Positions 1 through 64,000 of a DNA stretch of 64,000 nucleotides are shown in pieces. The position numbers were made by a program, and so were the translations under genes. The DNA comes from Microvirga antarctica (lineage in GTDB: Bacteria; Pseudomonadota; Alphaproteobacteria; Rhizobiales; Beijerinckiaceae): contig NZ_JAGEMM010000006.1 in NCBI RefSeq assembly GCF_017921815.1, forward strand, positions 248,001 through 312,000, read 5' to 3'. The notes under the pieces were generated by a model, which saw only the letters and a list, made by a program, of their open reading frames with translations, searched no databases and was not told the origin of the DNA. Every line of letters begins with the position of its first letter. Positions within the stretch are counted from its first letter, which is position 1.

Positions 1-616
1 TGACCGCACTGGCGCCGAGATACGGCTTTGAGGAATGCGCCTCGAAGCCGTGGACGTCGGTCGTGAACGTGACGACGCTTTTATGCGCATCGACCACTTC
101 CAGTTCGGTCGGCTCGCCGACGATGGCGACTTTCGGCAGCGGCAGTTCGCGCCCGAACTGGCGGATTGCGCCCATCACGCCGAGACAGGTCGTCTCCTCG
201 TCGTAGGAAAGCATGAGGTGAATGGGAATTGTCAGATCGGCGGCGAGAAATTCCGGCACGAGCGCCAGAGCGATGGCCAGAAACGCCTTCATGTCGACGG
301 CGCCCCGGCCATAGGCCCTGCCGTGATCGATCCTCAGTGTGAACGGGTCAGAGGTCCAGCTCTGCCCGGTGACGGGAACGACATCCGTGTGGCCTGACAG
401 AACGATGCCGCCCCGATCCCGGGGGCCGATCGTGGCGTAGAGCGCAGCCTTTTTGCCGGTCTCGTTCGGCAAGCGAAGAACCGGAATGCCCCAGCCCGAG
501 AGATACTCCTCGACGAACGCAATGAGCGGCAGATTGGATTTTGCGCTTTCGGTATCGAACGACACGAGCTTGGCCAACATGTCGAGCGGTGTGAAAGACT
601 GACCTACGGCGGACAT
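1..616 (-). CDS. argE: Acetylornithine deacetylase ArgE (N-terminal part, cut by window edge)
   Basis: This is the first 205 codons of an M20-family metallohydrolase; the rest lies beyond the left edge. Visible motifs are the metal-binding GHTDVVP (His76, Asp78), VDMK (Asp108) and YDEE (Glu140/Glu141, catalytic base and metal ligand), followed by the EPTELEVVDAHKS stretch that begins the lid region. The opening SFDTESAKSNLPLIAFVEEYL resembles ArgE more than DapE. ArgE hydrolyses N2-acetylornithine to ornithine and acetate in the cytoplasm. The ATG at 614-616 is followed seven bases downstream by the end of apaG. DapE or another M20 amidohydrolase cannot be fully excluded without the C-terminal half. 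Confidence 0.82.
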   Translation of the reverse strand, partial: MSAVGQSFTPLDMLAKLVSFDTESAKSNLPLIAFVEEYLSGWGIPVLRLPNETGKKAALYATIGPRDRGGIVLSGHTDVVPVTGQSWTSDPFTLRIDHGRAYGRGAVDMKAFLAIALALVPEFLAADLTIPIHLMLSYDEETTCLGVMGAIRQFGRELPLPKVAIVGEPTELEVVDAHKSVVTFTTDVHGFEAHSSKPYLGASAV

Positions 617-623
617 GACGACC

Positions 624-1016
624 TCAATGGACCACACGCCTGGCCTGGGGAATGTCGAGTGAGAAAAGGGGTATTTCGGCGACGAACGTCTCGCCGGCGT
701 CGGTCTCCATGATGTAATTGCCCTGCATCGTGCCGCTTCTGGTCTGCAAGGGACATCCGCTCGTATAGCTGAAGCTCTCGCCCGGCCCCAGGATCGGCTG
801 CTCCCCGACGACGCCGGGACCGCGAACCTCCTGGACCTGGCCGCGATCGTCCATGATGCGCCAGTAGCGTGAGCGCAGCTGCACCCGCTCCGAGCCGGTG
901 TTTACGATTTCGACTGTGTAGGCAAAGAAATAGCGTTCTTCCTTTGGGGACGATTCTTCCGGCATGTAGCGCGGCGCAACCGTCACGCTGATGTCCCGGG
1001 TCACGGCCTTGTACAT
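624..1016 (-). CDS. apaG: ApaG domain protein
   Basis: The 130-residue protein has the usual full length of ApaG. It opens with MYKAVTRDISVTVAPRYMPE and carries the family signature: YFFAYTVEI, then RYWRIMD and the glycine-rich GPGVVGEQP loop, and near the end SGTMQGNY. ApaG is a small cytoplasmic beta-sandwich (fibronectin type III-like) protein. It is linked genetically to divalent-cation efflux in enterobacteria, but its biochemical role is unsettled. The ATG at 1014-1016 was chosen because the longer reading frame upstream has no family similarity and runs through the dcd promoter region. It is divergent from dcd across a 204-bp gap. Confidence 0.93.
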   Translation of the reverse strand: MYKAVTRDISVTVAPRYMPEESSPKEERYFFAYTVEIVNTGSERVQLRSRYWRIMDDRGQVQEVRGPGVVGEQPILGPGESFSYTSGCPLQTRSGTMQGNYIMETDAGETFVAEIPLFSLDIPQARRVVH

Positions 1017-1220
1017 CGGTATCTCTCGAGAACGCTCGTCTGGTACAATCGTCCTGACGTGGTAGGACGGCGCATGCGTGCCGTCAATCGAACGCCGGAA
1101 CCCCGCCTGTCTAGGGTCCTGATGAGGCGACGTTAGGGCAACGGCCGGCGCAGTGGCGATGCCCCTTGGCCCAGGTGGCGCTTCTAAGCTAGGGAGAGGG
1201 GTCAAACCGGAAGAGACCTC

Positions 1221-2312
1221 ATGATTGCCTTGAAGGACGGGATTCAATCGGCCGATACCATCGAGCGTCTTGCCGCGGCAGGCGTGATCCGGTCGGACCG
1301 TCCGTTCGCGTCGGACCAGGTCCAGCCGGCAAGCCTCGATCTGCGCCTCGGCAACCGCGCCTATCGGGTGCGCGCCAGTTTTCTGCCCGGTCGCAACCAC
1401 ACGGTTCGCGACCGCCTCGTTCAGCTGAGCTATCACGAGATCGACCTGACGGCAGGGGCGATCCTCGAGACAGGCAGCGTCTACATCGCGGAATTGCAGG
1501 AGAGTCTTTATCTCCCGCCGGATCTCTCTGCCGCCGCCAACCCGAAAAGCTCCACCGGCCGGATCGACGTCTTTACCCGGGTCATCACTGACCGTTCGCA
1601 GGAATTCGATACCATCGGGGCCGGCTACCAGGGTCAGCTTTTCGCCGAAATCTCGCCGCGCACTTTTCCCGTGCTCGTGCGGACCGGCACGCGGCTGTCG
1701 CAGCTGCGACTGCGCAAGGGCGTGGTGCGGATCAGCGACGACGAACTCCATGCACTCCATGCCCGCGAGCGGGTCGTGACCTCCGCCGAACCCTCGATCC
1801 AGGATGGCGTCGCCGTGAGCGTGGATCTGGCAGGCTTCGGCGCCGATCACCTCATTGGCTACCGCGCCAAGCGTCATACCGGACTGGTGGACGTGGACAA
1901 GGCGGGCGCCTGCGCGGTGGCGGATTTCTGGGAGCCCCTCTACGCCAATCCCGGCCGCACGCTGATCCTCGACCCCGGCCAGTTCTACATCCTGGCCTCG
2001 AAGGAAGCGGTCCACGTGCCGCCTGATTTTGCGGCCGAAATGGTCCCGTTCGATCCGCTGGTGGGCGAATTCCGCGTCCACTACGCGGGCTTTTTCGATC
2101 CCGGTTTCGGTCATGCGGCCGCAGGCGGCGAGGGCTCGCGCGCCGTTCTCGAGGTCCGCTCGCGGGACGTGCCCTTCATCCTTGAGGACGGGCAGATTGT
2201 GGGTCGGCTCGTCTACGAGCACATGGCCGAGAGACCCCGGGTGCTCTATGGGGCAGGCGTGGGGTCGAATTACCAAGCCCAGAGCCTGAAACTCTCCAAG
2301 CATTTCCGCTAG
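1221..2312 (+). CDS. dcd: 2'-deoxycytidine 5'-triphosphate deaminase, long two-domain form
   Basis: The protein should deaminate dCTP to dUTP, feeding dTMP synthesis in the cytoplasm. It is 363 residues, about twice the usual bacterial Dcd (about 190), and reads as an internal duplication of the trimeric dUTPase fold. The N-terminal half has PASLDLRLGN, NPKSSTGRID and GAGYQGQLFAEISP, where the Glu matches the catalytic position of the family. The C-terminal half repeats the pattern (DPLVGEFRVHYAGFFDPGFG and LEVRSRD), ending in SNYQAQSLKLSK, which resembles the C-terminal SKYQGQ box of ordinary Dcd. This long form is the usual one in Hyphomicrobiales, where it often sits next to apaG. Confidence 0.85.
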   Translation: MIALKDGIQSADTIERLAAAGVIRSDRPFASDQVQPASLDLRLGNRAYRVRASFLPGRNHTVRDRLVQLSYHEIDLTAGAILETGSVYIAELQESLYLPPDLSAAANPKSSTGRIDVFTRVITDRSQEFDTIGAGYQGQLFAEISPRTFPVLVRTGTRLSQLRLRKGVVRISDDELHALHARERVVTSAEPSIQDGVAVSVDLAGFGADHLIGYRAKRHTGLVDVDKAGACAVADFWEPLYANPGRTLILDPGQFYILASKEAVHVPPDFAAEMVPFDPLVGEFRVHYAGFFDPGFGHAAAGGEGSRAVLEVRSRDVPFILEDGQIVGRLVYEHMAERPRVLYGAGVGSNYQAQSLKLSKHFR

Positions 2313-2370
2313 TCGACTGCACGACGACCGGCAGTCGGGTCGGGATAAGGCGGAGTGTCGTGTCTGGCCT

Positions 2371-4149
2371 TTATCCCTCACGCTTCCCATCGGACGTCAG
2401 ATCGACAAGGCTCGCCCGGTTACCACCGGCTCGCTTGGCGCGATAGCAGCCGAAATCGGCCCGTTTGAGAATGTCGTCAAAGGCGTCGGAGCTGCGAAAC
2501 GGCGCAATTCCGATGCTCGCCCCGACCGAGAAGGTCATGCGATCCCAGTCGAGCGGAGCCTGGCTGACGGCCTCAATGAGACGGTTGGCGATCCGCTCGG
2601 CTTGCGCGGCCCCGCAATCGACGAGAAGCAGGCCGAACTCGTCGCCTCCCAGGCGCGCAATGGTATCCGATGAGCGACCGAGGCGGTTCATGGCCAGGCT
2701 CACTTGCCGCAGCAGGGCATCTCCGGCCGCATGCCCGGCCGTGTCGTTCACGTTCTTGAAGTCATCGAGATCGATGTAGCACAGCGCATGCGATCGGGGT
2801 TGCTGGCCATCTTCGGCGACGAGAATGCGGCGAAGCGCTTCCTCGAAGGCGCGCCGGTTCGGCAAACCGGTCAGGGGGTCGTGGTTGGCGAGGTAGCCGA
2901 GTTCAGACACAAGCGAGTCACGCTCCGCCTCCGCCTCCCGCTGGGCGGTGACATCCTGAATCTGGCTGATCACGACGGTCTCGGCTCCGTCCTCCCGCAA
3001 GTGTACACCCGAGTAGACGATCGATCGTCGGGACCCATCCCGGCGGATGAACAGCATTTCGGTTTCGACCGCCGCGACAGCACCGGCGACGAGCTGGCCA
3101 ATCGTGTTCATGGCCTTCGCGCGGTCCGCCGGGTCTATCACGTCCCAGAGTGCGCGACCGACCAGATCGCCGGCCGTATAGCCGAGGATCCGGCAGAAGG
3201 CCGCGTTCACCTCCCGGAACGATCCGTCTTCGGCATTGATGCTCATGCCGACGGGAGAGCGGTCGATCACAGCGCGGAAGCGCTGCTCTTCGGCCCGCGC
3301 CACGGCCTCGGCTGCCTGAAGCTGCCGCTGCTCCTGACGGAAGGCGCTGATGTCGAAGTGGACGCAGGTCTTCTCGCCGTCCATCGAACGCTGCTCGATG
3401 ATGCGGACCCAGCGATCCTCCGGGAGGGGAATTTCAAATGCCACACCGGCAAACCGCTGCTCTTCCCGCAGCACAGGCAGGACCTGCCGGTCGAAGGTTT
3501 CCTCGCCGCCTTCGATCTGTTGCCATACTCCCCGCAGAACCTCGGCGAAAGTCCGACCGCTGATAGCGTCCTGGGTGGACAACCGGTAGAGCGTCCGGAA
3601 CTGGTCGTTGAAAGTCAGGATTTTTCCGCCGCGGTCGAGGACGACAATGGCATCGGGAAGACTGTTGTAGGGCGTCAAATGGGCCAGATCGGCCGGCGTG
3701 CTGCGGCCTCTCTGAGGGGCCTCGCCGTCCACAAGCGGCGGCGGGACTTCCGTCCAGATCCTCACCCGTCCGACGTCGGGGAGCGTGTGGACGGCAACAC
3801 GGACCCAGCGGCCGTGATGCTCGAAGATATACGGCCGCTGCTGCGACCGATGGCGGGCCAAGCCCCGTTCAATATACTCGTCGATGAACGGTATTTCGTC
3901 GCGCTCAAGTCGGCTCTCGTAGAACCGCCTCAAATTAAGCCGGTAATGCTCGCCCACCGAGATCCTGCCTCGGTGATCGGGAAAGAACAGGAGGAACGTG
4001 TCGTTCCAGAGGAGTGTTTTGTCCCGACCGTCAAAGATGCACACCGCGATCCCCAGGCTGTCGAGCAGGCTGGCGATCGTACCGTAGCGATGATTCACAA
4101 AAGCGGTCAGGCTTTCGAAGTCGCGCTCTGTCTCGTTCGTTGGCGCCAT
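2371..4149 (-). CDS. PAS-PAS-GGDEF diguanylate cyclase
   Basis: This 592-residue sensor-cyclase makes cyclic di-GMP from two GTP. N-terminal PAS-like segments lie at roughly 20-120 (SLGIAVCIFDGRDKTLLWND) and 150-270 (SLPDAIVVLDRGGKILTFND). A short coiled coil follows near 275-295, then a canonical PAS/PAC at about 295-410 (VNAAFCRILGYTAGDLVGR). The GGDEF domain occupies about 430-585, with an intact GGDEF at 501-505 and an RSSD inhibitory I-site five residues before it, so product inhibition is expected. No membrane helix is visible, so it is probably cytoplasmic. It is convergent with dcd (58-bp gap). The ligand of the PAS domains cannot be told from sequence. Confidence 0.9.
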   Translation of the reverse strand: MAPTNETERDFESLTAFVNHRYGTIASLLDSLGIAVCIFDGRDKTLLWNDTFLLFFPDHRGRISVGEHYRLNLRRFYESRLERDEIPFIDEYIERGLARHRSQQRPYIFEHHGRWVRVAVHTLPDVGRVRIWTEVPPPLVDGEAPQRGRSTPADLAHLTPYNSLPDAIVVLDRGGKILTFNDQFRTLYRLSTQDAISGRTFAEVLRGVWQQIEGGEETFDRQVLPVLREEQRFAGVAFEIPLPEDRWVRIIEQRSMDGEKTCVHFDISAFRQEQRQLQAAEAVARAEEQRFRAVIDRSPVGMSINAEDGSFREVNAAFCRILGYTAGDLVGRALWDVIDPADRAKAMNTIGQLVAGAVAAVETEMLFIRRDGSRRSIVYSGVHLREDGAETVVISQIQDVTAQREAEAERDSLVSELGYLANHDPLTGLPNRRAFEEALRRILVAEDGQQPRSHALCYIDLDDFKNVNDTAGHAAGDALLRQVSLAMNRLGRSSDTIARLGGDEFGLLLVDCGAAQAERIANRLIEAVSQAPLDWDRMTFSVGASIGIAPFRSSDAFDDILKRADFGCYRAKRAGGNRASLVDLTSDGKREG

Positions 4150-4658
4150 CGATCCCTCAAGTCAGAGCAGTCTTTCAACCAAGAAGCATCGACGCGGCAA
4201 AACGTTGCGCCGATCTTTGTCAAAACAGCAGGAGAGGCCACCTAGCCTTGCGATTCGTGGCAGGAATCGGGGTCCGTGTGAACTGCAAATGCACTTGTCG
4301 GGCGCCCTGACCCTTGCGGGCTCCAAAAGTCCCGCCGCGGCCGTTTTCCGAGGGCGTGAATAATTCCGCACGGGGCGGCTCGCGTACCGCACGATGGACA
4401 TCTATCGCCGTACTCACGCTGGGGCGGCCAAGGGCCCGGCGAACGTGAGACGTCTGGATCCGGAGACCAGGAATGTCGAGCCCGCTTCCCTAACCGTTCC
4501 TGCCGGGTCCGCTGTTCCCGCTTGGTCCTCTGCATGAGCGTCTGCCGGAAAAGGCCACAACAGCACCGTTTATGATCGCATGACCGGTTCGCGGCAGCGC
4601 CCGCGCTGATCGGCAGGCTTGACGACCGCCCCCCAAACCATTGTAAACACGGAGCTGC
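4150..4658. other. 509-bp intergenic region without a credible gene
   Basis: The stretch lies between the diguanylate cyclase start and the tRNA-Gly. Short reading frames on the minus strand run straight through the tRNA and resemble no family, so they are not genes. It should hold the promoters of the cyclase (leftward) and of the tRNA (rightward), but no clear -35/-10 pair stands out. No palindrome of the regulon type described further right occurs here. Confidence 0.6.
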
Positions 4659-4733
4659 GCGGGCGTAGTTCAGAGGTAGAACGTCAGCTTCCCAAGCTGA
4701 ATGTCGTGGGTTCGATTCCCATCGCCCGCTCCA
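4659..4733 (+). tRNA. tRNA-Gly (anticodon CCC)
   Basis: The 75-nt cloverleaf is complete. The acceptor stem GCGGGCG (4659-4665) pairs with CGCCCGC (4723-4729), the anticodon stem TCAGC/GCTGA encloses the loop TTCCCAA with anticodon CCC, the T-arm is GTGGG-TTCGATT-CCCAT, and CCA is encoded at 4731-4733. It decodes GGG. It ends 30 bp before the last gene of the first Liv operon and so marks the left edge of the catabolic region. Confidence 0.97.
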
Positions 4734-4763
4734 CTCTCTCCCCAGCAAGCCAGGTTTTTGGTC

Positions 4764-5468
4764 TCAGACGGCCAGATAGCGCTGCTGGAGATCGGCCTGT
4801 GCGTCGAACTCGGCCCATGTTCCCGAGAAGACGATGACGCCGCTGTCGATGAGATAGAGGCGTTCCGTGCAGGTGCGGGCAAACCGCACATTCTGTTCGG
4901 CGATCAGGCAGGCGGTTCCGTTGGCGGCCCGGAAGGCGTTGATCTGGCGCGCCAGATCCTCGACGATCACCGGGGCAAGTCCTTCCGTCGGCTCGTCGAG
5001 CAACAGGCAGTCCGGCCGCCCGTAGATGGCCCGCGCGATGGCCAGAAGCTGCTGCTGGCCGCCGCTCAGCTCGAACCCGCGTCGGGTCTGGAGATCGCGC
5101 AGCAGCGGAAAGAACCCGAAAATGTCCTCGAGCGTATAGGGCGGCCGATCGGCGCGCGCCGCATGGCCGCCCATGGCGATGTTTTCGGCGACGGTGAGGT
5201 GGGGATAGATGCGCCGGTCTTCCGGCACGAAACCGAGACCCCGTCGCGCGCGCGCGAAGGACGGCAGCCCGGTGATGTCCTCGCCCCTCAGGCGGATGGG
5301 CCCATCGACGCGCGGACCGCCGTTCATGATGCTCTTGAATAAGGTCGACTTGCCGACGCCGTTGCGGCCGAGGATAGCGACGCCTTCGCCGTCCCCGATC
5401 GTGATGGAGACGTTCTGGACGATGTGGCTGTCGCCGTAGAAGGCGTCGAGCGGACCGACGTCAAGCAT
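4764..5468 (-). CDS. livF: ABC transporter ATP-binding protein, LivF type (importer 1)
   Basis: Second ATPase (234 residues) of a branched-chain-amino-acid-type importer. Visible are Walker A GRNGVGKST, the signature LSGGQQQLLAIARA, Walker B CLLLDEPTEGL and the switch His replaced by Gln in AEQN, as is common in LivF. I start it at the ATG 5466-5468, which overlaps the livG stop by 8 bp (ATGCTTGA); the longer frame adds residues unlike LivF. It is the last gene of the leftward operon SBP-livH-livM-livG-livF. Despite the family name the cargo here is probably the acid degraded by the neighbouring CoA pathway, since many Liv-type systems next to such genes carry aromatic or aliphatic acids (inference). 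Confidence 0.9.
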   Translation of the reverse strand: MLDVGPLDAFYGDSHIVQNVSITIGDGEGVAILGRNGVGKSTLFKSIMNGGPRVDGPIRLRGEDITGLPSFARARRGLGFVPEDRRIYPHLTVAENIAMGGHAARADRPPYTLEDIFGFFPLLRDLQTRRGFELSGGQQQLLAIARAIYGRPDCLLLDEPTEGLAPVIVEDLARQINAFRAANGTACLIAEQNVRFARTCTERLYLIDSGVIVFSGTWAEFDAQADLQQRYLAV

Positions 5469-6252
5469 GGACAGGCTCCGATCCGAGATAGATTTCACGC
5501 ACCATTGGATCGTCCCGCACCTGCGCGGGCGTTCCCGTGACGACCATGGCGCCCTGGTGCAGAACCGCGACCCGGGAGGCGAGACCGAAGACGACCTCCA
5601 TGTCGTGCTCCGTCAGCACGATGGTCATGCCGTGGCGTTCCTTGATGGCGGCGATCAATTCAGTGGCGGCGCGACGATCCGACGGAGACATGCCCGCCGT
5701 CGGCTCGTCGAGCATGAGAACGCGCGGGCGAAGGGCCAGGCTCATGGCCAGTTCCAAGCGCTTCTTGTCGCCATGTGAGAGGAGGCGCGCGATCTCATGG
5801 CGTTTGTCGATGAGCCCCACTTCAAGCAGGGTGTCTTCGACGATATCGCGGGTCTCGCGCGAGGGTTTGCAGGCCAGGCCCCGGGTGACCGGTTGGCCCG
5901 CATTGCGGTGATAGGCCTCGATGGCGATCACTACATTCTCATCCGTCGTCAGGTCCGGGAACACACGGGCCACCTGAAACGACCGGCCGAAGCCGAGGCG
6001 GACGCGCTTCCACTCGGGCATGCGCGTCACATCCAGATCCTTGAAGGTCACCGTTCCCCGGTCGGCGAACACCTCGCCGCTCAGCACCTTGAACAGCGTC
6101 GTCTTGCCGGCACCGTTCGGGCCGATCACCGCAAAGGTGTCGCCCTCGGCAACAGAGACATCGACGTCCTTGAGAACCTTGACCGACGGATAATCCTTGA
6201 CGATCTTGGTCGCCACCAGAAGCGGCGTTCCGCCCTGTCTTGCTGCGGTCAT
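5461..6252 (-). CDS. livG: ABC transporter ATP-binding protein, LivG type (importer 1)
   Basis: First ATPase of importer 1, 263 residues. Walker A is GPNGAGKTT, the signature is the LivG-typical LSHGDKKRLELAMSLA, and Walker B is VLMLDEPTAGM followed by the switch His in LTEHDMEVV. The C-terminal VREIYLGS tail is typical of LivG. The start was set at the ATG 6250-6252, which overlaps the livM stop by 4 bp (ATGA). The much longer open frame upstream is only the antisense/frame shadow of livM. It would pair with LivF to energise the LivHM pore at the inner face of the membrane. Confidence 0.9.
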   Translation of the reverse strand: MTAARQGGTPLLVATKIVKDYPSVKVLKDVDVSVAEGDTFAVIGPNGAGKTTLFKVLSGEVFADRGTVTFKDLDVTRMPEWKRVRLGFGRSFQVARVFPDLTTDENVVIAIEAYHRNAGQPVTRGLACKPSRETRDIVEDTLLEVGLIDKRHEIARLLSHGDKKRLELAMSLALRPRVLMLDEPTAGMSPSDRRAATELIAAIKERHGMTIVLTEHDMEVVFGLASRVAVLHQGAMVVTGTPAQVRDDPMVREIYLGSEPVHA

Positions 6253-7274
6253 CGTGCGAGCTCCGGTTTTGCCGCGACGGCCGGTTTGCCGGCCATGCGC
6301 TTGCCCAGGCGGGACAACCCGCCGAGCAGCCCACCCGGAAACGCCAGGACGATCAGCAGCAGAATGCATCCGACGACGATCTCGGACAGGCCGTGCAGCG
6401 TGCGTGTGCCATATTCGAGAACCGCAAAGCACAGCGCGCCAACGACCGGACCCCAGAAGCTCTGCACGCCGCCGAGAAGCGTGTAAAGAATGGGCCTGGC
6501 CGAGAACGTCCAGTGGGCGATTTCGGGGGTGAGCAATTGCAGCCACGGCCCATACAGCGCCCCTGCGATCGCCGTGGTGCCCGACGCGATTGCAAACGAT
6601 CTCAGGCGGTATCCCTGAACGTTGATGCCGAGGAAAGCCGCGCGTTCCGGGTCCTGCTGGATGCTCTTGAAGACGCGGCCCATGCTGCCATGCACGACCC
6701 ACCACAAGCCGATGGCGAGCAGCGTGCACATGGCGATCATGAAGTAGTAGTAGTTGTCTCCCCTGGCGAGATCGATGGTGGTCAAACCGAGCGACAGAAG
6801 AGGCCGCCGGATCCCCGTCAAGCCATCCTCCTGGCCGAGGGACGGCGTATAGGAGAGCAGCAGATAGACGATCTGGCTGAGCGCCAGAGACAGGATGGCG
6901 AAATACACACCGACAGAACGCCGCAGCGCGATCATTCCGACGACGAGCGCCACGAGCGCTCCCAGCACGCCGGCGCCTGCAAAGAGCAGTAGCGGATGAA
7001 GCTGGGGGAACATCTTTGCCGTCCATGCAAACGCATAGCCGCCGATGGCGAAGAAGGAGGCGTGGCCGAAGCTGACGAGACCGGTCTGGCCGAACATCAG
7101 GTTCCAGCTCAGACCGAAGACGACATGCAGCGCCAGCGTGCCGGCGACGAACACGATGCCCTTGTTGGCAACGAACGGCAGCGACACGAGAACCGCCAGG
7201 GCCACAGCAGCGATCAGGGCGTCACGACGCCAGGTGCTGCCATTGATGGTGCTGCCATTGGTCGAAGAGGTCAT
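6249..7274 (-). CDS. livM: ABC transporter permease, LivM type (importer 1)
   Basis: The 341-residue inner-membrane protein has about nine hydrophobic helices. Family hallmarks are GLSWNLMFGQTGLVSFGHASFFAIGGY near residues 50-75 and the EAA-like loop GINVQGYRLRSFAIASG around 220-240. It forms the translocation pore with LivH. The start ATG at 7272-7274 overlaps the livH stop by 4 bp. The extreme N-terminus contains the duplicated residues NGSTINGST, produced by a 15-bp tandem repeat (see the repeat entry). Confidence 0.9.
   Translation of the reverse strand: MTSSTNGSTINGSTWRRDALIAAVALAVLVSLPFVANKGIVFVAGTLALHVVFGLSWNLMFGQTGLVSFGHASFFAIGGYAFAWTAKMFPQLHPLLLFAGAGVLGALVALVVGMIALRRSVGVYFAILSLALSQIVYLLLSYTPSLGQEDGLTGIRRPLLSLGLTTIDLARGDNYYYFMIAMCTLLAIGLWWVVHGSMGRVFKSIQQDPERAAFLGINVQGYRLRSFAIASGTTAIAGALYGPWLQLLTPEIAHWTFSARPILYTLLGGVQSFWGPVVGALCFAVLEYGTRTLHGLSEIVVGCILLLIVLAFPGGLLGGLSRLGKRMAGKPAVAAKPELAR
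7233..7259. repeat. Short tandem repeat at the start of livM
   Basis: A 12-bp unit GGTGCTGCCATT occurs at 7233-7244 and again at 7248-7259 (15-bp period). On the coding strand it gives the duplicated NGST residues in the N-terminal tail of LivM. It is in frame, so copy-number change would lengthen or shorten the cytoplasmic tail without breaking the gene. Confidence 0.75.
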
Positions 7275-8155
7275 AGGCGCGCTCCCGCGATCAATCCCTG
7301 GGGCCGCGCGAGAAGCATGACCGCCATGGCAACATAGAAGAAGATTCCGGGGACCTGCGAGAACACGATCGATCCATAGGAATCGATCACGCAGAGCAGG
7401 ATTGAGGCCAGGAACGCGCCCCGGATATTGCCCATGCCGCCCACGATCAGAACGCCGAAGGCCTGCACCACGAACACACTCGCCAGATTGGGCGACAAGG
7501 TCTGATTGGGGAGCAGAAGGCCGCCGGCGAGGCCCGCGAGGAAGAAGCCGATGACGACGATCCAGGCGTAGAACCGCGGCACATTGATGCCGAGCATGCC
7601 GGCCATCCAGGGATCGCTCGCCAGCGATTTCATGAGCTTGCCGACGGCCGTATGCTGGAGAATCCATTCGAGGACGGCGTAGCACAGGACGCCCAACGCA
7701 ATGATGAAGATCGCAAAGACCGGCATCACGAGATCGCCGACCACCACCGCGCTGCCCAATGCGCTGGGAGTCGTGGCGCTGTGAAACGACACACCCCAGA
7801 TCGCCTTCACGGCGCCCTCTGAGATGAGCAGCAGCGCATAGGTGGCAATCAGCGAATAGGCCTCATCCACGTGCTGGAGCCGCCGGAAGATCAGGCGCTC
7901 GACGACAAGGCCGCAGAACCCCACGGCGATGCCGGCCGCGATGCTGACCAGAAGATACGAAGCGATCGACATGTCGCCGCCGATCAAGCGGACGAGGGTG
8001 AACGCCAGGTAGGCGCCCAGCATGAAGAACCCGCCATGGGCGAAGTTCAGGATGCGCAGGATGCCGAAAATCAGTGTCAGGCCGGTGGCGAAAAGGAAGA
8101 CCACCATGGCCGAGAAGAGCCCGTTGAAGAGAGGGCTGAGAAATTCCGCAAGCAC
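7271..8155 (-). CDS. livH: ABC transporter permease, LivH type (importer 1)
   Basis: The 294-residue inner-membrane permease has about eight hydrophobic segments. The LivH hallmark GLTLIFGILRILNFAHGGFFMLGAY is near residues 25-50, and the C-terminal half has VQAFGVLIVGGMGNIRGAFLAS. The start is a GTG (8153-8155). The 84-bp gap to the upstream binding-protein gene carries a strong stem-loop (8175-8201). Confidence 0.9.
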   Translation of the reverse strand: MLAEFLSPLFNGLFSAMVVFLFATGLTLIFGILRILNFAHGGFFMLGAYLAFTLVRLIGGDMSIASYLLVSIAAGIAVGFCGLVVERLIFRRLQHVDEAYSLIATYALLLISEGAVKAIWGVSFHSATTPSALGSAVVVGDLVMPVFAIFIIALGVLCYAVLEWILQHTAVGKLMKSLASDPWMAGMLGINVPRFYAWIVVIGFFLAGLAGGLLLPNQTLSPNLASVFVVQAFGVLIVGGMGNIRGAFLASILLCVIDSYGSIVFSQVPGIFFYVAMAVMLLARPQGLIAGARL

Positions 8156-8174
8156 GATTGTTCACCTGTCCGTC

Positions 8175-8201
8175 GACCTGCCGGCTCTTCGCCGGCAGGT
8201 C
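8175..8201 (-). other. Stem-loop between binding-protein gene and livH
   Basis: GACCTGCCGGC (8175-8185) and GCCGGCAGGTC (8191-8201) form a perfect 11-bp GC-rich stem with a 5-nt loop. No run of T follows in the direction of transcription, so it is not a classical terminator. Its place right after the binding-protein gene fits an mRNA-stabilising hairpin that raises binding-protein output over the membrane parts (known in other ABC operons; inferred here). Confidence 0.7.
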
Positions 8202-8239
8202 TTGAGAGGGAATGCAACTTGGAGAGTCCGAGCCTTGGC

Positions 8240-9517
8240 TCAGCCCTTTTTGTTGTAGAGGAACTTGAGCGGCTGACCGGGAGCCGGAGCCTCGCTGAGG
8301 CCCTCATCCTTGATCACCTTGAAGTCGGTGATCTTCCAGCCCTGCTCGGTGTCATCGGGGCCGAACTGCACGAAGTTGATGTCGCAGATCGCCTGGTGAT
8401 CTTCCTTGCGGATCTTGCGCATGCCCTTGCAGGAATCGAACTCGAGGCCCTCGAGTGCGGCGATCACCTTGTCGGTGTCGGTGCTGCCGGCCTTCTGGAT
8501 GGCATTTGCATAGGCAAGCACCGAAGTATGGGCTTCGCCCACATAGCCTGCAGGATATTTGTCGCCGGTCATCTTCACGTAGGCGTCATAGAGATCGTCG
8601 TTGATCTTCTGGCCCTTGTAGGCGCCGTAGAACCAGTGGAAGCCCGACCACAGGCCGGGCGGGGTGTTCTTGCCCATCGCCTGCGCGATGATGAACTCGC
8701 TGCCGGGATCGACCAGGACCTTGAACTTCTTGGTCAACCCATAGGCTGCTGCTTGTCCGAACATGGTCACCGCATCGCCGCCATAGACGCCGCAATAGAG
8801 CCCTTCGGACTTGCTGCGCATGAGCTGCGCGATATCGTTCTTGTAATCGGTGGCGCCGAACTTGGCCCAGATCGCATCCGTGATCTTGGGGTCCTTCTTG
8901 TTCAGCTCCGGATAGAACTGCAGCATGCCGTCGACGAACGAATCCCAGTTCGATGTGCCGATGGCCGTCTGCGGATTAATGGCCGTCCAATCCGACACTG
9001 CCGGGTAATCGCCTGCCACCAGTTTGGCCAACGCGCGCTGGCGCGAATAGGCGTGGTCGGCGGTGCGGAAGACGTTGGGGCTGAACTGGTCGTGTGTGAG
9101 TTCGTTGGCGGCCGCGGCCGACACCACGAGCACCGACTTGTCGGCCTGGAGGGTCGGCGCGATGGCCAGCGCCACGCCGCTCGACAACACGCCGAGCATG
9201 AGGTTCACGCCGTTGCCGGAGAGGTCCTTGGCGGCGGCGACGCCAGCAGCAGGCGCTGCCTTGTCGTCACGGGTCACCAGTTCGATCTTGCGACCGAGCA
9301 CGCCGCCGGCCTGATTGATCTGATTGACCGCGATGGTCGCGCCGGCAAGCTGATAGCGCCCGATGACCTCCTGCGAGCCACTGAGCGGCGAGATCAGTCC
9401 GAGGCGGATCGGCTGCCCTTGAGCAAAGCTCGGACGCGTGAAGCTCCCGAAGGCGCTTGCTGCTCCGAAAACGGCCAGCGATTTGGTGATTTGGCGTCGT
9501 GAGAAATCGTTCGACAT
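8240..9517 (-). CDS. ABC transporter substrate-binding protein, LivK/Peripla_BP_6 type (importer 1)
   Basis: The 425-residue periplasmic binding protein of the type-I fold begins with a twin-arginine-like leader, SRRQITKSLAVFG, ending near residue 33 (SFAQG). The mature part opens IRLGLISPLSGSQEVIGR and has NQAGGVLGRKIELVTRDD, typical of this family. The start ATG 9515-9517 has a strong ribosome site GGAGG six bases upstream. It is the first gene of the leftward importer-1 operon, and the regulon palindrome at 9541-9556 sits only 24 bp before its start codon, where a bound repressor would cover the transcription start. The ligand is unknown. Confidence 0.9.
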   Translation of the reverse strand: MSNDFSRRQITKSLAVFGAASAFGSFTRPSFAQGQPIRLGLISPLSGSQEVIGRYQLAGATIAVNQINQAGGVLGRKIELVTRDDKAAPAAGVAAAKDLSGNGVNLMLGVLSSGVALAIAPTLQADKSVLVVSAAAANELTHDQFSPNVFRTADHAYSRQRALAKLVAGDYPAVSDWTAINPQTAIGTSNWDSFVDGMLQFYPELNKKDPKITDAIWAKFGATDYKNDIAQLMRSKSEGLYCGVYGGDAVTMFGQAAAYGLTKKFKVLVDPGSEFIIAQAMGKNTPPGLWSGFHWFYGAYKGQKINDDLYDAYVKMTGDKYPAGYVGEAHTSVLAYANAIQKAGSTDTDKVIAALEGLEFDSCKGMRKIRKEDHQAICDINFVQFGPDDTEQGWKITDFKVIKDEGLSEAPAPGQPLKFLYNKKG

Positions 9518-9540
9518 GGTTCCCTCCTTTTATTTATCTA

Positions 9541-9556
9541 TCTAACGGTAGTTAGC
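9541..9556. promoter_or_regulatory. Regulon operator, site 1 (importer 1)
   Basis: TCTAAC-GGTA-GTTAGC: one mismatch from the shared palindrome TCTAAC-N4-GTTAGA. It lies in the gap between the SDR stop (9600) and the binding-protein start (9517), so it can only serve the leftward importer-1 operon. Confidence 0.75.
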
Positions 9557-9599
9557 TTTTGGGGCCGGTCAACGGCTATTCGTGGGCGAGCAGGCCCCG

Positions 9600-10445
9600 T
9601 TACTCTGCGTAGACTCCTGCGCTGAGAAGAGCGTTTGATCCGAGATCCGCTCCCTGGCGATTGGTGTAGTAGCCCGCGCACAATCCCCCATCGACCGGCA
9701 CCAGCGCGCCGGTGACGTAGGAGGCGGAATCGGACAGCAGAAAGAGAACCACGGCGGCGATTTCCTCCGGCTGCGCCATGCGGCCGAGGGGCGTGCGGTT
9801 CACGAGCACGTCCTCAAGATAGCGCGGCGGAATCCCCTTGCGGACGAGCGGTGTGTCGACGCCGTTTGGCGCGACGGCGTTGACGCGGATGCCGCGCCGT
9901 CCCCATTCGATCGCCAGGACGTCCGTCAGCCCGGTGATGCCGAATTTGGACGAGCAGTAATTGGCCCGGCCGGCCGAGCCGCCGAGCGAATTGACGGACG
10001 CGATATTGACGATCGCGCCGCGCCCGTGGGCGAGCATGCGCCGCCCTGCCGACTGGCAGGACAGGAACATGCCTTTGAGATTGGTGTCGACCACAAGATC
10101 CCAGGTCGCCTCGTCCATGGATTCGGCAGGCGAGGGCCGTGAGAGGCCGGCGGCGGTCACGAGGCCGGTGATGGGGCCGAAGGCCGCCTCCAGCGTGGCG
10201 ACCGCGTTTTCCGTCGCGTCGGCATCGCGCACGTCGAAGGGGAGAGCGATGGCCTTGCCACCCTCGGCGGCAATCGCGGACACGATGGCTTGTGCGGCGT
10301 CGGTCGCGATGTCGCCAATCCCGACGGCCGCGCCAGCCTTCGACAATGCCCGCGCGGTCGCTTCTCCGATGCCGGAGGCCGCGCCGGTAACCAGCACGGT
10401 GGACCCGGTGAAGTCGAAACGAGCGTCACTCGACGTTGGCCGCAT
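9600..10445 (-). CDS. SDR-family oxidoreductase
   Basis: Classical short-chain dehydrogenase/reductase, 281 residues. It has the cofactor motif TGAASGIG near 20-27, the NAG-like AAGLS (the usual Asn replaced by Ala), a serine in NIASVNS and the catalytic YCSSK. IGDIATDAA after beta-2 suggests NAD(H) preference (Asp at the end of the strand). The ATG 10443-10445 is chosen over an upstream TTG because GAGAAG lies eight bases before it. The C-terminal tail after the PVDGGL motif is about 25 residues longer than usual. It is transcribed alone, divergently from the next SDR, with operator site 2 between them. Substrate unknown. Confidence 0.85.
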   Translation of the reverse strand: MRPTSSDARFDFTGSTVLVTGAASGIGEATARALSKAGAAVGIGDIATDAAQAIVSAIAAEGGKAIALPFDVRDADATENAVATLEAAFGPITGLVTAAGLSRPSPAESMDEATWDLVVDTNLKGMFLSCQSAGRRMLAHGRGAIVNIASVNSLGGSAGRANYCSSKFGITGLTDVLAIEWGRRGIRVNAVAPNGVDTPLVRKGIPPRYLEDVLVNRTPLGRMAQPEEIAAVVLFLLSDSASYVTGALVPVDGGLCAGYYTNRQGADLGSNALLSAGVYAE

Positions 10446-10513
10446 GGACAATTCTTCTCACCTGCAGGACATCGAGGGTTGCTGGACAGCGTCATTTCAT
10501 GACTGTTGCATAA

Positions 10514-10529
10514 TCTAACATTCGTTAGA
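10514..10529. promoter_or_regulatory. Regulon operator, site 2 (divergent SDR genes)
   Basis: TCTAAC-ATTC-GTTAGA, a perfect match to the consensus palindrome. It lies 68 bp before the leftward SDR start and 125 bp before the rightward SDR start, so it can control both promoters. Confidence 0.85.
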
Positions 10530-10654
10530 TATTTAAGTCAATGACAGCTTGGCTTCACGATTGGCCAATTCCGCTGCCCGGGAGAGACTGCTCCACGCCG
10601 TCCTGTGAGGGCCGGCTACGCGCTCGGGCAGCGCAAACAGAAGAGGACGCGGCA

Positions 10655-11377
10655 ATGTCAGAATTCGATCGCCAGGTCTGCGTGGTGACAGGCGGCGGGC
10701 GCGGGATCGGGCGGGCCATCGTGGCGATGTTCGCGGCCGAGGGCGCTCATGTTCACTCTCTCGACACGTTCGAGCAGGCGCCGCTCGACGGTCACGTCAG
10801 TCTTCACAAATGCGACATCGCCGATTTGTCGGCCGTAGAGGCGTTCTTCGCTCAACTGGGAGCCGACTGCTCCCTCGACATCCTCGTCAATAACGCCGCA
10901 ACCGTCACCCGCGCTGTGCCGATCACGGAGCTTTCGGCCGAGGAATGGCAGCGCACGCTGGCGGTCAACGTCACGGGCGTTTTCAATGTGACCCGCAGCG
11001 CCCTCGGGCTCATGGGGAGTGGCGGACGGATCATCAATCTGGCGTCGACCTTTGCCCATGTGGGCTCCCCGGGGCGCGTCGCGTATTCGACCACCAAGGG
11101 TGCGATCCTGGCATTCACCCGGTCTCTGGCGCTGGATACGGCGGCGCTCGGCATCCGCGTCAATTCCATCTCGCCAGGCGGAATCGCCACCGATCGGCTG
11201 ATCGAGTTGTTCGGTTCGGAGGAGGCCGCCGAGGCGCATCTCGCCCCCCTGCATCCCATCGGCCATACCGGCAAGCCCGCGGATATCGCCAACGCCGTGT
11301 GGTATCTCGCGTCCCAGCGCGCAACCTTCATAACGGGCGCAGACCTGCGCGTGGACGGCGGCTACACCGCGCAATAA
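10655..11377 (+). CDS. SDR-family oxidoreductase
   Basis: 240-residue classical SDR. It shows TGGGRGIG (cofactor loop), DILVNNAAT, the serine in NLASTFAHVG and the catalytic YSTTK, and ends with the ITGADLRVDGGY block. Start at ATG 10655 with AGAGGA upstream; the longer frame to 10541 would contain no fold and comes close to the operator. It belongs to the regulon through site 2. The likely role is oxidation of a hydroxy intermediate or reduction of a keto intermediate of the pathway; substrate not deducible. Confidence 0.86.
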   Translation: MSEFDRQVCVVTGGGRGIGRAIVAMFAAEGAHVHSLDTFEQAPLDGHVSLHKCDIADLSAVEAFFAQLGADCSLDILVNNAATVTRAVPITELSAEEWQRTLAVNVTGVFNVTRSALGLMGSGGRIINLASTFAHVGSPGRVAYSTTKGAILAFTRSLALDTAALGIRVNSISPGGIATDRLIELFGSEEAAEAHLAPLHPIGHTGKPADIANAVWYLASQRATFITGADLRVDGGYTAQ

Positions 11378-11419
11378 GGGCTCTCCGTCGGCGCGATCGA
11401 CGTGCCGCTCGCAAGCCGC

Positions 11420-11447
11420 TTGCCAATCTTTCGAACGTCCGTTAGAT
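11420..11447 (+). promoter_or_regulatory. Predicted promoter overlapping operator site 3
   Basis: TTGCCA (11420-11425), a 16-bp spacer and TTAGAT (11442-11447) resemble a sigma-70 promoter. The operator TCGAAC-GTCC-GTTAGA (11431-11446) fills the spacer and its right arm forms the -10 box, so a bound regulator would exclude RNA polymerase. It would drive the EthD-like gene, etfB, etfA and the CoA-transferase. Confidence 0.6.
11431..11446. promoter_or_regulatory. Regulon operator, site 3 (EthD-etfBA-CoA-transferase operon)
   Basis: TCGAAC-GTCC-GTTAGA, one mismatch from consensus (T to G at position 3 of the left arm, a substitution shared with sites 6 and 7). It lies 42 bp before the first start codon of the operon. 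Confidence 0.8.
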
Positions 11448-11488
11448 TTTATCGGGAAGAGGATCGGCCGGTCGCCGGTCCCAAACGG

Positions 11489-11851
11489 ATGGCAGGCATG
11501 GCGAAGTACAATCTGATTGCGCTGACGAACCCGCTCGATGGTCGCGACGACGAATTCAACGAGTGGTACACGAACGTCCACTTGGCCGACGTCCTGAAGC
11601 TTCCGGGCGTCACCGCGGCCCAGCGCTACCGTCTCGCGGAGACACAGCATCGGGCGGGCCCGCTCGACTGGAAATACATGGCCGTCTACGAGATCGAGAT
11701 CGACGACATCTCGACCACGCTCTCGGCCCTGAAAGCCGCGAGCGGGACCGAAACCATGCCGTTGTCGCCGGCTCTTTCGCCTGAGCGCATGGTGTGGATC
11801 TTCGAGCCGATCACCGAGCGCGTCGAGCGCCCTGCCGCGATCGCCGGCTGA
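11489..11851 (+). CDS. EthD-like dimeric alpha/beta-barrel protein
   Basis: A 120-residue protein resembling the EthD/ferredoxin-like barrel family: [19 protein letters not shown], then the pattern [13 protein letters not shown] typical of EthD-like proteins, and ending VWIFEPI. Some members act as small monooxygenases or isomerases, but most are uncharacterised. An upstream start (11402) is excluded because the frame would run through the operator and promoter. The ATG at 11489 or the one nine bases later (11498) is the start; neither has a strong ribosome site. It is the first gene of the etf operon, 65 bp ahead of etfB. Confidence 0.72.
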
Positions 11852-11916
11852 TTCTGTCGCAAAATTTCGACGCGCCAAGCAAGCGCGCGCCATCTATCGG
11901 AGAGGTCACAAGCCCC

Positions 11917-12666
11917 ATGAAAGTGCTCGTCCCTGTCAAGCGGGTCGTCGATTACAACGTCAAGATCCGGGTCAAGTCCGACGGCTCCGGAGTCGAGCTC
12001 GCCAACGTCAAGATGTCGATGAATCCGTTTGACGAAATCGCCGTTGAAGAGGCGATCCGCCTCAAGGAGGCCGGCAAGGTCGACGAGATCGTCGTGGTGT
12101 CGATCGGGCCGGCGCAGGCGCAGGAAACCCTGCGCACCGCCCTCGCGATGGGCGCCGACCGGGCCATCCTCGTCAAGGTCGAGCACGCGGTCGAGCCGCT
12201 CGGCGTGGCCAAGGTTCTGAAGGGTGTCGTGGAGGCCGAACAGCCAGGCCTCGTCATCCTCGGAAAGCAGGCCATCGACGACGATGCCAACCAGACCGGA
12301 CAGATGCTTGCGGCCCTCCTCGGCTGGGCGCAGGGAACCTTCGCGTCGAAGGTCGAGATCGACGGCGACAAGGCCCGCGTGATCCGCGAGGTCGATGGCG
12401 GCTTGCAGACGATCGACTTGAAGCTTCCGGCCATCGTGACGACGGATCTGCGGCTCAACCAGCCGCGCTACGCCTCGCTGCCCAACATCATGAAGGCCAA
12501 GAAGAAGCCCCTCGACGAAAAGAGCCCGGCGGATTTCGGCGCCGACGTGACGCCCCGTCTCGAGGTCCTCAAGACCGAGGAGCCCGGCGGCCGGAAAGCG
12601 GGCGTCAAGGTCAAGTCCGTGGCCGAGTTGGTCGACAAGCTCAAGAACGAAGCCGGCGTTCTCTAA
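11917..12666 (+). CDS. etfB: Electron transfer flavoprotein beta subunit
   Basis: 249 residues, standard EtfB length. Typical stretches are [18 protein letters not shown] at the N-terminus, [35 protein letters not shown] and the AMP-binding part [25 protein letters not shown]. With EtfA it accepts electrons from acyl-CoA dehydrogenases and passes them to ETF-ubiquinone oxidoreductase, which is not in this window. Placement inside the regulon indicates a dedicated ETF copy for the four dehydrogenases encoded nearby (inference). Confidence 0.95.
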
Positions 12667-12692
12667 GCGCCGCGACGAGGAAACAGATCATC

Positions 12693-13622
12693 ATGGATAT
12701 TCTTCTGATCGCCGAACACGACAATGCCACCCTGTCGGACCAGACCGCCAAAGCGCTGTCGGCAGCGCTGAAGATGGGTGGCAGCGTGGATATCCTTGTG
12801 GCAGGTCACGAGGCGAAAGCAGCGGCCGACGCGGCAGCGAAACTGGCAGGCACGCGCAAGGTGCTGCTCGCGGACGCCTCCGAACTGGCGCAACGCCTCG
12901 CTGAACCGCTGGCCGCACTGGTAGTGTCGTTGGCCGGTTCCTACGATGTCATTGTTGCCCCCGCGACAGCAGCGGGCAAAAATGTCGCGCCGCGCATTGC
13001 AGCGCTTCTCGATGTGGCGCAGATCTCTGAAATCGTGGAGGTCATCTCGGCCGACACCTTCAAGCGCCCGGTCTATGCGGGCAACGCCATCCAGACCGTG
13101 CGCTCCACTGACGCCAAGAAGGTCATCACCGTGCGCACCGCGTCGTTCCAGGCGGCGGGCGAGGGCGGGTCCGCTCCCGTCGAGACGGTTCAGGCCGCGA
13201 CCGATCCCGGGCTGTCGACCTTCGTGGAAAACAACCTCTCGAGCAGCGATCGCCCCGAACTGACATCTGCCCGGATCATCATTTCCGGCGGTCGGGCGCT
13301 GGGCTCGGCCGAAAAGTTTCAGGAGGTCATGATCCCGCTCGCGGACAAGCTCGGCGCAGCCCTCGGCGCAAGCCGGGCGGCTGTCGATGCCGGCTACGCG
13401 CCGAACGACTGGCAGGTGGGTCAGACCGGCAAGGTCGTGGCGCCGGATCTCTACATCGCCGTCGGCATTTCCGGAGCCATCCAGCATCTGGCCGGCATGA
13501 AGGATTCGAAGTTCATCGTGGCCATCAACAAGGATGAGGAGGCGCCCATCTTCCAGGTCGCCGATTACGGACTTGTCGGTGACCTGTTCACCCTCCTGCC
13601 GGAACTCGAAAAGGCCCTATGA
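12693..13622 (+). CDS. etfA: Electron transfer flavoprotein alpha subunit
   Basis: 309 residues, normal for EtfA. The C-terminal FAD-binding domain is clear: ISGGRALGS near 199-207, [30 protein letters not shown] around 248-277, then [20 protein letters not shown]. The gene follows etfB after 26 bp, with GAGGAAA as ribosome site, and is followed by the CoA-transferase after one base, so the three are one transcript. Confidence 0.96.
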
Positions 13623-13623
13623 C

Positions 13624-14853
13624 ATGACAGAGGTCTCCGGCGCACTCGCCGGCCTGAAAGTGGTCGACCTCACCCAGATGCTGGCGGGGCCCTATTGCAC
13701 GATGCTGCTGGCCGACCAAGGTGCCAGCGTCGTCAAGATCGAGCCGGTCAATGGCGATCCCACGCGGCATTTCGGGCCGTTTCGGGAGGATGATACCCTT
13801 CATCACTTCGGCGGGTATTTTCAGAGCACCAACCGCAACAAGAAGAGCGTTGCGCTCGATCTCAAGTCACCGGACGGCAAGGCGCTGTTCCTGCGCCTCG
13901 CGAAAGACGCCGACGTGGTGGTTGAGAACTTCCGCGCCGGTGTCATGGACCGCCTCGGTATCGGTTATGAAGTGCTGGCGGCGGCCAATCCGCGGCTGGT
14001 CTATGCGGCGATCCGTGGCTTTGGCGACCCGCGCACCGGCAGCAGTCCTTACGTCGACCGGCCTGCCTTCGACGTCGTCGCCCAGGCGATGGGCGGCGCG
14101 ATGGGCATCACCGGCCCCGATGCGCAGACGCCCATGAAGATCGGGCCGGGCGTTGGCGACATCTTTCCAGCCTCGCTGGCGGCTTTCGGCATCATGGCGG
14201 CCTTGCATCACGCGGGCCGCACGGGGCAGGGGCAGTTCGTCGACGTGGCCATGTATGACGGGATTCTCGCCATGTGCGAGCGCATCGTCTACCAGTACTC
14301 CTATGTGGGAAAATCGCCCGTGCCCGAGGGAAACCAGCACCCGATCCTGTGTCCATTCGGCACCTTCGCGGCCAAGGACGGCCAGGTGACCGTCGGCTGT
14401 CCGCGCGATTCGTTCTGGCGCGAGCTGGCGACGATCATGGGGCGTCCCGAACTGGTGGACGATCCGAGATTCTCTTCCAACAACGCCCGCCTTGCTCATT
14501 CGGGAGAAACGGTCGCGATCGTGGAGGGCTGGACGTCGGCCCGCACCAAGGCCGAAATCGCGCTGGCGCTCGACGGACGCGTGCCGTTTGGGCCCGTCAA
14601 CACGGCCGCCGACATCTATGCGGACCCGCATGTGGCCGCCCGCAATATGCTGGTAGAAGTCGAGCATCCGGGCTCGTCCACACCCGTCACCATCGCGTCG
14701 ACGCCTGTTCGCATGACGGCAACACCCGGCGGCGTGTTTCATCGGGCGCCGCTCGTGGGCGAGCACACAACCGAAGTGCTGTCGGGGCTGGGTCTGTCGG
14801 GCGACGACATTGCCGAGCTCAAGGCGCGAGGGGTGGTCGCAGGGGGAGAGTGA
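13624..14853 (+). CDS. CaiB/BaiF class III CoA-transferase
   Basis: 409 residues, full length for the family. N-terminal GLKVVDLTQMLAGPYCTMLLADQGA and VVKIEPVNGDPTR, then NRNKKSVALDLKSPDG, and RPAFDVVAQAMGGAMG, where Asp150 matches the catalytic aspartate of class III enzymes. It moves CoA from a donor such as succinyl-CoA or acetyl-CoA onto a carboxylic acid by a ping-pong-like route. Start is ATG 13624, directly after the etfA stop. Substrate unknown; together with two AMP-ligases and an NDP-forming synthetase it is one of four CoA-activating routes in the regulon. Confidence 0.92.
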   Translation: MTEVSGALAGLKVVDLTQMLAGPYCTMLLADQGASVVKIEPVNGDPTRHFGPFREDDTLHHFGGYFQSTNRNKKSVALDLKSPDGKALFLRLAKDADVVVENFRAGVMDRLGIGYEVLAAANPRLVYAAIRGFGDPRTGSSPYVDRPAFDVVAQAMGGAMGITGPDAQTPMKIGPGVGDIFPASLAAFGIMAALHHAGRTGQGQFVDVAMYDGILAMCERIVYQYSYVGKSPVPEGNQHPILCPFGTFAAKDGQVTVGCPRDSFWRELATIMGRPELVDDPRFSSNNARLAHSGETVAIVEGWTSARTKAEIALALDGRVPFGPVNTAADIYADPHVAARNMLVEVEHPGSSTPVTIASTPVRMTATPGGVFHRAPLVGEHTTEVLSGLGLSGDDIAELKARGVVAGGE

Positions 14854-14899
14854 CGGGCGGCATTCCGCCGGCCCGCGCTGTTGTTTCGACCTGACGTCT

Positions 14900-15211
14900 T
14901 CAGCGGATGGGCGAAAAGCTCGTGGGCTTCAGGATGGTCGTTTCCATCGTCTGGATAAAGGACGTCGTTTTCGGCCCGAACGCGATCCATTCCGGGTCCG
15001 CATAAAGCTTGGCGCGCAGGTCGTCGCGCTGCTGCATGTTGTCGTATCCCCACATTGTGATGACCTGGTTCAGCGTGCCGAGCTCAGTGACGAAATAGCC
15101 GATCATCTTGAGGTACTTGGTGTGCAGTGCGAGGCCCTCTGCCTCGTAAAGGGCAAGGAATTCCTGGAGTTTTCCCGGGTGGAACGTGTAGGTGCGCTTC
15201 TCGATGATCAC
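14900..15211 (-). CDS. NIPSNAP-family protein
   Basis: A 103-residue small ferredoxin-like alpha/beta-barrel protein. IIEKRTYTFHPGKLQEFLALYEAEG at the start and the central GYFVTELGTLNQVITMWGY match NIPSNAP proteins. Start is the GTG at 15209-15211 with GAGGGG eight bases upstream; a longer frame would run through operator site 4. The function of bacterial NIPSNAP proteins is not established, though they are frequent next to acyl-CoA degradation genes. It diverges from the acyl-CoA dehydrogenase with the operator between. Confidence 0.85.
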   Translation of the reverse strand: MIIEKRTYTFHPGKLQEFLALYEAEGLALHTKYLKMIGYFVTELGTLNQVITMWGYDNMQQRDDLRAKLYADPEWIAFGPKTTSFIQTMETTILKPTSFSPIR

Positions 15212-15273
15212 GGCGGGGTTCCCCTCATTGTGCGAAATGTCGGGCCGCAGGCTAATCCCGTTCTCGACTAAAT

Positions 15274-15289
15274 TCAAACAAATGTTAGA
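15274..15289. promoter_or_regulatory. Regulon operator, site 4 (NIPSNAP / ACAD divergent)
   Basis: TCAAAC-AAAT-GTTAGA, one mismatch from consensus. It is nearly centred between the two divergent start codons (62 bp to the NIPSNAP start, 65 bp to the dehydrogenase start). Confidence 0.75.
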
Positions 15290-15354
15290 ATAGACGCAGT
15301 CGCCCGAAACGCCTTTGCGGCCTTTCGGGCAGATAAGAAACACCGGGAGGCGAT

Positions 15355-16491
15355 ATGTTAGAACGAACCCTCTTTTCCGAGGAACACGAGATGTTCCGCG
15401 AGTCCGTCCGGCGTTTCATGGAACGCGAACTCGCCCCCCATCACGAAGAATGGGAAGAGAAAGGCGAAGTCCCGCGCTGGGCGTGGAAGAAGGCCGGCGA
15501 GCAGGGCTTTCTGTGCGTAGCCATTCCCGAGGAATGGGGCGGCGTGGGCGCTGACCGGCGCTACTCGATCATTCTGATGGAAGAGCAGGCGCGGCTGAAC
15601 CTGACCGGTCTCGGCTTCGCGCTCCATTCCGACATCGTCGCACCCTATATCCATCATTACGGCACGACCGAGCAGAAGCTTGCTTGGCTGCCCAAGATGG
15701 CGAGCGGCGACGCGATTGCGGCCATCGCCATGACCGAACCCGGCGGCGGCTCGGACCTCCAGGCGATCCGCACTACCGCAATCCGCGACGGTGACGATTA
15801 CATCATCTCGGGTCAGAAGACGTTCATCACCAACGGCCAGACGGCCGATCTCTTTCTCGTGGCCTGCAAAACCGACCGGGCGGAAGGCGCCCGCGGCATC
15901 AGCCTCGTGATGGTGGAGGCCGATCGCGCCGGATTCCAGCGCGGGCGCCGGCTGAAGAAGCTGGGGACGAAAGCGCAGGATACCTCGGAGCTTTTCTTCA
16001 ACGATGTGCGGGTGCCTGTCACCAATCGCATCGGCGAGGAGGGCAAGGGGTTTGCGTATATGATGCAGGAACTCGCCTGGGAGCGCATGCATGTGGGCAT
16101 CCAGGCCGTGTCCTGCTGCGAGGCGGCACTGGGCTGGACCATCGACTACACGAAGCAGCGCCGCGCCTTCGGCAAGGCCATCATCGAATTCCAGAACTCG
16201 CGCTTTACCCTCGCCGAAATGAAGACCGAAGTGCAGGTCGGACGCGTGTTCCTCGACCGTTGTCTGGAGTTGGTCCTCGAAGACAAACTCGACACCACGA
16301 CGGCCGCCATGGTCAAGCTCTGGACGAGCGAGATGCAGGGCAAGGTGCTGGACGCCTGCCTGCAGCTTCACGGCGGCTACGGGTATATGTGGGAATATCC
16401 GATCACGCGCGCTTTCGCGGACGCGCGTGTGCAACGCATCTATGCCGGCACCAATGAGATCATGAAGGAGCTCATTGGCCGGACGCTGTGA
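15355..16491 (+). CDS. Acyl-CoA dehydrogenase, long-chain/LCAD-like
   Basis: 378-residue FAD enzyme that forms a 2,3-double bond in an acyl-CoA and reduces ETF. Signature blocks are AIAMTEPGGGSDLQ, SGQKTFITNGQTADL, RRAFGKAII and LQLHGGYGYMWEYPI. At the MCAD catalytic-Glu position it has Ala (IYAGTNEI) as in LCAD, and the Glu of QELAWERM matches the alternative LCAD catalytic base. Start ATG follows GGGAGG. It is preceded by operator site 4 and appears to be transcribed alone, since the next gene is on the other strand. Confidence 0.92.
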   Translation: MLERTLFSEEHEMFRESVRRFMERELAPHHEEWEEKGEVPRWAWKKAGEQGFLCVAIPEEWGGVGADRRYSIILMEEQARLNLTGLGFALHSDIVAPYIHHYGTTEQKLAWLPKMASGDAIAAIAMTEPGGGSDLQAIRTTAIRDGDDYIISGQKTFITNGQTADLFLVACKTDRAEGARGISLVMVEADRAGFQRGRRLKKLGTKAQDTSELFFNDVRVPVTNRIGEEGKGFAYMMQELAWERMHVGIQAVSCCEAALGWTIDYTKQRRAFGKAIIEFQNSRFTLAEMKTEVQVGRVFLDRCLELVLEDKLDTTTAAMVKLWTSEMQGKVLDACLQLHGGYGYMWEYPITRAFADARVQRIYAGTNEIMKELIGRTL

Positions 16492-16507
16492 ACCTGACCC
16501 GCCGCCG

Positions 16508-17389
16508 CTAGCCGGCGGCGAGGTCTGTCCGTCTCGCGGAGGCGTAGTCCCGCCAGGTGATCGGCTGGCGTCCGGTCACGCGCGCGACCGTGTCGTAGAC
16601 CGCGCCCGCGAGCGGCATCTCGCCCGCCTCGATGGCCGCGACTCCCGTTGCGAGACTGGTGGCATAGACCGGTTCCATGCCTTGTTTGAGAAGGATGGGC
16701 AGCAGGCTCGCAGCGGGCCTTGGCTGGTAGGTCACGGGGTTCTGCGTCACGTCGGACAGGGTTGCGGCGATCTCCGACATGGTCAGCGCCTCGATGGCGA
16801 GCGGATAGATCTGTCCGGCGTGTTTGTCGGGCTCGCGCAAGGCGGCTGCGGCGACGGCCGCCATGTCGTCGGACGAGATCCAGCTCACGCGTTGATCGCC
16901 GATGAAATGGACCACGCGGTCGGGCCGATGGCGGAACGCGCCCCAGACGGTATCGATGAAGAAGTTGGGCCTCAGGTGCGTGAACGAGAAGCCCATCGCC
17001 TCGATGGCGCGCTCGATGAGCTGATGCCAGCCGAAATGGGCGTAGGGTGTGTCATCTGCCGCCAGCGCGCCGAGATGAACGATATGCGGCACGCGGGCCG
17101 CCTTGGCGGCGTCCAGCAGGCGCTTCGACTGGATCATCATGTCGACGCTGTAGCCCGTCACCAGGAAGATGGAATCCACGCCCTCGAGTGCAGGCCGCAG
17201 TGTCCTGGGGTCGTCATAGTCGAACGCCACCGGTTCGAAGCCGGATTCGCGCAGTCTCGCGGCTCCGGCATCGCTGCGCGTGGCCCCCAGCAGTTCGATC
17301 GCGCCAGCGGCAGCATCCGGTGCGAGCGCTCTCATGGCCGCTCCGCCCACCGTTCCGGTCGCGCCGGTCACCAAGATCCGTCTGGTCAT
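16508..17389 (-). CDS. NmrA/atypical-SDR NAD(P)-binding oxidoreductase
   Basis: 293 residues with an N-terminal Rossmann motif TGATGTVGGAAM (near 7-18), the pattern VDSIFLVTGYSVDM and HIVHLGALAADDTPYAHFGWH, then FTHLRPNFFIDTV, typical of NmrA-like and related atypical SDRs. It lacks the YxxxK pair of classical SDRs. Members act as quinone or isoflavone-type reductases or as NAD(P) sensors. It is a single leftward gene, with operator site 5 only 18 bp before its start codon. Confidence 0.83.
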   Translation of the reverse strand: MTRRILVTGATGTVGGAAMRALAPDAAAGAIELLGATRSDAGAARLRESGFEPVAFDYDDPRTLRPALEGVDSIFLVTGYSVDMMIQSKRLLDAAKAARVPHIVHLGALAADDTPYAHFGWHQLIERAIEAMGFSFTHLRPNFFIDTVWGAFRHRPDRVVHFIGDQRVSWISSDDMAAVAAAALREPDKHAGQIYPLAIEALTMSEIAATLSDVTQNPVTYQPRPAASLLPILLKQGMEPVYATSLATGVAAIEAGEMPLAGAVYDTVARVTGRQPITWRDYASARRTDLAAG

Positions 17390-17407
17390 GCTCGCCGTAT
17401 CCTAAAA

Positions 17408-17423
17408 TCTAACATATGTTCAT
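17408..17423. promoter_or_regulatory. Regulon operator, site 5 (NmrA-like gene), degenerate
   Basis: TCTAAC-ATAT-GTTCAT: the left arm is perfect, the right arm has three mismatches. It is the weakest of the ten sites, but its position (18 bp before the start codon) and spacing agree with the others. Confidence 0.5.
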
Positions 17424-17514
17424 TTTTATAGAGGAACGGCCGCGCCTGTGTCCAGAGCACGCAGGCGCGGCCTTTGACAGGGAACGAAAGTCAGGCGGCG
17501 CGCGGAATCGGCGC

Positions 17515-17542
17515 TTGCGCTGTTTTCGAACGAGTGTTAGTT
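17515..17542 (+). promoter_or_regulatory. Predicted promoter overlapping operator site 6
   Basis: TTGCGC (17515-17520), 16 bp, TTAGTT (17537-17542). Operator site 6 lies across the spacer and -10 box in the same geometry as at 11420 and 33013. It would start the eight-gene operon 17645-25243. Confidence 0.6.
17526..17541. promoter_or_regulatory. Regulon operator, site 6 (aldolase-module operon)
   Basis: TCGAAC-GAGT-GTTAGT, two mismatches from consensus. It lies 103 bp before the SDR start at 17645 and 102 bp from site 5, so the divergent gap carries one operator per promoter. Confidence 0.75.
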
Positions 17543-17644
17543 TTTGCGAAGGCCCTCCCTGGCCAAGGTGGGAGCCGTCAGTTTGGATCCGAAGAGATCC
17601 GCCATCAGCGCGTCAGCGCTCGCGGCACATCAGGGAGGTCGGGC

Positions 17645-18400
17645 ATGCGTCGTCTTGAAGGAAAACTCGCCGTCGTCACGGGTGCAGCAAATGGCATCGG
17701 CCGTGCATCGGCCCTCCGGTTCGCATCCGAGGGCGCCAATCTCGCCATCATCGACATGGAAGAGGAAGGCCTCGCCGTCACGGCGGATAAGGCGCGCGAA
17801 GCGGGCGCAACGGTGCTGACGATCACGGCCAACTGCACCGATGAGGACGTCGTGGCGGACGCCTTCAAACGGATTTATGCCGAGGCAGGCTTCGTCGACA
17901 TTCTCATGAACAATGTCGGGCAGAGTGCCCGTCAGCGCGCGTCAGAGTTTTATGCCTCATCGTCGGAGGTGTGGCGCTTCGTGCTGGAAGTCTCGCTGAT
18001 GTCGACGCTGATCTCGTCGCGCCAGGTTGTTCCCGCCATGCGGGAGGCCGGCAAGGGCAAGATCGTGAACGTCGCGTCCAATGCGGGTCTGGCCGGCGAG
18101 GTCGGATTGTCCGAATATGCTGCTGCCAAAATGGGTGTGATCGGGTTCACCCGCTCGCTGGCCCGCGAGCTGGCGCCATTCCGCGTGAACGTCAACGCGA
18201 TCTGCCCCGGTGTGACCAAGACGCGCATCATCGGCAATATTTCCGAGGACATCCTCGAGAAGATCCGCCAGTCGATCCCGCTGGGGTTCTTCGCCGAACC
18301 CGAGGATATCGCGGCCACAGCGGCCTTCCTTGCAAGCGAGGATTCTCGCTACATGACGGGCCAATCGGTCGTCGTCGACGGCGGACGCTGGATGGTTTGA
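17645..18400 (+). CDS. SDR-family oxidoreductase
   Basis: 251-residue classical SDR with TGAANGIG, DILMNNVGQS, NVASNAGLAG and the catalytic YAAAK; IIDMEEEGL after beta-2 carries an Asp, pointing to NAD(H). Start ATG 17645 has GGGAGG nine bases upstream; the frame extends further up but through the promoter. First gene of the long rightward operon. A 98-bp gap with a small stem-loop separates it from the next SDR. Confidence 0.87.
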   Translation: MRRLEGKLAVVTGAANGIGRASALRFASEGANLAIIDMEEEGLAVTADKAREAGATVLTITANCTDEDVVADAFKRIYAEAGFVDILMNNVGQSARQRASEFYASSSEVWRFVLEVSLMSTLISSRQVVPAMREAGKGKIVNVASNAGLAGEVGLSEYAAAKMGVIGFTRSLARELAPFRVNVNAICPGVTKTRIIGNISEDILEKIRQSIPLGFFAEPEDIAATAAFLASEDSRYMTGQSVVVDGGRWMV

Positions 18401-18410
18401 CGGTCCGCGA

Positions 18411-18433
18411 CGATCGCCATTGGCGGGCGATCG
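18411..18433. other. Small stem-loop in the operon gap
   Basis: CGATCGCC (18411-18418) and GGCGATCG (18426-18433) form a perfect 8-bp stem with a 7-nt loop in the 98-bp gap between two SDR genes. No T-run follows, so it is not a terminator; it could be an RNA-processing or stability element. Confidence 0.4.
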
Positions 18434-18498
18434 CGCAGAGAGCACACGTTGGTTTTAATATTTGCAGAAGCTGCAACACATGAAAAGGCGCCCCTGAC

Positions 18499-19410
18499 AT
18501 GGGAAAGATGCTGGAAAACAAAGTGGCCCTGGTGACAGGAGCCGGACGCGGCATCGGCCGAGAGATCGCCATGATGATGGCAGCCTACGGCGCCAAGGTC
18601 GTGGTCAACGATCCCGGCGTGTCGCTCGAGGGAAAAGACGAGAGCGATGCGCCTGCCCGTGAAGTCGTGCGCGAGATCAAGAGCGCTGGCGGCGAGGCGG
18701 TCGCGGATTTCGGGTCGGTCTCCGATTCGGAGCAGGCGCGTGCCATGGTCAAGACCGCTGTCGACACGTTCGGCAAGATCGACATCGTCGTCAACAACGC
18801 CGGCATCCTGCGCGACGTCATCTTCCACAAGATGACGGACGAGGACTGGGATTCGGTCCTCAAGGTTCACCTGTACGGCAGCTACAATGTCAGCCGCGCG
18901 GCCGCCGAGCATTTCCGCAAGCAAGAGAGCGGCACCTTCGTCCACATGACCTCCACGTCGGGTCTCGTGGGAAATCCCGGTCAGGCGAACTACTCCGCTG
19001 CCAAGATGGGTATTGTCGGTCTGTCGAAATCGCTGGCCCTCGATATGGCGCGCTTCAACGTCCGCTCGAACTGCATCTCGCCCTTCGCCTGGAGCCGCAT
19101 GGTCGGCTCGATTCCGAACACACCGGATCAGGAAGAGCGACTGAAGAACCTCAGAATGCTGACCCCCGACAAGATCGCGACGCTCGCGGTCTTCCTGGCA
19201 AGCGAAGACGCCAAGGATGTCAACGGACAGATCCTGGCGGTGCGCGGAAACGAGATCTTCCTCATGAGCCAGCCGCGGCCCCTGCGCTCGGTTCATCGCT
19301 CGGAAGGCTGGACGCCCGAGACCCTTCGCGACCACATGCTGCCGACGCTCAAGCCGTCCTTCATTCCGCTGGAAATGTCGCGCGATGTCTTTTCCTGGAA
19401 CCCGGTCTGA
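18499..19410 (+). CDS. SDR of the peroxisomal multifunctional-enzyme (MFE-2/HSD17B4) type
   Basis: 303 residues, longer than a classical SDR. Motifs are TGAGRGIGRE, VNDPGVSLEGKDES (the long insert after beta-2 typical of MFE-2 hydroxyacyl-CoA dehydrogenases), VNNAGILRD, HMTSTSGLVGN and the catalytic YSAAK. The C-terminal tail of about 50 residues beyond the fold contains RSEGWTPETLRDHMLP. The MFE-2 resemblance and the adjacent hydratase genes suggest a (3R)-hydroxyacyl-CoA dehydrogenase, or an SDR acting on the aldolase product; not decided by sequence. Confidence 0.85.
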   Translation: MGKMLENKVALVTGAGRGIGREIAMMMAAYGAKVVVNDPGVSLEGKDESDAPAREVVREIKSAGGEAVADFGSVSDSEQARAMVKTAVDTFGKIDIVVNNAGILRDVIFHKMTDEDWDSVLKVHLYGSYNVSRAAAEHFRKQESGTFVHMTSTSGLVGNPGQANYSAAKMGIVGLSKSLALDMARFNVRSNCISPFAWSRMVGSIPNTPDQEERLKNLRMLTPDKIATLAVFLASEDAKDVNGQILAVRGNEIFLMSQPRPLRSVHRSEGWTPETLRDHMLPTLKPSFIPLEMSRDVFSWNPV

Positions 19411-19412
19411 CG

Positions 19413-19832
19413 ATGGCCGACTTCAAGCGCTATGACGAGGTCGCCATCGGCGATCTCTACCCGCCGGAACCGCTCCGGTTCGAGGTCAGCGCCGCCGTGG
19501 TCGATGGGTTTCTCGCAGCCACCGGTAATGATGATCCGCGCTACCGCTCCGCTGATGGGTCGCGACGCGCGCCGTCGATGATCGCATCTGTGTACCTCAT
19601 CGACCTGTTGAACGCCCGGCGAAGCCCGCCCGGCGGGATTCATGCCAAGCAGGCTCTTCGATTCCATCGCCCGCTTGCGGTGGGCGAAACGCTGAAGATC
19701 CAGGCTCGCATCGTGGACAAGTACGTGCGCAAGGAGCGGCCTTACATCGTCTCGTCGTTCGAGGCCCGCAGCGAGGACGGCACTGTCGTGGCCAGCGGAC
19801 GGGTCACGTCGATCTGGGGAAGAGATCAATGA
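19413..19832 (+). CDS. MaoC-like hot-dog protein, FAS1-like dehydratase N-terminal type (hydratase subunit 1)
   Basis: 139-residue single hot-dog domain. It has ATGNDDPRYRS where active MaoC subunits have the DxNPxH motif, so the catalytic Asp/His pair is incomplete, and LRFHRPLAVGETLKIQARI typical of the MaoC N-terminal domain. In steroid side-chain hydratases (ChsH1-ChsH2) such a domain forms a heteromer with a catalytic MaoC partner, and the catalytic partner here is the next gene, overlapping by 4 bp. Start ATG lies two bases after the SDR stop. Confidence 0.8.
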   Translation: MADFKRYDEVAIGDLYPPEPLRFEVSAAVVDGFLAATGNDDPRYRSADGSRRAPSMIASVYLIDLLNARRSPPGGIHAKQALRFHRPLAVGETLKIQARIVDKYVRKERPYIVSSFEARSEDGTVVASGRVTSIWGRDQ

Positions 19833-20284
19833 CTTCACCTGACGCACGCTCCGCGATGTCCAATGTTCCTCAGCGCTTTGCTGTCGGTGCGACACTCCCT
19901 GTCCTGACACGGGACGTGACGCAGCCGATGATCGACGCCTACGCAAAAGCATCGGGTGACTTCAATCCCATCCACGTCGATCCAGAATTTTCCAGGACCG
20001 GGCCGTTCGGCCGCACCATCGCGCACGGGCTCATGACGCTCGCCTTCGTAGCGCAGATGCTCAATGACTGGACCGATGGCCAGTTCGACGAATGCGGCGA
20101 GATCGACATCGCTTTCGTGGGTCCGGTCTATACCGGCGATCATCTGGAGATCTCCGGTGTCGTCGAAGATGTCATCTCGTCGGAAGGCAGGCTGGCATCG
20201 CAGGTCAAACTGATCTGCAAGGCCGGCGATCGGCAGATTCTCGCCGGGACCGCCCTCCAGCCAATCGAAGTAAGGAAGGCCTGA
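19829..20284 (+). CDS. MaoC-family enoyl-CoA hydratase, catalytic subunit (hydratase subunit 2)
   Basis: 151-residue hot-dog domain with the intact hydratase-2 motif ASGDFNPIHVDPEF (Asp44, His49) and the following GRTIAHGLM loop. It should add water to a trans-2-enoyl-CoA giving the (3R)-hydroxyacyl-CoA. It overlaps the preceding MaoC-like gene by 4 bp, consistent with translational coupling of two subunits. Confidence 0.87.
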   Translation: MTSPDARSAMSNVPQRFAVGATLPVLTRDVTQPMIDAYAKASGDFNPIHVDPEFSRTGPFGRTIAHGLMTLAFVAQMLNDWTDGQFDECGEIDIAFVGPVYTGDHLEISGVVEDVISSEGRLASQVKLICKAGDRQILAGTALQPIEVRKA

Positions 20285-20288
20285 AATC

Positions 20289-21455
20289 ATGGCGCGTGAA
20301 GCAGTGATCGTAGGTGTCGGCGACGTGCCGCTCAAGGATGGCCGGGTCGTCGGCGGCGGCTCAGTTCTGCAGGTTCAGGCGCGGGCCGCCAAGGCGGCGC
20401 TCGACGACGCCGGCATCGCCATGCGCGATGTAGATGGTCTGCTCGTTGCAGGTCTCTGGGGCGTGCCTGGTCCGGGCCAGCTCGCCTCCGTCACGCTTGG
20501 CGAATATCTGGGCATCTTCCCGCGGTTCGCCGACACGACGAATATCGGCGGTTCCGCCTTCGAGGCCCACGTGGCCCACGCGGCGATGGCGATCGAGAGC
20601 GGCTATTGCGACGTGGCGCTCATCGTTTATGGCAGCACGCAGAAGAGCGAACGCAGTCGCACTCTTGGCGGACGCCCGCCGGTGCTCACCATGCAATTCG
20701 AAAATGTCTGGGGCATTCCGCAGCCGGTCGGTGGCTATGCCATGGCGGCCAAGCGCCACATGCATGAGCATGGCACCACCCAGGAGCAGCTGGCCGAAGT
20801 CGCCGTTGCGACACGCAAATGGGCCAGCCTCAACCCGGCCGCCACCATGCGCGATCCCATCACCATCGATGACGTGATGGCTTCGACCCGAATCTCCGAC
20901 CCGTTGAAGCTTCTCGATTGCTGCCTCGTCACGGATGGCGCGGGCGCTGTCGTCATGACCACGGCCGAGAACGCCAAGGCGCATGGCAGCCGGGCCGTCA
21001 ATATTCGCGGCTACGGCGAGGCGCACACGCATTGGAGCATCGGCGCCATGCCGGATCTCGCAAGGCTCACGGCCGCCGAGATGTCGAGCAAGGCCGCCTT
21101 CGACATGGCAGGCATCAGCCGCGATGCGATCGACGTGGTCGAATGCTACGACAGCTTCACGATCACAGTTCTGCTGACGCTCGAGGCGCTTGGCTTCTGC
21201 AAGCGTGGCGAGGGGGGACAGTTCGTGGCCAACCAGCGCACGGCGCCGGGCGGCGCGTTTCCGCTCAACACCAATGGCGGCGGCCTGTCCTACTGTCACC
21301 CCGGCATGTACGGCATCTTCCTGCTGGTCGAGGCGGTCCGTCAGCTTCGCGGCGAGGCCGGGGATCGCCAGGTTGCAGGCGCCAAGACCGCGCTCGTTCA
21401 CGGGACCGGGGGAACGCTGTCGTCCGGCGGCACCGTGATCCTCGCCAACCATTGA
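20289..21455 (+). CDS. Thiolase-like protein lacking catalytic cysteines, probable acyl-CoA retro-aldolase (Ltp2/SCP2 type)
   Basis: 388 residues with the thiolase fold. The nucleophilic Cys region reads NIGGSAFEAH (Gly/Ser at 87-89 instead of CxSG), and the second catalytic Cys near the C-terminus is replaced in HGTGGTLSSGG. Only the His of the GHP motif is kept (CHPG, His337). Tyrosines at 287 (ECYDSF) and 335 (LSYCHP) fall in stretches conserved in Ltp2-type aldolases. So Claisen chemistry is unlikely, while retro-aldol cleavage of a beta-hydroxyacyl-CoA is plausible. The next gene encodes a DUF35 protein, the obligate partner of Ltp2 in ChsH2-Ltp2 complexes. Confidence 0.82.
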   Translation: MAREAVIVGVGDVPLKDGRVVGGGSVLQVQARAAKAALDDAGIAMRDVDGLLVAGLWGVPGPGQLASVTLGEYLGIFPRFADTTNIGGSAFEAHVAHAAMAIESGYCDVALIVYGSTQKSERSRTLGGRPPVLTMQFENVWGIPQPVGGYAMAAKRHMHEHGTTQEQLAEVAVATRKWASLNPAATMRDPITIDDVMASTRISDPLKLLDCCLVTDGAGAVVMTTAENAKAHGSRAVNIRGYGEAHTHWSIGAMPDLARLTAAEMSSKAAFDMAGISRDAIDVVECYDSFTITVLLTLEALGFCKRGEGGQFVANQRTAPGGAFPLNTNGGGLSYCHPGMYGIFLLVEAVRQLRGEAGDRQVAGAKTALVHGTGGTLSSGGTVILANH

Positions 21456-21465
21456 GGAATCCCAC

Positions 21466-21888
21466 ATGACCGAAGCAGCAGCCTACGACAAACCCCTTCC
21501 CGTCATCGATCCCGGCACCAAGCCCTTCTGGGATGCGGCCCGCGAGCATCGCCTGTCGATCCCGCGCTGCCGGTCCTGCGGGAAACACCATTTCTATCCG
21601 CGCGAGCTTTGCCCCCATTGTCATTCGGACGATCTCGAATGGACGGACGTGAGCGGCAAAGGCGAGATCTACTCCTACACCATCGCCCGCAAGCCCGCTG
21701 GCCCCGTCTTCGCACCCGACGTTCCTTACGTGATCGCCATGATCGCACTGGATGAGGGCCCGCGCATGCTCACCAACATCGTCACGAGCGATGTCGAGGC
21801 GGTGCGCATTGGCGACCGCGTGACGGTGTCGTTCGATGACGTGACGCCGGAGGTCACGCTGCCGAAGTTCACATTGGACAATGCCTGA
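21466..21888 (+). CDS. DUF35 Zn-ribbon/OB-fold protein, partner of the thiolase-like protein
   Basis: 140 residues. A rubredoxin-like zinc ribbon with Cys35, Cys38, Cys49 and Cys52 (CRSC and CPHC) follows the helix KPFWDAAREHRLSIP, then an OB-fold beta barrel (VSGKGEIYSYTIARKP). In steroid-degrading actinobacteria this domain is fused to the hydratase ChsH2 and recruits the aldolase Ltp2; here it is a free protein encoded 10 bp after the thiolase-like gene. Confidence 0.9.
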   Translation: MTEAAAYDKPLPVIDPGTKPFWDAAREHRLSIPRCRSCGKHHFYPRELCPHCHSDDLEWTDVSGKGEIYSYTIARKPAGPVFAPDVPYVIAMIALDEGPRMLTNIVTSDVEAVRIGDRVTVSFDDVTPEVTLPKFTLDNA

Positions 21889-23125
21889 CATGAAGCCGAT
21901 TCACGTTCCGGAAGAGATCGTCGCCATTGGCGAAAGCCTGATCCGCTTCGTCGATCAGGAGGTGGTTCCGATCGAGTCCGCCAACAAGGCGCTGCTGTCG
22001 AGCGACCGCACGATCTTCGACGAGAAGGGACGTTTTACGCCCGAGGTCGAGGCGCTGAAGCGGGAGGTCCGCGAGCGCTCGTCACGCCAGGGCTTTTACA
22101 CGATGTTCGGGCCTGAGGCGATCGGTGGCGGCGGGCTTGGTCCCGTGGCTGCCGTCTATCTCAACTGGGTGCTGTCGGCCCATTGCGGACCCGGCCGCGT
22201 GCTCGTCCACCCGGTCGTCATTCCGTCGCCCTTCACCAACGGGCTGTCGCCGCTCCTGACCAATCTCTCGCCATCCGTGCGGGACCGGTATCTGCCCGAT
22301 CTCGCGAGCGGCGAGAAGACACTCTGCTTCGGCCTCAGCGAACCCGATGCAGGTTCCGACGTGTTTGCCATGAAAACGCGCGCGGTGCGCGATGGCGACG
22401 AGTGGATCATCACCGGTTCGAAGCAGTGGATCACCAATGGTCCCTACGCGGATTACGCAATGATCTTCGCGGTGACCGATCCCGAGCGCGCCGCACAGCG
22501 CAAGGGCGGCATCACCGGGTTCTTCGTCGACACCAAGGCGCCCGGCTTTTCGGTCGTCTCGACGATTCCGATCATGGGCCAGCTGGGCGCCGAAATCGGC
22601 ATCCTGTCCTTCGACGGCCTGCGCGTGCGGGACGATCACAGGCTAGGCGCTGTCGATGAGGGGCTGAAGGTCGCGCTGCAAGGCGTCAATACCGGACGTC
22701 TTGGTTTGTCCGCCACTTGCATCGGGCTTGCCCGCTGGGCGCTGGACCAGGCGCTTGCCTATGCCAAGGTTCGCAAGACGTTCGACAAACCCATCGGCGA
22801 GCATCAGGCCGTCCAGATCCTGATCGCCGACAGCGCAGCCGATATCTACGCGGCCGAAACCATGCTCGTGGATTGTGCGCTGAAGCTGGAGCGTGGCGAT
22901 CGGGCTTTGGCCGAGACCTCCATGGTCAAGCTCCATTGCACCGAGGCTGCCAACCGGGTTTTCGACCGCTGCATGCAAGTGCACGGCGGCATGGGCCTGA
23001 CAAACGAGCTTCGGCTCGAGGCAGGCTATCGGTTCGCGCGCTCGATGCGCATTCCTGACGGCACCAGCGAAATTCAACGTCGGACGATTGCGCGCGAGCT
23101 CATCGTGTCGGGCGTCAACTTCTAA
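21881..23125 (+). CDS. Acyl-CoA dehydrogenase
   Basis: 414 residues. It has CFGLSEPDAGSDVFAM, TGSKQWITNGPYADY, KTFDKPIGEHQAVQ and QVHGGMGLTNELRLE, the standard ACAD blocks. At the MCAD catalytic Glu position it has Asp (IPDGTSEIQ), and no LCAD-like Glu is evident, so the base may be Asp or lie elsewhere. The gene overlaps DUF35 by 8 bp. Its likely substrate is the acyl-CoA whose enoyl product is hydrated by the MaoC pair in the same operon. Confidence 0.9.
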   Translation: MPDMKPIHVPEEIVAIGESLIRFVDQEVVPIESANKALLSSDRTIFDEKGRFTPEVEALKREVRERSSRQGFYTMFGPEAIGGGGLGPVAAVYLNWVLSAHCGPGRVLVHPVVIPSPFTNGLSPLLTNLSPSVRDRYLPDLASGEKTLCFGLSEPDAGSDVFAMKTRAVRDGDEWIITGSKQWITNGPYADYAMIFAVTDPERAAQRKGGITGFFVDTKAPGFSVVSTIPIMGQLGAEIGILSFDGLRVRDDHRLGAVDEGLKVALQGVNTGRLGLSATCIGLARWALDQALAYAKVRKTFDKPIGEHQAVQILIADSAADIYAAETMLVDCALKLERGDRALAETSMVKLHCTEAANRVFDRCMQVHGGMGLTNELRLEAGYRFARSMRIPDGTSEIQRRTIARELIVSGVNF

Positions 23126-23137
23126 GGCTTTCTGACC

Positions 23138-25243
23138 ATGACGCACGCCACGCCCACCAGCCTCGACCATCTGTTTCGACCCACTTCCGTGGCTATCCTC
23201 GGCGCATCCGACGATCCGACACGGATTTCCGGCCGCCCGGTACGCTATCTGATCGAGGGTGGGTTCAAGGGGCCGATTTATCCGGTCAATCCCAATCGCC
23301 AGACGGTTCAGGGATTGAAGGCCTATGCGTCACTGGCGGACGTGCCGACCGTGCCAGATGTGGCGTTGCTCGCCGTGCCCGCGGGACTGACAGAGGCCGC
23401 GGTGAAGGAATGCATCGCCAAGGGCGTGCGCGGCGCGGTGATCTTTTCCGCCGGCTACGCGGAGAGCGGCGAGGAAGGCCTCGCCATCCAGCAACGCATC
23501 GCCGATATCGCGCGCGAAGGCGGGCTGCGCCTGCTTGGACCAAACTGCCTCGGCATCTTCAACCCGCAAATCGGATTCTTCGGCACCTTCACGCAGTCGC
23601 TCGACCGCGAGATGCCCAAGGCGGGACCGCTCGGCATCATCAGCCAGAGCGGCGCATACGGCTCACATATCGCCTACCTGGCGCGGCGGCGCGGCATCGG
23701 AATCAATTACTGGATCACCACCGGCAACGAGGCTGACGTGGACGTGGCCGAGGCGCTCGAGTGGATGGCAGGCCAGCCCGACGTCAAGGTCATCATGGCC
23801 TATGTGGAAGGGGTGCGCGATGGCGCTCGCTTCCGGGCTGCGTTGGAGCTTGCGCGCAAGAACCGTAAACCCATCGTGATGATGAAGGTCGGCCGCTCGG
23901 AAGTCGGCGCGAAGGCTGCAAGCTCGCACACGGCCTCGCTTGCGGGCTCGGACGCCATCTACGATGCGTTGTTCAGACAATATGGCGTCCACCGCGCCGC
24001 GACGACGGAAGAGCAGATCGACGTGGCTTATGCGTGCGCCCGCGGGATTTTCCCGAAAGGCAATCGGCTGGGCGTGGTGACACTGTCCGGCGGTGCTGGC
24101 GTTCTCATCTCCGATTCGGCGGAAAAGCACGGCCTCGATGTGGCGCCGATGCCGCTCGCCGCGCAGCAGAAACTCAAGGCTCTGCTGCCCTTCGCGTCGG
24201 TGGAAAATCCCGTCGACACCACCGCGCAGGCGCTCAACGACATGAACCTCCTGGCCAAGAACATGGAGGTCATCCTGGAGGATGGCGGCTATGACGCGCT
24301 GCTGGGGTTCTTCTCGACGGTGCCGAATACCCGCACCCTGTCGGGGCCCCTGAAGAAGGCGATTGCCGACGGATGCTCGCGGTTTCCCGATCGCCTCATC
24401 GCCATGGCGATGATTGGCGACGAGGACGTGGTGCGCGCATATGAGGAGAGCGGCTTCCTGGTTTTTGAGGATTCCGACCGCGCTGTGCTGGCGCTGGCAG
24501 CGCTGACCCGCTTCGCGCGCGCTTTCGATGACGTGGAGGACGTCCCCCGCGTCGCAGCCGCAGCGCCGATTGGCGAGGGCGCGATGTCCGAATTTGCCGC
24601 CAAGGAGCTGCTTGGAAAAGCCGGCATTCCTTTCCTGGACGAACGCCTGGTGACCGCTGCCGACGCGGCGGGCTCGGCGGCAGACGGGATCGGCTATCCG
24701 GTCGTGATGAAAATCGTCTCGCCCGATATCGAGCATAAGACGGAAATCGGCGGCGTGCTTGTCGGCCTTGCCGATCGCCAGGCTGTCACCGAGGGCTTCG
24801 CGACCCTCATGGCCCGGGCGGCGCAGCACCGGCCGGATGCGTCCATTGAGGGGGTGCTGGTCGCCCCGATGGCCAAGAAGGGCGTCGAGACCATCATCGG
24901 CGTCAGCCGCGATCCGGTTTTCGGCCCGGCGGTCATGTTCGGGCTCGGCGGCGTACACGTGGAAGTTCTGAAGGACGTCACGTTCCGCTTGGCACCGTTT
25001 GGTCGCGCCGAGGCGCTGCGGATGATCGACGACATTCGCGGCCGGGCGCTGCTCGCCGGCGTTCGCGGGGCGCCGGCCTCCGACGTCGAGGCGCTGGCCG
25101 ATCTGCTGGTCAGCATCTCGCAGTTCGCTGCTGCGCACCATGACGATATCGAGACAATCGACCTCAATCCCGTGCTGGCGTTTCCAAAAGGCCAGGGTGT
25201 CGTCGCCCTTGACGCATTGGTCGTGCCGCGACGCGGGGCTTGA
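23138..25243 (+). CDS. NDP-forming acyl-CoA synthetase (acetate-CoA ligase family, fused alpha-beta)
   Basis: 701 residues with a CoA-binding domain (SVAILGASDDPTR, near 17-29), succinyl-CoA-synthetase-like flavodoxin domains with the catalytic His in SSHTASLAGSD (His264), and a C-terminal ATP-grasp domain (about 480-700: VMKIVSPDIEHKTEIGGV). Such fused proteins form acyl-CoA from an acid, CoA and ATP with release of ADP, or the reverse, conserving energy; some are regulatory or inactive. Last gene of the aldolase operon. Confidence 0.88.
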   Translation: MTHATPTSLDHLFRPTSVAILGASDDPTRISGRPVRYLIEGGFKGPIYPVNPNRQTVQGLKAYASLADVPTVPDVALLAVPAGLTEAAVKECIAKGVRGAVIFSAGYAESGEEGLAIQQRIADIAREGGLRLLGPNCLGIFNPQIGFFGTFTQSLDREMPKAGPLGIISQSGAYGSHIAYLARRRGIGINYWITTGNEADVDVAEALEWMAGQPDVKVIMAYVEGVRDGARFRAALELARKNRKPIVMMKVGRSEVGAKAASSHTASLAGSDAIYDALFRQYGVHRAATTEEQIDVAYACARGIFPKGNRLGVVTLSGGAGVLISDSAEKHGLDVAPMPLAAQQKLKALLPFASVENPVDTTAQALNDMNLLAKNMEVILEDGGYDALLGFFSTVPNTRTLSGPLKKAIADGCSRFPDRLIAMAMIGDEDVVRAYEESGFLVFEDSDRAVLALAALTRFARAFDDVEDVPRVAAAAPIGEGAMSEFAAKELLGKAGIPFLDERLVTAADAAGSAADGIGYPVVMKIVSPDIEHKTEIGGVLVGLADRQAVTEGFATLMARAAQHRPDASIEGVLVAPMAKKGVETIIGVSRDPVFGPAVMFGLGGVHVEVLKDVTFRLAPFGRAEALRMIDDIRGRALLAGVRGAPASDVEALADLLVSISQFAAAHHDDIETIDLNPVLAFPKGQGVVALDALVVPRRGA

Positions 25244-25256
25244 ACTGCAACAGTTT

Positions 25257-25272
25257 TCGAACTACCGTTAGA
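25257..25272. promoter_or_regulatory. Regulon operator, site 7 (ECH-ACAD-ligase-MmgE operon)
   Basis: TCGAAC-TACC-GTTAGA, one mismatch from consensus, 50 bp before the enoyl-CoA-hydratase-like start. The preceding operon ends at 25243, so this site divides two co-directional operons. Confidence 0.8.
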
Positions 25273-25322
25273 AAATCATTTGGACGGAAAACGTCCCGCC
25301 GCTTTCCGGGAGGATCAAGGCA

Positions 25323-26117
25323 ATGGATTACTCAGGCTATAAATTCATCAAGTTCGATCAGAGCGGCCGCACCATGACGGTGACGTTCAACCGTCCTGAG
25401 TCGCTGAACGCCATGACGGCGGCGATGCACGAGGAAACCTCGCGCGTGTTCTACGACCTCGGCATGGATCACTCCATCGACGTCGTCATCCTCACGGGCG
25501 CCGGCAAGGCCTTCAGCGCAGGCGGCGACATCGCCGGCATGCAGGAGATGTACGAGAAGCCGGAACTCTTCGAGCTCGGCATCATGGAAGCAAAGAAAGT
25601 CGTGTTCGGCATTCTGGACTGCGACAAGGTTCTCATCTGCAAGATGAACGGCGATGCGGTCGGCCTCGGCGCGACAATCGGCCTGTTCTGCGACGTGATT
25701 TTTGCGGCGGATCACGCCCGCATCGGTGACCCCCATGTGCGAGTTGGTCTGGCGGCGGGCGACGGTGGCGCCATCATCTGGCCCCAGCTTATCGGCTATG
25801 CGCGCGCCAAGGAATATCTGCTGACCGGCGACCTCATGACCGCCAAGGATGCGGCCGCGATGGGGCTGATCAACTATGCGGTGCCGGCAGCCGAGCTTGA
25901 CGCCAAGGTCGATGCCTTCGCGAAGAAGATCGGATCGGGCGCAATGAAGTCCATCAAGTGGACCAAGACGGCGGTCAATATCGGCCTCAAGCAGCTTGCC
26001 CATTCGATGATGGACACCTGCATGGCCTACGAGGCCCTGTCAAACCGCACCGACGACCATCTCGAGGCGCTCAAGGCCTTCAGCGAGAAGCGCAAGCCGA
26101 ACTTCACCGGGAACTGA
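25323..26117 (+). CDS. Enoyl-CoA hydratase/isomerase-family protein
   Basis: 264-residue crotonase fold with the oxyanion-hole stretches KAFSAGGDIAGM and MNGDAVGLGATIGLFCD. By eye-alignment to rat hydratase the first catalytic Glu (Glu144, usually PEV) is His here (DPHVRVGL), while the second (Glu164) is kept in AKEYLLTG. The ordinary hydratase reaction is therefore uncertain; isomerase, hydrolase or lyase activity is possible. First gene of a six-gene operon with close spacing (25323-32195). Confidence 0.85.
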   Translation: MDYSGYKFIKFDQSGRTMTVTFNRPESLNAMTAAMHEETSRVFYDLGMDHSIDVVILTGAGKAFSAGGDIAGMQEMYEKPELFELGIMEAKKVVFGILDCDKVLICKMNGDAVGLGATIGLFCDVIFAADHARIGDPHVRVGLAAGDGGAIIWPQLIGYARAKEYLLTGDLMTAKDAAAMGLINYAVPAAELDAKVDAFAKKIGSGAMKSIKWTKTAVNIGLKQLAHSMMDTCMAYEALSNRTDDHLEALKAFSEKRKPNFTGN

Positions 26118-26174
26118 TCCCGGTGGCGGGCTGAGCGCGACTGAGGCCATCACTGCGAACCGGAAGGACGACCC

Positions 26175-27338
26175 ATGGATTTCGGCGAACCCGAACATAT
26201 CGGCATGCTGCGCGAGAGTATCCGTCGTATGCTGGAACGCCATGCTCCGCGCGAGCAAATGGCGAAATGGGATGTCGAGGACCGCGTCCCCCGGGCCTTG
26301 ATGGACCAGATCCGCGATCTCGGCGTGTGCGGCATGACGGTGCCGGAAGAATACGGCGGCACCGGCCGAGACATTCTGGCCACCATGGTCACCGTCGAGG
26401 AGCTGTCCCGGCGGTCCATGGTCATCGGCACGCTGTTCCTGATGAATGCCTGTTACGGCAGCATGAACATCCTGGCGTCGGGGAGCCTCGAGCAGAAGCA
26501 GCGCCTGCTGCCCAAGCTCGCCAACGGCGAATTGCTGTTCGCCTATGGCCTGTCCGAGCCGGATGTTGGCTCGGACCTCGCCAGCGTGACGACCCGCGCC
26601 GAACGCAAGGGCGACAAGGTCATCATCAACGGCAACAAGCGTTGGTGCTCGGGTGCCGAGATTGCCGATTACATCTACGCGCTCGTTCGCACCGGCGATC
26701 CCGATGCGCGCTACAAGAACCTGTCCCTCGTACTGATCCCGCCCACCGCCAAGGGCGTGACGCTGACGCACATTCCGGCGCTTGGCGCGCGTGGGCTGAA
26801 CACCAACGACGTGTCGTTCGACAACGTGGAGATCTCCATCGACGATGTGGTCGGTGGGGAAGAGGGCTGGAACCAGGGTTGGACCAAGCTTGCAGGCCCC
26901 GCTCTCGAGGTGGAAAAGCTCGAAGTCGCCGCCATGGCGCTCGGCATCGCGGCTCAGGCGGTGGATGATGCCTGGGAGTATTCGCAGCAGCGCCGGCAGT
27001 TCGGCAAGCGGATCTGCTCCATTCAGTCCATCCGCCACATGCTGGCAGACGCCCAGACCAAACTCGCCGCCACGCGGTTGATGCTCTATCGTGGCTGCTG
27101 GCTGGCCGACAATGATCTGCCGTGCAGCGTCGAGACGTCGATGGCCAAGATGTTCGCGGGCGAGACCGGGCTCGATATCGTGCTCACCTGCCAGAAGGTG
27201 ATGGGCGCCTATGGCTACGCGCATGGTTTCGACATGGAGCGTCACGTTCGCGACATGCTGCTGATGCCGATTATCGGCGGGTCGACGGCCATTCAGAAGA
27301 ACAATATCGCCAACCGCATGGGCCTGCCGAAGGCCTGA
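26175..27338 (+). CDS. Acyl-CoA dehydrogenase
   Basis: 387 residues. Blocks AYGLSEPDVGSDLAS, NGNKRWCSGAEIADY, RRQFGKRICS and QKVMGAYGYAHGFDMERHVRD are standard. The MCAD Glu position is glycine (PIIGGSTAIQ); a Glu in ALEVEKLEVAA sits at the LCAD/isovaleryl-CoA position, suggesting a branched- or long-chain-type enzyme (inference from eye-alignment). Start ATG follows GGAAGGACG. Confidence 0.9.
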   Translation: MDFGEPEHIGMLRESIRRMLERHAPREQMAKWDVEDRVPRALMDQIRDLGVCGMTVPEEYGGTGRDILATMVTVEELSRRSMVIGTLFLMNACYGSMNILASGSLEQKQRLLPKLANGELLFAYGLSEPDVGSDLASVTTRAERKGDKVIINGNKRWCSGAEIADYIYALVRTGDPDARYKNLSLVLIPPTAKGVTLTHIPALGARGLNTNDVSFDNVEISIDDVVGGEEGWNQGWTKLAGPALEVEKLEVAAMALGIAAQAVDDAWEYSQQRRQFGKRICSIQSIRHMLADAQTKLAATRLMLYRGCWLADNDLPCSVETSMAKMFAGETGLDIVLTCQKVMGAYGYAHGFDMERHVRDMLLMPIIGGSTAIQKNNIANRMGLPKA

Positions 27339-27364
27339 CGGCTTGACGAAGGGAGTCGGCAATC

Positions 27365-28921
27365 ATGATCGAGACACTCGGCGACATTCTCCGCAACAAC
27401 GCCTACAAGTTCCCTGAGGAGCTCGCCTACATCTATGGCGATCGCCGCATCACGTTTCGCCACCATCACGACCGGGCGCAACGCCTCGCATCGGCCTTGT
27501 ACAAGATTGGACTGCGGCCGCAGGATCGGCTCTCCATTCTGTCGCAGAACAGCATGGAGTTCATGGAGGCGTTTGGCGCCTGCGAGTTGTCGGGCTTCAT
27601 CGCCGCGACGGTGAATTTCCGGCTCGCTCCGCCGGAAATTGCCTACATCCTCGGCGATTCAACGCCGCGCGTGTTGATTTTCGAGAAGCAATACGCGGCA
27701 ACGATCGCGCAGATCAAGGACACGCTGCCCCATATCGAAACCTACATCTGCGTGGGCGGCGACGGTCCGGACTGGGCGCAGGACTACGAGGAGTTTCTCT
27801 CGACAGGCGACCTTGAGGGCGCACCCGTGCGGCCCCTGCCTGACGACATCATGCACCTTATCTACACCAGCGGAACCACCGGGCGTCCGAAGGGCGTCAT
27901 GCGCAGCCATCGCGGCGACCTCGCCATCGCACAGCTGATGGCGACCGAGCTTGGCCTCATCGTGTCGGACCGCCTGCAACTCATGATGCCGGTTTTCCAC
28001 GTGGGCGCTCGCTTTCTTCAGCTGGGTATGCATCTGCGTGGCGGCAGCGTCGTGTTTCACCGCGACTTCAAGCCGGTCGAAATCGTCGAGGCGATCGCGC
28101 GCGAGCGGGTGACAATGACGCACATGGCGCCCACGATGGTTCAGGCCATGTTGAACGTGCCCAATATCGAAGCCGCGGATCTCTCCTCGTTGCATACCCT
28201 CTGTTATTCGGCGGCGCCGATGCCGGCGCCCCTGTTGCGGCGCGGCCTGAAGCTGCTGGGCCCGGTGTTCCTCCAGCTTTACGGCATGACCGAGGGCGGC
28301 GGCACCACCCTCCACAAGCGGCAGCACAAGCCGGACGGAACGCCGGAAGACCTGAAGCGCCTCGGCTCGATCGGGCAGGCTGCTCCCAATGTCGGCGTCA
28401 AGATCGTCGACGACGAGGGTCGAGAACTCCCGGCGGGTCAGGCCGGCGAGATTCTCACGCGCACGGCAAGCCACATGGTGGGCTACTGGAACAACAGTGC
28501 CGCCACCATCGCGGCGTTGCGCGACGGGTGGTACCACACCGGCGATCTTGGCTATCTCGACGACGAGGGCTTCCTCTACCTCGTCGACCGCAAGAAGGAC
28601 ATGATCATCTCCGGTGGCGAGAATATCTATTCCCGCGAAGTCGAGGAAGCGTTGGCGACGCACCCGGCCGTGCAGGACACGGCAGTGATCGGGATCAAGG
28701 ACGATTACTGGGGCGAAACCGTGTGCGCGATCGCCGTTCTGACGGCCGGATCTTCGGTGACGGAAGCCGAACTGATCGAGCATTGCAAGACGCAGATCGC
28801 CAGCTACAAGAAGCCCAAAACCGTCATCTTCGTCGATGATCTGCCGCGACTTCCGAGTGGCAAGATCAACAAGGTCGTGTTGCGCCAGCTTTACGGCGCT
28901 TCCGGCACAAAGGCTCAGTGA
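27365..28921 (+). CDS. AMP-forming acyl-CoA ligase (FadD-like)
   Basis: 518-residue ANL-superfamily ligase that activates a carboxylic acid via an acyl-adenylate. It has the P-loop LIYTSGTTGRPKGVM, YGMTEGGG, the hinge YHTGDLGYLDDEG followed by DRKKDMIISGGENIYSREVEE, and the C-terminal catalytic Lys in PSGKINKVVLR. It is a close paralogue of the ligase at 33897: long stretches such as NSM/LxF(M/Q)E(A/V)xGACELSGFI are shared. Chain length or ring preference cannot be inferred. Confidence 0.92.
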   Translation: MIETLGDILRNNAYKFPEELAYIYGDRRITFRHHHDRAQRLASALYKIGLRPQDRLSILSQNSMEFMEAFGACELSGFIAATVNFRLAPPEIAYILGDSTPRVLIFEKQYAATIAQIKDTLPHIETYICVGGDGPDWAQDYEEFLSTGDLEGAPVRPLPDDIMHLIYTSGTTGRPKGVMRSHRGDLAIAQLMATELGLIVSDRLQLMMPVFHVGARFLQLGMHLRGGSVVFHRDFKPVEIVEAIARERVTMTHMAPTMVQAMLNVPNIEAADLSSLHTLCYSAAPMPAPLLRRGLKLLGPVFLQLYGMTEGGGTTLHKRQHKPDGTPEDLKRLGSIGQAAPNVGVKIVDDEGRELPAGQAGEILTRTASHMVGYWNNSAATIAALRDGWYHTGDLGYLDDEGFLYLVDRKKDMIISGGENIYSREVEEALATHPAVQDTAVIGIKDDYWGETVCAIAVLTAGSSVTEAELIEHCKTQIASYKKPKTVIFVDDLPRLPSGKINKVVLRQLYGASGTKAQ

Positions 28922-28922
28922 C

Positions 28923-30287
28923 ATGGCAGAATTTGCTTCCCCGCCGCCCGTCACGCGCTGGCTTGCCGCGCGTGCTGCAGGGGTTTCGTACGAGACGCTG
29001 CCTCCTGAAGCGGTCACCGTGGCGCGTCAATGCATCCTCGACTGGTTTGCGGTGACGATCCCCGGCGCCGACGAACCTGCCGTTCGCATTCTGCGCGAAC
29101 AGCTTCTTGCCGATCGCGCAGCGCCGGTGGCGTCGCTCACCGGGTCGCCGGAGCGGACCTCGGCGATGAATGCTGCTCTCATCAACGGAACAGCCTCGCA
29201 CGCGCTCGATTTCGACGACGTCAACATGGCGATCCTCGGCCATCCCACTGTCGCGATACTGCCGGGCTTGCTGGCCCTGGCGGAAGATATCGGCGCGTCT
29301 CCCGAGGAGGTCATCGCGGCGTTCGTGGCCGGCTACGAAGTGGTCTGCCGCACGGGTGCGTTGATGAGCCCAGGACATTACCAGTATGGATTTCATGCAA
29401 CCGCCACGGCCGGCAGCATCGGCTCGGCGGCGGCCTGTGCCCGCCTGCTCCGCCTGGACGAAGATACAACCGCAACCGCGTTTGGCATTGCCGCCACGAT
29501 GGCGTCGGGGCTGAAGTCGATGTTCGGCACGATGTGCAAGCCCATGCATGCCGGGCGCGCCGCCCAGAACGGCCTGCAGGCCGCCCAGCTCGCGGCCCGA
29601 GGCTTCACCAGCCGTCAGGATGCGCTGGAATGCGCGCAAGGCCTCGCTGCGACCCAAAGCACGGACTTCAATCCGGAAGACGCGATGATGGATGCGCCGC
29701 TCGACTTTCACATCCGCAACAATCTCTTCAAATACCACGCGTCCTGCTACCTCACACACGGCGCCATCGAGGCCGGGCAGGCACTGCAGCGCGGGCATCG
29801 CGTGTCGTCGAACGATGTGCAGGGAATCGAGATTCGCGTGTCGCCCGTGACCGATCGCGTCTGCAATCTTGCCAAGCCGGAGACAGGACTCGAGGCAAAG
29901 TTCTCTCTTCGCCTGACGGTCGCCATGGCGCTTGCGGGCCGCGACACGTCGGGCATTGCAACCTTCGACGACGCAGTCACGCGCGAACCCGAATTGGCGC
30001 GCCTGCGCGACATGGCGACGATTGTCTTCGACGACTCATTCCCTGAGGCCAAGGCTTCCGTGACGATGACGACATCGGACGGCAAGAGTGTCAGTGCAAC
30101 TCACGACGCAGGGGTCGCGGATTCCGACCTTCATCGTCAGGGCGACAAGCTGAAACGCAAGTTCGACGCCCTGGTCGAACCGGTGCTGGGTGCACAATCA
30201 GCGGAACTACGCGACCTCCTCGCGTCCTTCGGCGAAAGCGGCTCGGTTGCCGACATCATGGGACGCGCCCGGAGTGTGAAGTCATGA
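28923..30287 (+). CDS. MmgE/PrpD-family protein
   Basis: 454 residues, all-helical N-terminal domain with NGTASHALDFDDVNMAILGHPTV (about 93-115) and the lid domain near 280-400 with NLFKYHASCYLTHGAIEA. The family includes 2-methylcitrate dehydratase and cis-aconitate decarboxylase, so hydration/dehydration or decarboxylation of a tricarboxylic or branched dicarboxylic acid is possible. There is no prpC or acnD-like gene nearby, arguing against a plain methylcitrate cycle. It begins one base after the ligase stop and overlaps the next SDR by 4 bp. Confidence 0.88.
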   Translation: MAEFASPPPVTRWLAARAAGVSYETLPPEAVTVARQCILDWFAVTIPGADEPAVRILREQLLADRAAPVASLTGSPERTSAMNAALINGTASHALDFDDVNMAILGHPTVAILPGLLALAEDIGASPEEVIAAFVAGYEVVCRTGALMSPGHYQYGFHATATAGSIGSAAACARLLRLDEDTTATAFGIAATMASGLKSMFGTMCKPMHAGRAAQNGLQAAQLAARGFTSRQDALECAQGLAATQSTDFNPEDAMMDAPLDFHIRNNLFKYHASCYLTHGAIEAGQALQRGHRVSSNDVQGIEIRVSPVTDRVCNLAKPETGLEAKFSLRLTVAMALAGRDTSGIATFDDAVTREPELARLRDMATIVFDDSFPEAKASVTMTTSDGKSVSATHDAGVADSDLHRQGDKLKRKFDALVEPVLGAQSAELRDLLASFGESGSVADIMGRARSVKS

Positions 30288-31039
30288 CTGACCTCAAGGA
30301 AACAGCCGTCGTCACAGGCGCGGCTCGCGGCATCGGTCGTGGCATCGTCGAGCGCCTCGCGCAGGACGGCTATCGCGTCGTCGCACTCGATCAGCTTGAG
30401 TCCGTTCATGAGGTCGCCGCGACCTTGAGGTCGTCCGGTGCCGACGTGACGTCGGAGGTGGTCGACATCCGCGATCGCGATGCCATCGCGGCGATCATGG
30501 ACCGCTTTGCTCCACTCGACGTGATCGTGAACAACGCGGCCATCACCAGCACGCACCGCTTCGAGGATCTGACGGAGGATCATTTCCGGAGCAATTTCGA
30601 GATCAATACCGTGGGCACCTTCGTCGTGTCGCAAGAGGGCGCGCGCCGCATGAAGAACGGAGGTCGCATCGTCAACATCGCATCGCGCTCCTTCGCCGGT
30701 GCGCCGCACATGGCCCATTACATCGCGTCAAAAACGGCTGTTGTTGGCCTTACGCGTGCAATGGCCATCGATCTGTCGCCTCGAGATATTCGCGTCAACG
30801 CGGTGGCCCCGGGGGTCGTCGACACCGACATGCTGCACTATATGACACCCGAGCAGCAGAACCTGATGCTTGGCCTGCAATTGCTTGGCCGTATCGGTCA
30901 GCCCGAGGACATTGCCCGCGCGGTGGCGTTTCTCGCCTCCCGCGATAACCGCTACATCACTGGACAGGTCCTGATCGTCGACGGCGGACGTTCGCTCGGC
31001 CAAGGACAATTGCCGCCCGAGGATTCGCCCTATGCCTGA
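30284..31039 (+). CDS. SDR-family oxidoreductase
   Basis: 251 residues, with TGAARGIG, DVIVNNAAITS, NIASRSFAG and the catalytic YIASK, ending in ITGQVLIVDGGRS. It overlaps both neighbours (4 bp upstream, 8 bp downstream), so it is firmly part of the operon. It is similar along its length to the SDR at 37069 (both have ENITEDDF-like, VVGTFV and ASRA/SxxAG blocks), suggesting duplication within the regulon. Confidence 0.87.
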   Translation: MTDLKETAVVTGAARGIGRGIVERLAQDGYRVVALDQLESVHEVAATLRSSGADVTSEVVDIRDRDAIAAIMDRFAPLDVIVNNAAITSTHRFEDLTEDHFRSNFEINTVGTFVVSQEGARRMKNGGRIVNIASRSFAGAPHMAHYIASKTAVVGLTRAMAIDLSPRDIRVNAVAPGVVDTDMLHYMTPEQQNLMLGLQLLGRIGQPEDIARAVAFLASRDNRYITGQVLIVDGGRSLGQGQLPPEDSPYA

Positions 31040-32195
31040 ATTGTCCGACGAACGCCGCCTCATTCAGGAATCCGCGCGCGACTTCACGCGGGACGTTGTC
31101 CGCCCGCTCGCCGACAAGCTCGATCCGGTCAAGGGCGAGATGCCGCGCGAACTGATCGACCAGATGGCCGAGCTCGGCTATTTCGGCATCCTGATCCCAG
31201 AAGAATACGGCGGCCTCGGCCTTGGCGCGTTCGAGTATTGTCTTGTGGCCGAAGAATTGGCGCGCGGGTGGATGAGCGTGGCCAGCATGATTGCCCGCGG
31301 CAACATGCTGATCGGCTCTCTCAAGTATATGACGCCCGAACAGAAGGACGTTTACCTGCCGCGGATGGCACGCGGCGAGTTCCTGGGCGCGTTTTCCCTG
31401 TCCGAGCCGAATGCGGGATCTGATGTCGCCAATATCTCGTGCCGCGCCAAGCGGGTCGGCGACGAGTGGGAAATCACCGGCAACAAATACTGGTGCACCT
31501 TCGCCGATGGGGCGGACTTCATCCTGGTTTTCGCCCGCACCGACCCGAGCGTTGATCCCAAAGCCCGCCATCGCGGCATTTCCGCCTTCATGCTGGAGAA
31601 GCCGCGTGGACAATTGCCCGAGGGCGTTTCCGGAAATCCAATTCCAAAAATCGGCTATCACGGCTGGACGACCTGGGAGCTGGCCTTCGACCAGTGCCGT
31701 GTGCCTGCCGCCAACATGATCGGCGAGGAGGGCAAAGCCTTCTATCTCGCCACGGCCGGTCTCGAGACGGCGCGTGCGCATACAGCGGCGCGCTCCATCG
31801 GCCTCGCCCAGGCGGGCCTTGACGATGCGATCGCGTTCTCGAAGGAGCGCCGGCAATTCGGCAAGGCCATCGCGTCCTTCCAGGCCATCCGATTCAAGAT
31901 CGCCACGATGGCAACCGAGATCGAGGCGGCCCGCGCACTGATGTACGCCGTGTGCGAGAAGATCGACCAGGGCGTGCGGTGCGACAAGGAAGCCTCGATG
32001 GTCAAGCTCTTCGCGTCAGAAATGTCCGAGCGCGCCACCAGCGAAGCCCTGCAGATCCATGGGGGAGGCGGCTACACCACGCTCAACGCCGTGGAACGCC
32101 ACTGGCGGGATGCGAGGCTGACGAAGATCTTCGAGGGAACATCGGAGATCCAGATGCGTATTATCTCCGACCACATCCTCGGTCGCGATACCTGA
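31032..32195 (+). CDS. Acyl-CoA dehydrogenase, short/medium-chain type
   Basis: 387 residues. Blocks AFSLSEPNAGSDVAN, TGNKYWCTFADGADF, RRQFGKAIASFQAI and LQIHGGGGYTTLNAVERHWRDARL. The catalytic Glu at the MCAD position is present (FEGTSEIQ). Closest in pattern to short/branched-chain acyl-CoA dehydrogenases. Last gene of the operon begun at 25323; convergent with the TetR gene (52-bp gap). Confidence 0.93.
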   Translation: MPELSDERRLIQESARDFTRDVVRPLADKLDPVKGEMPRELIDQMAELGYFGILIPEEYGGLGLGAFEYCLVAEELARGWMSVASMIARGNMLIGSLKYMTPEQKDVYLPRMARGEFLGAFSLSEPNAGSDVANISCRAKRVGDEWEITGNKYWCTFADGADFILVFARTDPSVDPKARHRGISAFMLEKPRGQLPEGVSGNPIPKIGYHGWTTWELAFDQCRVPAANMIGEEGKAFYLATAGLETARAHTAARSIGLAQAGLDDAIAFSKERRQFGKAIASFQAIRFKIATMATEIEAARALMYAVCEKIDQGVRCDKEASMVKLFASEMSERATSEALQIHGGGGYTTLNAVERHWRDARLTKIFEGTSEIQMRIISDHILGRDT

Positions 32196-32247
32196 TCGCC
32201 GGCTTGGGGTCGGTCCCGTGAGGGCGTGAGAGCCGACGGTCGATCGC

Positions 32248-32922
32248 CTACAAGGCGCGAATTCGAACAGTCCGCGGAGGATCCTTTTCCTCCGCTTCAG
32301 CAGCACCGCTTGCCGTTACGTCAGGCCTGACCACCAGACCATCCACCACGACGGCCGAGAAATTACGCGCCACCTCGTCGATGCTGCTGCCGCCCGGCTT
32401 GAACCACTCGACGGTCCAGTTGAGCGCGCCGAGAATGAACAGGCGAGCCAGGCTGAGGTTCGCATCGGGCCGGAATTCGCCCCGTTTCTGCGCCTCGGTG
32501 AGAATATCCTGCCACATGGCCGCGTAGGAATTTCTCAGCCTGAGGTTCTTTTCACGGATGGCCTCGGGCACCTGCCCGAACACGCGCCGCGTCGCCAGAG
32601 TGTAATCGCCATTGTCGATGATAGCCGACAGGTGAGCGTGAATCGCAGTCTGCACACGCAGGCGCCCGGGCGCATCCTCAGGCAGCTTGGCCAAAGCGTC
32701 CTTGACGGCATCGATGACCGCCTTGATGCCAAGATCAAGAACGGCGCTGATGAGATCATCCTTGGACTTGTAGTGGTAGTATATGCTGCCAGCTTTCAGT
32801 TCGGCTTCTTCGGCGATGACGCGCATCGTGGTGCCGGCATAGCCAAAATCCCGGAAAATCTTGGCAGCAGCATCCAGAACGCGCTTCTGGGAGATGGCTG
32901 ATTTGGCAAGTTTCTTGGTCAT
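32248..32922 (-). CDS. TetR-family transcriptional regulator, KstR2-like C-terminal domain; candidate master regulator
   Basis: 224 residues. The N-terminal HTH lies at about 15-55 (AAAKIFRDFGYAGTTMRVIAEEA, then GSIYYHYKSKDDL). The ligand domain ends with a block like NWTVEWFKPGG plus a conserved VARNFSAVVVDGL, a pattern known from KstR2-like TetR proteins that sense CoA thioesters. It is the only regulator inside the 43-kb catabolic region. The perfect-spacing palindrome at 33024-33039 lies in its own divergent promoter gap, so autoregulation is likely. Proposed role: repressor of the ten-site regulon, released by a pathway CoA intermediate (inference). Confidence 0.88.
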   Translation of the reverse strand: MTKKLAKSAISQKRVLDAAAKIFRDFGYAGTTMRVIAEEAELKAGSIYYHYKSKDDLISAVLDLGIKAVIDAVKDALAKLPEDAPGRLRVQTAIHAHLSAIIDNGDYTLATRRVFGQVPEAIREKNLRLRNSYAAMWQDILTEAQKRGEFRPDANLSLARLFILGALNWTVEWFKPGGSSIDEVARNFSAVVVDGLVVRPDVTASGAAEAEEKDPPRTVRIRAL

Positions 32923-33012
32923 GCTGCGTCTTTGCTTGCCTCGATCTGAATTGGCCGCAGCATTATACGCTGCAATTTGATTCGACGAAACGGATTCGAA
33001 CGCTCCCCAGAA

Positions 33013-33040
33013 TTGGCCTCTTTTCTAACTAGTGTTAGTT
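33013..33040 (+). promoter_or_regulatory. Predicted promoter overlapping operator site 8
   Basis: TTGGCC (33013-33018), 16 bp, TTAGTT (33035-33040). The operator fills the spacer and -10 exactly as at 11420 and 17515. It would drive the rightward operon 33094-37803. Confidence 0.6.
33024..33039. promoter_or_regulatory. Regulon operator, site 8 (tetR / ECH operon divergent)
   Basis: TCTAAC-TAGT-GTTAGT, one mismatch from consensus, 54 bp before the rightward crotonase-fold gene and 101 bp before the tetR start. Confidence 0.82.
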
Positions 33041-33093
33041 TTTCGATTGGTGTAGCCTGCGGCCAAAGAGACAGAGTGCTTCGGGAGGAGCTG

Positions 33094-33873
33094 ATGGACA
33101 TCATCGACATCGAGCGACATGAGCGTGGAATCGTTCGTGTGGTGATGAAGCACGCAGCTGCACGCAACGCGATGGGCGAAGATCTCCGGGGCGCGTTGCT
33201 GCCTGCTTTCACTGAATTGCTCAGCGACCAGACGACCCGCGTGATCATCATTGCATCCGCCCTCAAGGACTTTTCCGTCGGCGGGGACCTCTCAAAAATG
33301 GACACGCTGGCTGACCCGAAGGCGGGTCGCCGGAGAATGACATCGGCGCATCGGCTGGCGCGTGTGCTGCTTGCCGCCGACAAGCCCATGATCGCCGAGG
33401 TTCGCGGCCATGCGGTCGGTGCCGGTGCCGGCCTTGCCCTTGTCTGCGATACGATCGTCATGGGCGAGACAGCCAGCATGGGCTTCCCGTTTCCGCGGGT
33501 CGGCCTGACGCCCGATTTCGCCATCGCCTACACGCTACCGAAGCGAATTGGATTCGCGCGCGCCAGGCAGGCCCTTCTCTATTCGCGCAGCTTCAAGGGT
33601 CCGGATGCGTTGGCCATCGGCCTTGCGGACGATGTGGTAGCGGACGAGGCTGTGTCTGCCACAGCGATGGAACGTGCTCGCGAAATCGCAGCATTGCCAT
33701 CTCACGCGGCAGCTCTGACAAAGCGCATGCTCGAGCATGCGCACAATGCCGAGGCCGTTCTCGACTTTGAAGCCATGGCGCAGCCACTCTGCTTTGCGAG
33801 CGACGACTTCCGCGAAGGCCTCGCGGCGTTCCGTGAGAAGCGCAAGCCGAATTTCGACCCGGGCGTCGCGTAA
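33094..33873 (+). CDS. Enoyl-CoA hydratase/isomerase-family protein without either catalytic glutamate
   Basis: 259-residue crotonase fold: DFSVGGDLSKMD (oxyanion hole), VRGHAVGAGAGLALVCD. Neither hydratase Glu is present by eye-alignment: the PEV site reads FPFPRVGL and the second site reads ARQALLYS. It is thus unlikely to be a standard hydratase; isomerase or another crotonase reaction is more likely. Start ATG 33094 follows GGGAGGAG; the longer frame would include the operator and promoter. First gene of a five-gene operon. Confidence 0.84.
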   Translation: MDIIDIERHERGIVRVVMKHAAARNAMGEDLRGALLPAFTELLSDQTTRVIIIASALKDFSVGGDLSKMDTLADPKAGRRRMTSAHRLARVLLAADKPMIAEVRGHAVGAGAGLALVCDTIVMGETASMGFPFPRVGLTPDFAIAYTLPKRIGFARARQALLYSRSFKGPDALAIGLADDVVADEAVSATAMERAREIAALPSHAAALTKRMLEHAHNAEAVLDFEAMAQPLCFASDDFREGLAAFREKRKPNFDPGVA

Positions 33874-33896
33874 GCGGACGAACAGAGGATGTGCCG

Positions 33897-35441
33897 ATGA
33901 AGGTGCCGCAGACGATCGCCGACATGCTCGACAACAATGCGTGGAAATATCCAGACGAAACCGCCTTCGTCTGGAACGACACGCGCGTCACCCATGCGCA
34001 GTTTCACGAACGGGCGAGTCGCCTGGCCAGCGCGCTCCGGAGCCTGGGGCTGAAGCGGCAGGACCGTGTCGGAATTCTCAGCCAGAACTCGTTGGCCTTT
34101 CAGGAGGTCTACGGCGCCTGCGAGCTATCGGGCTTCATCTGCGCGACGGTGAACTGGCGTCTCGCGATCCCCGAGATGGTCTACATCATCAATGACGGCG
34201 CGCCGAAGGTGCTGATCTTCGAGGCAGACTATGCCGACACGGTCTCGGCGATGAAGGATCAGCTGAAGAGCGTCGAGCACTATATCTGCATCGACGGCGC
34301 GGTCGACTTCGCTGCCGGATTCGACGATGTGGTCGCATCGGGCGATCCGTCGGGGGTTCCCTTCCGGCCGCGGACGGACGACGTGGCGTTCCTGATCTAT
34401 ACCAGCGGCACCACCGGGCGCCCAAAAGGTGTCATGCTCTCCCATGGTGGGCAGGTCGCCGCGGCGGAAATTCTCGGCTCCGATCAGCGCAATTCGCCGG
34501 CCGACCGGCTCCTGATCATGATGCCGCTTTTCCATATCGGGGCGAAGATCATCCAGATCGCGCAGCATTGGCGCGCCGGCACTGTCGTGGTGCAGAAGGG
34601 CTTTGACGCGAAGGCCATCCTGGATTGCATTGAGCGTGAAAAGATCACCGTGACGCACATGGCGCCGACCATGATCCAGAGCCTCCTCGACTCGCCGGCG
34701 ATCGGCAGCACAGATACGTCGAGCCTGCGGATGATCGTCTATGCGGCAGCCCCCATGCCCATCCCAGTCCTGAAGCGCGGCCTGAAGATTCTCGGGCCGG
34801 TATTTCAGCAGCAATTCGGCCAGACCGAAGGGATCGGAACCACCCTGCTCGCTCATCAGCACAGGCCCGACGGGACCGACCGCGACCGTGAAATTCTGAC
34901 GTCGGTTGGCCAAGCGTCGCCGCGCGTTAATGTGCGGATCGTCGACGATAACGGCGAGCCGGTGCCGACGGGCAGTGTGGGCGAGATCCTGCTGACCAGC
35001 CCGGGCGTGATGAAAGGCTATTGGAACAACACGGCGGCGACGCTTGAGACGTTGCGGGATGGCTGGGTCCATACGGGCGATGTGGGGAGGCTCGACGACG
35101 AGGGATTCCTCTATCTCGTCGACCGCAAGAAGGACATGATCATCTCGGGCGGGGAAAACATCTATTCGCGCGAAGTTGAAGAGGCGGTGGTTACCCACGA
35201 GAGCGTCTCTGAAGTGGCAGTCATTGGCGTTCCGGACGAGAAATGGGGCGAGGCTGTCATGGCCGTGGTGGTGCTCAAGCCGGGCGCCGCGCCCAGCGTC
35301 GAAGAGATCGTCGAACATTGCCGCACGATGATCGCCAGCTACAAGAAGCCACGCTTCGTGAGGTTCGTGGACGAGATCGTGAAGTTGCCGAGCGGCAAGA
35401 TCGACAAGGTTCGGCTACGGCGGCTCTATGCAAGCAGCTGA
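33897..35441 (+). CDS. AMP-forming acyl-CoA ligase (FadD-like), paralogue of the ligase at 27365
   Basis: 514 residues. P-loop LIYTSGTTGRPKGVML, FGQTEGIG, HTGDVGRLDDEG, DRKKDMIISGGENIYSREVEE and the C-terminal Lys in PSGKIDKVRLR. A GTG six bases upstream is possible, but ATG 33897 has AGAGGA at good distance. The pair of ligases may act on the parent acid and on a downstream acid, as FadD17/FadD3-type pairs do in steroid degradation (analogy only). Confidence 0.92.
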   Translation: MKVPQTIADMLDNNAWKYPDETAFVWNDTRVTHAQFHERASRLASALRSLGLKRQDRVGILSQNSLAFQEVYGACELSGFICATVNWRLAIPEMVYIINDGAPKVLIFEADYADTVSAMKDQLKSVEHYICIDGAVDFAAGFDDVVASGDPSGVPFRPRTDDVAFLIYTSGTTGRPKGVMLSHGGQVAAAEILGSDQRNSPADRLLIMMPLFHIGAKIIQIAQHWRAGTVVVQKGFDAKAILDCIEREKITVTHMAPTMIQSLLDSPAIGSTDTSSLRMIVYAAAPMPIPVLKRGLKILGPVFQQQFGQTEGIGTTLLAHQHRPDGTDRDREILTSVGQASPRVNVRIVDDNGEPVPTGSVGEILLTSPGVMKGYWNNTAATLETLRDGWVHTGDVGRLDDEGFLYLVDRKKDMIISGGENIYSREVEEAVVTHESVSEVAVIGVPDEKWGEAVMAVVVLKPGAAPSVEEIVEHCRTMIASYKKPRFVRFVDEIVKLPSGKIDKVRLRRLYASS

Positions 35442-35483
35442 GCCGGTGAGGAGATGCCGCCTGGGCGGCAAGGAGGATTCGGG

Positions 35484-36269
35484 ATGCTCGAACTGTTTTC
35501 GCTGAAGCAGAAGGTCGCCGTCATCACAGGCGCAAGCCGTGGCCTCGGCAAGACGATGGCCAAGGGCTTGGCCGCCGCGGGCGCGCACGTGGTGCTCATC
35601 GCGCGCGATGCCGACAAGTTGAATAAAGTGCGTGACGACATCCTCGAAGCGGGCGGCCAGGCGACCGCGCTTCCTCTCGACCTCGCGGACGAGGCGGCTA
35701 TCCGCACCGGTATCCAGACGATCGGCCGGGAACTCGGGCGGATCGACATCTGCGTCAACAATGCGGGCATCATCAACTGGCAGCCGCTGCTGGACAGCGA
35801 TGTCGACGATTTCGAGCGCATCATGGACACGAACGTCAAGGCGACGTTCGTGATGTCGCAGGAATGCGCCGCCATCATGCGTGCCGGTGGACGCGGCGGG
35901 CGCATCATCAATCTGGGCTCGCTGTTGTCGTCTCTCGGCCGAGCCAAGCTCCATGCCTATTGCGCGAGTAAGTCGGCGATCGTCGGCCTGACACGCTCGC
36001 TTGCAGCCGAACTTGGCCGCGACAACATCACGGCCAATGTCATCGCGCCCGGTTATTTCGTCACGGACATCAACGAGAGCGTGACCTCGCGCCCCGGCTA
36101 TGTCGAGGCTGTCAGCGGCGTCACGCCCATGGAGCGGTGGGGACAGCCTGACGAACTCGTCGGCACGCTGATCTATCTCGCGTCTGGCGCCTCGAGCTTC
36201 GTGACCGGACAGGTGATCCACGTGGATGGCGGTATCCAGGCCACCTTCACCTTCCAACTCGCGGCCTAA
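35484..36269 (+). CDS. SDR-family oxidoreductase
   Basis: 261 residues: TGASRGLGKT, DICVNNAGIIN, NLGSLLSSLGRA and catalytic YCASK; LIARDADKL with Arg after beta-2 points to NADP(H). It resembles gluconate-5-dehydrogenase-like and 3-oxoacyl-ACP-reductase-like SDRs. Start ATG follows AGGAGG; a longer frame begins 30 bases earlier but lacks a ribosome site. Confidence 0.87.
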   Translation: MLELFSLKQKVAVITGASRGLGKTMAKGLAAAGAHVVLIARDADKLNKVRDDILEAGGQATALPLDLADEAAIRTGIQTIGRELGRIDICVNNAGIINWQPLLDSDVDDFERIMDTNVKATFVMSQECAAIMRAGGRGGRIINLGSLLSSLGRAKLHAYCASKSAIVGLTRSLAAELGRDNITANVIAPGYFVTDINESVTSRPGYVEAVSGVTPMERWGQPDELVGTLIYLASGASSFVTGQVIHVDGGIQATFTFQLAA

Positions 36270-36279
36270 GGGGACGGAT

Positions 36280-37062
36280 ATGACCGAACGATTTTCACTG
36301 AAGGGCCAGGTCGCCGTGGTCACCGGCGCGTCCCGCGGGCTGGGCTACGAGATGGCGCGCGCCGTCGCTGAATCCGGTGCCCGCGTGTACATGACAGCGC
36401 GCGGCAAAGACCAACTCGAGAAATCGGCCGCAACTTTGCGGGCGCTGAACCTGGACGTGCACGCCTACGCATTCGATCTCTCGGACGGCGACGCGTGCGT
36501 TTCTGCGATCCGCGAAATCGGGGCGGCCGAGGGTCGGGTGGATATTCTCGTCAACAATGCGGGGATCAATGCCTGGGAGCCGCTCGCCGAGGCCAAAACC
36601 TCGACGTGGGATAATGTGATCGCCACGAATGTTCGCGGCCCCTATCTTTTGTGCCGTGAGGCGGCGCGCTTCATGGTGGACAAAGGATACGGACGGATCG
36701 TCAATGTTGGATCGGCGCTGGCCGTCACCGGCCGGGAGAAAATCGCCGCCTATGTGTCCAGCAAGCACGGTCTTGCCGGTCTCACCCGCGCCTTGGCGGC
36801 TGAATTGGGACCGAAGGGTGTCACCTGCAACATGATGGCTCCGGGGTATTTTCTCACCGAGATCAACACCAGTATCCTGGCAAGGCCCGGCTACGAGAAG
36901 GGTGTCTCGAGCCGCATATCGCTCGGCCGCTGGGGTGATCCCGAGGAAGCCGCAGGGGTCGTTGCGTTCATGGTGTCGAAGGCGTCGAGCTACATGAACG
37001 GCCACATCCTGGTCGTCGATGGCGGCTTGACCGAGACCTTTGTTCTGCCGGTGGATGCCTGA
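36280..37062 (+). CDS. SDR-family oxidoreductase
   Basis: 260 residues: TGASRGLGYE, DILVNNAGINAWEP, NVGSALAVTGRE and catalytic YVSSK; MTARGKDQL suggests NADP(H). It is clearly a tandem paralogue of the preceding SDR (shared FSLKxxVAVxTGASRGLG start, PGYFxTxIN and RPGYxxxVS blocks). Ten bases separate the two genes. Confidence 0.87.
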   Translation: MTERFSLKGQVAVVTGASRGLGYEMARAVAESGARVYMTARGKDQLEKSAATLRALNLDVHAYAFDLSDGDACVSAIREIGAAEGRVDILVNNAGINAWEPLAEAKTSTWDNVIATNVRGPYLLCREAARFMVDKGYGRIVNVGSALAVTGREKIAAYVSSKHGLAGLTRALAAELGPKGVTCNMMAPGYFLTEINTSILARPGYEKGVSSRISLGRWGDPEEAAGVVAFMVSKASSYMNGHILVVDGGLTETFVLPVDA

Positions 37063-37068
37063 GGAAAC

Positions 37069-37803
37069 ATGATGAGCGAGAAGGAAGTTGCGCTGGTCAC
37101 CGGCGCGGGACGCGGCATCGGGCTTTCGACCGTCAGGCGATTGCTGGCGGACGGATTTCACGTGGTCATGGTCGATCTTTCGGCCCAACCGCTCGAGACA
37201 GAGGCTGCGACGCTGCGTGCAGCAGGACATCCGGTCGAGCATCGGGTGCTGTCGATCACCGATCGTGCGGCGGTCGCGGCGATGATGGCGAGCCTGACCA
37301 GACTGGATGTCCTCGTCAACAATGCGGCGGTTTTCTGGGACGGTCGGTTCGATTCCATTACCGAGGACGACTTCACGAAAATGTATGAGGTCAATGTCGT
37401 CGGTACGTTCGTGATGGCGCAGGAAGCCCTCAAGGTGATGAAGCGCGGCTCGCGCATCATCAACGTCGCCTCACGCGCCTACCTCGCCGGCTACGCCCAT
37501 GCGCCGTACATCACGTCGAAGGCCGGCACCGTCGGACTGACCCGCGGCATGGCCTTCGATCTGGCCGAGAAGGGCATCATGGTCAACGCGGTTGCGCCCG
37601 GGCTCATCGAGACCGACATGTTCCGCTCACTGACGCCCGAGCGTCAGCAGGAACTCATCGCCAAGCAGCCCACCAAGACCGTTGGACAGCCGGAGGATAT
37701 CGCCAACGGCATCGCGTTCTTCGCCGACCCTCGCACGAAGAACGTGACCGGGCAGATCCTGACCCTGGACGGCGGCCGCTCCATGGGGATCTCGATCTAC
37801 TGA
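37069..37803 (+). CDS. SDR-family oxidoreductase
   Basis: 244 residues: TGAGRGIG, DVLVNNAAVFW, NVASRAYLAG and catalytic YITSK; VDLSAQPL indicates NAD(H). Similar to the SDR at 30284. Two ATG codons in tandem start the gene (37069, 37072). Last gene of the rightward operon, converging with importer 2 across a terminator. Confidence 0.87.
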   Translation: MMSEKEVALVTGAGRGIGLSTVRRLLADGFHVVMVDLSAQPLETEAATLRAAGHPVEHRVLSITDRAAVAAMMASLTRLDVLVNNAAVFWDGRFDSITEDDFTKMYEVNVVGTFVMAQEALKVMKRGSRIINVASRAYLAGYAHAPYITSKAGTVGLTRGMAFDLAEKGIMVNAVAPGLIETDMFRSLTPERQQELIAKQPTKTVGQPEDIANGIAFFADPRTKNVTGQILTLDGGRSMGISIY

Positions 37804-37832
37804 GATCTGCGCCACCACTCAATCCAATGAAA

Positions 37833-37859
37833 AAGGGCGACGCTGGTGGCGTCGCCCTT
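37833..37859 (-). terminator. Rho-independent terminator of the importer-2 operon
   Basis: AAGGGCGACGC (37833-37843), loop TGGTG, GCGTCGCCCTT (37849-37859): a perfect 11-bp stem. On the minus strand it is followed by TTTTTCATT, a proper U-tract, so it mainly ends the leftward livG-livH-livM-SBP-livF transcript; with the two T of the stem it may also act weakly on the rightward SDR operon. Confidence 0.88.
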
Positions 37860-37892
37860 CGCATATCAGCCGCGGACCTTCACTGAGGCCGA

Positions 37893-38645
37893 TCAGGCGG
37901 CGTCGCTTGCATCGACGCCGAGATAGAATTTCTGGATATCCTGATTAGCCGAAAGATCCTGCGTGCTGCCTTCAAGAACCGTGCTGCCGTTCTCGATTAC
38001 ATACCCGTAGGACGCATAGCGCAGCGCGATCACTGCGTTCTGCTCGACCAGCAACATCGAAACTTTCTTCTCTCGATTGATGCGCGCGATGATCTCGAAG
38101 ATATCCTTCACGATCAATGGCGCAAGCCCGAGCGATGGCTCATCGAGCAGGATCATTTCCGGATCGGCCACCAATGCGCGGCCGATTGCAAGCATCTGCT
38201 GCTCGCCACCCGACAGATACCCTGCGGCTTGATGGCGCCGCTGGGAGAGAATCGGAAAGTAGTTGTAAACCTCATCGAACGCTTCCTTGCGCGGACGCGG
38301 CTTGCGTTGCGCGAAGGTGGACGCAATGAGATTTTCCTCCACGGTCATTTCCGCGAAGACGTGACGACCCTCACGGACGTGGAAGACTCCGCGCCGCACG
38401 ATCATGTGCGGCGCGAGCTTGAGCATGTCCTGCCCACCGATCGTGATCGATCCGTGGGTCACGCGGCCGTCCTCGAGAGGAAGGAACCCGGAGATCGCCT
38501 TCAAGGTGGTGCTCTTGCCGGCACCGTTCGCGCCCAGAAGCGTCACGATGGTGCCTGCGGGCACATTCAGGCTCAGATTGGTGAGAGCATGAATGGCGCC
38601 CTGATAGACGACCGCCAGATCCTTGATTTCGAGAGCAGCCGCCAT
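37893..38645 (-). CDS. livF: ABC transporter ATP-binding protein, LivF type (importer 2)
   Basis: 250 residues. Walker A LLGANGAGKSTT, signature LSGGEQQMLAIGRALV, Walker B MILLDEPSLGL, and VEQNAVIALRYASYGYVIENG as in LivF. A GTG directly after the upstream stop (TGA-GTG-ATG) is an alternative start; ATG 38645 is preferred. It is the last gene of the operon, ending 34 bp before the terminator. Confidence 0.91.
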   Translation of the reverse strand: MAAALEIKDLAVVYQGAIHALTNLSLNVPAGTIVTLLGANGAGKSTTLKAISGFLPLEDGRVTHGSITIGGQDMLKLAPHMIVRRGVFHVREGRHVFAEMTVEENLIASTFAQRKPRPRKEAFDEVYNYFPILSQRRHQAAGYLSGGEQQMLAIGRALVADPEMILLDEPSLGLAPLIVKDIFEIIARINREKKVSMLLVEQNAVIALRYASYGYVIENGSTVLEGSTQDLSANQDIQKFYLGVDASDAA

Positions 38646-38648
38646 CAC

Positions 38649-39848
38649 TCAGTTTACCTTCATCCACTCGGTCAACTGCTGAGGATCCCAGTTATTGGCC
38701 TTGCCCCACTTGATAATCCGGCCAAGGCCGACCTGCTGGCCGGCGATCGTGACAGGCACATCGATAAGGCCGCCTGTGTCCCAATTCTTCACGGCGCGCA
38801 TCGCTTGCGACAGGTTATCGCCATTGACTGGGAGCCCTGCATCGATGACGGCCTCGAACGCGCGGGTCGCCATCATGCTGCTCATCCAGGCATTCAGGAA
38901 GCCCAGACGTGCATAGCCGTTGAAAGCGGGATCGCGCGCCTTATTGAGCTCCCCGATGGTCTTCATGGTCGCGCCGGCGGGCTTGATGGTGTCGTCGTTC
39001 CACACCTTCACGCCGACCAGACCCTCTGCGATGTCCTTCATCTCGAGCATCTTGGCGCGCTCGTTCTGCCAGACGGTCCCCAGGAAGACCACGTCGTTCA
39101 TGCCATAGTCGCGAACGAGGCGGACGATCTCGGGCCAGACGGCAAACGAATAGCCGTGATGGATGACATGGGTCGGCTGCGCCTTGCGGATTGCCAGCGC
39201 GTAGGCGCTCACATCGGTCTCGACGAACTTCGTCTGCTGGACGAGGACGATCTTGACGCCGAGTTCCTCGGCCCGCTTGATCGCGGGCTCGATTCCGTCG
39301 CGGCCCATGCTGGTGCTGGAATGGACGATCACCACCTTGGCAGGCGTCGAACCGGACGACGATTTGATGTAGTCGACCAGCATCTGCAACTGGGCGCCAT
39401 AGGTCGCGCCAGTGACGAAGTGATAGGGGAATGCCTTCTCGTCGGCGAGTTCCGACGCGAACGATCCCGACGTCATGAAGATCTTGTAGGTCGAGTTGTT
39501 CTCCGGCGAAATCGCCTGGATCATGCCCGTGCTCTCGCCGAACAGATAGTCGACGCGACCCTGCGCCAGCGCCTTCTTGACGTTCGCGACGGCCACGTCG
39601 ACCTTAAAGGTCGAGTCGTTGATCGTCAGATTAACCTTGCGGCCGCGAATGCCGCCACTCGCGTTGATCCACTTGGCATAGGCGGTGAATCCGTCGCCCT
39701 GGGGTTTTCCGCCCTCGGCTGCAGGACCGGTCAGGTCGCAGTGGATGCTCCAGTTGAGGTCGTCCGCCGCCGCGGCCTTGCGGATGTTGAAGGTGCTGAC
39801 TGCCGCCACTGCGCCAGCGGTTGTCAGGAAGTTGCGTCTGTTGAACAT
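38649..39848 (-). CDS. ABC transporter substrate-binding protein, LivK/Peripla_BP_6 type (importer 2)
   Basis: 399 residues. The N-terminus MFNRRNFLTTAGAVAAVS looks like a twin-arginine signal, cleaved near AAAADD. The mature protein has KWINASGGIRGRKVNLTIND and other type-I binding-protein features (HGYSFAVWPEIVRLVRDYGMNDVVFLG). In this operon it is the fourth gene, between livM and livF, unlike importer 1, where it is first. The two binding proteins are only distantly alike, so the importers probably differ in ligand. Confidence 0.9.
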   Translation of the reverse strand: MFNRRNFLTTAGAVAAVSTFNIRKAAAADDLNWSIHCDLTGPAAEGGKPQGDGFTAYAKWINASGGIRGRKVNLTINDSTFKVDVAVANVKKALAQGRVDYLFGESTGMIQAISPENNSTYKIFMTSGSFASELADEKAFPYHFVTGATYGAQLQMLVDYIKSSSGSTPAKVVIVHSSTSMGRDGIEPAIKRAEELGVKIVLVQQTKFVETDVSAYALAIRKAQPTHVIHHGYSFAVWPEIVRLVRDYGMNDVVFLGTVWQNERAKMLEMKDIAEGLVGVKVWNDDTIKPAGATMKTIGELNKARDPAFNGYARLGFLNAWMSSMMATRAFEAVIDAGLPVNGDNLSQAMRAVKNWDTGGLIDVPVTIAGQQVGLGRIIKWGKANNWDPQQLTEWMKVN

Positions 39849-39925
39849 GTGTTTCCTCCTTCTTTATGAGATCTGAACGATCGCTTTATTGTCCATGCGC
39901 CGCCCGTGCGGACGGCGAAGGTTTC

Positions 39926-40966
39926 TCACGCCACGTTGTCGGAACGTGAAAATCTCGTACGCGCACGTTTCCAGAGCTGCGCCAATCCACGCGGCTCGAG
40001 AATCAGGAAGGCCACCATGAGCAGCCCGAAGACGGCCTCGCGAAGCGGCACAAGGATCGATGCGATGTCGAACCCGAATGTGCCGCCGACGGCGAGTGCT
40101 CCCTCGCGAAGAAACTCAGGCAAGAGGGTCATGAAGATCGCGCCGAGAACAGCGCCCAGCGTCGATCCCATGCCGCCAACGATGACCGCGGAGAGGAAGA
40201 AGACCGACAGCAGCAGGCCGAACTGCTCGGGATTTACGAACTGGTTGAAATAAGCGAGCAGGCCACCGGCCACCCCCGCATAGAAAGAGCCCAGCGCGAA
40301 GGCCACAAGCTTGTACCAGACAATCTGAACGCCCAGCACCTCGGCCGTGAGGTCTCGTTCGCGGATTGCGATGAAGGCGCGGCCGACGCGTGACCGGATC
40401 ACATTGACGGCAAACCACGTAGCCACGACCAGGCAGAACAGGATCAGGTAATAGACGCGCGTCTCGTTGTTCAGCGGAAAGCCGAAGACAGTTGCGGGCT
40501 GAACGGTCAATCCGACGTCACCCTTCGTGACGCTCTGCCAGTGAACGAAGACGAAGTTCAGGATGAATTGCGCGGCGAGCGTGGCAATCACCAGGTAGAG
40601 ACCGCGGATCCGCAACGAGGGGAGGCCGAACCCGATCCCGATCACGGCGGCGGCGCAGCCCGCGAGCGGGATGGCGATATAGAAGGGCAGTCCCAGATGG
40701 AGTTGCGCCAGCGCAACCGTGTAGGCGCCGACGCCGACAAACGCCGCATGGCCGAGAGACAGCAGGCCGGTATAGCCGGTCATGATGTTGAGGCCGTGGG
40801 TAGCGATGATGTTTATGCCGAGGATGCCCGCGAAATACACCCAGTAGCGCGGCGCTACGAGAGGCAGTGCGAGGAGCACTGCGATCAGCAGACAGGACCA
40901 CAAGAAAGTGCGGCCGAACATCGGAGCAGATGCGGGGACGGCGGGGGTTTGGACGTTGCTCACCAT
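39926..40966 (-). CDS. livM: ABC transporter permease, LivM type (importer 2)
   Basis: 346 residues with about nine hydrophobic helices; hallmark MTGYTGLLSLGHAAFVGVGAY near residues 65-85 and IRERDLTAEVLGVQIVWYKLVAFALG near 215-240. The ATG (40964-40966) overlaps the livH stop by one base (TGATG). Confidence 0.91.
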   Translation of the reverse strand: MVSNVQTPAVPASAPMFGRTFLWSCLLIAVLLALPLVAPRYWVYFAGILGINIIATHGLNIMTGYTGLLSLGHAAFVGVGAYTVALAQLHLGLPFYIAIPLAGCAAAVIGIGFGLPSLRIRGLYLVIATLAAQFILNFVFVHWQSVTKGDVGLTVQPATVFGFPLNNETRVYYLILFCLVVATWFAVNVIRSRVGRAFIAIRERDLTAEVLGVQIVWYKLVAFALGSFYAGVAGGLLAYFNQFVNPEQFGLLLSVFFLSAVIVGGMGSTLGAVLGAIFMTLLPEFLREGALAVGGTFGFDIASILVPLREAVFGLLMVAFLILEPRGLAQLWKRARTRFSRSDNVA

Positions 40967-41847
40967 CAGATTCTCTCGATTTCCTTGGTGCCGAACAATC
41001 CGGTCGGACGGACGAGAAGCAGAAGCAGGACGAGGATATACGGTGTGATCTCGCGGAACTCAGTTCCGAGCATCCACCCTGTCACTGATTCGAGCCACCC
41101 GATGATGAAGCCTGCGACCAGAACGCCGCCGATGGAATTCATGCCGCCCAGGATCACCACAGACAACACGTTGAGGGCGACCAGGCCGAGATGCGGCGTC
41201 AGCGTGTTGACGTTCGCCATCAGGATGCCGCTGATGCAGCCGGTGATGGCAGCAATGATCCACGTGAACGCGATGACACGACGGACATCGATGCCCATGG
41301 AATAGGCGGTGATCTGATCAGCAGCCGCAGCGCGCAGAGCGATGCCCGCGCGCGAGTAGCGCAGGAATGCGATGAGCCCGCCGACGATCACGACGGCGAT
41401 CGCAAAAGCGCGCGCCGTCTTGCCGGGAATGAAGATGTCGCCCAGCATCACGGGTGTGCGCGCCAGGATTGCCGGGATCTGGAGATCGTTCGGACCCCAG
41501 ATCATGCCAACGATCCCACGAATGATGCTGCCAATGCCGAAGGTCACCATCACGATGGCAATAAATGGCCGGCCCATCATCGGCCGCAAGGCCAACCGTT
41601 CGATCAAAAGCGCAACCGCAATCGAACCGACGATTGCCACCACGACGCCGAGAAAGATGCCGAGCGAGAAGGTCACGGCAGCGGTGTAGAAGAAATAGGC
41701 CGACAGCATCATCATCTCGCCCATGGCGAAATTGAAGGTACGGCTCGACTTGAAGATGACGACGATGCCGAGGGCGATCAGCGCGTAGATACCGCCTGCC
41801 GCGATACCGACGGCCGAATATTCGAGGAATGCCGAGAAGGTGTTCAC
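40966..41847 (-). CDS. livH: ABC transporter permease, LivH type (importer 2)
   Basis: 293 residues with about eight hydrophobic helices; IVVIFKSSRTFNFAMGEMMMLSAY near 28-51 and VALNVLSVVILGGMNSIGGVLVA near 240-262 are LivH-like. The start is a GTG overlapping the livG stop by 4 bp (GTGA). Confidence 0.91.
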   Translation of the reverse strand: MNTFSAFLEYSAVGIAAGGIYALIALGIVVIFKSSRTFNFAMGEMMMLSAYFFYTAAVTFSLGIFLGVVVAIVGSIAVALLIERLALRPMMGRPFIAIVMVTFGIGSIIRGIVGMIWGPNDLQIPAILARTPVMLGDIFIPGKTARAFAIAVVIVGGLIAFLRYSRAGIALRAAAADQITAYSMGIDVRRVIAFTWIIAAITGCISGILMANVNTLTPHLGLVALNVLSVVILGGMNSIGGVLVAGFIIGWLESVTGWMLGTEFREITPYILVLLLLLVRPTGLFGTKEIERI

Positions 41848-42650
41848 TGGCTGCGCGCTCCCGCGGTGGCTTTTTGCGCCGGAGTGAGCTCGTCGCCCGC
41901 TCCGAGATAGGCCTTGATGACCTCGGGGTTGGAACGGACCTCGTCGGGCGTCCCTGACGCGATGGGCTTGCCGAACGAGAGCACCACGATGTGGTCCGAT
42001 ATTCCCATCACCATGCTCATGTCGTGCTCGATCAGAAGAACGGTGGTGTTCCAGTTCTTGCGGACATCCACCACGAACCGGCTCATCTCGCTCTTCTCTT
42101 CGCGATTCATCCCGGCGACGGGTTCGTCGAGCAGGAGGATCTTCGGCTTCATCACCAGTGCCCGCGCCAACTCGACCCGCTTCTGCAGCCCGTACGCGAG
42201 ATCCTCCACCGGATGGTGCTGAACGCGATCGAGTTCCAGCAGGCCGATGATGTCGCGCTGGATTTCCGCTGAAAGCTCGCTTTCCTCACTGCGCGTCAGG
42301 CGCAGCCGGAAACCGGCCGACAATACGCCAGACTTCAATTTCGTGTGAGCGCCGAGCTTGATGTTGTCCAGCACGCTCATACCGTGAAACAGCGCAATGT
42401 TCTGGAATGTGCGGGACATGCCGCGGTAAGCGCGCTGGTGGGGCCTCAGCCCCGAGATATCTTCCCCATCAAGCGTCACGCGCCCGCTTTGCGGCTTGTA
42501 GAAGCCGGAAACCACGTTGAACAGGCTCGTTTTCCCAGCGCCGTTCGGGCCGATGACAGCGGTGATCATGCCGGTCTTGGCATGAACGCTGACGCCGCTC
42601 AGCGCCTTGACGCCGCCGAAGGCCAACTGGATATCGTCTACGCGCAGCAT
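41844..42650 (-). CDS. livG: ABC transporter ATP-binding protein, LivG type (importer 2)
   Basis: 268 residues. Walker A GPNGAGKTS, signature LAYGLQKRVELARALV, Walker B ILLLDEPVAGM, followed by LLIEHDMSMVMGI. The start ATG 42648-42650 has no ribosome site of its own; it lies two bases after the stop of an 18-codon leader frame with a strong ribosome site (42653-42709), so translation is probably coupled. First ATPase gene of the importer-2 operon controlled by operator site 9. Confidence 0.88.
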   Translation of the reverse strand: MLRVDDIQLAFGGVKALSGVSVHAKTGMITAVIGPNGAGKTSLFNVVSGFYKPQSGRVTLDGEDISGLRPHQRAYRGMSRTFQNIALFHGMSVLDNIKLGAHTKLKSGVLSAGFRLRLTRSEESELSAEIQRDIIGLLELDRVQHHPVEDLAYGLQKRVELARALVMKPKILLLDEPVAGMNREEKSEMSRFVVDVRKNWNTTVLLIEHDMSMVMGISDHIVVLSFGKPIASGTPDEVRSNPEVIKAYLGAGDELTPAQKATAGARSQ

Positions 42651-42652
42651 CG

Positions 42653-42709
42653 TCAGCCGCGCCGCTCGAAACCAGCGAAGCCGGTCGCTGGGAAACCTGG
42701 TGTGTTCAT
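42653..42709 (-). CDS. 18-residue leader peptide upstream of livG (importer 2)
   Basis: ATG (42707-42709) preceded by GGGAGG seven bases upstream opens the frame MNTPGFPATGFAGFERRG, which stops two bases before the livG ATG. The strong ribosome site belongs to this frame and not to livG. No known family. It may be a coupling leader that feeds ribosomes into livG, or the remnant of a longer gene. Confidence 0.5.
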   Translation of the reverse strand: MNTPGFPATGFAGFERRG

Positions 42710-42765
42710 GTGAAATCCTCCCTTCGACCCCTGCCGATCTCCGCCGGGCTGGTCCAGACAAAAAC

Positions 42766-42781
42766 TCTAACAGTTGTTCGA
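42766..42781. promoter_or_regulatory. Regulon operator, site 9 (importer 2)
   Basis: TCTAAC-AGTT-GTTCGA, one mismatch from consensus (A to C in the right arm, mirror image of the T-to-G change seen in left arms of sites 3, 6 and 7). It lies 56 bp before the leader start and downstream of the crotonase-fold gene that ends at 42823, so it serves the leftward importer-2 operon. Confidence 0.78.
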
Positions 42782-42822
42782 AAACTTGTCACCATGCCTT
42801 ATGGATTTCGCCATCGGCGCGC

Positions 42823-43593
42823 TCATCGTCCTGAAAGGACTGGCTTTCTCTTTTCGAGAAAGGCCGTCATGGCTTCCCGCTTGTCCTCCGAATCGAACAG
42901 CAGATAGGCCGCCCGTCGCTCCAGCATCAGCGCGGTGTCGAGGGGAGCGTCGAGGCCGGCATGCAGCACCTGCTTGATCTCGGCGACAGCGAGTGGCGGC
43001 ATGGCGGCGATCGTGGTGGCGATAGCGATCGCCCGGGCGACCGTGTCGTCATCGGGAGTGACGAGACTCACAAGGCCCGCCTCATAAGCCTCGCGCGCCG
43101 ACATCGAACTTCCAGTCAGCAGCATGAGCATGGCCCGGTAGCGGCCAATGGCACGGGCAAGTCTCTGCGTGCCGCCCGCGCCTGGCATAATGCCGAGCTT
43201 CACCTCCGGCTGCCCGAAAGTCGCTCCTTCACCAGCCACGATGATATCGGCGTGCATGGCGAGTTCACAGCCGCCGCCCAGCGCATAGCCGTTCACCGCC
43301 GCGATGATCGGCTTGGGCGAGTGGCGGATGGCTGACCAGTTCAGGTCGTCGTTCCGGCGCATCATCTCGCCCGGACCGATAGACACCATCGAGCGGATGT
43401 CGGCGCCCGCCGCGAACGCTTTCTGATCACCGGTGAGCACGATCGCCCGCACTTCGGGATCCTCGGCCATGGCGAGAAATTTTGCGCGCAACTCGCCTCG
43501 AAGCTCAGGACTCAGGGCATTGCGTGCCTCCGGCCTGTTCAGGCGCAGGAGCACGACATAGGGCGCGGGCCGCTCTTCCAGGACCAATGACAT
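42823..43593 (-). CDS. Enoyl-CoA hydratase/isomerase-family protein
   Basis: 256 residues, the most hydratase-like of the three crotonase-fold proteins here: FAAGADIRSM, NGYALGGGCELAMHAD and FGQPEVKLGIMPGAGGTQRL, with the first catalytic Glu kept in PEV. The second Glu is Leu by eye-alignment (AMLMLLTG). Single leftward gene, divergent from the CitE-like operon with operator site 10 between. Confidence 0.9.
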   Translation of the reverse strand: MSLVLEERPAPYVVLLRLNRPEARNALSPELRGELRAKFLAMAEDPEVRAIVLTGDQKAFAAGADIRSMVSIGPGEMMRRNDDLNWSAIRHSPKPIIAAVNGYALGGGCELAMHADIIVAGEGATFGQPEVKLGIMPGAGGTQRLARAIGRYRAMLMLLTGSSMSAREAYEAGLVSLVTPDDDTVARAIAIATTIAAMPPLAVAEIKQVLHAGLDAPLDTALMLERRAAYLLFDSEDKREAMTAFLEKRKPVLSGR

Positions 43594-43657
43594 GGGCGTT
43601 CCTCCGGGATCGCATGGTTCTGCCGGTTCACGCCGAGGGGCGTTTCCGCAGTTGAAT

Positions 43658-43673
43658 TCTAACGAGGGTTAGA
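43658..43673. promoter_or_regulatory. Regulon operator, site 10 (ECH / CitE-mch divergent)
   Basis: TCTAAC-GAGG-GTTAGA, perfect match; the symmetry extends two more bases on each side (ATTCTAAC...GTTAGAAT, 43656-43675). It is 64 bp before the leftward crotonase-fold start and 104 bp before the rightward lyase start. Confidence 0.87.
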
Positions 43674-43777
43674 ATATACGGAAAGGAAGGGAGTGCGTCA
43701 AAGTCATTCGGTGTGACATGGTCAGCCGGAGATCAATGACGCTGCGCAGCAGCCGGTAGTCTGCGGGAGATCGCCAA

Positions 43778-44707
43778 ATGAACACCCAGCCCAAGAGGCT
43801 TCGCCGCTGCCAGCTCGCCGTTCCGGGCTCGAGCGACAAGATGATGGCCAAGGCTGCGGGTATGCAGGTCGATCACATCTTTCTCGATCTCGAGGATGCG
43901 GTCGCGCCCGCCGCGAAAGTGCCCGCGCGCGCGCAAATCGTCAACGCGCTCAACACACTCGATTTCGGAACCAGCGTGCGCTGCGTGCGCATCAACGATC
44001 TCGACTCTCACTACTGCTACGAGGACATTATCACAATCGTCGAAGGGGCGGGCGCGAACCTCGATACGATTCTCGTTCCCAAGGTCAAATCAGCTTGCGA
44101 CGTTCGATTCGTCGATCGGTTGCTGTCGCAGATCGAAGGGAAACTCGGGCTGACGCGCCGCATCGGCATCGAGGTCCTGATCGAGGAAGCTGAAGCAATC
44201 ATGCGGGTAGAAGAAATCGCCGGCGCGTCGACCAGGCTCGAGGCTTTGGTCTTCGGCATGGGTGACTACTCGGCCTCTCAGGGCATCGATCCGCGCGCTA
44301 TTTCGGGCGACACAGGCTATCCCGGGGATATCTGGCACTACGCGCGCTACAAGATGATCGTCGCAGCCCGCACCTACGGGCTCGATGCCGTCGACGGACC
44401 CTTCGTGAATTTCAAGGACGGCGACTATTTCCGCACCGAATGCGTGCGCGCCCAGCAGCTCGGCGCCGTCGGAAAATGGGCGATCCATCCGAGCCAGGTT
44501 GCGATCGCGCAGGAGGTCTTCAGCCCGTCGCAGGCTGAAGTCGATCGTGCCTACAAGGCGGTTGCGGCCTATCGCGAGGCGCAGCAACAGGGCCTCGGCG
44601 CCATCCAGGTCGATGGCCAGATGGTGGATGTCGCAACCGTCCGCCTCGTCCAGCGCATTCTTGACCGCGCCGAGCAGGCGGGCATCAAACCGTCGGCCGA
44701 GAAGTAG
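43778..44707 (+). CDS. CitE-like CoA-ester lyase (malyl-CoA/beta-methylmalyl-CoA/citramalyl-CoA lyase type)
   Basis: 309-residue TIM-barrel lyase of the HpcH/CitE family. RRCQLAVPGSSDKMMAKAA, HIFLDLEDAVAPAAK (magnesium-binding Glu/Asp), IGIEVLIEEAEAI, VDGPFVNFKDGDYF and GKWAIHPSQVAIAQEVF follow the malyl-CoA/methylmalyl-CoA lyase (Mcl1) pattern. The next gene resembles mesaconyl-CoA hydratase, whose product, beta-methylmalyl-CoA, is the natural substrate of such a lyase (to glyoxylate and propionyl-CoA). Confidence 0.87.
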   Translation: MNTQPKRLRRCQLAVPGSSDKMMAKAAGMQVDHIFLDLEDAVAPAAKVPARAQIVNALNTLDFGTSVRCVRINDLDSHYCYEDIITIVEGAGANLDTILVPKVKSACDVRFVDRLLSQIEGKLGLTRRIGIEVLIEEAEAIMRVEEIAGASTRLEALVFGMGDYSASQGIDPRAISGDTGYPGDIWHYARYKMIVAARTYGLDAVDGPFVNFKDGDYFRTECVRAQQLGAVGKWAIHPSQVAIAQEVFSPSQAEVDRAYKAVAAYREAQQQGLGAIQVDGQMVDVATVRLVQRILDRAEQAGIKPSAEK

Positions 44708-44722
44708 GGCAGGGGCATCGTC

Positions 44723-45775
44723 ATGGGGAAAGCGTCCCACGGGAATTTCTTCGAGGATTTCGCGATCGGTCAAGAGATCGTTCACGCGGTACCGCGCACG
44801 ATCACGCAGGGAGACGTCGCGCTCTATTCAGCGCTCTACGGAATGCGGTTCGCCCTGCAATCGTCCGACGCGTTCGCTCAGGCGTGTTCGCTGCCCCGTG
44901 CTCCGATCGACAATCTTCTTCTGTTCCACGTCATTTTCGGCAAGACCGTGCCCGACGTCTCTCTCAATGCCGTCGCTAATCTGGGCTACGCGGAATGTCG
45001 GTTCCTCGAGCCCGCATGGCCGGGAGACAGTTTTACGGCTCGTAGCACCGTCATCGGATTGCGCGAGAACGCCAACGGCAAGACGGGTATCGTGTATGTC
45101 CGCTCCATGGGCTTCAATCAGCGCGGCGATGCGGTGCTGACCTTCGTGCGTTGGGTGATGGTGAACAAACGGGATGCTGCGGCGCCCGCACCCGAGGTGG
45201 TTGTTCCATTGACCGATGCGCAGGTGAATGGCGAGGCGCTCGCGCTCCCGCCCGGTCTGGACTTTTCGACCTATGATGCAGCCGTCGCAGGAAGCGCGTA
45301 CCGTTTTGAGGATTACGCGGTCGGTGAGCGAATTGACCATATCGACGGCATGACGATCGAGGAGGCCGAGCACCAGATCGCGACGCGGCTCTATCAGAAC
45401 ACCGCAAAGGGTCATTTCGACGCCGTTCTGCAGAAGGCCGGGCGGTTCGGACGCCGCATCGTCTATGGCGGCCACGTCATCTCGCTCGCCCGCTCCCTGT
45501 CGTTCAACGGTCTGGCCAACGGTTGCCTGGTGGCAGCCATCAACGGCGGTCGGCATGTCAACGCTGCGGCTGGAGGTGACACGATCTATTGCTGGTCGGA
45601 GATCCTGGCAAAGCAGGACTTCCCGGAACGCCATGACATTGGCGCATTGCGGGTCAGAACCATCGCCACCAAGGATCTCGCCTGTGACACATTTCCCTCG
45701 CCCGGTGGCGAAGCGGAAGCATCTGTGCTTCTCGATCTCGACTACTGGCTGCTGATGCCCCGCAGCGTTTCATGA
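44723..45775 (+). CDS. mch: Mesaconyl-CoA hydratase / beta-methylmalyl-CoA dehydratase-like double hot-dog protein
   Basis: 350 residues made of two MaoC-like hot-dog domains. The N-terminal half NFFEDFAIGQEIVHAVPRTI, ALYSALYGMRFALQSSDAFA, FHVIFGKTVPDVSLNAVANLG and YAECRFLEPAWPGDSF is very like Mch/Mcd of the ethylmalonyl-CoA pathway (recalled from family knowledge, not searched). The enzyme interconverts mesaconyl-CoA and beta-methylmalyl-CoA. Here it sits between a CitE-like lyase and a metallo-beta-lactamase-fold protein and not near ecm/mcm genes, so it may be a second copy assigned to the acid pathway, or hydrate itaconyl-CoA-like compounds. Confidence 0.82.
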   Translation: MGKASHGNFFEDFAIGQEIVHAVPRTITQGDVALYSALYGMRFALQSSDAFAQACSLPRAPIDNLLLFHVIFGKTVPDVSLNAVANLGYAECRFLEPAWPGDSFTARSTVIGLRENANGKTGIVYVRSMGFNQRGDAVLTFVRWVMVNKRDAAAPAPEVVVPLTDAQVNGEALALPPGLDFSTYDAAVAGSAYRFEDYAVGERIDHIDGMTIEEAEHQIATRLYQNTAKGHFDAVLQKAGRFGRRIVYGGHVISLARSLSFNGLANGCLVAAINGGRHVNAAAGGDTIYCWSEILAKQDFPERHDIGALRVRTIATKDLACDTFPSPGGEAEASVLLDLDYWLLMPRSVS

Positions 45776-46830
45776 ACGAACGGCTCGCCCCCACGATGTC
45801 AAAGACAAGCCGGCTCGACTTTCCCTGGAAGACGCCGCCTGCCAAAGGCACCGTCACCGAAGTGGCACCCGGTCTGCTGTGGGCACGCCTGCCGCTGCCG
45901 TTCCGGCTGAACCACGTGAATGTCTGGCTCATGGAGGACGACGACGGCTGGACGGTGATTGACACTGGCTGTGCGACTCCGGAGCTGTTTTCCGTCTGGG
46001 AGACGTTGCTCGCCGGGCCGATGGCGGGTGGTGCTGTGCGCAGGGTTATTGCCACCCACGGCCATGTCGACCATATCGGCCTGTCGGGTTGGATGGTGGA
46101 TCGGTTCGGCGCAGAGTATGTCGGCACATTCGGCGAATGGATGTGGTCGCGGCTCAGCCACCTGCACGGAGTGCCAGGATCAAGTGCGGCCTATCACTCG
46201 TACCTCAAGCGCAACGGCTTCGAGGAAGCCGTGACGGGTGCGATGGCCACAAGCCGCAATCGCTTCATGGACCTGTCTAGCCCGGTGCCTGGATGCATCA
46301 CGGAGATCCGCGACGGTGGCACGATCAGGTTCGGGAGACGGGACTGGTCGATCATCGTGACTCGCGGCCATACCTTCGAGCATGCCTCATTCTACGACGA
46401 GGCATCGGGCATCCTGATTGCCGGCGATCACCTGCTCCCGAAGATATCGCCGGTCATCGCCGTCTATGAGATGACGCCGAAGGGCGACCCCCTGGCGGAC
46501 TATCTCGCGTCATTCCAGCAGTTCGCGCACATCCCAGCGGATATTCTCGTCCTTCCATCGCATGGGATGCCCTACCGGGGCATCCACGAGCGCATTGAGG
46601 AGTTGCGCACCCACCATCGGCTGCGGCTCGATGAAACGGCAGAATTCCTGCGCGAGCCGAAAACCGCCCTCGAGCTGTCGCATGCCATGTTCCCGCATAT
46701 CGAGGGCCCCGACAATATCGGCTTCGCCCTCGGCGAGACCCTCGCGCACATTAACTGGTTGCTGAATCAAGGGATCGTGAGAGAAGATATCGACCCGAGC
46801 GGGCGAGCAATTTTCACGACGCGGGCCTGA
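45772..46830 (+). CDS. Metallo-beta-lactamase-fold hydrolase
   Basis: 352 residues with THGHVDHIGLSGW, an intact HxHxDH zinc motif at 96-101, a further His in TRGHTFEHASFY, Asp in IAGDHLLP and His in LPSHGMPYRG. The C-terminal part is a helical winged-helix-like tail (about 260-345) as in LACTB2-like and related MBL proteins. In a CoA pathway a thioesterase or lactonase role is likely (inference). It overlaps mch by 4 bp, so it is in the same transcript; a later ATG at 45799 is also possible. Confidence 0.88.
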   Translation: MNERLAPTMSKTSRLDFPWKTPPAKGTVTEVAPGLLWARLPLPFRLNHVNVWLMEDDDGWTVIDTGCATPELFSVWETLLAGPMAGGAVRRVIATHGHVDHIGLSGWMVDRFGAEYVGTFGEWMWSRLSHLHGVPGSSAAYHSYLKRNGFEEAVTGAMATSRNRFMDLSSPVPGCITEIRDGGTIRFGRRDWSIIVTRGHTFEHASFYDEASGILIAGDHLLPKISPVIAVYEMTPKGDPLADYLASFQQFAHIPADILVLPSHGMPYRGIHERIEELRTHHRLRLDETAEFLREPKTALELSHAMFPHIEGPDNIGFALGETLAHINWLLNQGIVREDIDPSGRAIFTTRA

Positions 46831-46880
46831 TAGTTAATCCATCTGTTTCGGCTGCGTGCCGCCATCCGCAAGGTTTGACA

Positions 46881-47756
46881 ATGAAGCAAGCACGTCCGCG
46901 CCGCTCCGTCCTTTACGTCCCGGCCGCCAACGCAAAGGCGATGGCCAAGGTCGAAAATCTTGCTTGCGACGCCGTCATCTTCGATTTGGAAGACGCTGTC
47001 GCGCCAGCGCTCAAGGCTGAAGCCCGCACCTCGCTGCAATCCTATTTCCGTGAACGCTCTCACGACCCGAAAGAGCGGGTGATTCGCATCAATGCGCTTG
47101 CCAGCGCCTGGGGCGCAGAGGATTTGGCCGTGGCGGCGGCAAGTTCGCCTACCGCGATCCTTCTCCCAAAGGTGGAAACGGCCGAACAGGTTCTGGCTGC
47201 CCGCTCCGCGCTCGATGCTGCCGGGGCCACGGCCGTCAGGCTCTGGGCCATGATCGAGACGCCCCTGGGCATCGTCAATATTCGTGAAATTGCGGCCCTT
47301 GGCGCACATGAGAGCGTCGGGCTCGAATGCTTCGTTGCCGGCACCAACGATATTGCAAAGGAAACCGGACTTTCCATTCCCGCAGGACGCGCAACGATGG
47401 TGCTCTGGCTGGCCCAGGTGGTGATCCACGCCCGCGCCTTCGGCATCGATATCCTTGATGGCGTCTACAACGATTTCCGCAACCAGGACGGCTTCCTGGC
47501 CGAATGTGCCCAAGGGGCTGAGATGGGGTTCGACGGGAAGACGCTGATCCATCCCACGCAGATCGAGCCGGCCAACGGCGCGTTTTCGCCGAGCGAGGCG
47601 GCGATCGCGGAGGCCCGTGCGGTCGTTGCCCTCTTCAGTGCGCCTGAGAATGTGCGAGAGGGCGTCCTGACCCTGAATGGCAAGATGGTCGAGCGACTTC
47701 ATGCCGACATGGCCCGGCGCACGCTTGCAAAAGCCGGACTGCCGCTGGAGGGCTAG
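46881..47756 (+). CDS. CitE-like CoA-ester lyase (second copy)
   Basis: 291-residue HpcH/CitE-family TIM barrel: RRSVLYVPAANAKAMAKV, AVIFDLEDAVAPALKAEAR, IRINALASAWGAEDL, LWAMIETPLGIVNI and GKTLIHPTQIEPANGAFSPSE, a pattern close to citrate-lyase-beta-like/citramalyl-CoA lyases. It differs clearly from the lyase at 43778, so the operon has two lyases of different specificity. Start ATG 46881 was preferred over the TTG two codons upstream. Right-hand end of the regulon. Confidence 0.87.
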   Translation: MKQARPRRSVLYVPAANAKAMAKVENLACDAVIFDLEDAVAPALKAEARTSLQSYFRERSHDPKERVIRINALASAWGAEDLAVAAASSPTAILLPKVETAEQVLAARSALDAAGATAVRLWAMIETPLGIVNIREIAALGAHESVGLECFVAGTNDIAKETGLSIPAGRATMVLWLAQVVIHARAFGIDILDGVYNDFRNQDGFLAECAQGAEMGFDGKTLIHPTQIEPANGAFSPSEAAIAEARAVVALFSAPENVREGVLTLNGKMVERLHADMARRTLAKAGLPLEG

Positions 47757-47960
47757 TACAGCTGCTGGCCTGGGCAGCCATTTTCGAAAACCAGCGCGAG
47801 GATCGGCCACGTGGCTAGCTCTGGTCTGCACGATAACGCCTACCGGGCGTCGTTTCGGGGCTGATTTCGAGCAGAATGTCCAATTGTGAGCCAAGTTTGC
47901 CTTGAGTTTTGCCTTTACGTCACTCTGCTGACCACTAGGATACCGAACAGGGAGATCCTG

Positions 47961-48791
47961 ATGCGCATGAAGTTCGGTTTGACGTTCGCCGTCGCCCTTT
48001 TGTCGAGCGGTCTTTCCGCCCACGCAGCCTGCGAGTCGAAGCTGGCGTCTCCGCCGCTCATCGAGGGCGGAAAACTTGTGATGTCGATCAACCCGGTTCT
48101 TCCACCGATGCAGTTCGTCGATGAGAAGGGCGTCCTGCAGGGGTTGAATGTTGAACTTGGCAATGAGATCGCCAAGCGTCTTTGTCTCGAGCCGGTTTTC
48201 ATCAAGATCGATTTTCAGGCCATGGTGCCGGGCCTGCAGGCGAAGAGATGGGACCTTATCAACACGGGTATCTTCTGGACGGATGAGCGCGCGAAGATCA
48301 TGTATCTGGTCAATTACGGCGCGCAGGCTGTCAGCGTTCTGACCGAACCGGGCAATGCCAAGAAGATCCTCAAGCCGGAGGATCTGGCTGGCAAGTCGGT
48401 GGCGGTCGAAATCGGGACCTACGCGGAGCGCCGTCTCAAGCAGTTCAGTGACGATTTCGTCAAGCAGGGGATGAAGCCCGTGGACGTGCGCAGCTTCAAT
48501 ACAGGAGCGGAGGGCTACCAGGCCCTGGGGTCGGGCCAGGTTGACGCGGCCATGAGCATCGATACGACCGCGGCCGAAATGGTCAAGAGAGCGAACTTCG
48601 CCTGGCCCATGAAGGGGATTGGCGGATCGCCGATCGCGTTCGCAGCGGGAAACAAGCAGATCGCGGAAGCCGTTGCGGGTGCGCTCCAGGAACTGCGCGC
48701 CTCGGGGGACTACGCGAAGCTTTTTGCAAAATACGACTTCGCGGAATTGCCCGAGCCGACATTCACCATCAACGGACCCGGACCGCTCTAG
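47961..48791 (+). CDS. Polar-amino-acid ABC transporter substrate-binding protein (SBP_bac_3)
   Basis: 276 residues with a Sec signal peptide (MRMKFGLTFAVALLSSGLSAHA, cleaved about residue 22). The mature protein has the type-II binding-protein pattern PPMQFVDEKGVLQGLNVELGNEIAKRL, then GIFWTDERAKIMYLV and ALGSGQVDAAMSIDT. It probably binds an amino acid or similar polar solute. It starts a new, non-regulon group after a 204-bp gap with no recognisable operator. Confidence 0.88.
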   Translation: MRMKFGLTFAVALLSSGLSAHAACESKLASPPLIEGGKLVMSINPVLPPMQFVDEKGVLQGLNVELGNEIAKRLCLEPVFIKIDFQAMVPGLQAKRWDLINTGIFWTDERAKIMYLVNYGAQAVSVLTEPGNAKKILKPEDLAGKSVAVEIGTYAERRLKQFSDDFVKQGMKPVDVRSFNTGAEGYQALGSGQVDAAMSIDTTAAEMVKRANFAWPMKGIGGSPIAFAAGNKQIAEAVAGALQELRASGDYAKLFAKYDFAELPEPTFTINGPGPL

Positions 48792-48809
48792 CCACCGCGC
48801 GGCAGCGTC

Positions 48810-49493
48810 GTGAAGGGTTTCAACGTCGAGTCGTTCCTGAATTACCTTTACAGCCCCTATCTCATCGGGGGTGCTTGGACGACGATTTGGCTTACAGCCG
48901 TCTCGATCGCCGGCGGGTTTGCGCTGGGGGTCGTCATTGCGTTGATGCGGATGTCGCGCTCAAGGGCCGCCTCAAACGCAGCGGTCTTCTACATCTGGCT
49001 GTTTCGCGGCACGCCCCTGCTGATCCAGCTCATCATCATCTACACCGGCCTTCCGCAGCTCGGGCTGCGATTCAATGTGATTCAATCGGCATTGATCGGA
49101 TTGATTCTGAATGAAGCGGCCTATCTTGCCGAAATTGTCCGTGGCGGATTTCTCTCCATCCCGAAAGGTCAAATCGAGGCCGCAAGATCGCTTGGGCTTA
49201 CAAAACTTCAAACGCTGTTCAAGGTCACTGGCCCTCAGGTCATCCGCACGATCCTGCCGCCTCTGGGAAACAGCGTGAACGGCCTGCTGAAAGCGACCTC
49301 GATCGCCTCCGTGATTTCAATGGAGGAGTTGCTTCGCCGTGCGCAGGTGCTCATCCAGGTGAGGTTCGAGGTGCTGGAGATCTTCAGTGTCTGCGCCATC
49401 TACTATCTGGTCATTACGTCTCTCTGGCAACTGGTTCAGACGCGGATCGAACGCCGCTTCGGCCGGGCGTACGCGTTGCCGCCAGAACGCTGA
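48810..49493 (+). CDS. Polar-amino-acid ABC transporter permease (HisM/GlnP family)
   Basis: 227 residues with about five membrane helices. The family marks are WLFRGTPLLIQLIIIYTGLP, the EAA loop EIVRGGFLSIPKGQIEAARSLGL and the tail RIERRFGR. Start is a GTG 18 bp after the binding-protein stop. No ATP-binding subunit or second permease is encoded next to it; the ATPase must come from elsewhere or the system is incomplete. Confidence 0.9.
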   Translation: MKGFNVESFLNYLYSPYLIGGAWTTIWLTAVSIAGGFALGVVIALMRMSRSRAASNAAVFYIWLFRGTPLLIQLIIIYTGLPQLGLRFNVIQSALIGLILNEAAYLAEIVRGGFLSIPKGQIEAARSLGLTKLQTLFKVTGPQVIRTILPPLGNSVNGLLKATSIASVISMEELLRRAQVLIQVRFEVLEIFSVCAIYYLVITSLWQLVQTRIERRFGRAYALPPER

Positions 49494-49502
49494 TGGGTGT
49501 GT

Positions 49503-50651
49503 TTAATCGTCGAGCCAAGATCGCCCCAGTCTATGCGGGAGGCGCGCGCCGCCCGCGATTCGAAACAGCACTTTTCCGGGGGTGACCACGATGCCGTCCA
49601 GGGCGCGGGCATAGATGGTCCCGGTCTGGCGGGCGTAGACGGGCATGCGGGACAGGGTGAAGTCAGCTGCGGTCGGATCAATCACGTCGCAGATGTGATC
49701 GCCCGGCGTGACCTCCTCGCCAGCCTTACGGTGGAAGACTGTAAAACCCGGAGCCGGGGCGTAACCGACGTCCATGCCCTCAACATCGACGCAGTCGCAT
49801 TGAGATGGGGGCAGAGGTGGCGCGTCGCCCGAAAGCACTCCCCGTCGCCGCAGGAAATTCAGGAGATTGAGCGCATCGAGAGAGCCATGCGCGTCATCGC
49901 AATCATGGCGGCCCCGCATTTCGATCATCGCCGTTTGACACGCATGGGGAATTGACGCGGCAGGCCATGCGGCCGCCAATCGCGGCCACAAACCACCGAC
50001 GACGCCCGCGAAGGTCCTGGACGGCACATAGGGGTCAAGCGATACGATCGCGCGACATCCGATATCCCGGCCGAGATCTTCCAGCGCCGGCCAGTCGAAG
50101 GCGTTGATGTACATGAACATCGTCGCCTCCATGTCAGTGTGCAGGTCGAGGCAGACATCCGCATCGATAGCGCGGAGCAGAAGATGCTTGCGCAGGCTGA
50201 GCCATTCGGATGTCTCAGGGATTTCGCCGAGCACAGACAGAGCTGCTGCGCGGATGAGCCTGACGTTCTCGGCGCTGTTATCTCCGAGCACCCCTGCCAC
50301 CAGGCCAGCAACATCGGGGCTGATGTCCAGATGCTCACGATTGAAGTTTACCAGACTTTGCGTTTCGAAGCGGCCCATCTGATCGCCGGCCGAGAATTGT
50401 CCCAGACCGATGGGATTGGCCAGAGGCGCGAGGATGATCTCCCCACGAATGGTGCCGGCTTCAACTTCTCGATCCAGAAGGCCGCGAAGGTGGTGCAAAG
50501 CCAGCGTTCCCGTCATCTCGCCCGCGTGCAGCGCCGCCTGGATGTAGATCTTTGGACGGGCGCCTTCCTCGCCATAGTGCAGAAAAGTCACATGCTTCGA
50601 TGCGCCAATATAGTTTGACGCAAGTTCCTGCTGGACGAGTCGCGCAGACAT
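49503..50651 (-). CDS. M14-type zinc hydrolase, succinylglutamate desuccinylase/aspartoacylase family
   Basis: 382 residues. Zinc ligands are in LHAGEMTG (His42, Glu45) and DLHTD (His171); NFNRE near 102-106 matches the family's substrate-carboxylate loop. The C-terminal part (about 300-375) is a beta-rich domain with VFHRKAGEEVTPGDHICDVIDP. It should hydrolyse an N-acyl amino acid or a small amide in the cytoplasm. Convergent with the permease (9-bp gap), divergent from the LysR gene. Confidence 0.85.
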   Translation of the reverse strand: MSARLVQQELASNYIGASKHVTFLHYGEEGARPKIYIQAALHAGEMTGTLALHHLRGLLDREVEAGTIRGEIILAPLANPIGLGQFSAGDQMGRFETQSLVNFNREHLDISPDVAGLVAGVLGDNSAENVRLIRAAALSVLGEIPETSEWLSLRKHLLLRAIDADVCLDLHTDMEATMFMYINAFDWPALEDLGRDIGCRAIVSLDPYVPSRTFAGVVGGLWPRLAAAWPAASIPHACQTAMIEMRGRHDCDDAHGSLDALNLLNFLRRRGVLSGDAPPLPPSQCDCVDVEGMDVGYAPAPGFTVFHRKAGEEVTPGDHICDVIDPTAADFTLSRMPVYARQTGTIYARALDGIVVTPGKVLFRIAGGARLPHRLGRSWLDD

Positions 50652-50989
50652 TGAAGGGCCTCGTTATGAAAGTTCGAGAGGATGTGGCGGCTAACGGTCT
50701 GCCTGCTGATCCCATAGGAAAGGCCCTAACCTTTCCTGTAAAGGCCCAAAGCCGACGTTGCCGACGTCTCTGCGCAATCTTCTCGAGACAAGAGGCTGAG
50801 ACACGCGCAGCCTTGTCTCTTGCCTACGCCCTCGACGTCGTTAGGGCTCAAGGAGAAAATTGGGCGGCATCGCCGATCGCCGTGTCGTCCTATCGGAGAT
50901 CAGTCGACACCATCACCGAAACGCGGCATTGCCAAATAGGAGTTGCGCTCATTAGATATGACTTCTGGTCATGATCGAGACATTGCAGA
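50652..50989. promoter_or_regulatory. 338-bp divergent control region with an inverted repeat
   Basis: This gap between the zinc-hydrolase gene (leftward) and the LysR gene (rightward) holds AGGAAAGG (50717-50724), loop CCCTAA and CCTTTCCT (50731-50738), a perfect 8-bp inverted repeat that could be an operator or RNA hairpin for the hydrolase. A second, weaker dyad ATGAC-N5-GTCAT at 50958-50972 is 18 bp before the LysR start, the usual place for autoregulation. No gene is seen in the gap. Confidence 0.5.
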
Positions 50990-51877
50990 ATGAGCCAAAT
51001 GCCGTCGCTGGCGGGACTGAAAAGTTTCGAGGCCGCCGCCCGCAACAAGAGTATGACGAAGGCTGCGGCCGAATTGAACGTCACGCAAGGGGCGATCAGT
51101 CGCGCGATCGGGTCGCTGCAGGCTGATCTCGGATTTCCCTTGTTTTCTCGCACCCGTCCGGTCCTGGAATTGACTCCCCTTGGCGAGACAGTCTTCGCGG
51201 AGCTGCAATATTCTTTCGATCGAATCAAGAACGTCCTCGCGCGGATCCAGAACGAGCAGAACGGGAGAGCCCTGCATATCAATGTGCTGCCGACATTTGC
51301 GCTTCGGCTGCTTATCCCGCGGCTGCCACGGTTCAGGGAACAATATCCGGATATGCAGGTCGACGTCGTGGTGGGCGAACAGGCCATCGATTTCGCGGCG
51401 GGCCCGGTCGATGTGGCCATCCGCTACGGGACGGGCGACTGGCCCAGAACCAAATCCTACCGCATCCTCGACGAGGAGCTGATCGTCGTCTGCGCTCCGT
51501 GGCTCCTCGAAGAGCGGGCGGAGATCGATCCCACGCAGCTGAGGCCAGGTCAGTTGATCCGCCACACAACCCGGTTGATGGCATGGTCGGAATGGTTCGA
51601 GAGTCTGAATGTCACTCCGCCCATTCCTGCGGGACTCGGATTCGAACATTTTTTTATGGTGATCGAGGCTGCGACCGTGGGGATCGGCTTTGCGCTGCTT
51701 CCGCGTTTTCTCATCCGCAAGGAGCTTGCTGACGGCGCTCTTGTCGTCGCCTCTCCTCATACTTTGAGACGTGAGCAGGGGTACTTCTTCCTATGCAGTC
51801 AGGAGCGCCTGCTCGACCCGAAGATCGTTGCTTTTCGCCAATGGCTGCACGCGGAATTGCAGGACCCTGATATCTGA
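50990..51877 (+). CDS. LysR-family transcriptional regulator (GcvA-like)
   Basis: 295 residues. The N-terminal HTH (about 8-65) contains SLAGLKSFEAAARNKSMTKA, then AELNVTQGAISRAIGSLQ, very like GcvA-type regulators. The effector domain starts near 92 with LHINVLPTFALRLLIPRLPRF. It diverges from the zinc hydrolase and precedes the dehydrogenase and peptide-importer genes, so it probably controls one or more of these. Confidence 0.9.
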   Translation: MSQMPSLAGLKSFEAAARNKSMTKAAAELNVTQGAISRAIGSLQADLGFPLFSRTRPVLELTPLGETVFAELQYSFDRIKNVLARIQNEQNGRALHINVLPTFALRLLIPRLPRFREQYPDMQVDVVVGEQAIDFAAGPVDVAIRYGTGDWPRTKSYRILDEELIVVCAPWLLEERAEIDPTQLRPGQLIRHTTRLMAWSEWFESLNVTPPIPAGLGFEHFFMVIEAATVGIGFALLPRFLIRKELADGALVVASPHTLRREQGYFFLCSQERLLDPKIVAFRQWLHAELQDPDI

Positions 51878-52066
51878 TCCACCTCTCCGCGCCGCCACCG
51901 TTTGAAGATCAGGCGCCTCGCTTGCCCTCCGGAAACAGACACAAAAAGCGTCGCTTGCGTTGTGAGGAGAGCTCATGATAATCGTTGACCATGCGTTAGC
52001 TCGGCTTTGGTCGGCTCGAGCGCAAAGATCCGCGTTTTTGTCCACCGCAGCAGAAGTTTATCACTC

Positions 52067-53125
52067 ATGGCGTCTCCGTCCCCGCAGGTCGTTTTCATCA
52101 CCTCGCCGCTGGAGAGCGAACACGTTGAATACATCAGGCAGTCATCGCCTGCCGGCGTCGAGGTGGTCTTCGAACCGGACCTGCTCCCTCAGACCCGCTA
52201 CATCGCCGATCACAAAGGTCGGGACGACTTCAAGCGAACCGCACTGCAGGAGCGCCGCTGGCGCGAAGCTCTGGGGCGTGCCACGATCCTCTGGGATTTT
52301 CCGACCGGCCGCGAAGGGGAGCGAGGATTAGCGCTCGCTCCAAACGTCGAGTGGGTGCAGACCACGAGCTCCGGTGTGGGACAGCATATTCACGCGTTGG
52401 GCCTGGCCGAGAGTAACATCGTGGTCACCACCGCACGGGGAGTCCACGCCGATCCGCTCGCCGAATTCGCCTTGTTCATCATGTTGGCGCACGTCAAGGA
52501 TTTGGCGCGCCTGCAGCGTGAACAGTCGGCGCGCCGATGGGAGCGCTATTGCTGCAGTGAGCTCAGTGGCAAGACTTTGACGATCATCGGTGCAGGACAG
52601 GTTGGAGCGCGTGTCGCCTCCCTGGCCCGGGCATTCAACATGGACGTCAGAGCCGTCGTCAATTCCCCATCGCCCGAGCGTCGCGCGGAGCTTTTTGCCA
52701 GCGAGGTTTTCGGTCAGGCGGATCTGGCCAAGGCTGTGACGGGAGCAGACTATATTGTTTTGGCCACCCCGCACACGCCGCAGACCGACAAGATGATCGA
52801 CGCGAGCGTCTTCGCCGCCATGAAGCGCGGGGTCGTTTTCATCAATATCGCGCGCGGTCAGGTGGTCGATGAGGCGGCAATGATCGAGGCTCTCAATAGC
52901 GGTCACATCGGCCTGGCCGGCCTCGATGTCGCTGCTACAGAACCGCTGCCGCCCGGTTCGCCGCTCTGGTCCATGCCCAATGTTCTCATCAGCCCTCATT
53001 CGGCCAGTACTGCACCGAGCGAGAATCGGAAAATTGTCGAGATCTTCGTTAAAAATCTCGGGCATTTCATGAGCGGCGAACCGAATCGCATGATCAATGT
53101 GCTCGACAAGGCGAGAATGTATTAA
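52067..53125 (+). CDS. D-2-hydroxyacid dehydrogenase (NAD-dependent)
   Basis: 352 residues. The nucleotide-binding motif is IIGAGQVGARVASLA, the catalytic Arg is in NIARGQVVDE, the Glu in DVAATEPLPPGSPLW and the His in LISPHSAS, giving a complete Arg-Glu-His set. It would interconvert a 2-oxoacid and a D-2-hydroxyacid. Start ATG 52067 has only a weak ribosome site; an upstream start (52007) adds unlikely residues. It is followed by the peptide-importer genes after 120 bp. Confidence 0.9.
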   Translation: MASPSPQVVFITSPLESEHVEYIRQSSPAGVEVVFEPDLLPQTRYIADHKGRDDFKRTALQERRWREALGRATILWDFPTGREGERGLALAPNVEWVQTTSSGVGQHIHALGLAESNIVVTTARGVHADPLAEFALFIMLAHVKDLARLQREQSARRWERYCCSELSGKTLTIIGAGQVGARVASLARAFNMDVRAVVNSPSPERRAELFASEVFGQADLAKAVTGADYIVLATPHTPQTDKMIDASVFAAMKRGVVFINIARGQVVDEAAMIEALNSGHIGLAGLDVAATEPLPPGSPLWSMPNVLISPHSASTAPSENRKIVEIFVKNLGHFMSGEPNRMINVLDKARMY

Positions 53126-53245
53126 ATCATGGCGGGCCCGGACTTGACGCTTAGGGTGGAGCTCTGGAGACGCGGCGCAAGTGCCGCAATCTGCAGCCGT
53201 CCGACACCCATCACCAAAGACATGATTCATCAGAGGAGCGCATCG

Positions 53246-54889
53246 ATGAAGGCCTATTCGAGGATCGCCAGTGCTGCGGCGTTGGCTGCGTCGACGTTCT
53301 TGTCCGCGCCGAGCTGGGCTCAGGATGCCAAGCCCCAATACGGCGGCGAACTTGTGCTGACGGGTCAGCTTGACAAGACCATGTTCCCCGGCCGCAACAC
53401 CGATGCGGGTGGCATGGATGTCTATTTAAACTCCTGCGAGAACCTGGTCGAGATGACGGGAGACCGTGTCATTCATCCGATGCTCGCCAAGAGCTGGACG
53501 ACATCGGCTGACCAGAAGAAGGTCACCTTCAAGCTCAACGAGGGCATCCAGTTCCACGACGGCACGCCCTTTAATGCCGAGGCAGCGGCGTTCGTCTACA
53601 ATGAAGCGCTCGCCAAGAAATTTCTTTACGTGAGCCTTCTCGAGGGCCTCGAGAAGGTGACGGCCGACAGCGAGTATGAGGTGTCGTTTCATCTGACGAC
53701 GCCCTCGGCTGCGCTTATCCCCAATCTCGCGTACCGGACCATGTGTATCTTCAGCCCCACGGCCTACAAGGCCAAGGGGGAAGAGGGTCTCGGCAGCAAC
53801 ATCATCGGCACCGGGCCGTTCATCCAGACGGAATACACAAAGGGTGAATACGCGCTTTTCAAGCGCAACGACAAATATTGGCAGAAGGGCAAGCCCTATC
53901 TCGATAGCATCCGCATTCTCTTCGTTCCCGATGTGTCGACCCGCGTGGCGATGCTCGAGAGCGGTGAAGTGGATCGCGCATTCGGAGTTCCCGACTTCGA
54001 CGTGCCACGCCTGTCAACTGAGAGCACGCTCAAGGTCAACACGCTGCCGAGCCTGCAGCAATATTACGTGGTCATCAACAACCTGACCAAGCCGCTCGAT
54101 GACCCGAAGGTCCGTCAGGCGCTGAACTACGCGATCGACAAGGCCGGCATCGTCAAGTCTGTGTTCGCCGGAACCGGAGCGACGCTGTCGCAGGCCCCCA
54201 CGCTGACGCCAGGTGTCTTCGGGTTTGCGGATATGCGTGAGCCCGGCAAGGACACGATTTTCGCTTTCGATCTCAACAAGGCGAAAAGCCTGCTGAAGGA
54301 AGCCGGCTATGAGGACCGTAACGGCGACAAGTTCGTCGAGAACGCGCAGGGAACGCCGCTTTCGCTGAAACTCTGGACCCGCAAGTCCGGCAAGGGCGAG
54401 TATCAGATTGCGCAGCTTGTGCAGAGCTTCCTCGAGAAGCTCGGCATCAAGGTGGAACTGACCGTTCTGGAAAGCGCGACATTCAGCGCCTCTCTGTCGC
54501 TCGGACCGAAAGAAGCAAAGTATGATCTGGCGCTGCTCGGATGGACCATCCCGACTGCGGATCCCGACGAGCCGATGATGTACATGACCCATACCAAAGC
54601 CTGGAAGCCTGCCGGCGCGAACCGGATGTTCTTCTCGAACCCCGAAACAGACCGGCTTGCCGAACTCGCCCATGCGGAGGGTGACGAGACCAAACGCGCC
54701 GGCTATGTTCGCTCATGGATGGCTGAACTCCTGAAGCAGGCGCCGGTCATCTATCTCCCCACGTCGAACCTGACAGAGGCTGTTCGGACTTACGTTCATG
54801 GCGGTCAGTATCTTCCAGCCGGAACCTATGTGGGCAGTTCGGCCTGGATCGATCAGGCGGAGAAGAAGAAGCAGGGAATTACCCGCTAG
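53246..54889 (+). CDS. Dipeptide/oligopeptide ABC transporter substrate-binding protein (SBP_bac_5)
   Basis: 547 residues. Signal peptide MKAYSRIASAAALAASTFLS ends near AWAQDAKP. Mature-part marks are QYGGELVLTGQLD, VIHPMLAKSWTTSADQKKVTF, GIQFHDGTPFNAEA, GTGPFIQTEY and DDPKVRQALNYAIDK. Start ATG 53246 follows AGAGGAG; the longer frame from 53129 has no signal peptide. Family members bind peptides, nickel or opines. Confidence 0.92.
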   Translation: MKAYSRIASAAALAASTFLSAPSWAQDAKPQYGGELVLTGQLDKTMFPGRNTDAGGMDVYLNSCENLVEMTGDRVIHPMLAKSWTTSADQKKVTFKLNEGIQFHDGTPFNAEAAAFVYNEALAKKFLYVSLLEGLEKVTADSEYEVSFHLTTPSAALIPNLAYRTMCIFSPTAYKAKGEEGLGSNIIGTGPFIQTEYTKGEYALFKRNDKYWQKGKPYLDSIRILFVPDVSTRVAMLESGEVDRAFGVPDFDVPRLSTESTLKVNTLPSLQQYYVVINNLTKPLDDPKVRQALNYAIDKAGIVKSVFAGTGATLSQAPTLTPGVFGFADMREPGKDTIFAFDLNKAKSLLKEAGYEDRNGDKFVENAQGTPLSLKLWTRKSGKGEYQIAQLVQSFLEKLGIKVELTVLESATFSASLSLGPKEAKYDLALLGWTIPTADPDEPMMYMTHTKAWKPAGANRMFFSNPETDRLAELAHAEGDETKRAGYVRSWMAELLKQAPVIYLPTSNLTEAVRTYVHGGQYLPAGTYVGSSAWIDQAEKKKQGITR

Positions 54890-54906
54890 GGGCACTGCCG
54901 GATGAC

Positions 54907-54953
54907 GCGATGGTCGCCTGGCCCATGAGGCTGCGTGGCCATCGCTATTTTTT
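54907..54953 (+). terminator. Predicted partial terminator between binding-protein and permease genes
   Basis: GCGATGG (54907-54913) pairs with CCATCGC (54939-54945), with a smaller GCC/GGC stem inside, followed by TATTTTTT (54946-54953). It lies in a 174-bp gap inside the importer operon, the right place for a leaky terminator that keeps binding protein more abundant than the membrane parts. Confidence 0.5.
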
Positions 54954-55063
54954 AGACTGCGTTCGCGACCCTTGATCACTCCGAGGCGGAGGTGGGTTTT
55001 GTATCACCCGATCCGCGCGACAATCTTCCCGCCACCTGGGAGGGCCAAAAGACAGGACTCGCC

Positions 55064-55984
55064 ATGGCGAGAATGATCCTCAATCGCTTCATCTTCATGA
55101 TCTTCGCCGGTCTCCTGCTTCTCACATTCCTGTTCTGCCTGTTTCACGCGATCCCGGGAGATCCCGCACGCTTGATCGCCGGTGACAGCGCGCCGGAAAA
55201 CCTCGTCCAGAGCATCCGGGTCGCCTACGGTCTCGACCAGCCTCTCATGACGCAATACACGACCTATATGGCCAAGGTCATGACGGGTGACTTCGGGCTT
55301 TCGAACTTCTCGCGGCAGCCTGTGCTCCAGATAGTCGGCCCGCGTCTTCTGAATACCGCAAAGCTTGCTGCCTGGTCCATGCTGCTCGCCATGACGGTAA
55401 GCCTGATCCTCGGCTGTCTGTCCGCGACCTATTGGAACCATCCCGTTGATCGTGGCATCACCGCATTCTCGCTGGTCGGGATCTGCACCCCGATCTTCGT
55501 CACGGGTATTCTGGCGATCTATCTGTTCGGCGTTCACCTGCGGTGGCTGCCGATCGGGGGCATGACGACCTGGAAGCACTACATCATGCCTGTCGCCACG
55601 CTTGGTCTCGCACAGGCAGCAGGCTTCACGCGCATGGTGCGCGCCTGCATGATCGACGCGCTCGGGCGCGATTTCGTCACGACGGCTCGCTCCAAAGGCG
55701 TGCCCGAGCACGTCATCGTCTTCAAGCACGCGCTCCGCAATGCGCTGTTGCCGATTATCACGCTCTTCGGCCTTGGCCTTGGGCATACACTCGGCGGCGC
55801 CGCAGTGGCTGAATCCATTTTCAACTGGCCGGGTCTGGGGCGCCTCATGGTGGATTCCATCCTGACGCGCGATCTTCCCCTGACACAGGGCTGCATCTTC
55901 TTTTTCGCCATGCTGTTCATTCTGGTGAACCTGATCGTGGACCTCCTCTATCGTTGGGCGGACCCGAGGATGGCCAATGAGTGA
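55064..55984 (+). CDS. Dipeptide/oligopeptide ABC transporter permease (DppB/OppB type)
   Basis: 306 residues with six membrane helices: LLLLTFLFCLFHAIPGDPAR at the start, YGLDQPLMTQYTTYMAKVM, and the EAA loop DFVTTARSKGVPEHVIVFKHALRNALLPI. Start ATG 55064 has AGGA seven bases upstream; the longer frame begins with residues unlike the family. Confidence 0.92.
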   Translation: MARMILNRFIFMIFAGLLLLTFLFCLFHAIPGDPARLIAGDSAPENLVQSIRVAYGLDQPLMTQYTTYMAKVMTGDFGLSNFSRQPVLQIVGPRLLNTAKLAAWSMLLAMTVSLILGCLSATYWNHPVDRGITAFSLVGICTPIFVTGILAIYLFGVHLRWLPIGGMTTWKHYIMPVATLGLAQAAGFTRMVRACMIDALGRDFVTTARSKGVPEHVIVFKHALRNALLPIITLFGLGLGHTLGGAAVAESIFNWPGLGRLMVDSILTRDLPLTQGCIFFFAMLFILVNLIVDLLYRWADPRMANE

Positions 55985-56017
55985 TGCAACCACCCAGTCC
56001 AGCGGGAGGTGCTGACA

Positions 56018-56896
56018 ATGGAATTCTTCAAGCGCTACGCGAGCGACAAGGTCGGGCTGTTCTTTGGTGTGTTGCTGCTCATCTTCTATTTCGTCGCTCT
56101 CACCGCGCAATGGATCACGCCCGCAGATCCGTTTGAGACAAGTCTGTCTGAGGGACTCCAACCGCCGTCTGCCGCGCACTGGCTGGGAACCGACCAGTTT
56201 GGACGGGATACGTTGTCGCGCGTTATTCTGGCGACCCAGGTGACGGCAAAGATCACGACGGTGGCGCTTTTGTTCTCGCTGCTGCTAGGGGTGCCGATCG
56301 GCATGATCGTGGGATATCGCGGTGGACTTGCGGATGCCGTGGTGATGCGCATCACCGATATGATGCTCATCTTTCCGACCATTATGCTGGCCATCGTGAT
56401 CGTCGTCGTTGTCGGTCCATCAGAAAGCGGCGTCGTCGTCGCCTTGGGATTGTCGCAACTTCCGAATTTCATTCGGATCGCGCGCAGTGCCGCGCTCTCG
56501 GTGAGGCGAGAGCTTTACGTGGAAGCAGCTGTCTCTGCGGGTGCTGGCTGGCCGGACATTTTGCTGCGGCATGTGCTTCACAACATTTCCGGGCCGGTGA
56601 TCGTCAAAGCGACGCTTGCACTGCCGGGGTTTGTGCTGGGCGCATCGTCGCTCAGCTATCTGGGACTTGGTGTTCAGCCACCCACGCCTGAGTGGGGTCA
56701 GATGCTTCACGAGGCGAAAGACTTCCTCACCAGCGCGCCTTATCTCATCGTGGGTCCGGCGATCGCGTTATCGATTTTCGTGCTATCGGCCAATATGGTC
56801 GGCGACAGCCTTAACGAAAGCCTCGATCCCAAGCTGAAAGGCCGCCGCTTGAAGCGCATCTTGCCCCGCCTCAATCGCAAGAAGGCGATGTCGTGA
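56018..56896 (+). CDS. Dipeptide/oligopeptide ABC transporter permease (DppC/OppC type)
   Basis: 292 residues with six membrane helices: the DppC hallmark HWLGTDQFGRDTLSRVI near 50-66, RITDMMLIFPTIMLAIVIV, and the EAA loop YVEAAVSAGAGWPDILLRHVLHN. Start ATG 56018 follows GGGAGG. It overlaps the next ATPase gene by 4 bp. Confidence 0.92.
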   Translation: MEFFKRYASDKVGLFFGVLLLIFYFVALTAQWITPADPFETSLSEGLQPPSAAHWLGTDQFGRDTLSRVILATQVTAKITTVALLFSLLLGVPIGMIVGYRGGLADAVVMRITDMMLIFPTIMLAIVIVVVVGPSESGVVVALGLSQLPNFIRIARSAALSVRRELYVEAAVSAGAGWPDILLRHVLHNISGPVIVKATLALPGFVLGASSLSYLGLGVQPPTPEWGQMLHEAKDFLTSAPYLIVGPAIALSIFVLSANMVGDSLNESLDPKLKGRRLKRILPRLNRKKAMS

Positions 56897-57906
56897 ACAA
56901 TTTGCTGGAGATCAACGACCTGCGGGTCAATTTCATGACCGAGAGCGGCGTCGCACGGGCAGTCGACGGTATCAATATCACAATCGCTCCAGGCCGTACC
57001 CTGGGCGTTGTCGGAGAAAGCGGCTGCGGCAAATCTGTTACCTCGCGGGCCATCCTGGGCCTCGTGGACTCACCCGGGTGGATCGAATCCGGCGAGATCA
57101 TGTTCAACAGCCGCAAGGGTGTCGTAGACCTCGCCCAGTTGCCGCGTAACGGCCGCCAGATCAATGCCATCCGAGGCTCCGAGATCACGATGATCTTCCA
57201 GGAGCCCATGACCGCGCTGAACCCGGTGTTGACAATCGGCGATCAGATCACCGAGCCGCTGCTTCTGCACGAGAAGATCTCGCGCAAGGAGGCCAAGGAG
57301 CGCGCTATCGCGAGCCTGGCGGCTGTCGGAATCTCAGCGCCTCGGCAGCGGTTCGATGAGTATGCCCATAACCTCTCTGGCGGCATGCGCCAGCGGGCGA
57401 TGATAGCCATGGCTCTGGTGTGCAATCCATCGCTTCTGATTGCCGACGAGCCGACCACTGCGCTCGATGTGACCATTCAGGCGCAGGTTCTCGACCTGAT
57501 GAATGAGCTGCGCCAGCAATTTGCCGGTGCCATCATGTTCATCACACACGATCTCGGCGTTGTCGCGACGATGGCGGACGATGTCATCGTCATGTATCGC
57601 GGCAAGATCGTGGAAAGTGCGTCCGTCCGCGATCTCTACCGAAATCCGTTGCACCCCTATACCCAAGGGCTCATGCGCTCTGTTCCGTCCATCGTCAATC
57701 GAGGCGAGACCCGCCTCCAAACGATTGAAGGCTCGGTTCCTCGCCCCACCGAGTTCATCCGGGGCTGCGCCTTCGCGTCGCGATGTGCCAATGTCATGCC
57801 CGTCTGCCGCGAGTCGGTGCCGGCTCTTGCACCTGTGTCTGGGCCTCACAAGGCTGCCTGTTTCCTCCACCACTCCATCTCCGAGGAGCGCGCAGATGCT
57901 GCCTGA
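56893..57906 (+). CDS. Peptide ABC transporter ATP-binding protein (DppD/OppD type)
   Basis: 337 residues. Walker [12 protein letters not shown], signature [16 protein letters not shown], Walker [13 protein letters not shown], then ITHDLGVV. The C-terminal oligopeptide-transporter domain has [14 protein letters not shown], a conserved cysteine-rich stretch (iron-sulphur type in some members). Start is a GTG overlapping the permease stop. Confidence 0.93.
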
Positions 57907-58948
57907 TGACGTGCTGATCCAAGTCAAGGGTTTGAGGAAGTACTTTCCCGTCAGAAAGGGCATGTTCGGTTCAGTGACCGCCCACATCAAGGCTGTCGAC
58001 GGTGTCGATCTCACGATCAAGAAGGGTGAAACCATCAGTTTGGTCGGCGAGAGCGGTTGCGGGAAAAGCACGACTGGTCGTTCAATCATGCGACTGATTG
58101 AACCGACCGGTGGCGAGGTTCTGTTCCGGAGCCAGGTCCTCGGTGGTGCCGATGGTCAGGAGGCCGTGGTGGATGTGGCGACTCTGTCGGCTGGCAGCGT
58201 CAAGGCGCTCCGTCGTGAGATGCAGATCATCTTTCAAGATCCCTATTCCTCGCTCGATCCGCGTATGACGGTCGGCGAGCTGATCGGCGAACCGCTGCGC
58301 GTTCAACTCGCGATCAGCCGCAAGGAGCGTGATGAAAGGGTGGTCCGACTGCTGGAGGCGGTTGGCCTGGGTGCCGATCATCGCAGGCGGTTCCCACACG
58401 AATTCTCCGGAGGGCAGAGGCAGCGGATCGGCATCGCACGTGCGCTTGCCCTCAATCCGCGTTTCATCGTGGCCGACGAACCAGTCTCCGCCCTCGATGT
58501 CTCGATCCAGGCCCAGGTCGTCAATCTGTTGCAGGACCTCCAGGCTGAACTCGGGCTGACCTATCTGTTCATCGCTCACGATCTGTCAGTGGTGCGCCAT
58601 ATCAGCGATCGTGTCGCCGTCATGTATCTTGGCAAAATCGTCGAGATTGCAGATGCCGACGAGCTTTTTTCACACCCCAGGCATCCGTACACGGAGGCGT
58701 TGCTGTCTGCCGTGCCAGTGGCGGACCCTGATTTCGTTCGCAACCGTATCCGTCTTCAAGGGGATGTCCCCAATCCCAGCGCGCCGCCGTCGGGTTGTCC
58801 ATTTCATCCGCGTTGCGCTTATGCGGTGGACCGGTGCAAGGCCGAGATTCCCAGCCTTCGCGAAACGTCCCCCGGACATCAGGCGAGTTGCCACCGCGTA
58901 GAAGAACTTGATTTGAGCGGGGTCGATACGCGCTACGCCGCTGCGTGA
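57896..58948 (+). CDS. Peptide ABC transporter ATP-binding protein (DppF/OppF type)
   Basis: 350 residues. [19 protein letters not shown], Walker [13 protein letters not shown], signature [16 protein letters not shown], Walker [13 protein letters not shown] and the C-terminal [16 protein letters not shown]. It overlaps the previous ATPase by 11 bp. The last gene of the importer operon. Confidence 0.93.
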
Positions 58949-58976
58949 GCCGCGCCTCAGCAGTTCTCATCTCACC

Positions 58977-60038
58977 TTACAGTGTCACTTTGAGGCCGAG
59001 TGTCAGCATCAGCGTGTCGAGACCGCCACCGGCTGCGGGTTTTCTGTATCGTGCGATCGCGTTCGTATCGCCATCGTATAGGGTCGAACCACCATAGGCG
59101 TTAAAGTGCGTTTCGTAATCGGCCTTGGCGGTGACAGAGACTGAGTTAGTGAGCGCATATTCTGCGCCCAGCGTCACTCCAATCATCCAGCTCGGCGCAA
59201 ACCTCTCCGTGAAAACGATGTTGCGCAGGTTATGATGATCCTTGTCGCTGGCAACGACGAACGGACTGGCGATCAGTTCACCCGTCACCGTCCACGGGCC
59301 GTTTGCGTAGGCCGCGGCAATTCCGAGATAGGGAGTATGCCACCATTGCTGGTAGGCGATGCTGAGCTTGTCTGCTGGAAAGTCACCGGTGACATTGCGA
59401 AAGCCGTTACTGTCGGAATAAATGTATTGGCCGCCATAGCTGTTCATCTTGAAGGTGGTAAAGCGATATCCCAGTAGGCCGCTGAACGTGAACGGACCCG
59501 TTGCATAGACGCGGAGTGCCCCGCTTACATCCAACTGGAACGCCTTCGGGAGCCGCGTGTCATCGGAATGCGACCAGTGGCTCCACGTGTCGAATCCCTC
59601 ATAGCCCCGCAACCAATCGAAATCGTCCATGACGGTATCGGAGGAAACGACCGCCCAGCCGCCGAGGCGCACAGACAATCCATCATGCGGCGTGAAGGCG
59701 ACCCGACCGGCGAGGACGGCGGCGTTGTCAATCTGCCAGTTCAATTGGCTGACTTTGCTGCCGTCTCCCGGAATGTTGTAAACATACTCGTAGGCGGTTC
59801 CGGAGAGGTGCCCGCCGTGCAATTCGATCGAGAAGCGCGGAGCAGGCGCGGGAAGGCTGGTCTGCAAGAATGCCGGATCAGCCGCGTAGGTGGATGTCGG
59901 TGTGAGGGCGCCTGCAGCCAGCAGGATGGCACTGTGAAAAATCAATGGCGAAACGTGAGCCGACTGGGCCAATGCTGACACTCCAGAAAAACGCGCCCGG
60001 ATCCTGGCGAGCGAACGCCTCCATTTCCGAGGGCTCAT
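58977..60038 (-). CDS. Omptin-family outer-membrane protease (OmpT/Pla-like)
   Basis: 353 residues from ATG 60036-60038; a GTG 42 bases further upstream (60078-60080) would give 367. A signal sequence near 35-53 (HSAILLAAGALTPTSTYA) precedes the mature barrel. Omptin blocks are conserved: GTAYEYVYN, SQLNWQIDN, MDDFDWLRG, GNFP-like GDFPADK, YQQWWHTPYLG, SDKDHHNLRN. Counted on the longer 367-residue frame, the pairs Asp153/Asp155 and Asp281/His283 match the catalytic Asp83/Asp85 and Asp210/His212 of OmpT. It probably cleaves exposed peptides at basic residues. Convergent with the peptide-importer operon (28-bp gap). Confidence 0.85.
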   Translation of the reverse strand: MSPRKWRRSLARIRARFSGVSALAQSAHVSPLIFHSAILLAAGALTPTSTYAADPAFLQTSLPAPAPRFSIELHGGHLSGTAYEYVYNIPGDGSKVSQLNWQIDNAAVLAGRVAFTPHDGLSVRLGGWAVVSSDTVMDDFDWLRGYEGFDTWSHWSHSDDTRLPKAFQLDVSGALRVYATGPFTFSGLLGYRFTTFKMNSYGGQYIYSDSNGFRNVTGDFPADKLSIAYQQWWHTPYLGIAAAYANGPWTVTGELIASPFVVASDKDHHNLRNIVFTERFAPSWMIGVTLGAEYALTNSVSVTAKADYETHFNAYGGSTLYDGDTNAIARYRKPAAGGGLDTLMLTLGLKVTL

Positions 60039-60706
60039 CCCCAACCAAGAAAAAATTCCTTGATCTGAGAGCGGGACCACGGCCTTTCGATCGAACGAGT
60101 GTCTTTATGGCGGCTTGGCGGCCGGTTCACAACTCCGACGCGGTTAGTCCACTGCAGCAGGGTTACCATAGGGTGTCCCGGCAAGGTTATCGGAATGTGA
60201 AGGTGTCAAACGGGATCAGCAGGACACCGATGAGGCCTGGCATTTGAGGCAGGCCTGGCGCGACAGCATACGCCAGACATCCGATCGGCGCGGGCGTCAG
60301 GCGAATAATTGGCAGGCTGCAACGCTGAGAGAGGTGATGCCCAAAAGGAAGATAATAAACCAGCGGGGGCAGGAATCTTTGTGGGCGTTGACCATGATTA
60401 CCTTCCTTGCCGCGAGCCTCGGCGACCGCGCAATAGGATCCTAGCGGTACCATCAACTCAATTGTAAGACAATTTTTGCGAACGGACCTCCGTCTTGCTG
60501 AAATACCGGGCATTCTGCCTCCTAGGAAATTTGACTGGCAGCCTTTCCCTGTTGCAACGCGTCTTACGGCCGGCGAGCGTGAACTGGACTCACACGTGTT
60601 GTCGATCGTGGTTTACCCAATTTCCCATGGTCTCACGCCGCAATATGAAGCATCAAGGTTGCATCGGCGCTTAGGCGCGCGGGCTCTCCGCTGGGGTGAA
60701 AGTCAC
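60039..60706. other. 668-bp intergenic region between omptin and the MscS-type gene
   Basis: Contains the divergent promoters of both genes. A small dyad ATTGT-AAG-ACAAT (60461-60473) followed by T residues is the only symmetry noticed. Frames in this stretch match no family, and the in-frame extension of the MscS-type gene back to 60476 has no signal peptide, whereas the ATG at 60707 does. Confidence 0.55.
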
Positions 60707-62857
60707 ATGGATCTGCGTTGCCTTAGACTTGGTGCAGCATCGCTCGGCGCCCTGCTTTTCGCCATCGCCTGGTCGGCAACCGCGGGCGCTCAACAGCAAC
60801 CGGCCGTCGTCGATCACATGCCGCCCGGCATGACGGCTGAGAACTACAACGCCATGGTGCAGGATATTGCGCGCGCGACGGCCGAGCACATTCGGGCGGA
60901 CAGGGTTCTGGACGCGCAGCCCCCCAATTCCGTTGCGTTGCCGCGGCAGGGGGACAGCGTCGCGGCCGGTGGCGAGAGCGCCTTGCTGCAGATAGACCAG
61001 ATGGTTGATCGTCTCGCGCAGATATGGTCGTCGTTCAATGCAAGCGCGACGTACAGCCGTCTGAGCGCCCAGTTGCAGATGGACGGTTACCGCAGCGGCC
61101 AGTCGCTTTTTGGGTTGCTTTTTCTGGGTATCGCGATCGGCGTCATCTTCGAGGCAGCGAGTGGTTGGCTCATCGGCGTCATTGTACGAAGATGGCTGCG
61201 CCGGCAAGTCGGTTCCGTGTCGCTTCTTCCGCGTGTTGCCATCTCAGCAATGCTGGATGGGTTGACGCTCGTTCCTCTCGCGATCGTGCTCTATGGGTTA
61301 TCAACCTACCTCGTCGTGAACGGAACACTCCAGGAGACAGTCGCCTATATTGTGCTGGGCAATGCATTGATCTGGCGCGCATCCGCAATGGTCCTGCGGA
61401 TCTGGCTAAGACCGATGGCTCCTGAGATCAGAATTGTCGCCGTGACAGACGCGGACGCGCGACGCCTCTACGTGGCACTCTCGTTGGGCGTGCTTTTCTA
61501 TATGATCGGCCGCTCGCATATCCGGATTCTGATGGCGACCGACTTTCCGACTGATACCATCGTGGTAGCCGGGTTCGCTAACAACATCCTCTACACGATC
61601 GTCGATCTTTCCGTGATATTGGCGATCAGGCATCCGATGGCACGGTGGCTTGAATCGCTGGTCGATGAGGTGAACCGAGGATGGGGTCACTCCAAGCGCA
61701 TGTTGGCGCGCAACTGGTTCATTTTCGGCATTGCACTCGATGTAGCGATGTGCGTCGCGATCGCTCAAGGCTTGCTGGCCGGCAACCTGAACGTCGGTGG
61801 CGGTATCTCGACATTTCTGGATCTTCTGATTTCGCTTATTCTCATTGAGTCCCTGGGCGATTTTGTTACAACGCATCGCAAGGCGACGCTTGCGTTACAG
61901 GCAGCGGATTTTCAATCCGATCTCACCATCGTTGCGACTCGTTGCTTGCGGACGGTACTCTGGATTGCCGTGTGCTCTGGCATTGCCGAGATCTGGCTGC
62001 TCGATATTTTCGGAGTTGTTGCGCCAACCGAACGCTTGGCGTGGGAACACAACGTGAGCAAGGCAGTCCTGGCAACCACGGCTGCCTATGTGACATGGGA
62101 GTTCGCGTGCTATCTCATGGCCCGCCATCTCCCCCCGACCGCTCGCTTTGCCCCGGCTCCCGACGGCCAAGTACCAACACGTCTTGCCACGTTGTTGCCT
62201 CTCGCGCGGGTGACACTGGGCATCGCGATCAGCGTTTTGACGATCCTCGTTGTTTTGTCGGAACTCGGCGTCAACACGGCCCCATTGATCGCCGGTGCCT
62301 CAGTCTTCGGCCTGGCGCTGTCGTTTGGCAGCCAGACCTTGGTCAAGGATATCATCTCAGGGGTGTTCTATCTCACCGACGACGCCTTTCGGCTTGGTGA
62401 ATATATTGACTCTGGGAAGGCGAAAGGAACCGTGGAGGGATTTACCCTTCGGTCGATCAAGTTGCGTCATCAGAACGGTCAGCTCCACATTGTTCCTTTC
62501 GGGGAATTGGGATCGATCACCAATTTCAGCCGCGACTGGATCACGGTAAAGTTCAATCTCCGGCTTGACCGCAATGTCGACCTCGAAGTCGTGCGAAAAG
62601 TCGTCAAGAAGATCGGTCAGGACATTCTCGATGATCCGGAGGCCGGGCCACTTGTCATCGAACCGCTCAAAATGCAGGGCATTGCGGAGATTAACGACGC
62701 CGCGTTGGTGGTTCGCTTCAAGTTCACATCAAAACCCGGAAAATCAGCCACGGTCCAGCGGATGGCAATGAAAAGAATATACGAACGGTTTCCTGAAATG
62801 GGGATCAATTTTGCCGGTACGGCAGCCCCAGTGCCGATCGCGTTGAAGACCGTTTGA
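60707..62857 (+). CDS. MscS-family mechanosensitive ion channel, large periplasmic/multi-helix form
   Basis: 716 residues. An N-terminal signal/membrane segment (LRLGAASLGALLFAIAWSA) is followed by a helical periplasmic part and several hydrophobic helices between about 150 and 500. The C-terminal MscS domain (about 505-700) has the pore helix GVNTAPLIAGASVFGLALSFG, then SQTLVKDIISGVFYLTDDAF and LRSIKLRHQNGQLHIVPFGE. It would release solutes on osmotic downshift or act as a related conductance. Larger than the E. coli MscS (286 residues), as in YbdG/YnaI-like or DUF3772-type forms. Confidence 0.88.
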   Translation: MDLRCLRLGAASLGALLFAIAWSATAGAQQQPAVVDHMPPGMTAENYNAMVQDIARATAEHIRADRVLDAQPPNSVALPRQGDSVAAGGESALLQIDQMVDRLAQIWSSFNASATYSRLSAQLQMDGYRSGQSLFGLLFLGIAIGVIFEAASGWLIGVIVRRWLRRQVGSVSLLPRVAISAMLDGLTLVPLAIVLYGLSTYLVVNGTLQETVAYIVLGNALIWRASAMVLRIWLRPMAPEIRIVAVTDADARRLYVALSLGVLFYMIGRSHIRILMATDFPTDTIVVAGFANNILYTIVDLSVILAIRHPMARWLESLVDEVNRGWGHSKRMLARNWFIFGIALDVAMCVAIAQGLLAGNLNVGGGISTFLDLLISLILIESLGDFVTTHRKATLALQAADFQSDLTIVATRCLRTVLWIAVCSGIAEIWLLDIFGVVAPTERLAWEHNVSKAVLATTAAYVTWEFACYLMARHLPPTARFAPAPDGQVPTRLATLLPLARVTLGIAISVLTILVVLSELGVNTAPLIAGASVFGLALSFGSQTLVKDIISGVFYLTDDAFRLGEYIDSGKAKGTVEGFTLRSIKLRHQNGQLHIVPFGELGSITNFSRDWITVKFNLRLDRNVDLEVVRKVVKKIGQDILDDPEAGPLVIEPLKMQGIAEINDAALVVRFKFTSKPGKSATVQRMAMKRIYERFPEMGINFAGTAAPVPIALKTV

Positions 62858-63016
62858 CTTCTCCACGTCTGCAGACTCGGGTGGCGCGTTAGGCTTGCAT
62901 CTGTGCATGAGTTGATGAGCGTTCTGCGCCGCGCGTCTTCAAGATCCGACGCCTAGGATCAGTACCTCGCAGCAGTCGTCCCAGTGCATCGCCTTGGGTA
63001 CGGACGTACCAGCGTC

Positions 63017-63724
63017 CTAACCGATCAGTCTTGAATATTCTGCCTCTGTAACGCCGTAGCAGCCTCCGGCGATCTGTTCGAGCTTGTCCCGCTTGAGGAT
63101 GCGCACTTGCCCCCGCGTCGCCTTGATGAGGTGCATTCCCTCAAGAAGATGGATCGCTTCGGTGACCCCCGAGCGCCTCACTCCTAACATCAGTGAGAGG
63201 AACTCGTGTGTAAGAGCCAAGTCGTCATCCGACGACCTATCGTGACACATGAGCAGCCAGCGAGCCAATCTCTCTTGAAGATTATATCGTCCATTGGCCA
63301 GGGCGGTTTGTGAAAGCTGGGTCATGGCGACGTGGACATATCGCATGAGAAACGGCCGAAGCGTCTTGCTTTCGTCCATGGCCTGCGTGAGCCGATCGGT
63401 GGGCATCCGGAAGCCTGAGCCTGCAATCTGCATAAAAGTCATGTTTGTCGACTGGGTCACCCCAAGAATAGCGGATTTTCCCGCCAATCCATCCCGTCCG
63501 ACATGGGCGACTTCGACTTTCTCGTCATCCAGCGCGGCGGCGATGATTGAGCCGAGGCCCTCCTCAAGGAACCAGACATGGTGGAAGGGAATGTTCTGGT
63601 GAACCAGGACCAGGCGGAGAGGTAGGTCGACCCGCTCGAGAAAGGGTTGGATACGGTCAAAATCGCCCGGCGCCATTCGCTGGAGAAGGCGGTTCTGAAC
63701 CGTTACCTGGGTAGGAACGCGCAT
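63017..63724 (-). CDS. Crp/Fnr-family transcriptional regulator
   Basis: 235 residues from ATG 63722-63724. An N-terminal cyclic-nucleotide-binding-like barrel (about 10-120, with FHHVWFLEEGLGSII and VGRDGLAG) and a C-terminal HTH (about 165-215, THEFLSLMLGVRRSGVTEAI). No Cys cluster of the FNR type is present in the N-terminal part, so an oxygen-sensing iron-sulphur centre is unlikely. The HTH with LGVRRSGVTEA is common in alphaproteobacterial Crp-like regulators of unknown ligand. A longer frame to 63919 adds residues without similarity. Confidence 0.87.
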   Translation of the reverse strand: MRVPTQVTVQNRLLQRMAPGDFDRIQPFLERVDLPLRLVLVHQNIPFHHVWFLEEGLGSIIAAALDDEKVEVAHVGRDGLAGKSAILGVTQSTNMTFMQIAGSGFRMPTDRLTQAMDESKTLRPFLMRYVHVAMTQLSQTALANGRYNLQERLARWLLMCHDRSSDDDLALTHEFLSLMLGVRRSGVTEAIHLLEGMHLIKATRGQVRILKRDKLEQIAGGCYGVTEAEYSRLIG

Positions 63725-64000
63725 GGCTCTTCCTTCGAGCAACAGAGGAAGGAGTCCGGCCGCAAGCTGCGACAAGATGCCTATGGCCCACCATGGGCAG
63801 ATTTTGCATCGAATAAGCCGCTGGTACGAAAGCGCACGATCCGCGCAGAAAAAACTGCGCCAATCCGTCCGGCCTGTTTGGGAGATTTTAAAACTGTCGC
63901 GCGGCCCGGGCTCTGCCAAAAGCCTGCAAACGCTATGCCAGCACGATGATCACCATATGGGAGCTTGCAGCCAGCGGATCAAGATGGTCGCTGTGAGGGG

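What the first reader, a model, noticed from the sequence alone, without database searches (positions are those of the whole stretch)
9541..43673. Ten copies of one palindromic operator define a self-contained 43-kb catabolic regulon
Seen directly: TCTAAC-N4-GTTAGA occurs with 0-3 mismatches at 9541, 10514, 11431, 15274, 17408, 17526, 25257, 33024, 42766 and 43658. All ten are intergenic, all have a 4-bp spacer, two are perfect, and deviations are mirror-symmetric (T to G in the left arm, A to C in the right). Each predicted transcription unit of 4764-47756 has one in front of it, and none was noticed outside the region. Inference: a single repressor, most likely the TetR protein at 32248-32922, controls uptake, activation, oxidation and cleavage of one substrate class. 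I know of no published TetR operator of this sequence, but cannot search.
Basis: partly seen in the sequence, partly recalled or inferred. Interest (0 to 1): 0.92.

Follow-up and report, generated by a model that had tools for sequence, protein, structure and literature searches.

The report
One repressor's operators frame catabolic island
Ten copies of one short DNA palindrome sit at the starts of the gene groups of a 43-kb degradation island, most likely as docking sites for the island's own TetR-type repressor, and the same palindrome accompanies related repressors in other bacteria.

Summary
In detail: all ten TCTAAC-N4-GTTAGA sites exist, each in front of a predicted transcription unit of 4764-47756. 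In Microvirga flavescens the 44-gene island is syntenic, all ten site positions are matched, and all 10 of its genome's <=1-mismatch sites lie there. The TetR assignment is strongly supported: 18 of 18 close relatives (59-78% identity) have a site upstream of their own tetR, 13 at <=1 and 5 at 2 mismatches; so do 18 of 28 homologue loci at 39-51%. New: mismatches sit in the gene-distal arm at 29 of 35 single-direction sites, 6 ties, none reversed, probably because the proximal arm overlaps the -10 box (readable in 6 of 14 promoter directions). "Self-contained" is not exact: a 62% identical TetR on another contig has its own island with two sites, and a looser form of the motif is found mostly elsewhere (6 of 26 in the cluster). 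No binding experiment exists; substrate and inducer (probably an alicyclic or branched acyl-CoA) are inferred. A new member of a known kind, with an operator that my searches did not find in print.

The parts
32248..32922 (-). TetR-family repressor, the only regulator found among the cluster genes scanned
   Evidence: Pfam TetR_N 55.8 bits (cut-off 24) and TetR_C_24 81.9 bits (cut-off 26.4)
9541..9556 (-). operator, 23 bp before SBP1 of the first Liv-type ABC transporter (9517 down to 4764)
   Evidence: matched in M. flavescens at 111441
10514..10529 (.). perfect operator between divergent SDR genes 9600-10451 (-) and 10541-11377 (+)
   Evidence: matched at 110506 (plus a second site at 110387)
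11431..11446 (+). operator before hyp120-etfB-etfA-CoA transferase (11489-14853)
   Evidence: matched at 109560
15274..15289 (.). operator between divergent NIPSNAP gene (14900-15211, -) and acyl-CoA dehydrogenase (15355-16491, +)
   Evidence: matched at 105758
17408..17423 (-). weak operator (3 mismatches, all in the gene-distal arm) 18 bp before the NmrA-like gene 16508-17389
   Evidence: matched at 103591 with 2 mismatches
17526..17541 (+). operator (2 mismatches) before the SDR-SDR-MaoC-MaoC-thiolase-OB-ACAD-ADP-forming-type CoA ligase operon (17645-25243)
   Evidence: matched at 103413 with 2 mismatches
25257..25272 (+). operator before ECH-ACAD-CoA ligase-MmgE-SDR-ACAD (25323-32195)
   Evidence: matched at 95684 and in 13 of 18 relatives' loci
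33024..33039 (.). operator between tetR (-) and ECH-CoA ligase-SDR-SDR-SDR (33076-37803, +): putative autoregulatory site
   Evidence: a site at <=2 mismatches precedes tetR in 18 of 18 close relatives
42766..42781 (-). operator before the second Liv-type ABC transporter (42761 down to 37893)
   Evidence: matched at 78201 and in 10 of 18 relatives' loci
43658..43673 (.). perfect operator between ECH (42823-43593, -) and HpcH lyase-MaoC-MBL-HpcH lyase (43778-47756, +)
   Evidence: matched at 77310
4764..47756 (.). whole regulon island of 44 genes shared in order with M. flavescens

Best explanation
A TetR-family repressor (32248-32922) binds, presumably as a dimer, the palindrome TCTAAC-N4-GTTAGA at ten places and so silences itself, two Liv-type ABC importers and the catabolic operons of a 43-kb island. 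The site is superimposed on the promoter: its gene-proximal arm GTTAGA probably supplies part of the -10 box in many of the promoters, so a bound repressor blocks RNA polymerase. An early CoA-thioester intermediate, probably of an alicyclic or methyl-branched acid, is likely to release the repressor and switch on uptake, activation, beta-oxidation-like steps and lyase cleavage together. Shown by computation: the sites, their placement, their conservation and their tie to this TetR clade. Inferred: binding, repression, the -10 overlap, the inducer and the substrate.
For: Ten of ten sites at unit starts. Synteny of 44 genes and ten of ten matched site positions in M. flavescens, whose genome has all 10 of its <=1-mismatch sites there. 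A site upstream of tetR in 18 of 18 close relatives, 13 at <=1 and 5 at 2 mismatches, perfect in L025 where gene content is different. Homologue loci at 39-51% identity: 9 of 28 at <=1 mismatch and 18 of 28 at <=2 (L088 and L091 gave the same protein, so 27 distinct), against at most 1 for 89 permuted arms; 0 of 42 more distant TetR loci. All 37 site-bearing TetRs lie in one branch of 48 of 77 rows (support 91/88, below the tool's star); 9 label changes against a shuffled mean of 26, 0 of 500 shuffles as low. Promoter-like hexamers around the sites score above random intergenic positions (mean 7.86 against 6.71 of 12, 0 of 5000 resamplings as high). Mismatches lie in the gene-distal arm at 29 of 35 single-direction sites, ties at 6, never the other way. 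KstR2 and FadR are among the solved structures matched, and MbdR, also matched there, is released by a CoA thioester (PMC4424350, passages).
Against: No binding, expression or growth data. The number of <=1-mismatch sites per genome is below that of a backwards control pattern in all eight relatives searched (3-10 against 7-25) and only modestly above it here (17 against 11): the signal is clustering and placement, not number. The looser form TCDAAC-N4-GTTHGA has 26 genome sites, only 6 in the cluster. Ten of 28 homologue loci at 39-51% have no site at <=2 mismatches. L020 has no site at <=2 mismatches before its ECH1 operon. A 62% identical paralogue in the same genome may share the sites. 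Sites in related loci are not independent. The -10 reading in the proximal arm fits only 6 of 14 promoter directions, the sites are A+T-rich, which by itself raises such scores, and the tool scan found no promoter at 25150-25340.
Confidence: 0.9

Rival explanations
1. The sites are bound by another regulator, such as the C220 paralogue or a PsrA-like fatty-acid TetR, and the island TetR is only a passenger.
For: The C220 TetR is 62% identical and has sites of the same kind near it. The PsrA operator TTCAAAC-N4-GTTTGAA differs from this one by one base in each 6-base arm (PMC13104628, passages).
Against: The island TetR and the motif occur together in 18 of 18 close relatives. In M. flavescens (G005) only one strong TetR match, 5.7e-108, appears among the rows that one search listed (it counts 4 at E<=0.001 and the list is cut), yet all the sites are there. 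The motif follows this TetR clade into other gene sets (L025, L098, L104, L110).
Confidence: 0.05
2. Both TetRs of this genome share one regulon: two islands cross-regulated through one operator.
For: The two TetRs are sisters in the tree (94/81, below the tool's star); the sites at C220:102327 (2 mismatches) and C220:111458 (1 mismatch) match the same palindrome.
Against: The paralogue has no site upstream of its own gene, and its branch is long, so specificity may have drifted.
Confidence: 0.35
3. The palindromes are transcript hairpins, repeats or chance, not operators.
For: They are inverted repeats at intergenic places, and their number per genome is not above a control in relatives.
Against: The letters, not only the pairing, are kept in relatives; the sites stand in front of genes; and they track a TetR clade.
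Confidence: 0.01
4. The TetR acts as an activator rather than a repressor.
For: TetR proteins can serve as activators (PMC13104628, passages).
Against: The sites overlap promoter-like hexamers, a place where binding should block transcription.
Confidence: 0.05

Closest known systems
PsrA of Pseudomonas (TetR; fatty-acid metabolism)
   Same: Operator with AAC-N4-GTT core and 4-bp spacer: TTCAAAC-N4-GTTTGAA by footprint at rpoS of P. putida, GAAAC-N4-GTTTC at psrA of P. aeruginosa (PMC13104628, passages); autoregulation
   Different: Third base of the 6-base arm differs (T or G here, A in PsrA); the protein matches the NCBIfam PsrA model (NF053516) over residues 9-84 only, 48.6 bits against a cut-off of 300; different gene set
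KstR and KstR2 of mycobacteria (TetR; cholesterol regulons)
   Same: TetR repressor with a palindromic operator at its own promoter and at those of many CoA-dependent catabolic operons; KstR2 is among the solved structures matched
   Different: Operators TnnAACnnGTTnnA (PMC1995591, passages) and AnCAAGnnCTTGnT (PMC3068626, passages): other spacing or letters; KstR model 29.5 bits against a cut-off of 280
MbdR of Azoarcus (TetR; 3-methylbenzoate)
   Same: Catabolic TetR repressor released by a CoA thioester; sites overlap promoters
   Different: Operator ATAC-N10-GTAT (PMC4424350, passages)
BkaR/Fad35R of mycobacteria
   Same: TetR, 16-bp palindrome, autoregulated catabolic operon
   Different: Operator GTTAnT-N4-AnTAAC (PMC3920632, passages)
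BadR of Rhodopseudomonas and Aromatoleum (alicyclic acids)
   Same: CoA-thioester-responsive repressor of alicyclic acid genes; some members of the present TetR clade sit beside BadH/BadI-like genes
   Different: MarR family, operator CAAN4TTG (PMC9795900, passages)

Membership tests
TetR family transcriptional repressors | N-terminal TetR helix-turn-helix and TetR-type C-terminal domain | tested here: met
   PF00440 and PF17932 above cut-off
TetR family transcriptional repressors | palindromic operator at its own promoter | tested here: met
   33024 site; a site at <=2 mismatches in 18 of 18 close relatives
TetR family transcriptional repressors | binds the operator and is released by a ligand | not testable with these tools
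   no wet experiment
PsrA | equivalog model score above cut-off | tested here: not met
   NF053516 48.6 bits, cut-off 300
PsrA | operator (G/C)AAAC-N2-4-GTTT(G/C) | tested here: not met
   nine of ten sites have no CAAAC or GAAAC arm; 15274 has one TCAAAC arm
KstR | equivalog score and TnnAACnnGTTnnA operator | tested here: not met
   NF033703 29.5 bits, cut-off 280; spacer 4, not 2
FadR of Bacillus | equivalog model score above cut-off | tested here: not met
   NF053878 67.2 bits, cut-off 200
bad-ali alicyclic pathway with BadR | BadH and BadI equivalogs in the cluster | tested here: not met
   window SDR3 168.3 bits to BadH, cut-off 431.2, and BadH not among the 25 best rows shown for SDR1 and SDR2; SDR4-SDR8 not scanned with NCBIfam; BadI not among the rows shown for the three ECH proteins (25 of 29 shown for one)
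bad-ali alicyclic pathway with BadR | MarR-type regulator | tested here: not met
   the regulator is TetR

The most novel reading that the evidence does not exclude
One clade of TetR repressors, spread over Alphaproteobacteria and at least one betaproteobacterial MAG, shares a single operator, TCTAAC-N4-GTTAGA, whose gene-proximal arm doubles as part of the promoter. The pair works as a portable control cassette: it has been attached to several CoA-thioester pathways for alicyclic or branched acids, travels as a complete regulon island with all operators in place, and in this genome was duplicated to found a second island and may have captured a core thiolase gene.
Probability: 0.4. Interest if true: 0.65.

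Novelty: new member of a known kind. Interest (0 to 1): 0.55.

Why it matters
It assigns a regulator, an operator and a 44-gene regulon to a pathway of unknown substrate in one step, and gives a short motif with which related catabolic islands can be found by sequence alone. The arm asymmetry gives a simple, testable account of how operator and promoter are fused, and the paralogous island offers a case of a repressor duplicating together with sites of its kind.

Tried and rejected
Considered and dropped: (1) PsrA, FadR or KstR membership: model scores far below cut-off. (2) A bad-ali (cyclohexanecarboxylate) cluster: BadH/BadI models not met by the window proteins scanned, although 5 of 10 neighbour proteins chosen from nine loci of the TetR clade are BadH- or BadI-like. 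(3) An itaconate or beta-methylmalyl-CoA route: HpcH1 and MaoC3 best match malyl/beta-methylmalyl-CoA lyase and MaoC/beta-methylmalyl-CoA dehydratase structures and the CoA transferase scores 481 bits to a mesaconate CoA-transferase model with cut-off 700, so a mesaconyl-CoA-like ending is possible, but the starting substrate stays unknown; structure searches with the MmgE protein, ACAD2 and HpcH2 did not settle it. (4) Monoterpene degradation: one literature search listed Castellaniella papers (listing only); no genes were compared. (5) Counting sites genome-wide as a test: the counts are below a backwards control in all eight relatives; only positions are informative. (6) The double site before the core thiolase as an old member of the regulon: absent in the 29 other loci of that thiolase examined, one per genome, M. 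flavescens among them, and in our genome it lies upstream of a conserved promoter-like stretch in a part that does not align (14 of 30 loci aligned), so it is a recent recruit or chance. (7) Script one search failed for want of a match in one locus and was rerun, which dropped that locus (L073). (8) The tree used 77 rows, 76 different; L032-L044, L073, L003-L008 and L045 were not given to it. No structure prediction or fold search was run.
Full report
Where it is. The window is part of a 4.52-Mb genome in 220 contigs. The cluster 4764-47756 holds two Liv-type ABC transporters, electron-transfer flavoprotein, a CoA transferase, four acyl-CoA dehydrogenases, eight SDR proteins plus an NmrA-like one, three MaoC-type proteins, three crotonase-family proteins, two AMP-forming and one ADP-forming-type CoA ligase, a thiolase with an OB-fold partner, an MmgE/PrpD protein, two HpcH/HpaI lyases, a metallo-beta-lactamase-fold protein, a NIPSNAP protein, a 120-residue protein without a Pfam match and one TetR. 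The first transporter's second permease (6249-7274) was not scanned by itself; it is named from its place and from its match in M. flavescens. No oxygenase family was seen in the scans.

Checking the sites. All ten are there. A gene caller trained on window genes, with the start-codon reading for the NIPSNAP gene, puts each in front of a transcription unit; 10514, 15274, 33024 and 43658 are shared by divergent units. In the cluster TCTAAC-N4 has 8 sites at <=1 mismatch; the 89 other arms made of the same letters have at most 2. One G+C-rich arm, TCGACG-N4, has 9, so the raw count alone would not single the motif out; placement does.

Whole genome. At <=1 mismatch the genome has 17 sites, 8 of them in the cluster; a backwards control pattern has 11. 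Of the 9 others, 4 lie inside predicted genes, 2 overlap gene ends, and 3 are intergenic. The looser form TCDAAC-N4-GTTHGA has 26 sites, 6 in the cluster, against 2 for its backwards control, which differs in composition and is a poor control. One of the three intergenic sites, C220:111458, and a 2-mismatch site at C220:102327 lie in a second island that carries a TetR 62% identical to ours, with a Liv-type transporter, a thiamine-diphosphate enzyme, an FAA hydrolase, SDR proteins, an FAD-linked oxidase and an aldehyde dehydrogenase. Another outside site, C154:194694, forms a pair with C154:194672, 22 bp apart, upstream of a thiolase-family gene. That thiolase is in 36 of 37 genus genomes, but the pair was seen only in ours among the 30 loci examined.

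Relatives. One scan of genome contigs with the TetR gave 36 loci; 18 (L009-L026) hold relatives at 59-78% identity. All 18 have a site upstream of tetR: 13 at <=1 mismatch and 5 at 2. A site at <=2 mismatches precedes ECH1 in 13 of the 18 loci and livG2 in 10; several loci end before these genes or lack them, and L020 has ECH1 without a site. L025, a betaproteobacterial MAG, has a different gene set but two perfect sites, one before its TetR. The other 18 loci of that scan (L027-L044), with weak or partial matches, have no site at <=1 mismatch and four at 2 mismatches, in three loci; 25 further weak homologues (L049-L073) have none at <=2.

In M. flavescens 44 genes from livF1 to HpcH2 are in the same order (70-94% protein identity) and each of the ten sites has a counterpart; two of these, at 103591 and 103413, have 2 mismatches. 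There are extra sites at 110387, 102486 and 118208, the last before an acyl-CoA-dehydrogenase-like gene that the window lacks (positions are the high ends of the sites). The genes beyond matched none of the three window flank proteins that I had put in the comparison, so the island looks discrete, but the flanks were not compared further. ACAD4 of the island (window 31032-32195) has a match at E<=1e-150 in 3 of 37 genus genomes: ours, M. flavescens, and a 70% match in G024, whose stretch L143 has no site at <=1 mismatch. Among those 37 genomes the TetR is strongly matched only in ours and M. flavescens. So the island is an accessory one.

I gave 8 of the 18 close loci to a whole-genome scan at <=1 mismatch: 10 of 10 in the island region of M. 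flavescens; 6 of 6 on two contigs for L011 (the second was not examined for genes); 6 of 8, 7 of 9, 5 of 5, 6 of 6, 5 of 6 and 2 of 3 on the TetR's own contig or stretch for L012, L013, L016, L017, L019 and L025. That is 47 of 53, or 44 of 53 without the unexamined contig. The totals (3-10) are below the backwards control (7-25) in all eight: the sites are not numerous but they are clustered.

More distant TetRs. Searches of 397 order, 385 class and 398 phylum genomes, with the relatives, gave 28 loci at 39-51% identity; L088 and L091 yielded the same protein, so 27 are distinct. Of the 28, 9 have a site at <=1 mismatch within about 400 bp upstream, 4 of them perfect (L098, L101, L104, L110), 18 have one at <=2, and 10 have none. 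An enumeration of all 4096 arms with spacers 2-7 puts TCTAAC-N4 first upstream of the close set (13 of 18); in the distant set the same site comes first as TTCTAA-N6 (10 of 28) and second as TCTAAC-N4 (9 of 28); in 42 more distant loci it has 0. In a maximum-likelihood tree of 77 TetRs all 37 site-bearing ones lie in one branch of 48 rows (91/88, below the tool's star); the label needs 9 changes against 26 when shuffled, 0 of 500 as low, so it is clustered but with losses or missed sites. Of ten neighbour proteins that I chose from nine loci, three are BadH-like (329-369 bits, cut-off 431) and two BadI-like (456-459 bits, cut-off 467.6), all below cut-off; this hints at alicyclic acyl-CoA pathways for the wider clade. 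The window proteins scanned do not come near those models.

How it probably works. Promoter-like hexamers round the ten sites (14 directions) score above random intergenic positions (mean 7.86 of 12 against 6.71; 0 of 5000 resamplings as high), though the sites' A+T content helps. In 6 of the 14 directions the second hexamer reads TAGATT, TAGAAT, TAGTTT or TAGAGT, where TAG(A/T) is the end of the downstream arm; in others it lies in the spacer, just beyond, or is unconvincing. Sites with one downstream unit, written in the direction of transcription, have more mismatches in the upstream arm at 29 of 35, as many in both at 6, and more in the downstream arm at none (window, M. flavescens, L011-L026, many related by descent; in the window 5 of 5). 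The two perfect sites of the window are both at divergent promoters. The tool's stricter scan found a minus-strand promoter across the 10514 site and one that touches the 43658 site by a base, and none at 25150-25340, so individual assignments are uncertain.

What is known. The nearest published operator that I found is that of PsrA; KstR, KstR2, MbdR, BkaR, EdcR and BadR differ in letters or spacing. For all these papers I saw passages only. Searches of the held library for TetR, TCTAAC and GTTAGA (20 of 5,137 papers listed), for TetR with TCTAAC/TCTAAT and related words (12 of 33 listed) and for TetR regulons in Alphaproteobacteria (12 of 42 listed) listed no paper whose title or abstract start describes this operator; the library lacks most subscription papers, and RegPrecise, named in PMC5343134 (passages), could not be searched. 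DesT, a TetR with a GAAC...GTTC type operator, is recalled and was not confirmed (one search listed nothing relevant).

Verdict. It is a new member of a known kind; the operator-promoter layout and the breadth of the TetR clade that shares the operator are the new parts.

Noticed in passing
G000:C220:101340-111473 (L074, L075): A second TetR (62% identical) with a Liv-type transporter, TPP enzyme, FAA hydrolase, SDRs, FAD-linked oxidase and aldehyde dehydrogenase, and two sites of the same operator.
   Followed up: partly
G000:C154:194672-194709 (L080:4979-5016): Two operator-like sites 22 bp apart upstream of a core thiolase gene, seen in our genome only among 30 thiolase loci of the genus.
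   Followed up: partly
M. flavescens G005:C25:118208 (L147): A perfect site before an acyl-CoA-dehydrogenase-like gene that the window's island lacks.
   Followed up: no
L025:9902 and 16310: Betaproteobacterial MAG with a 59% identical TetR, two perfect sites and a BadI-like protein (459 bits, cut-off 467.6) in a different gene set.
   Followed up: partly
L088/L091 (G091:C1:1573742-1574991); L047 (G045:C115): Two adjacent TetR genes of this clade in tandem; in L047 two TetR matches lie in one open frame.
   Followed up: no
window 1221-2312 (+) and 624-2390 (-): A dCTP deaminase gene (+) lies opposite a long minus-strand ORF whose far end holds an ApaG domain; the part of that ORF opposite the deaminase is probably not coding.
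   Followed up: no
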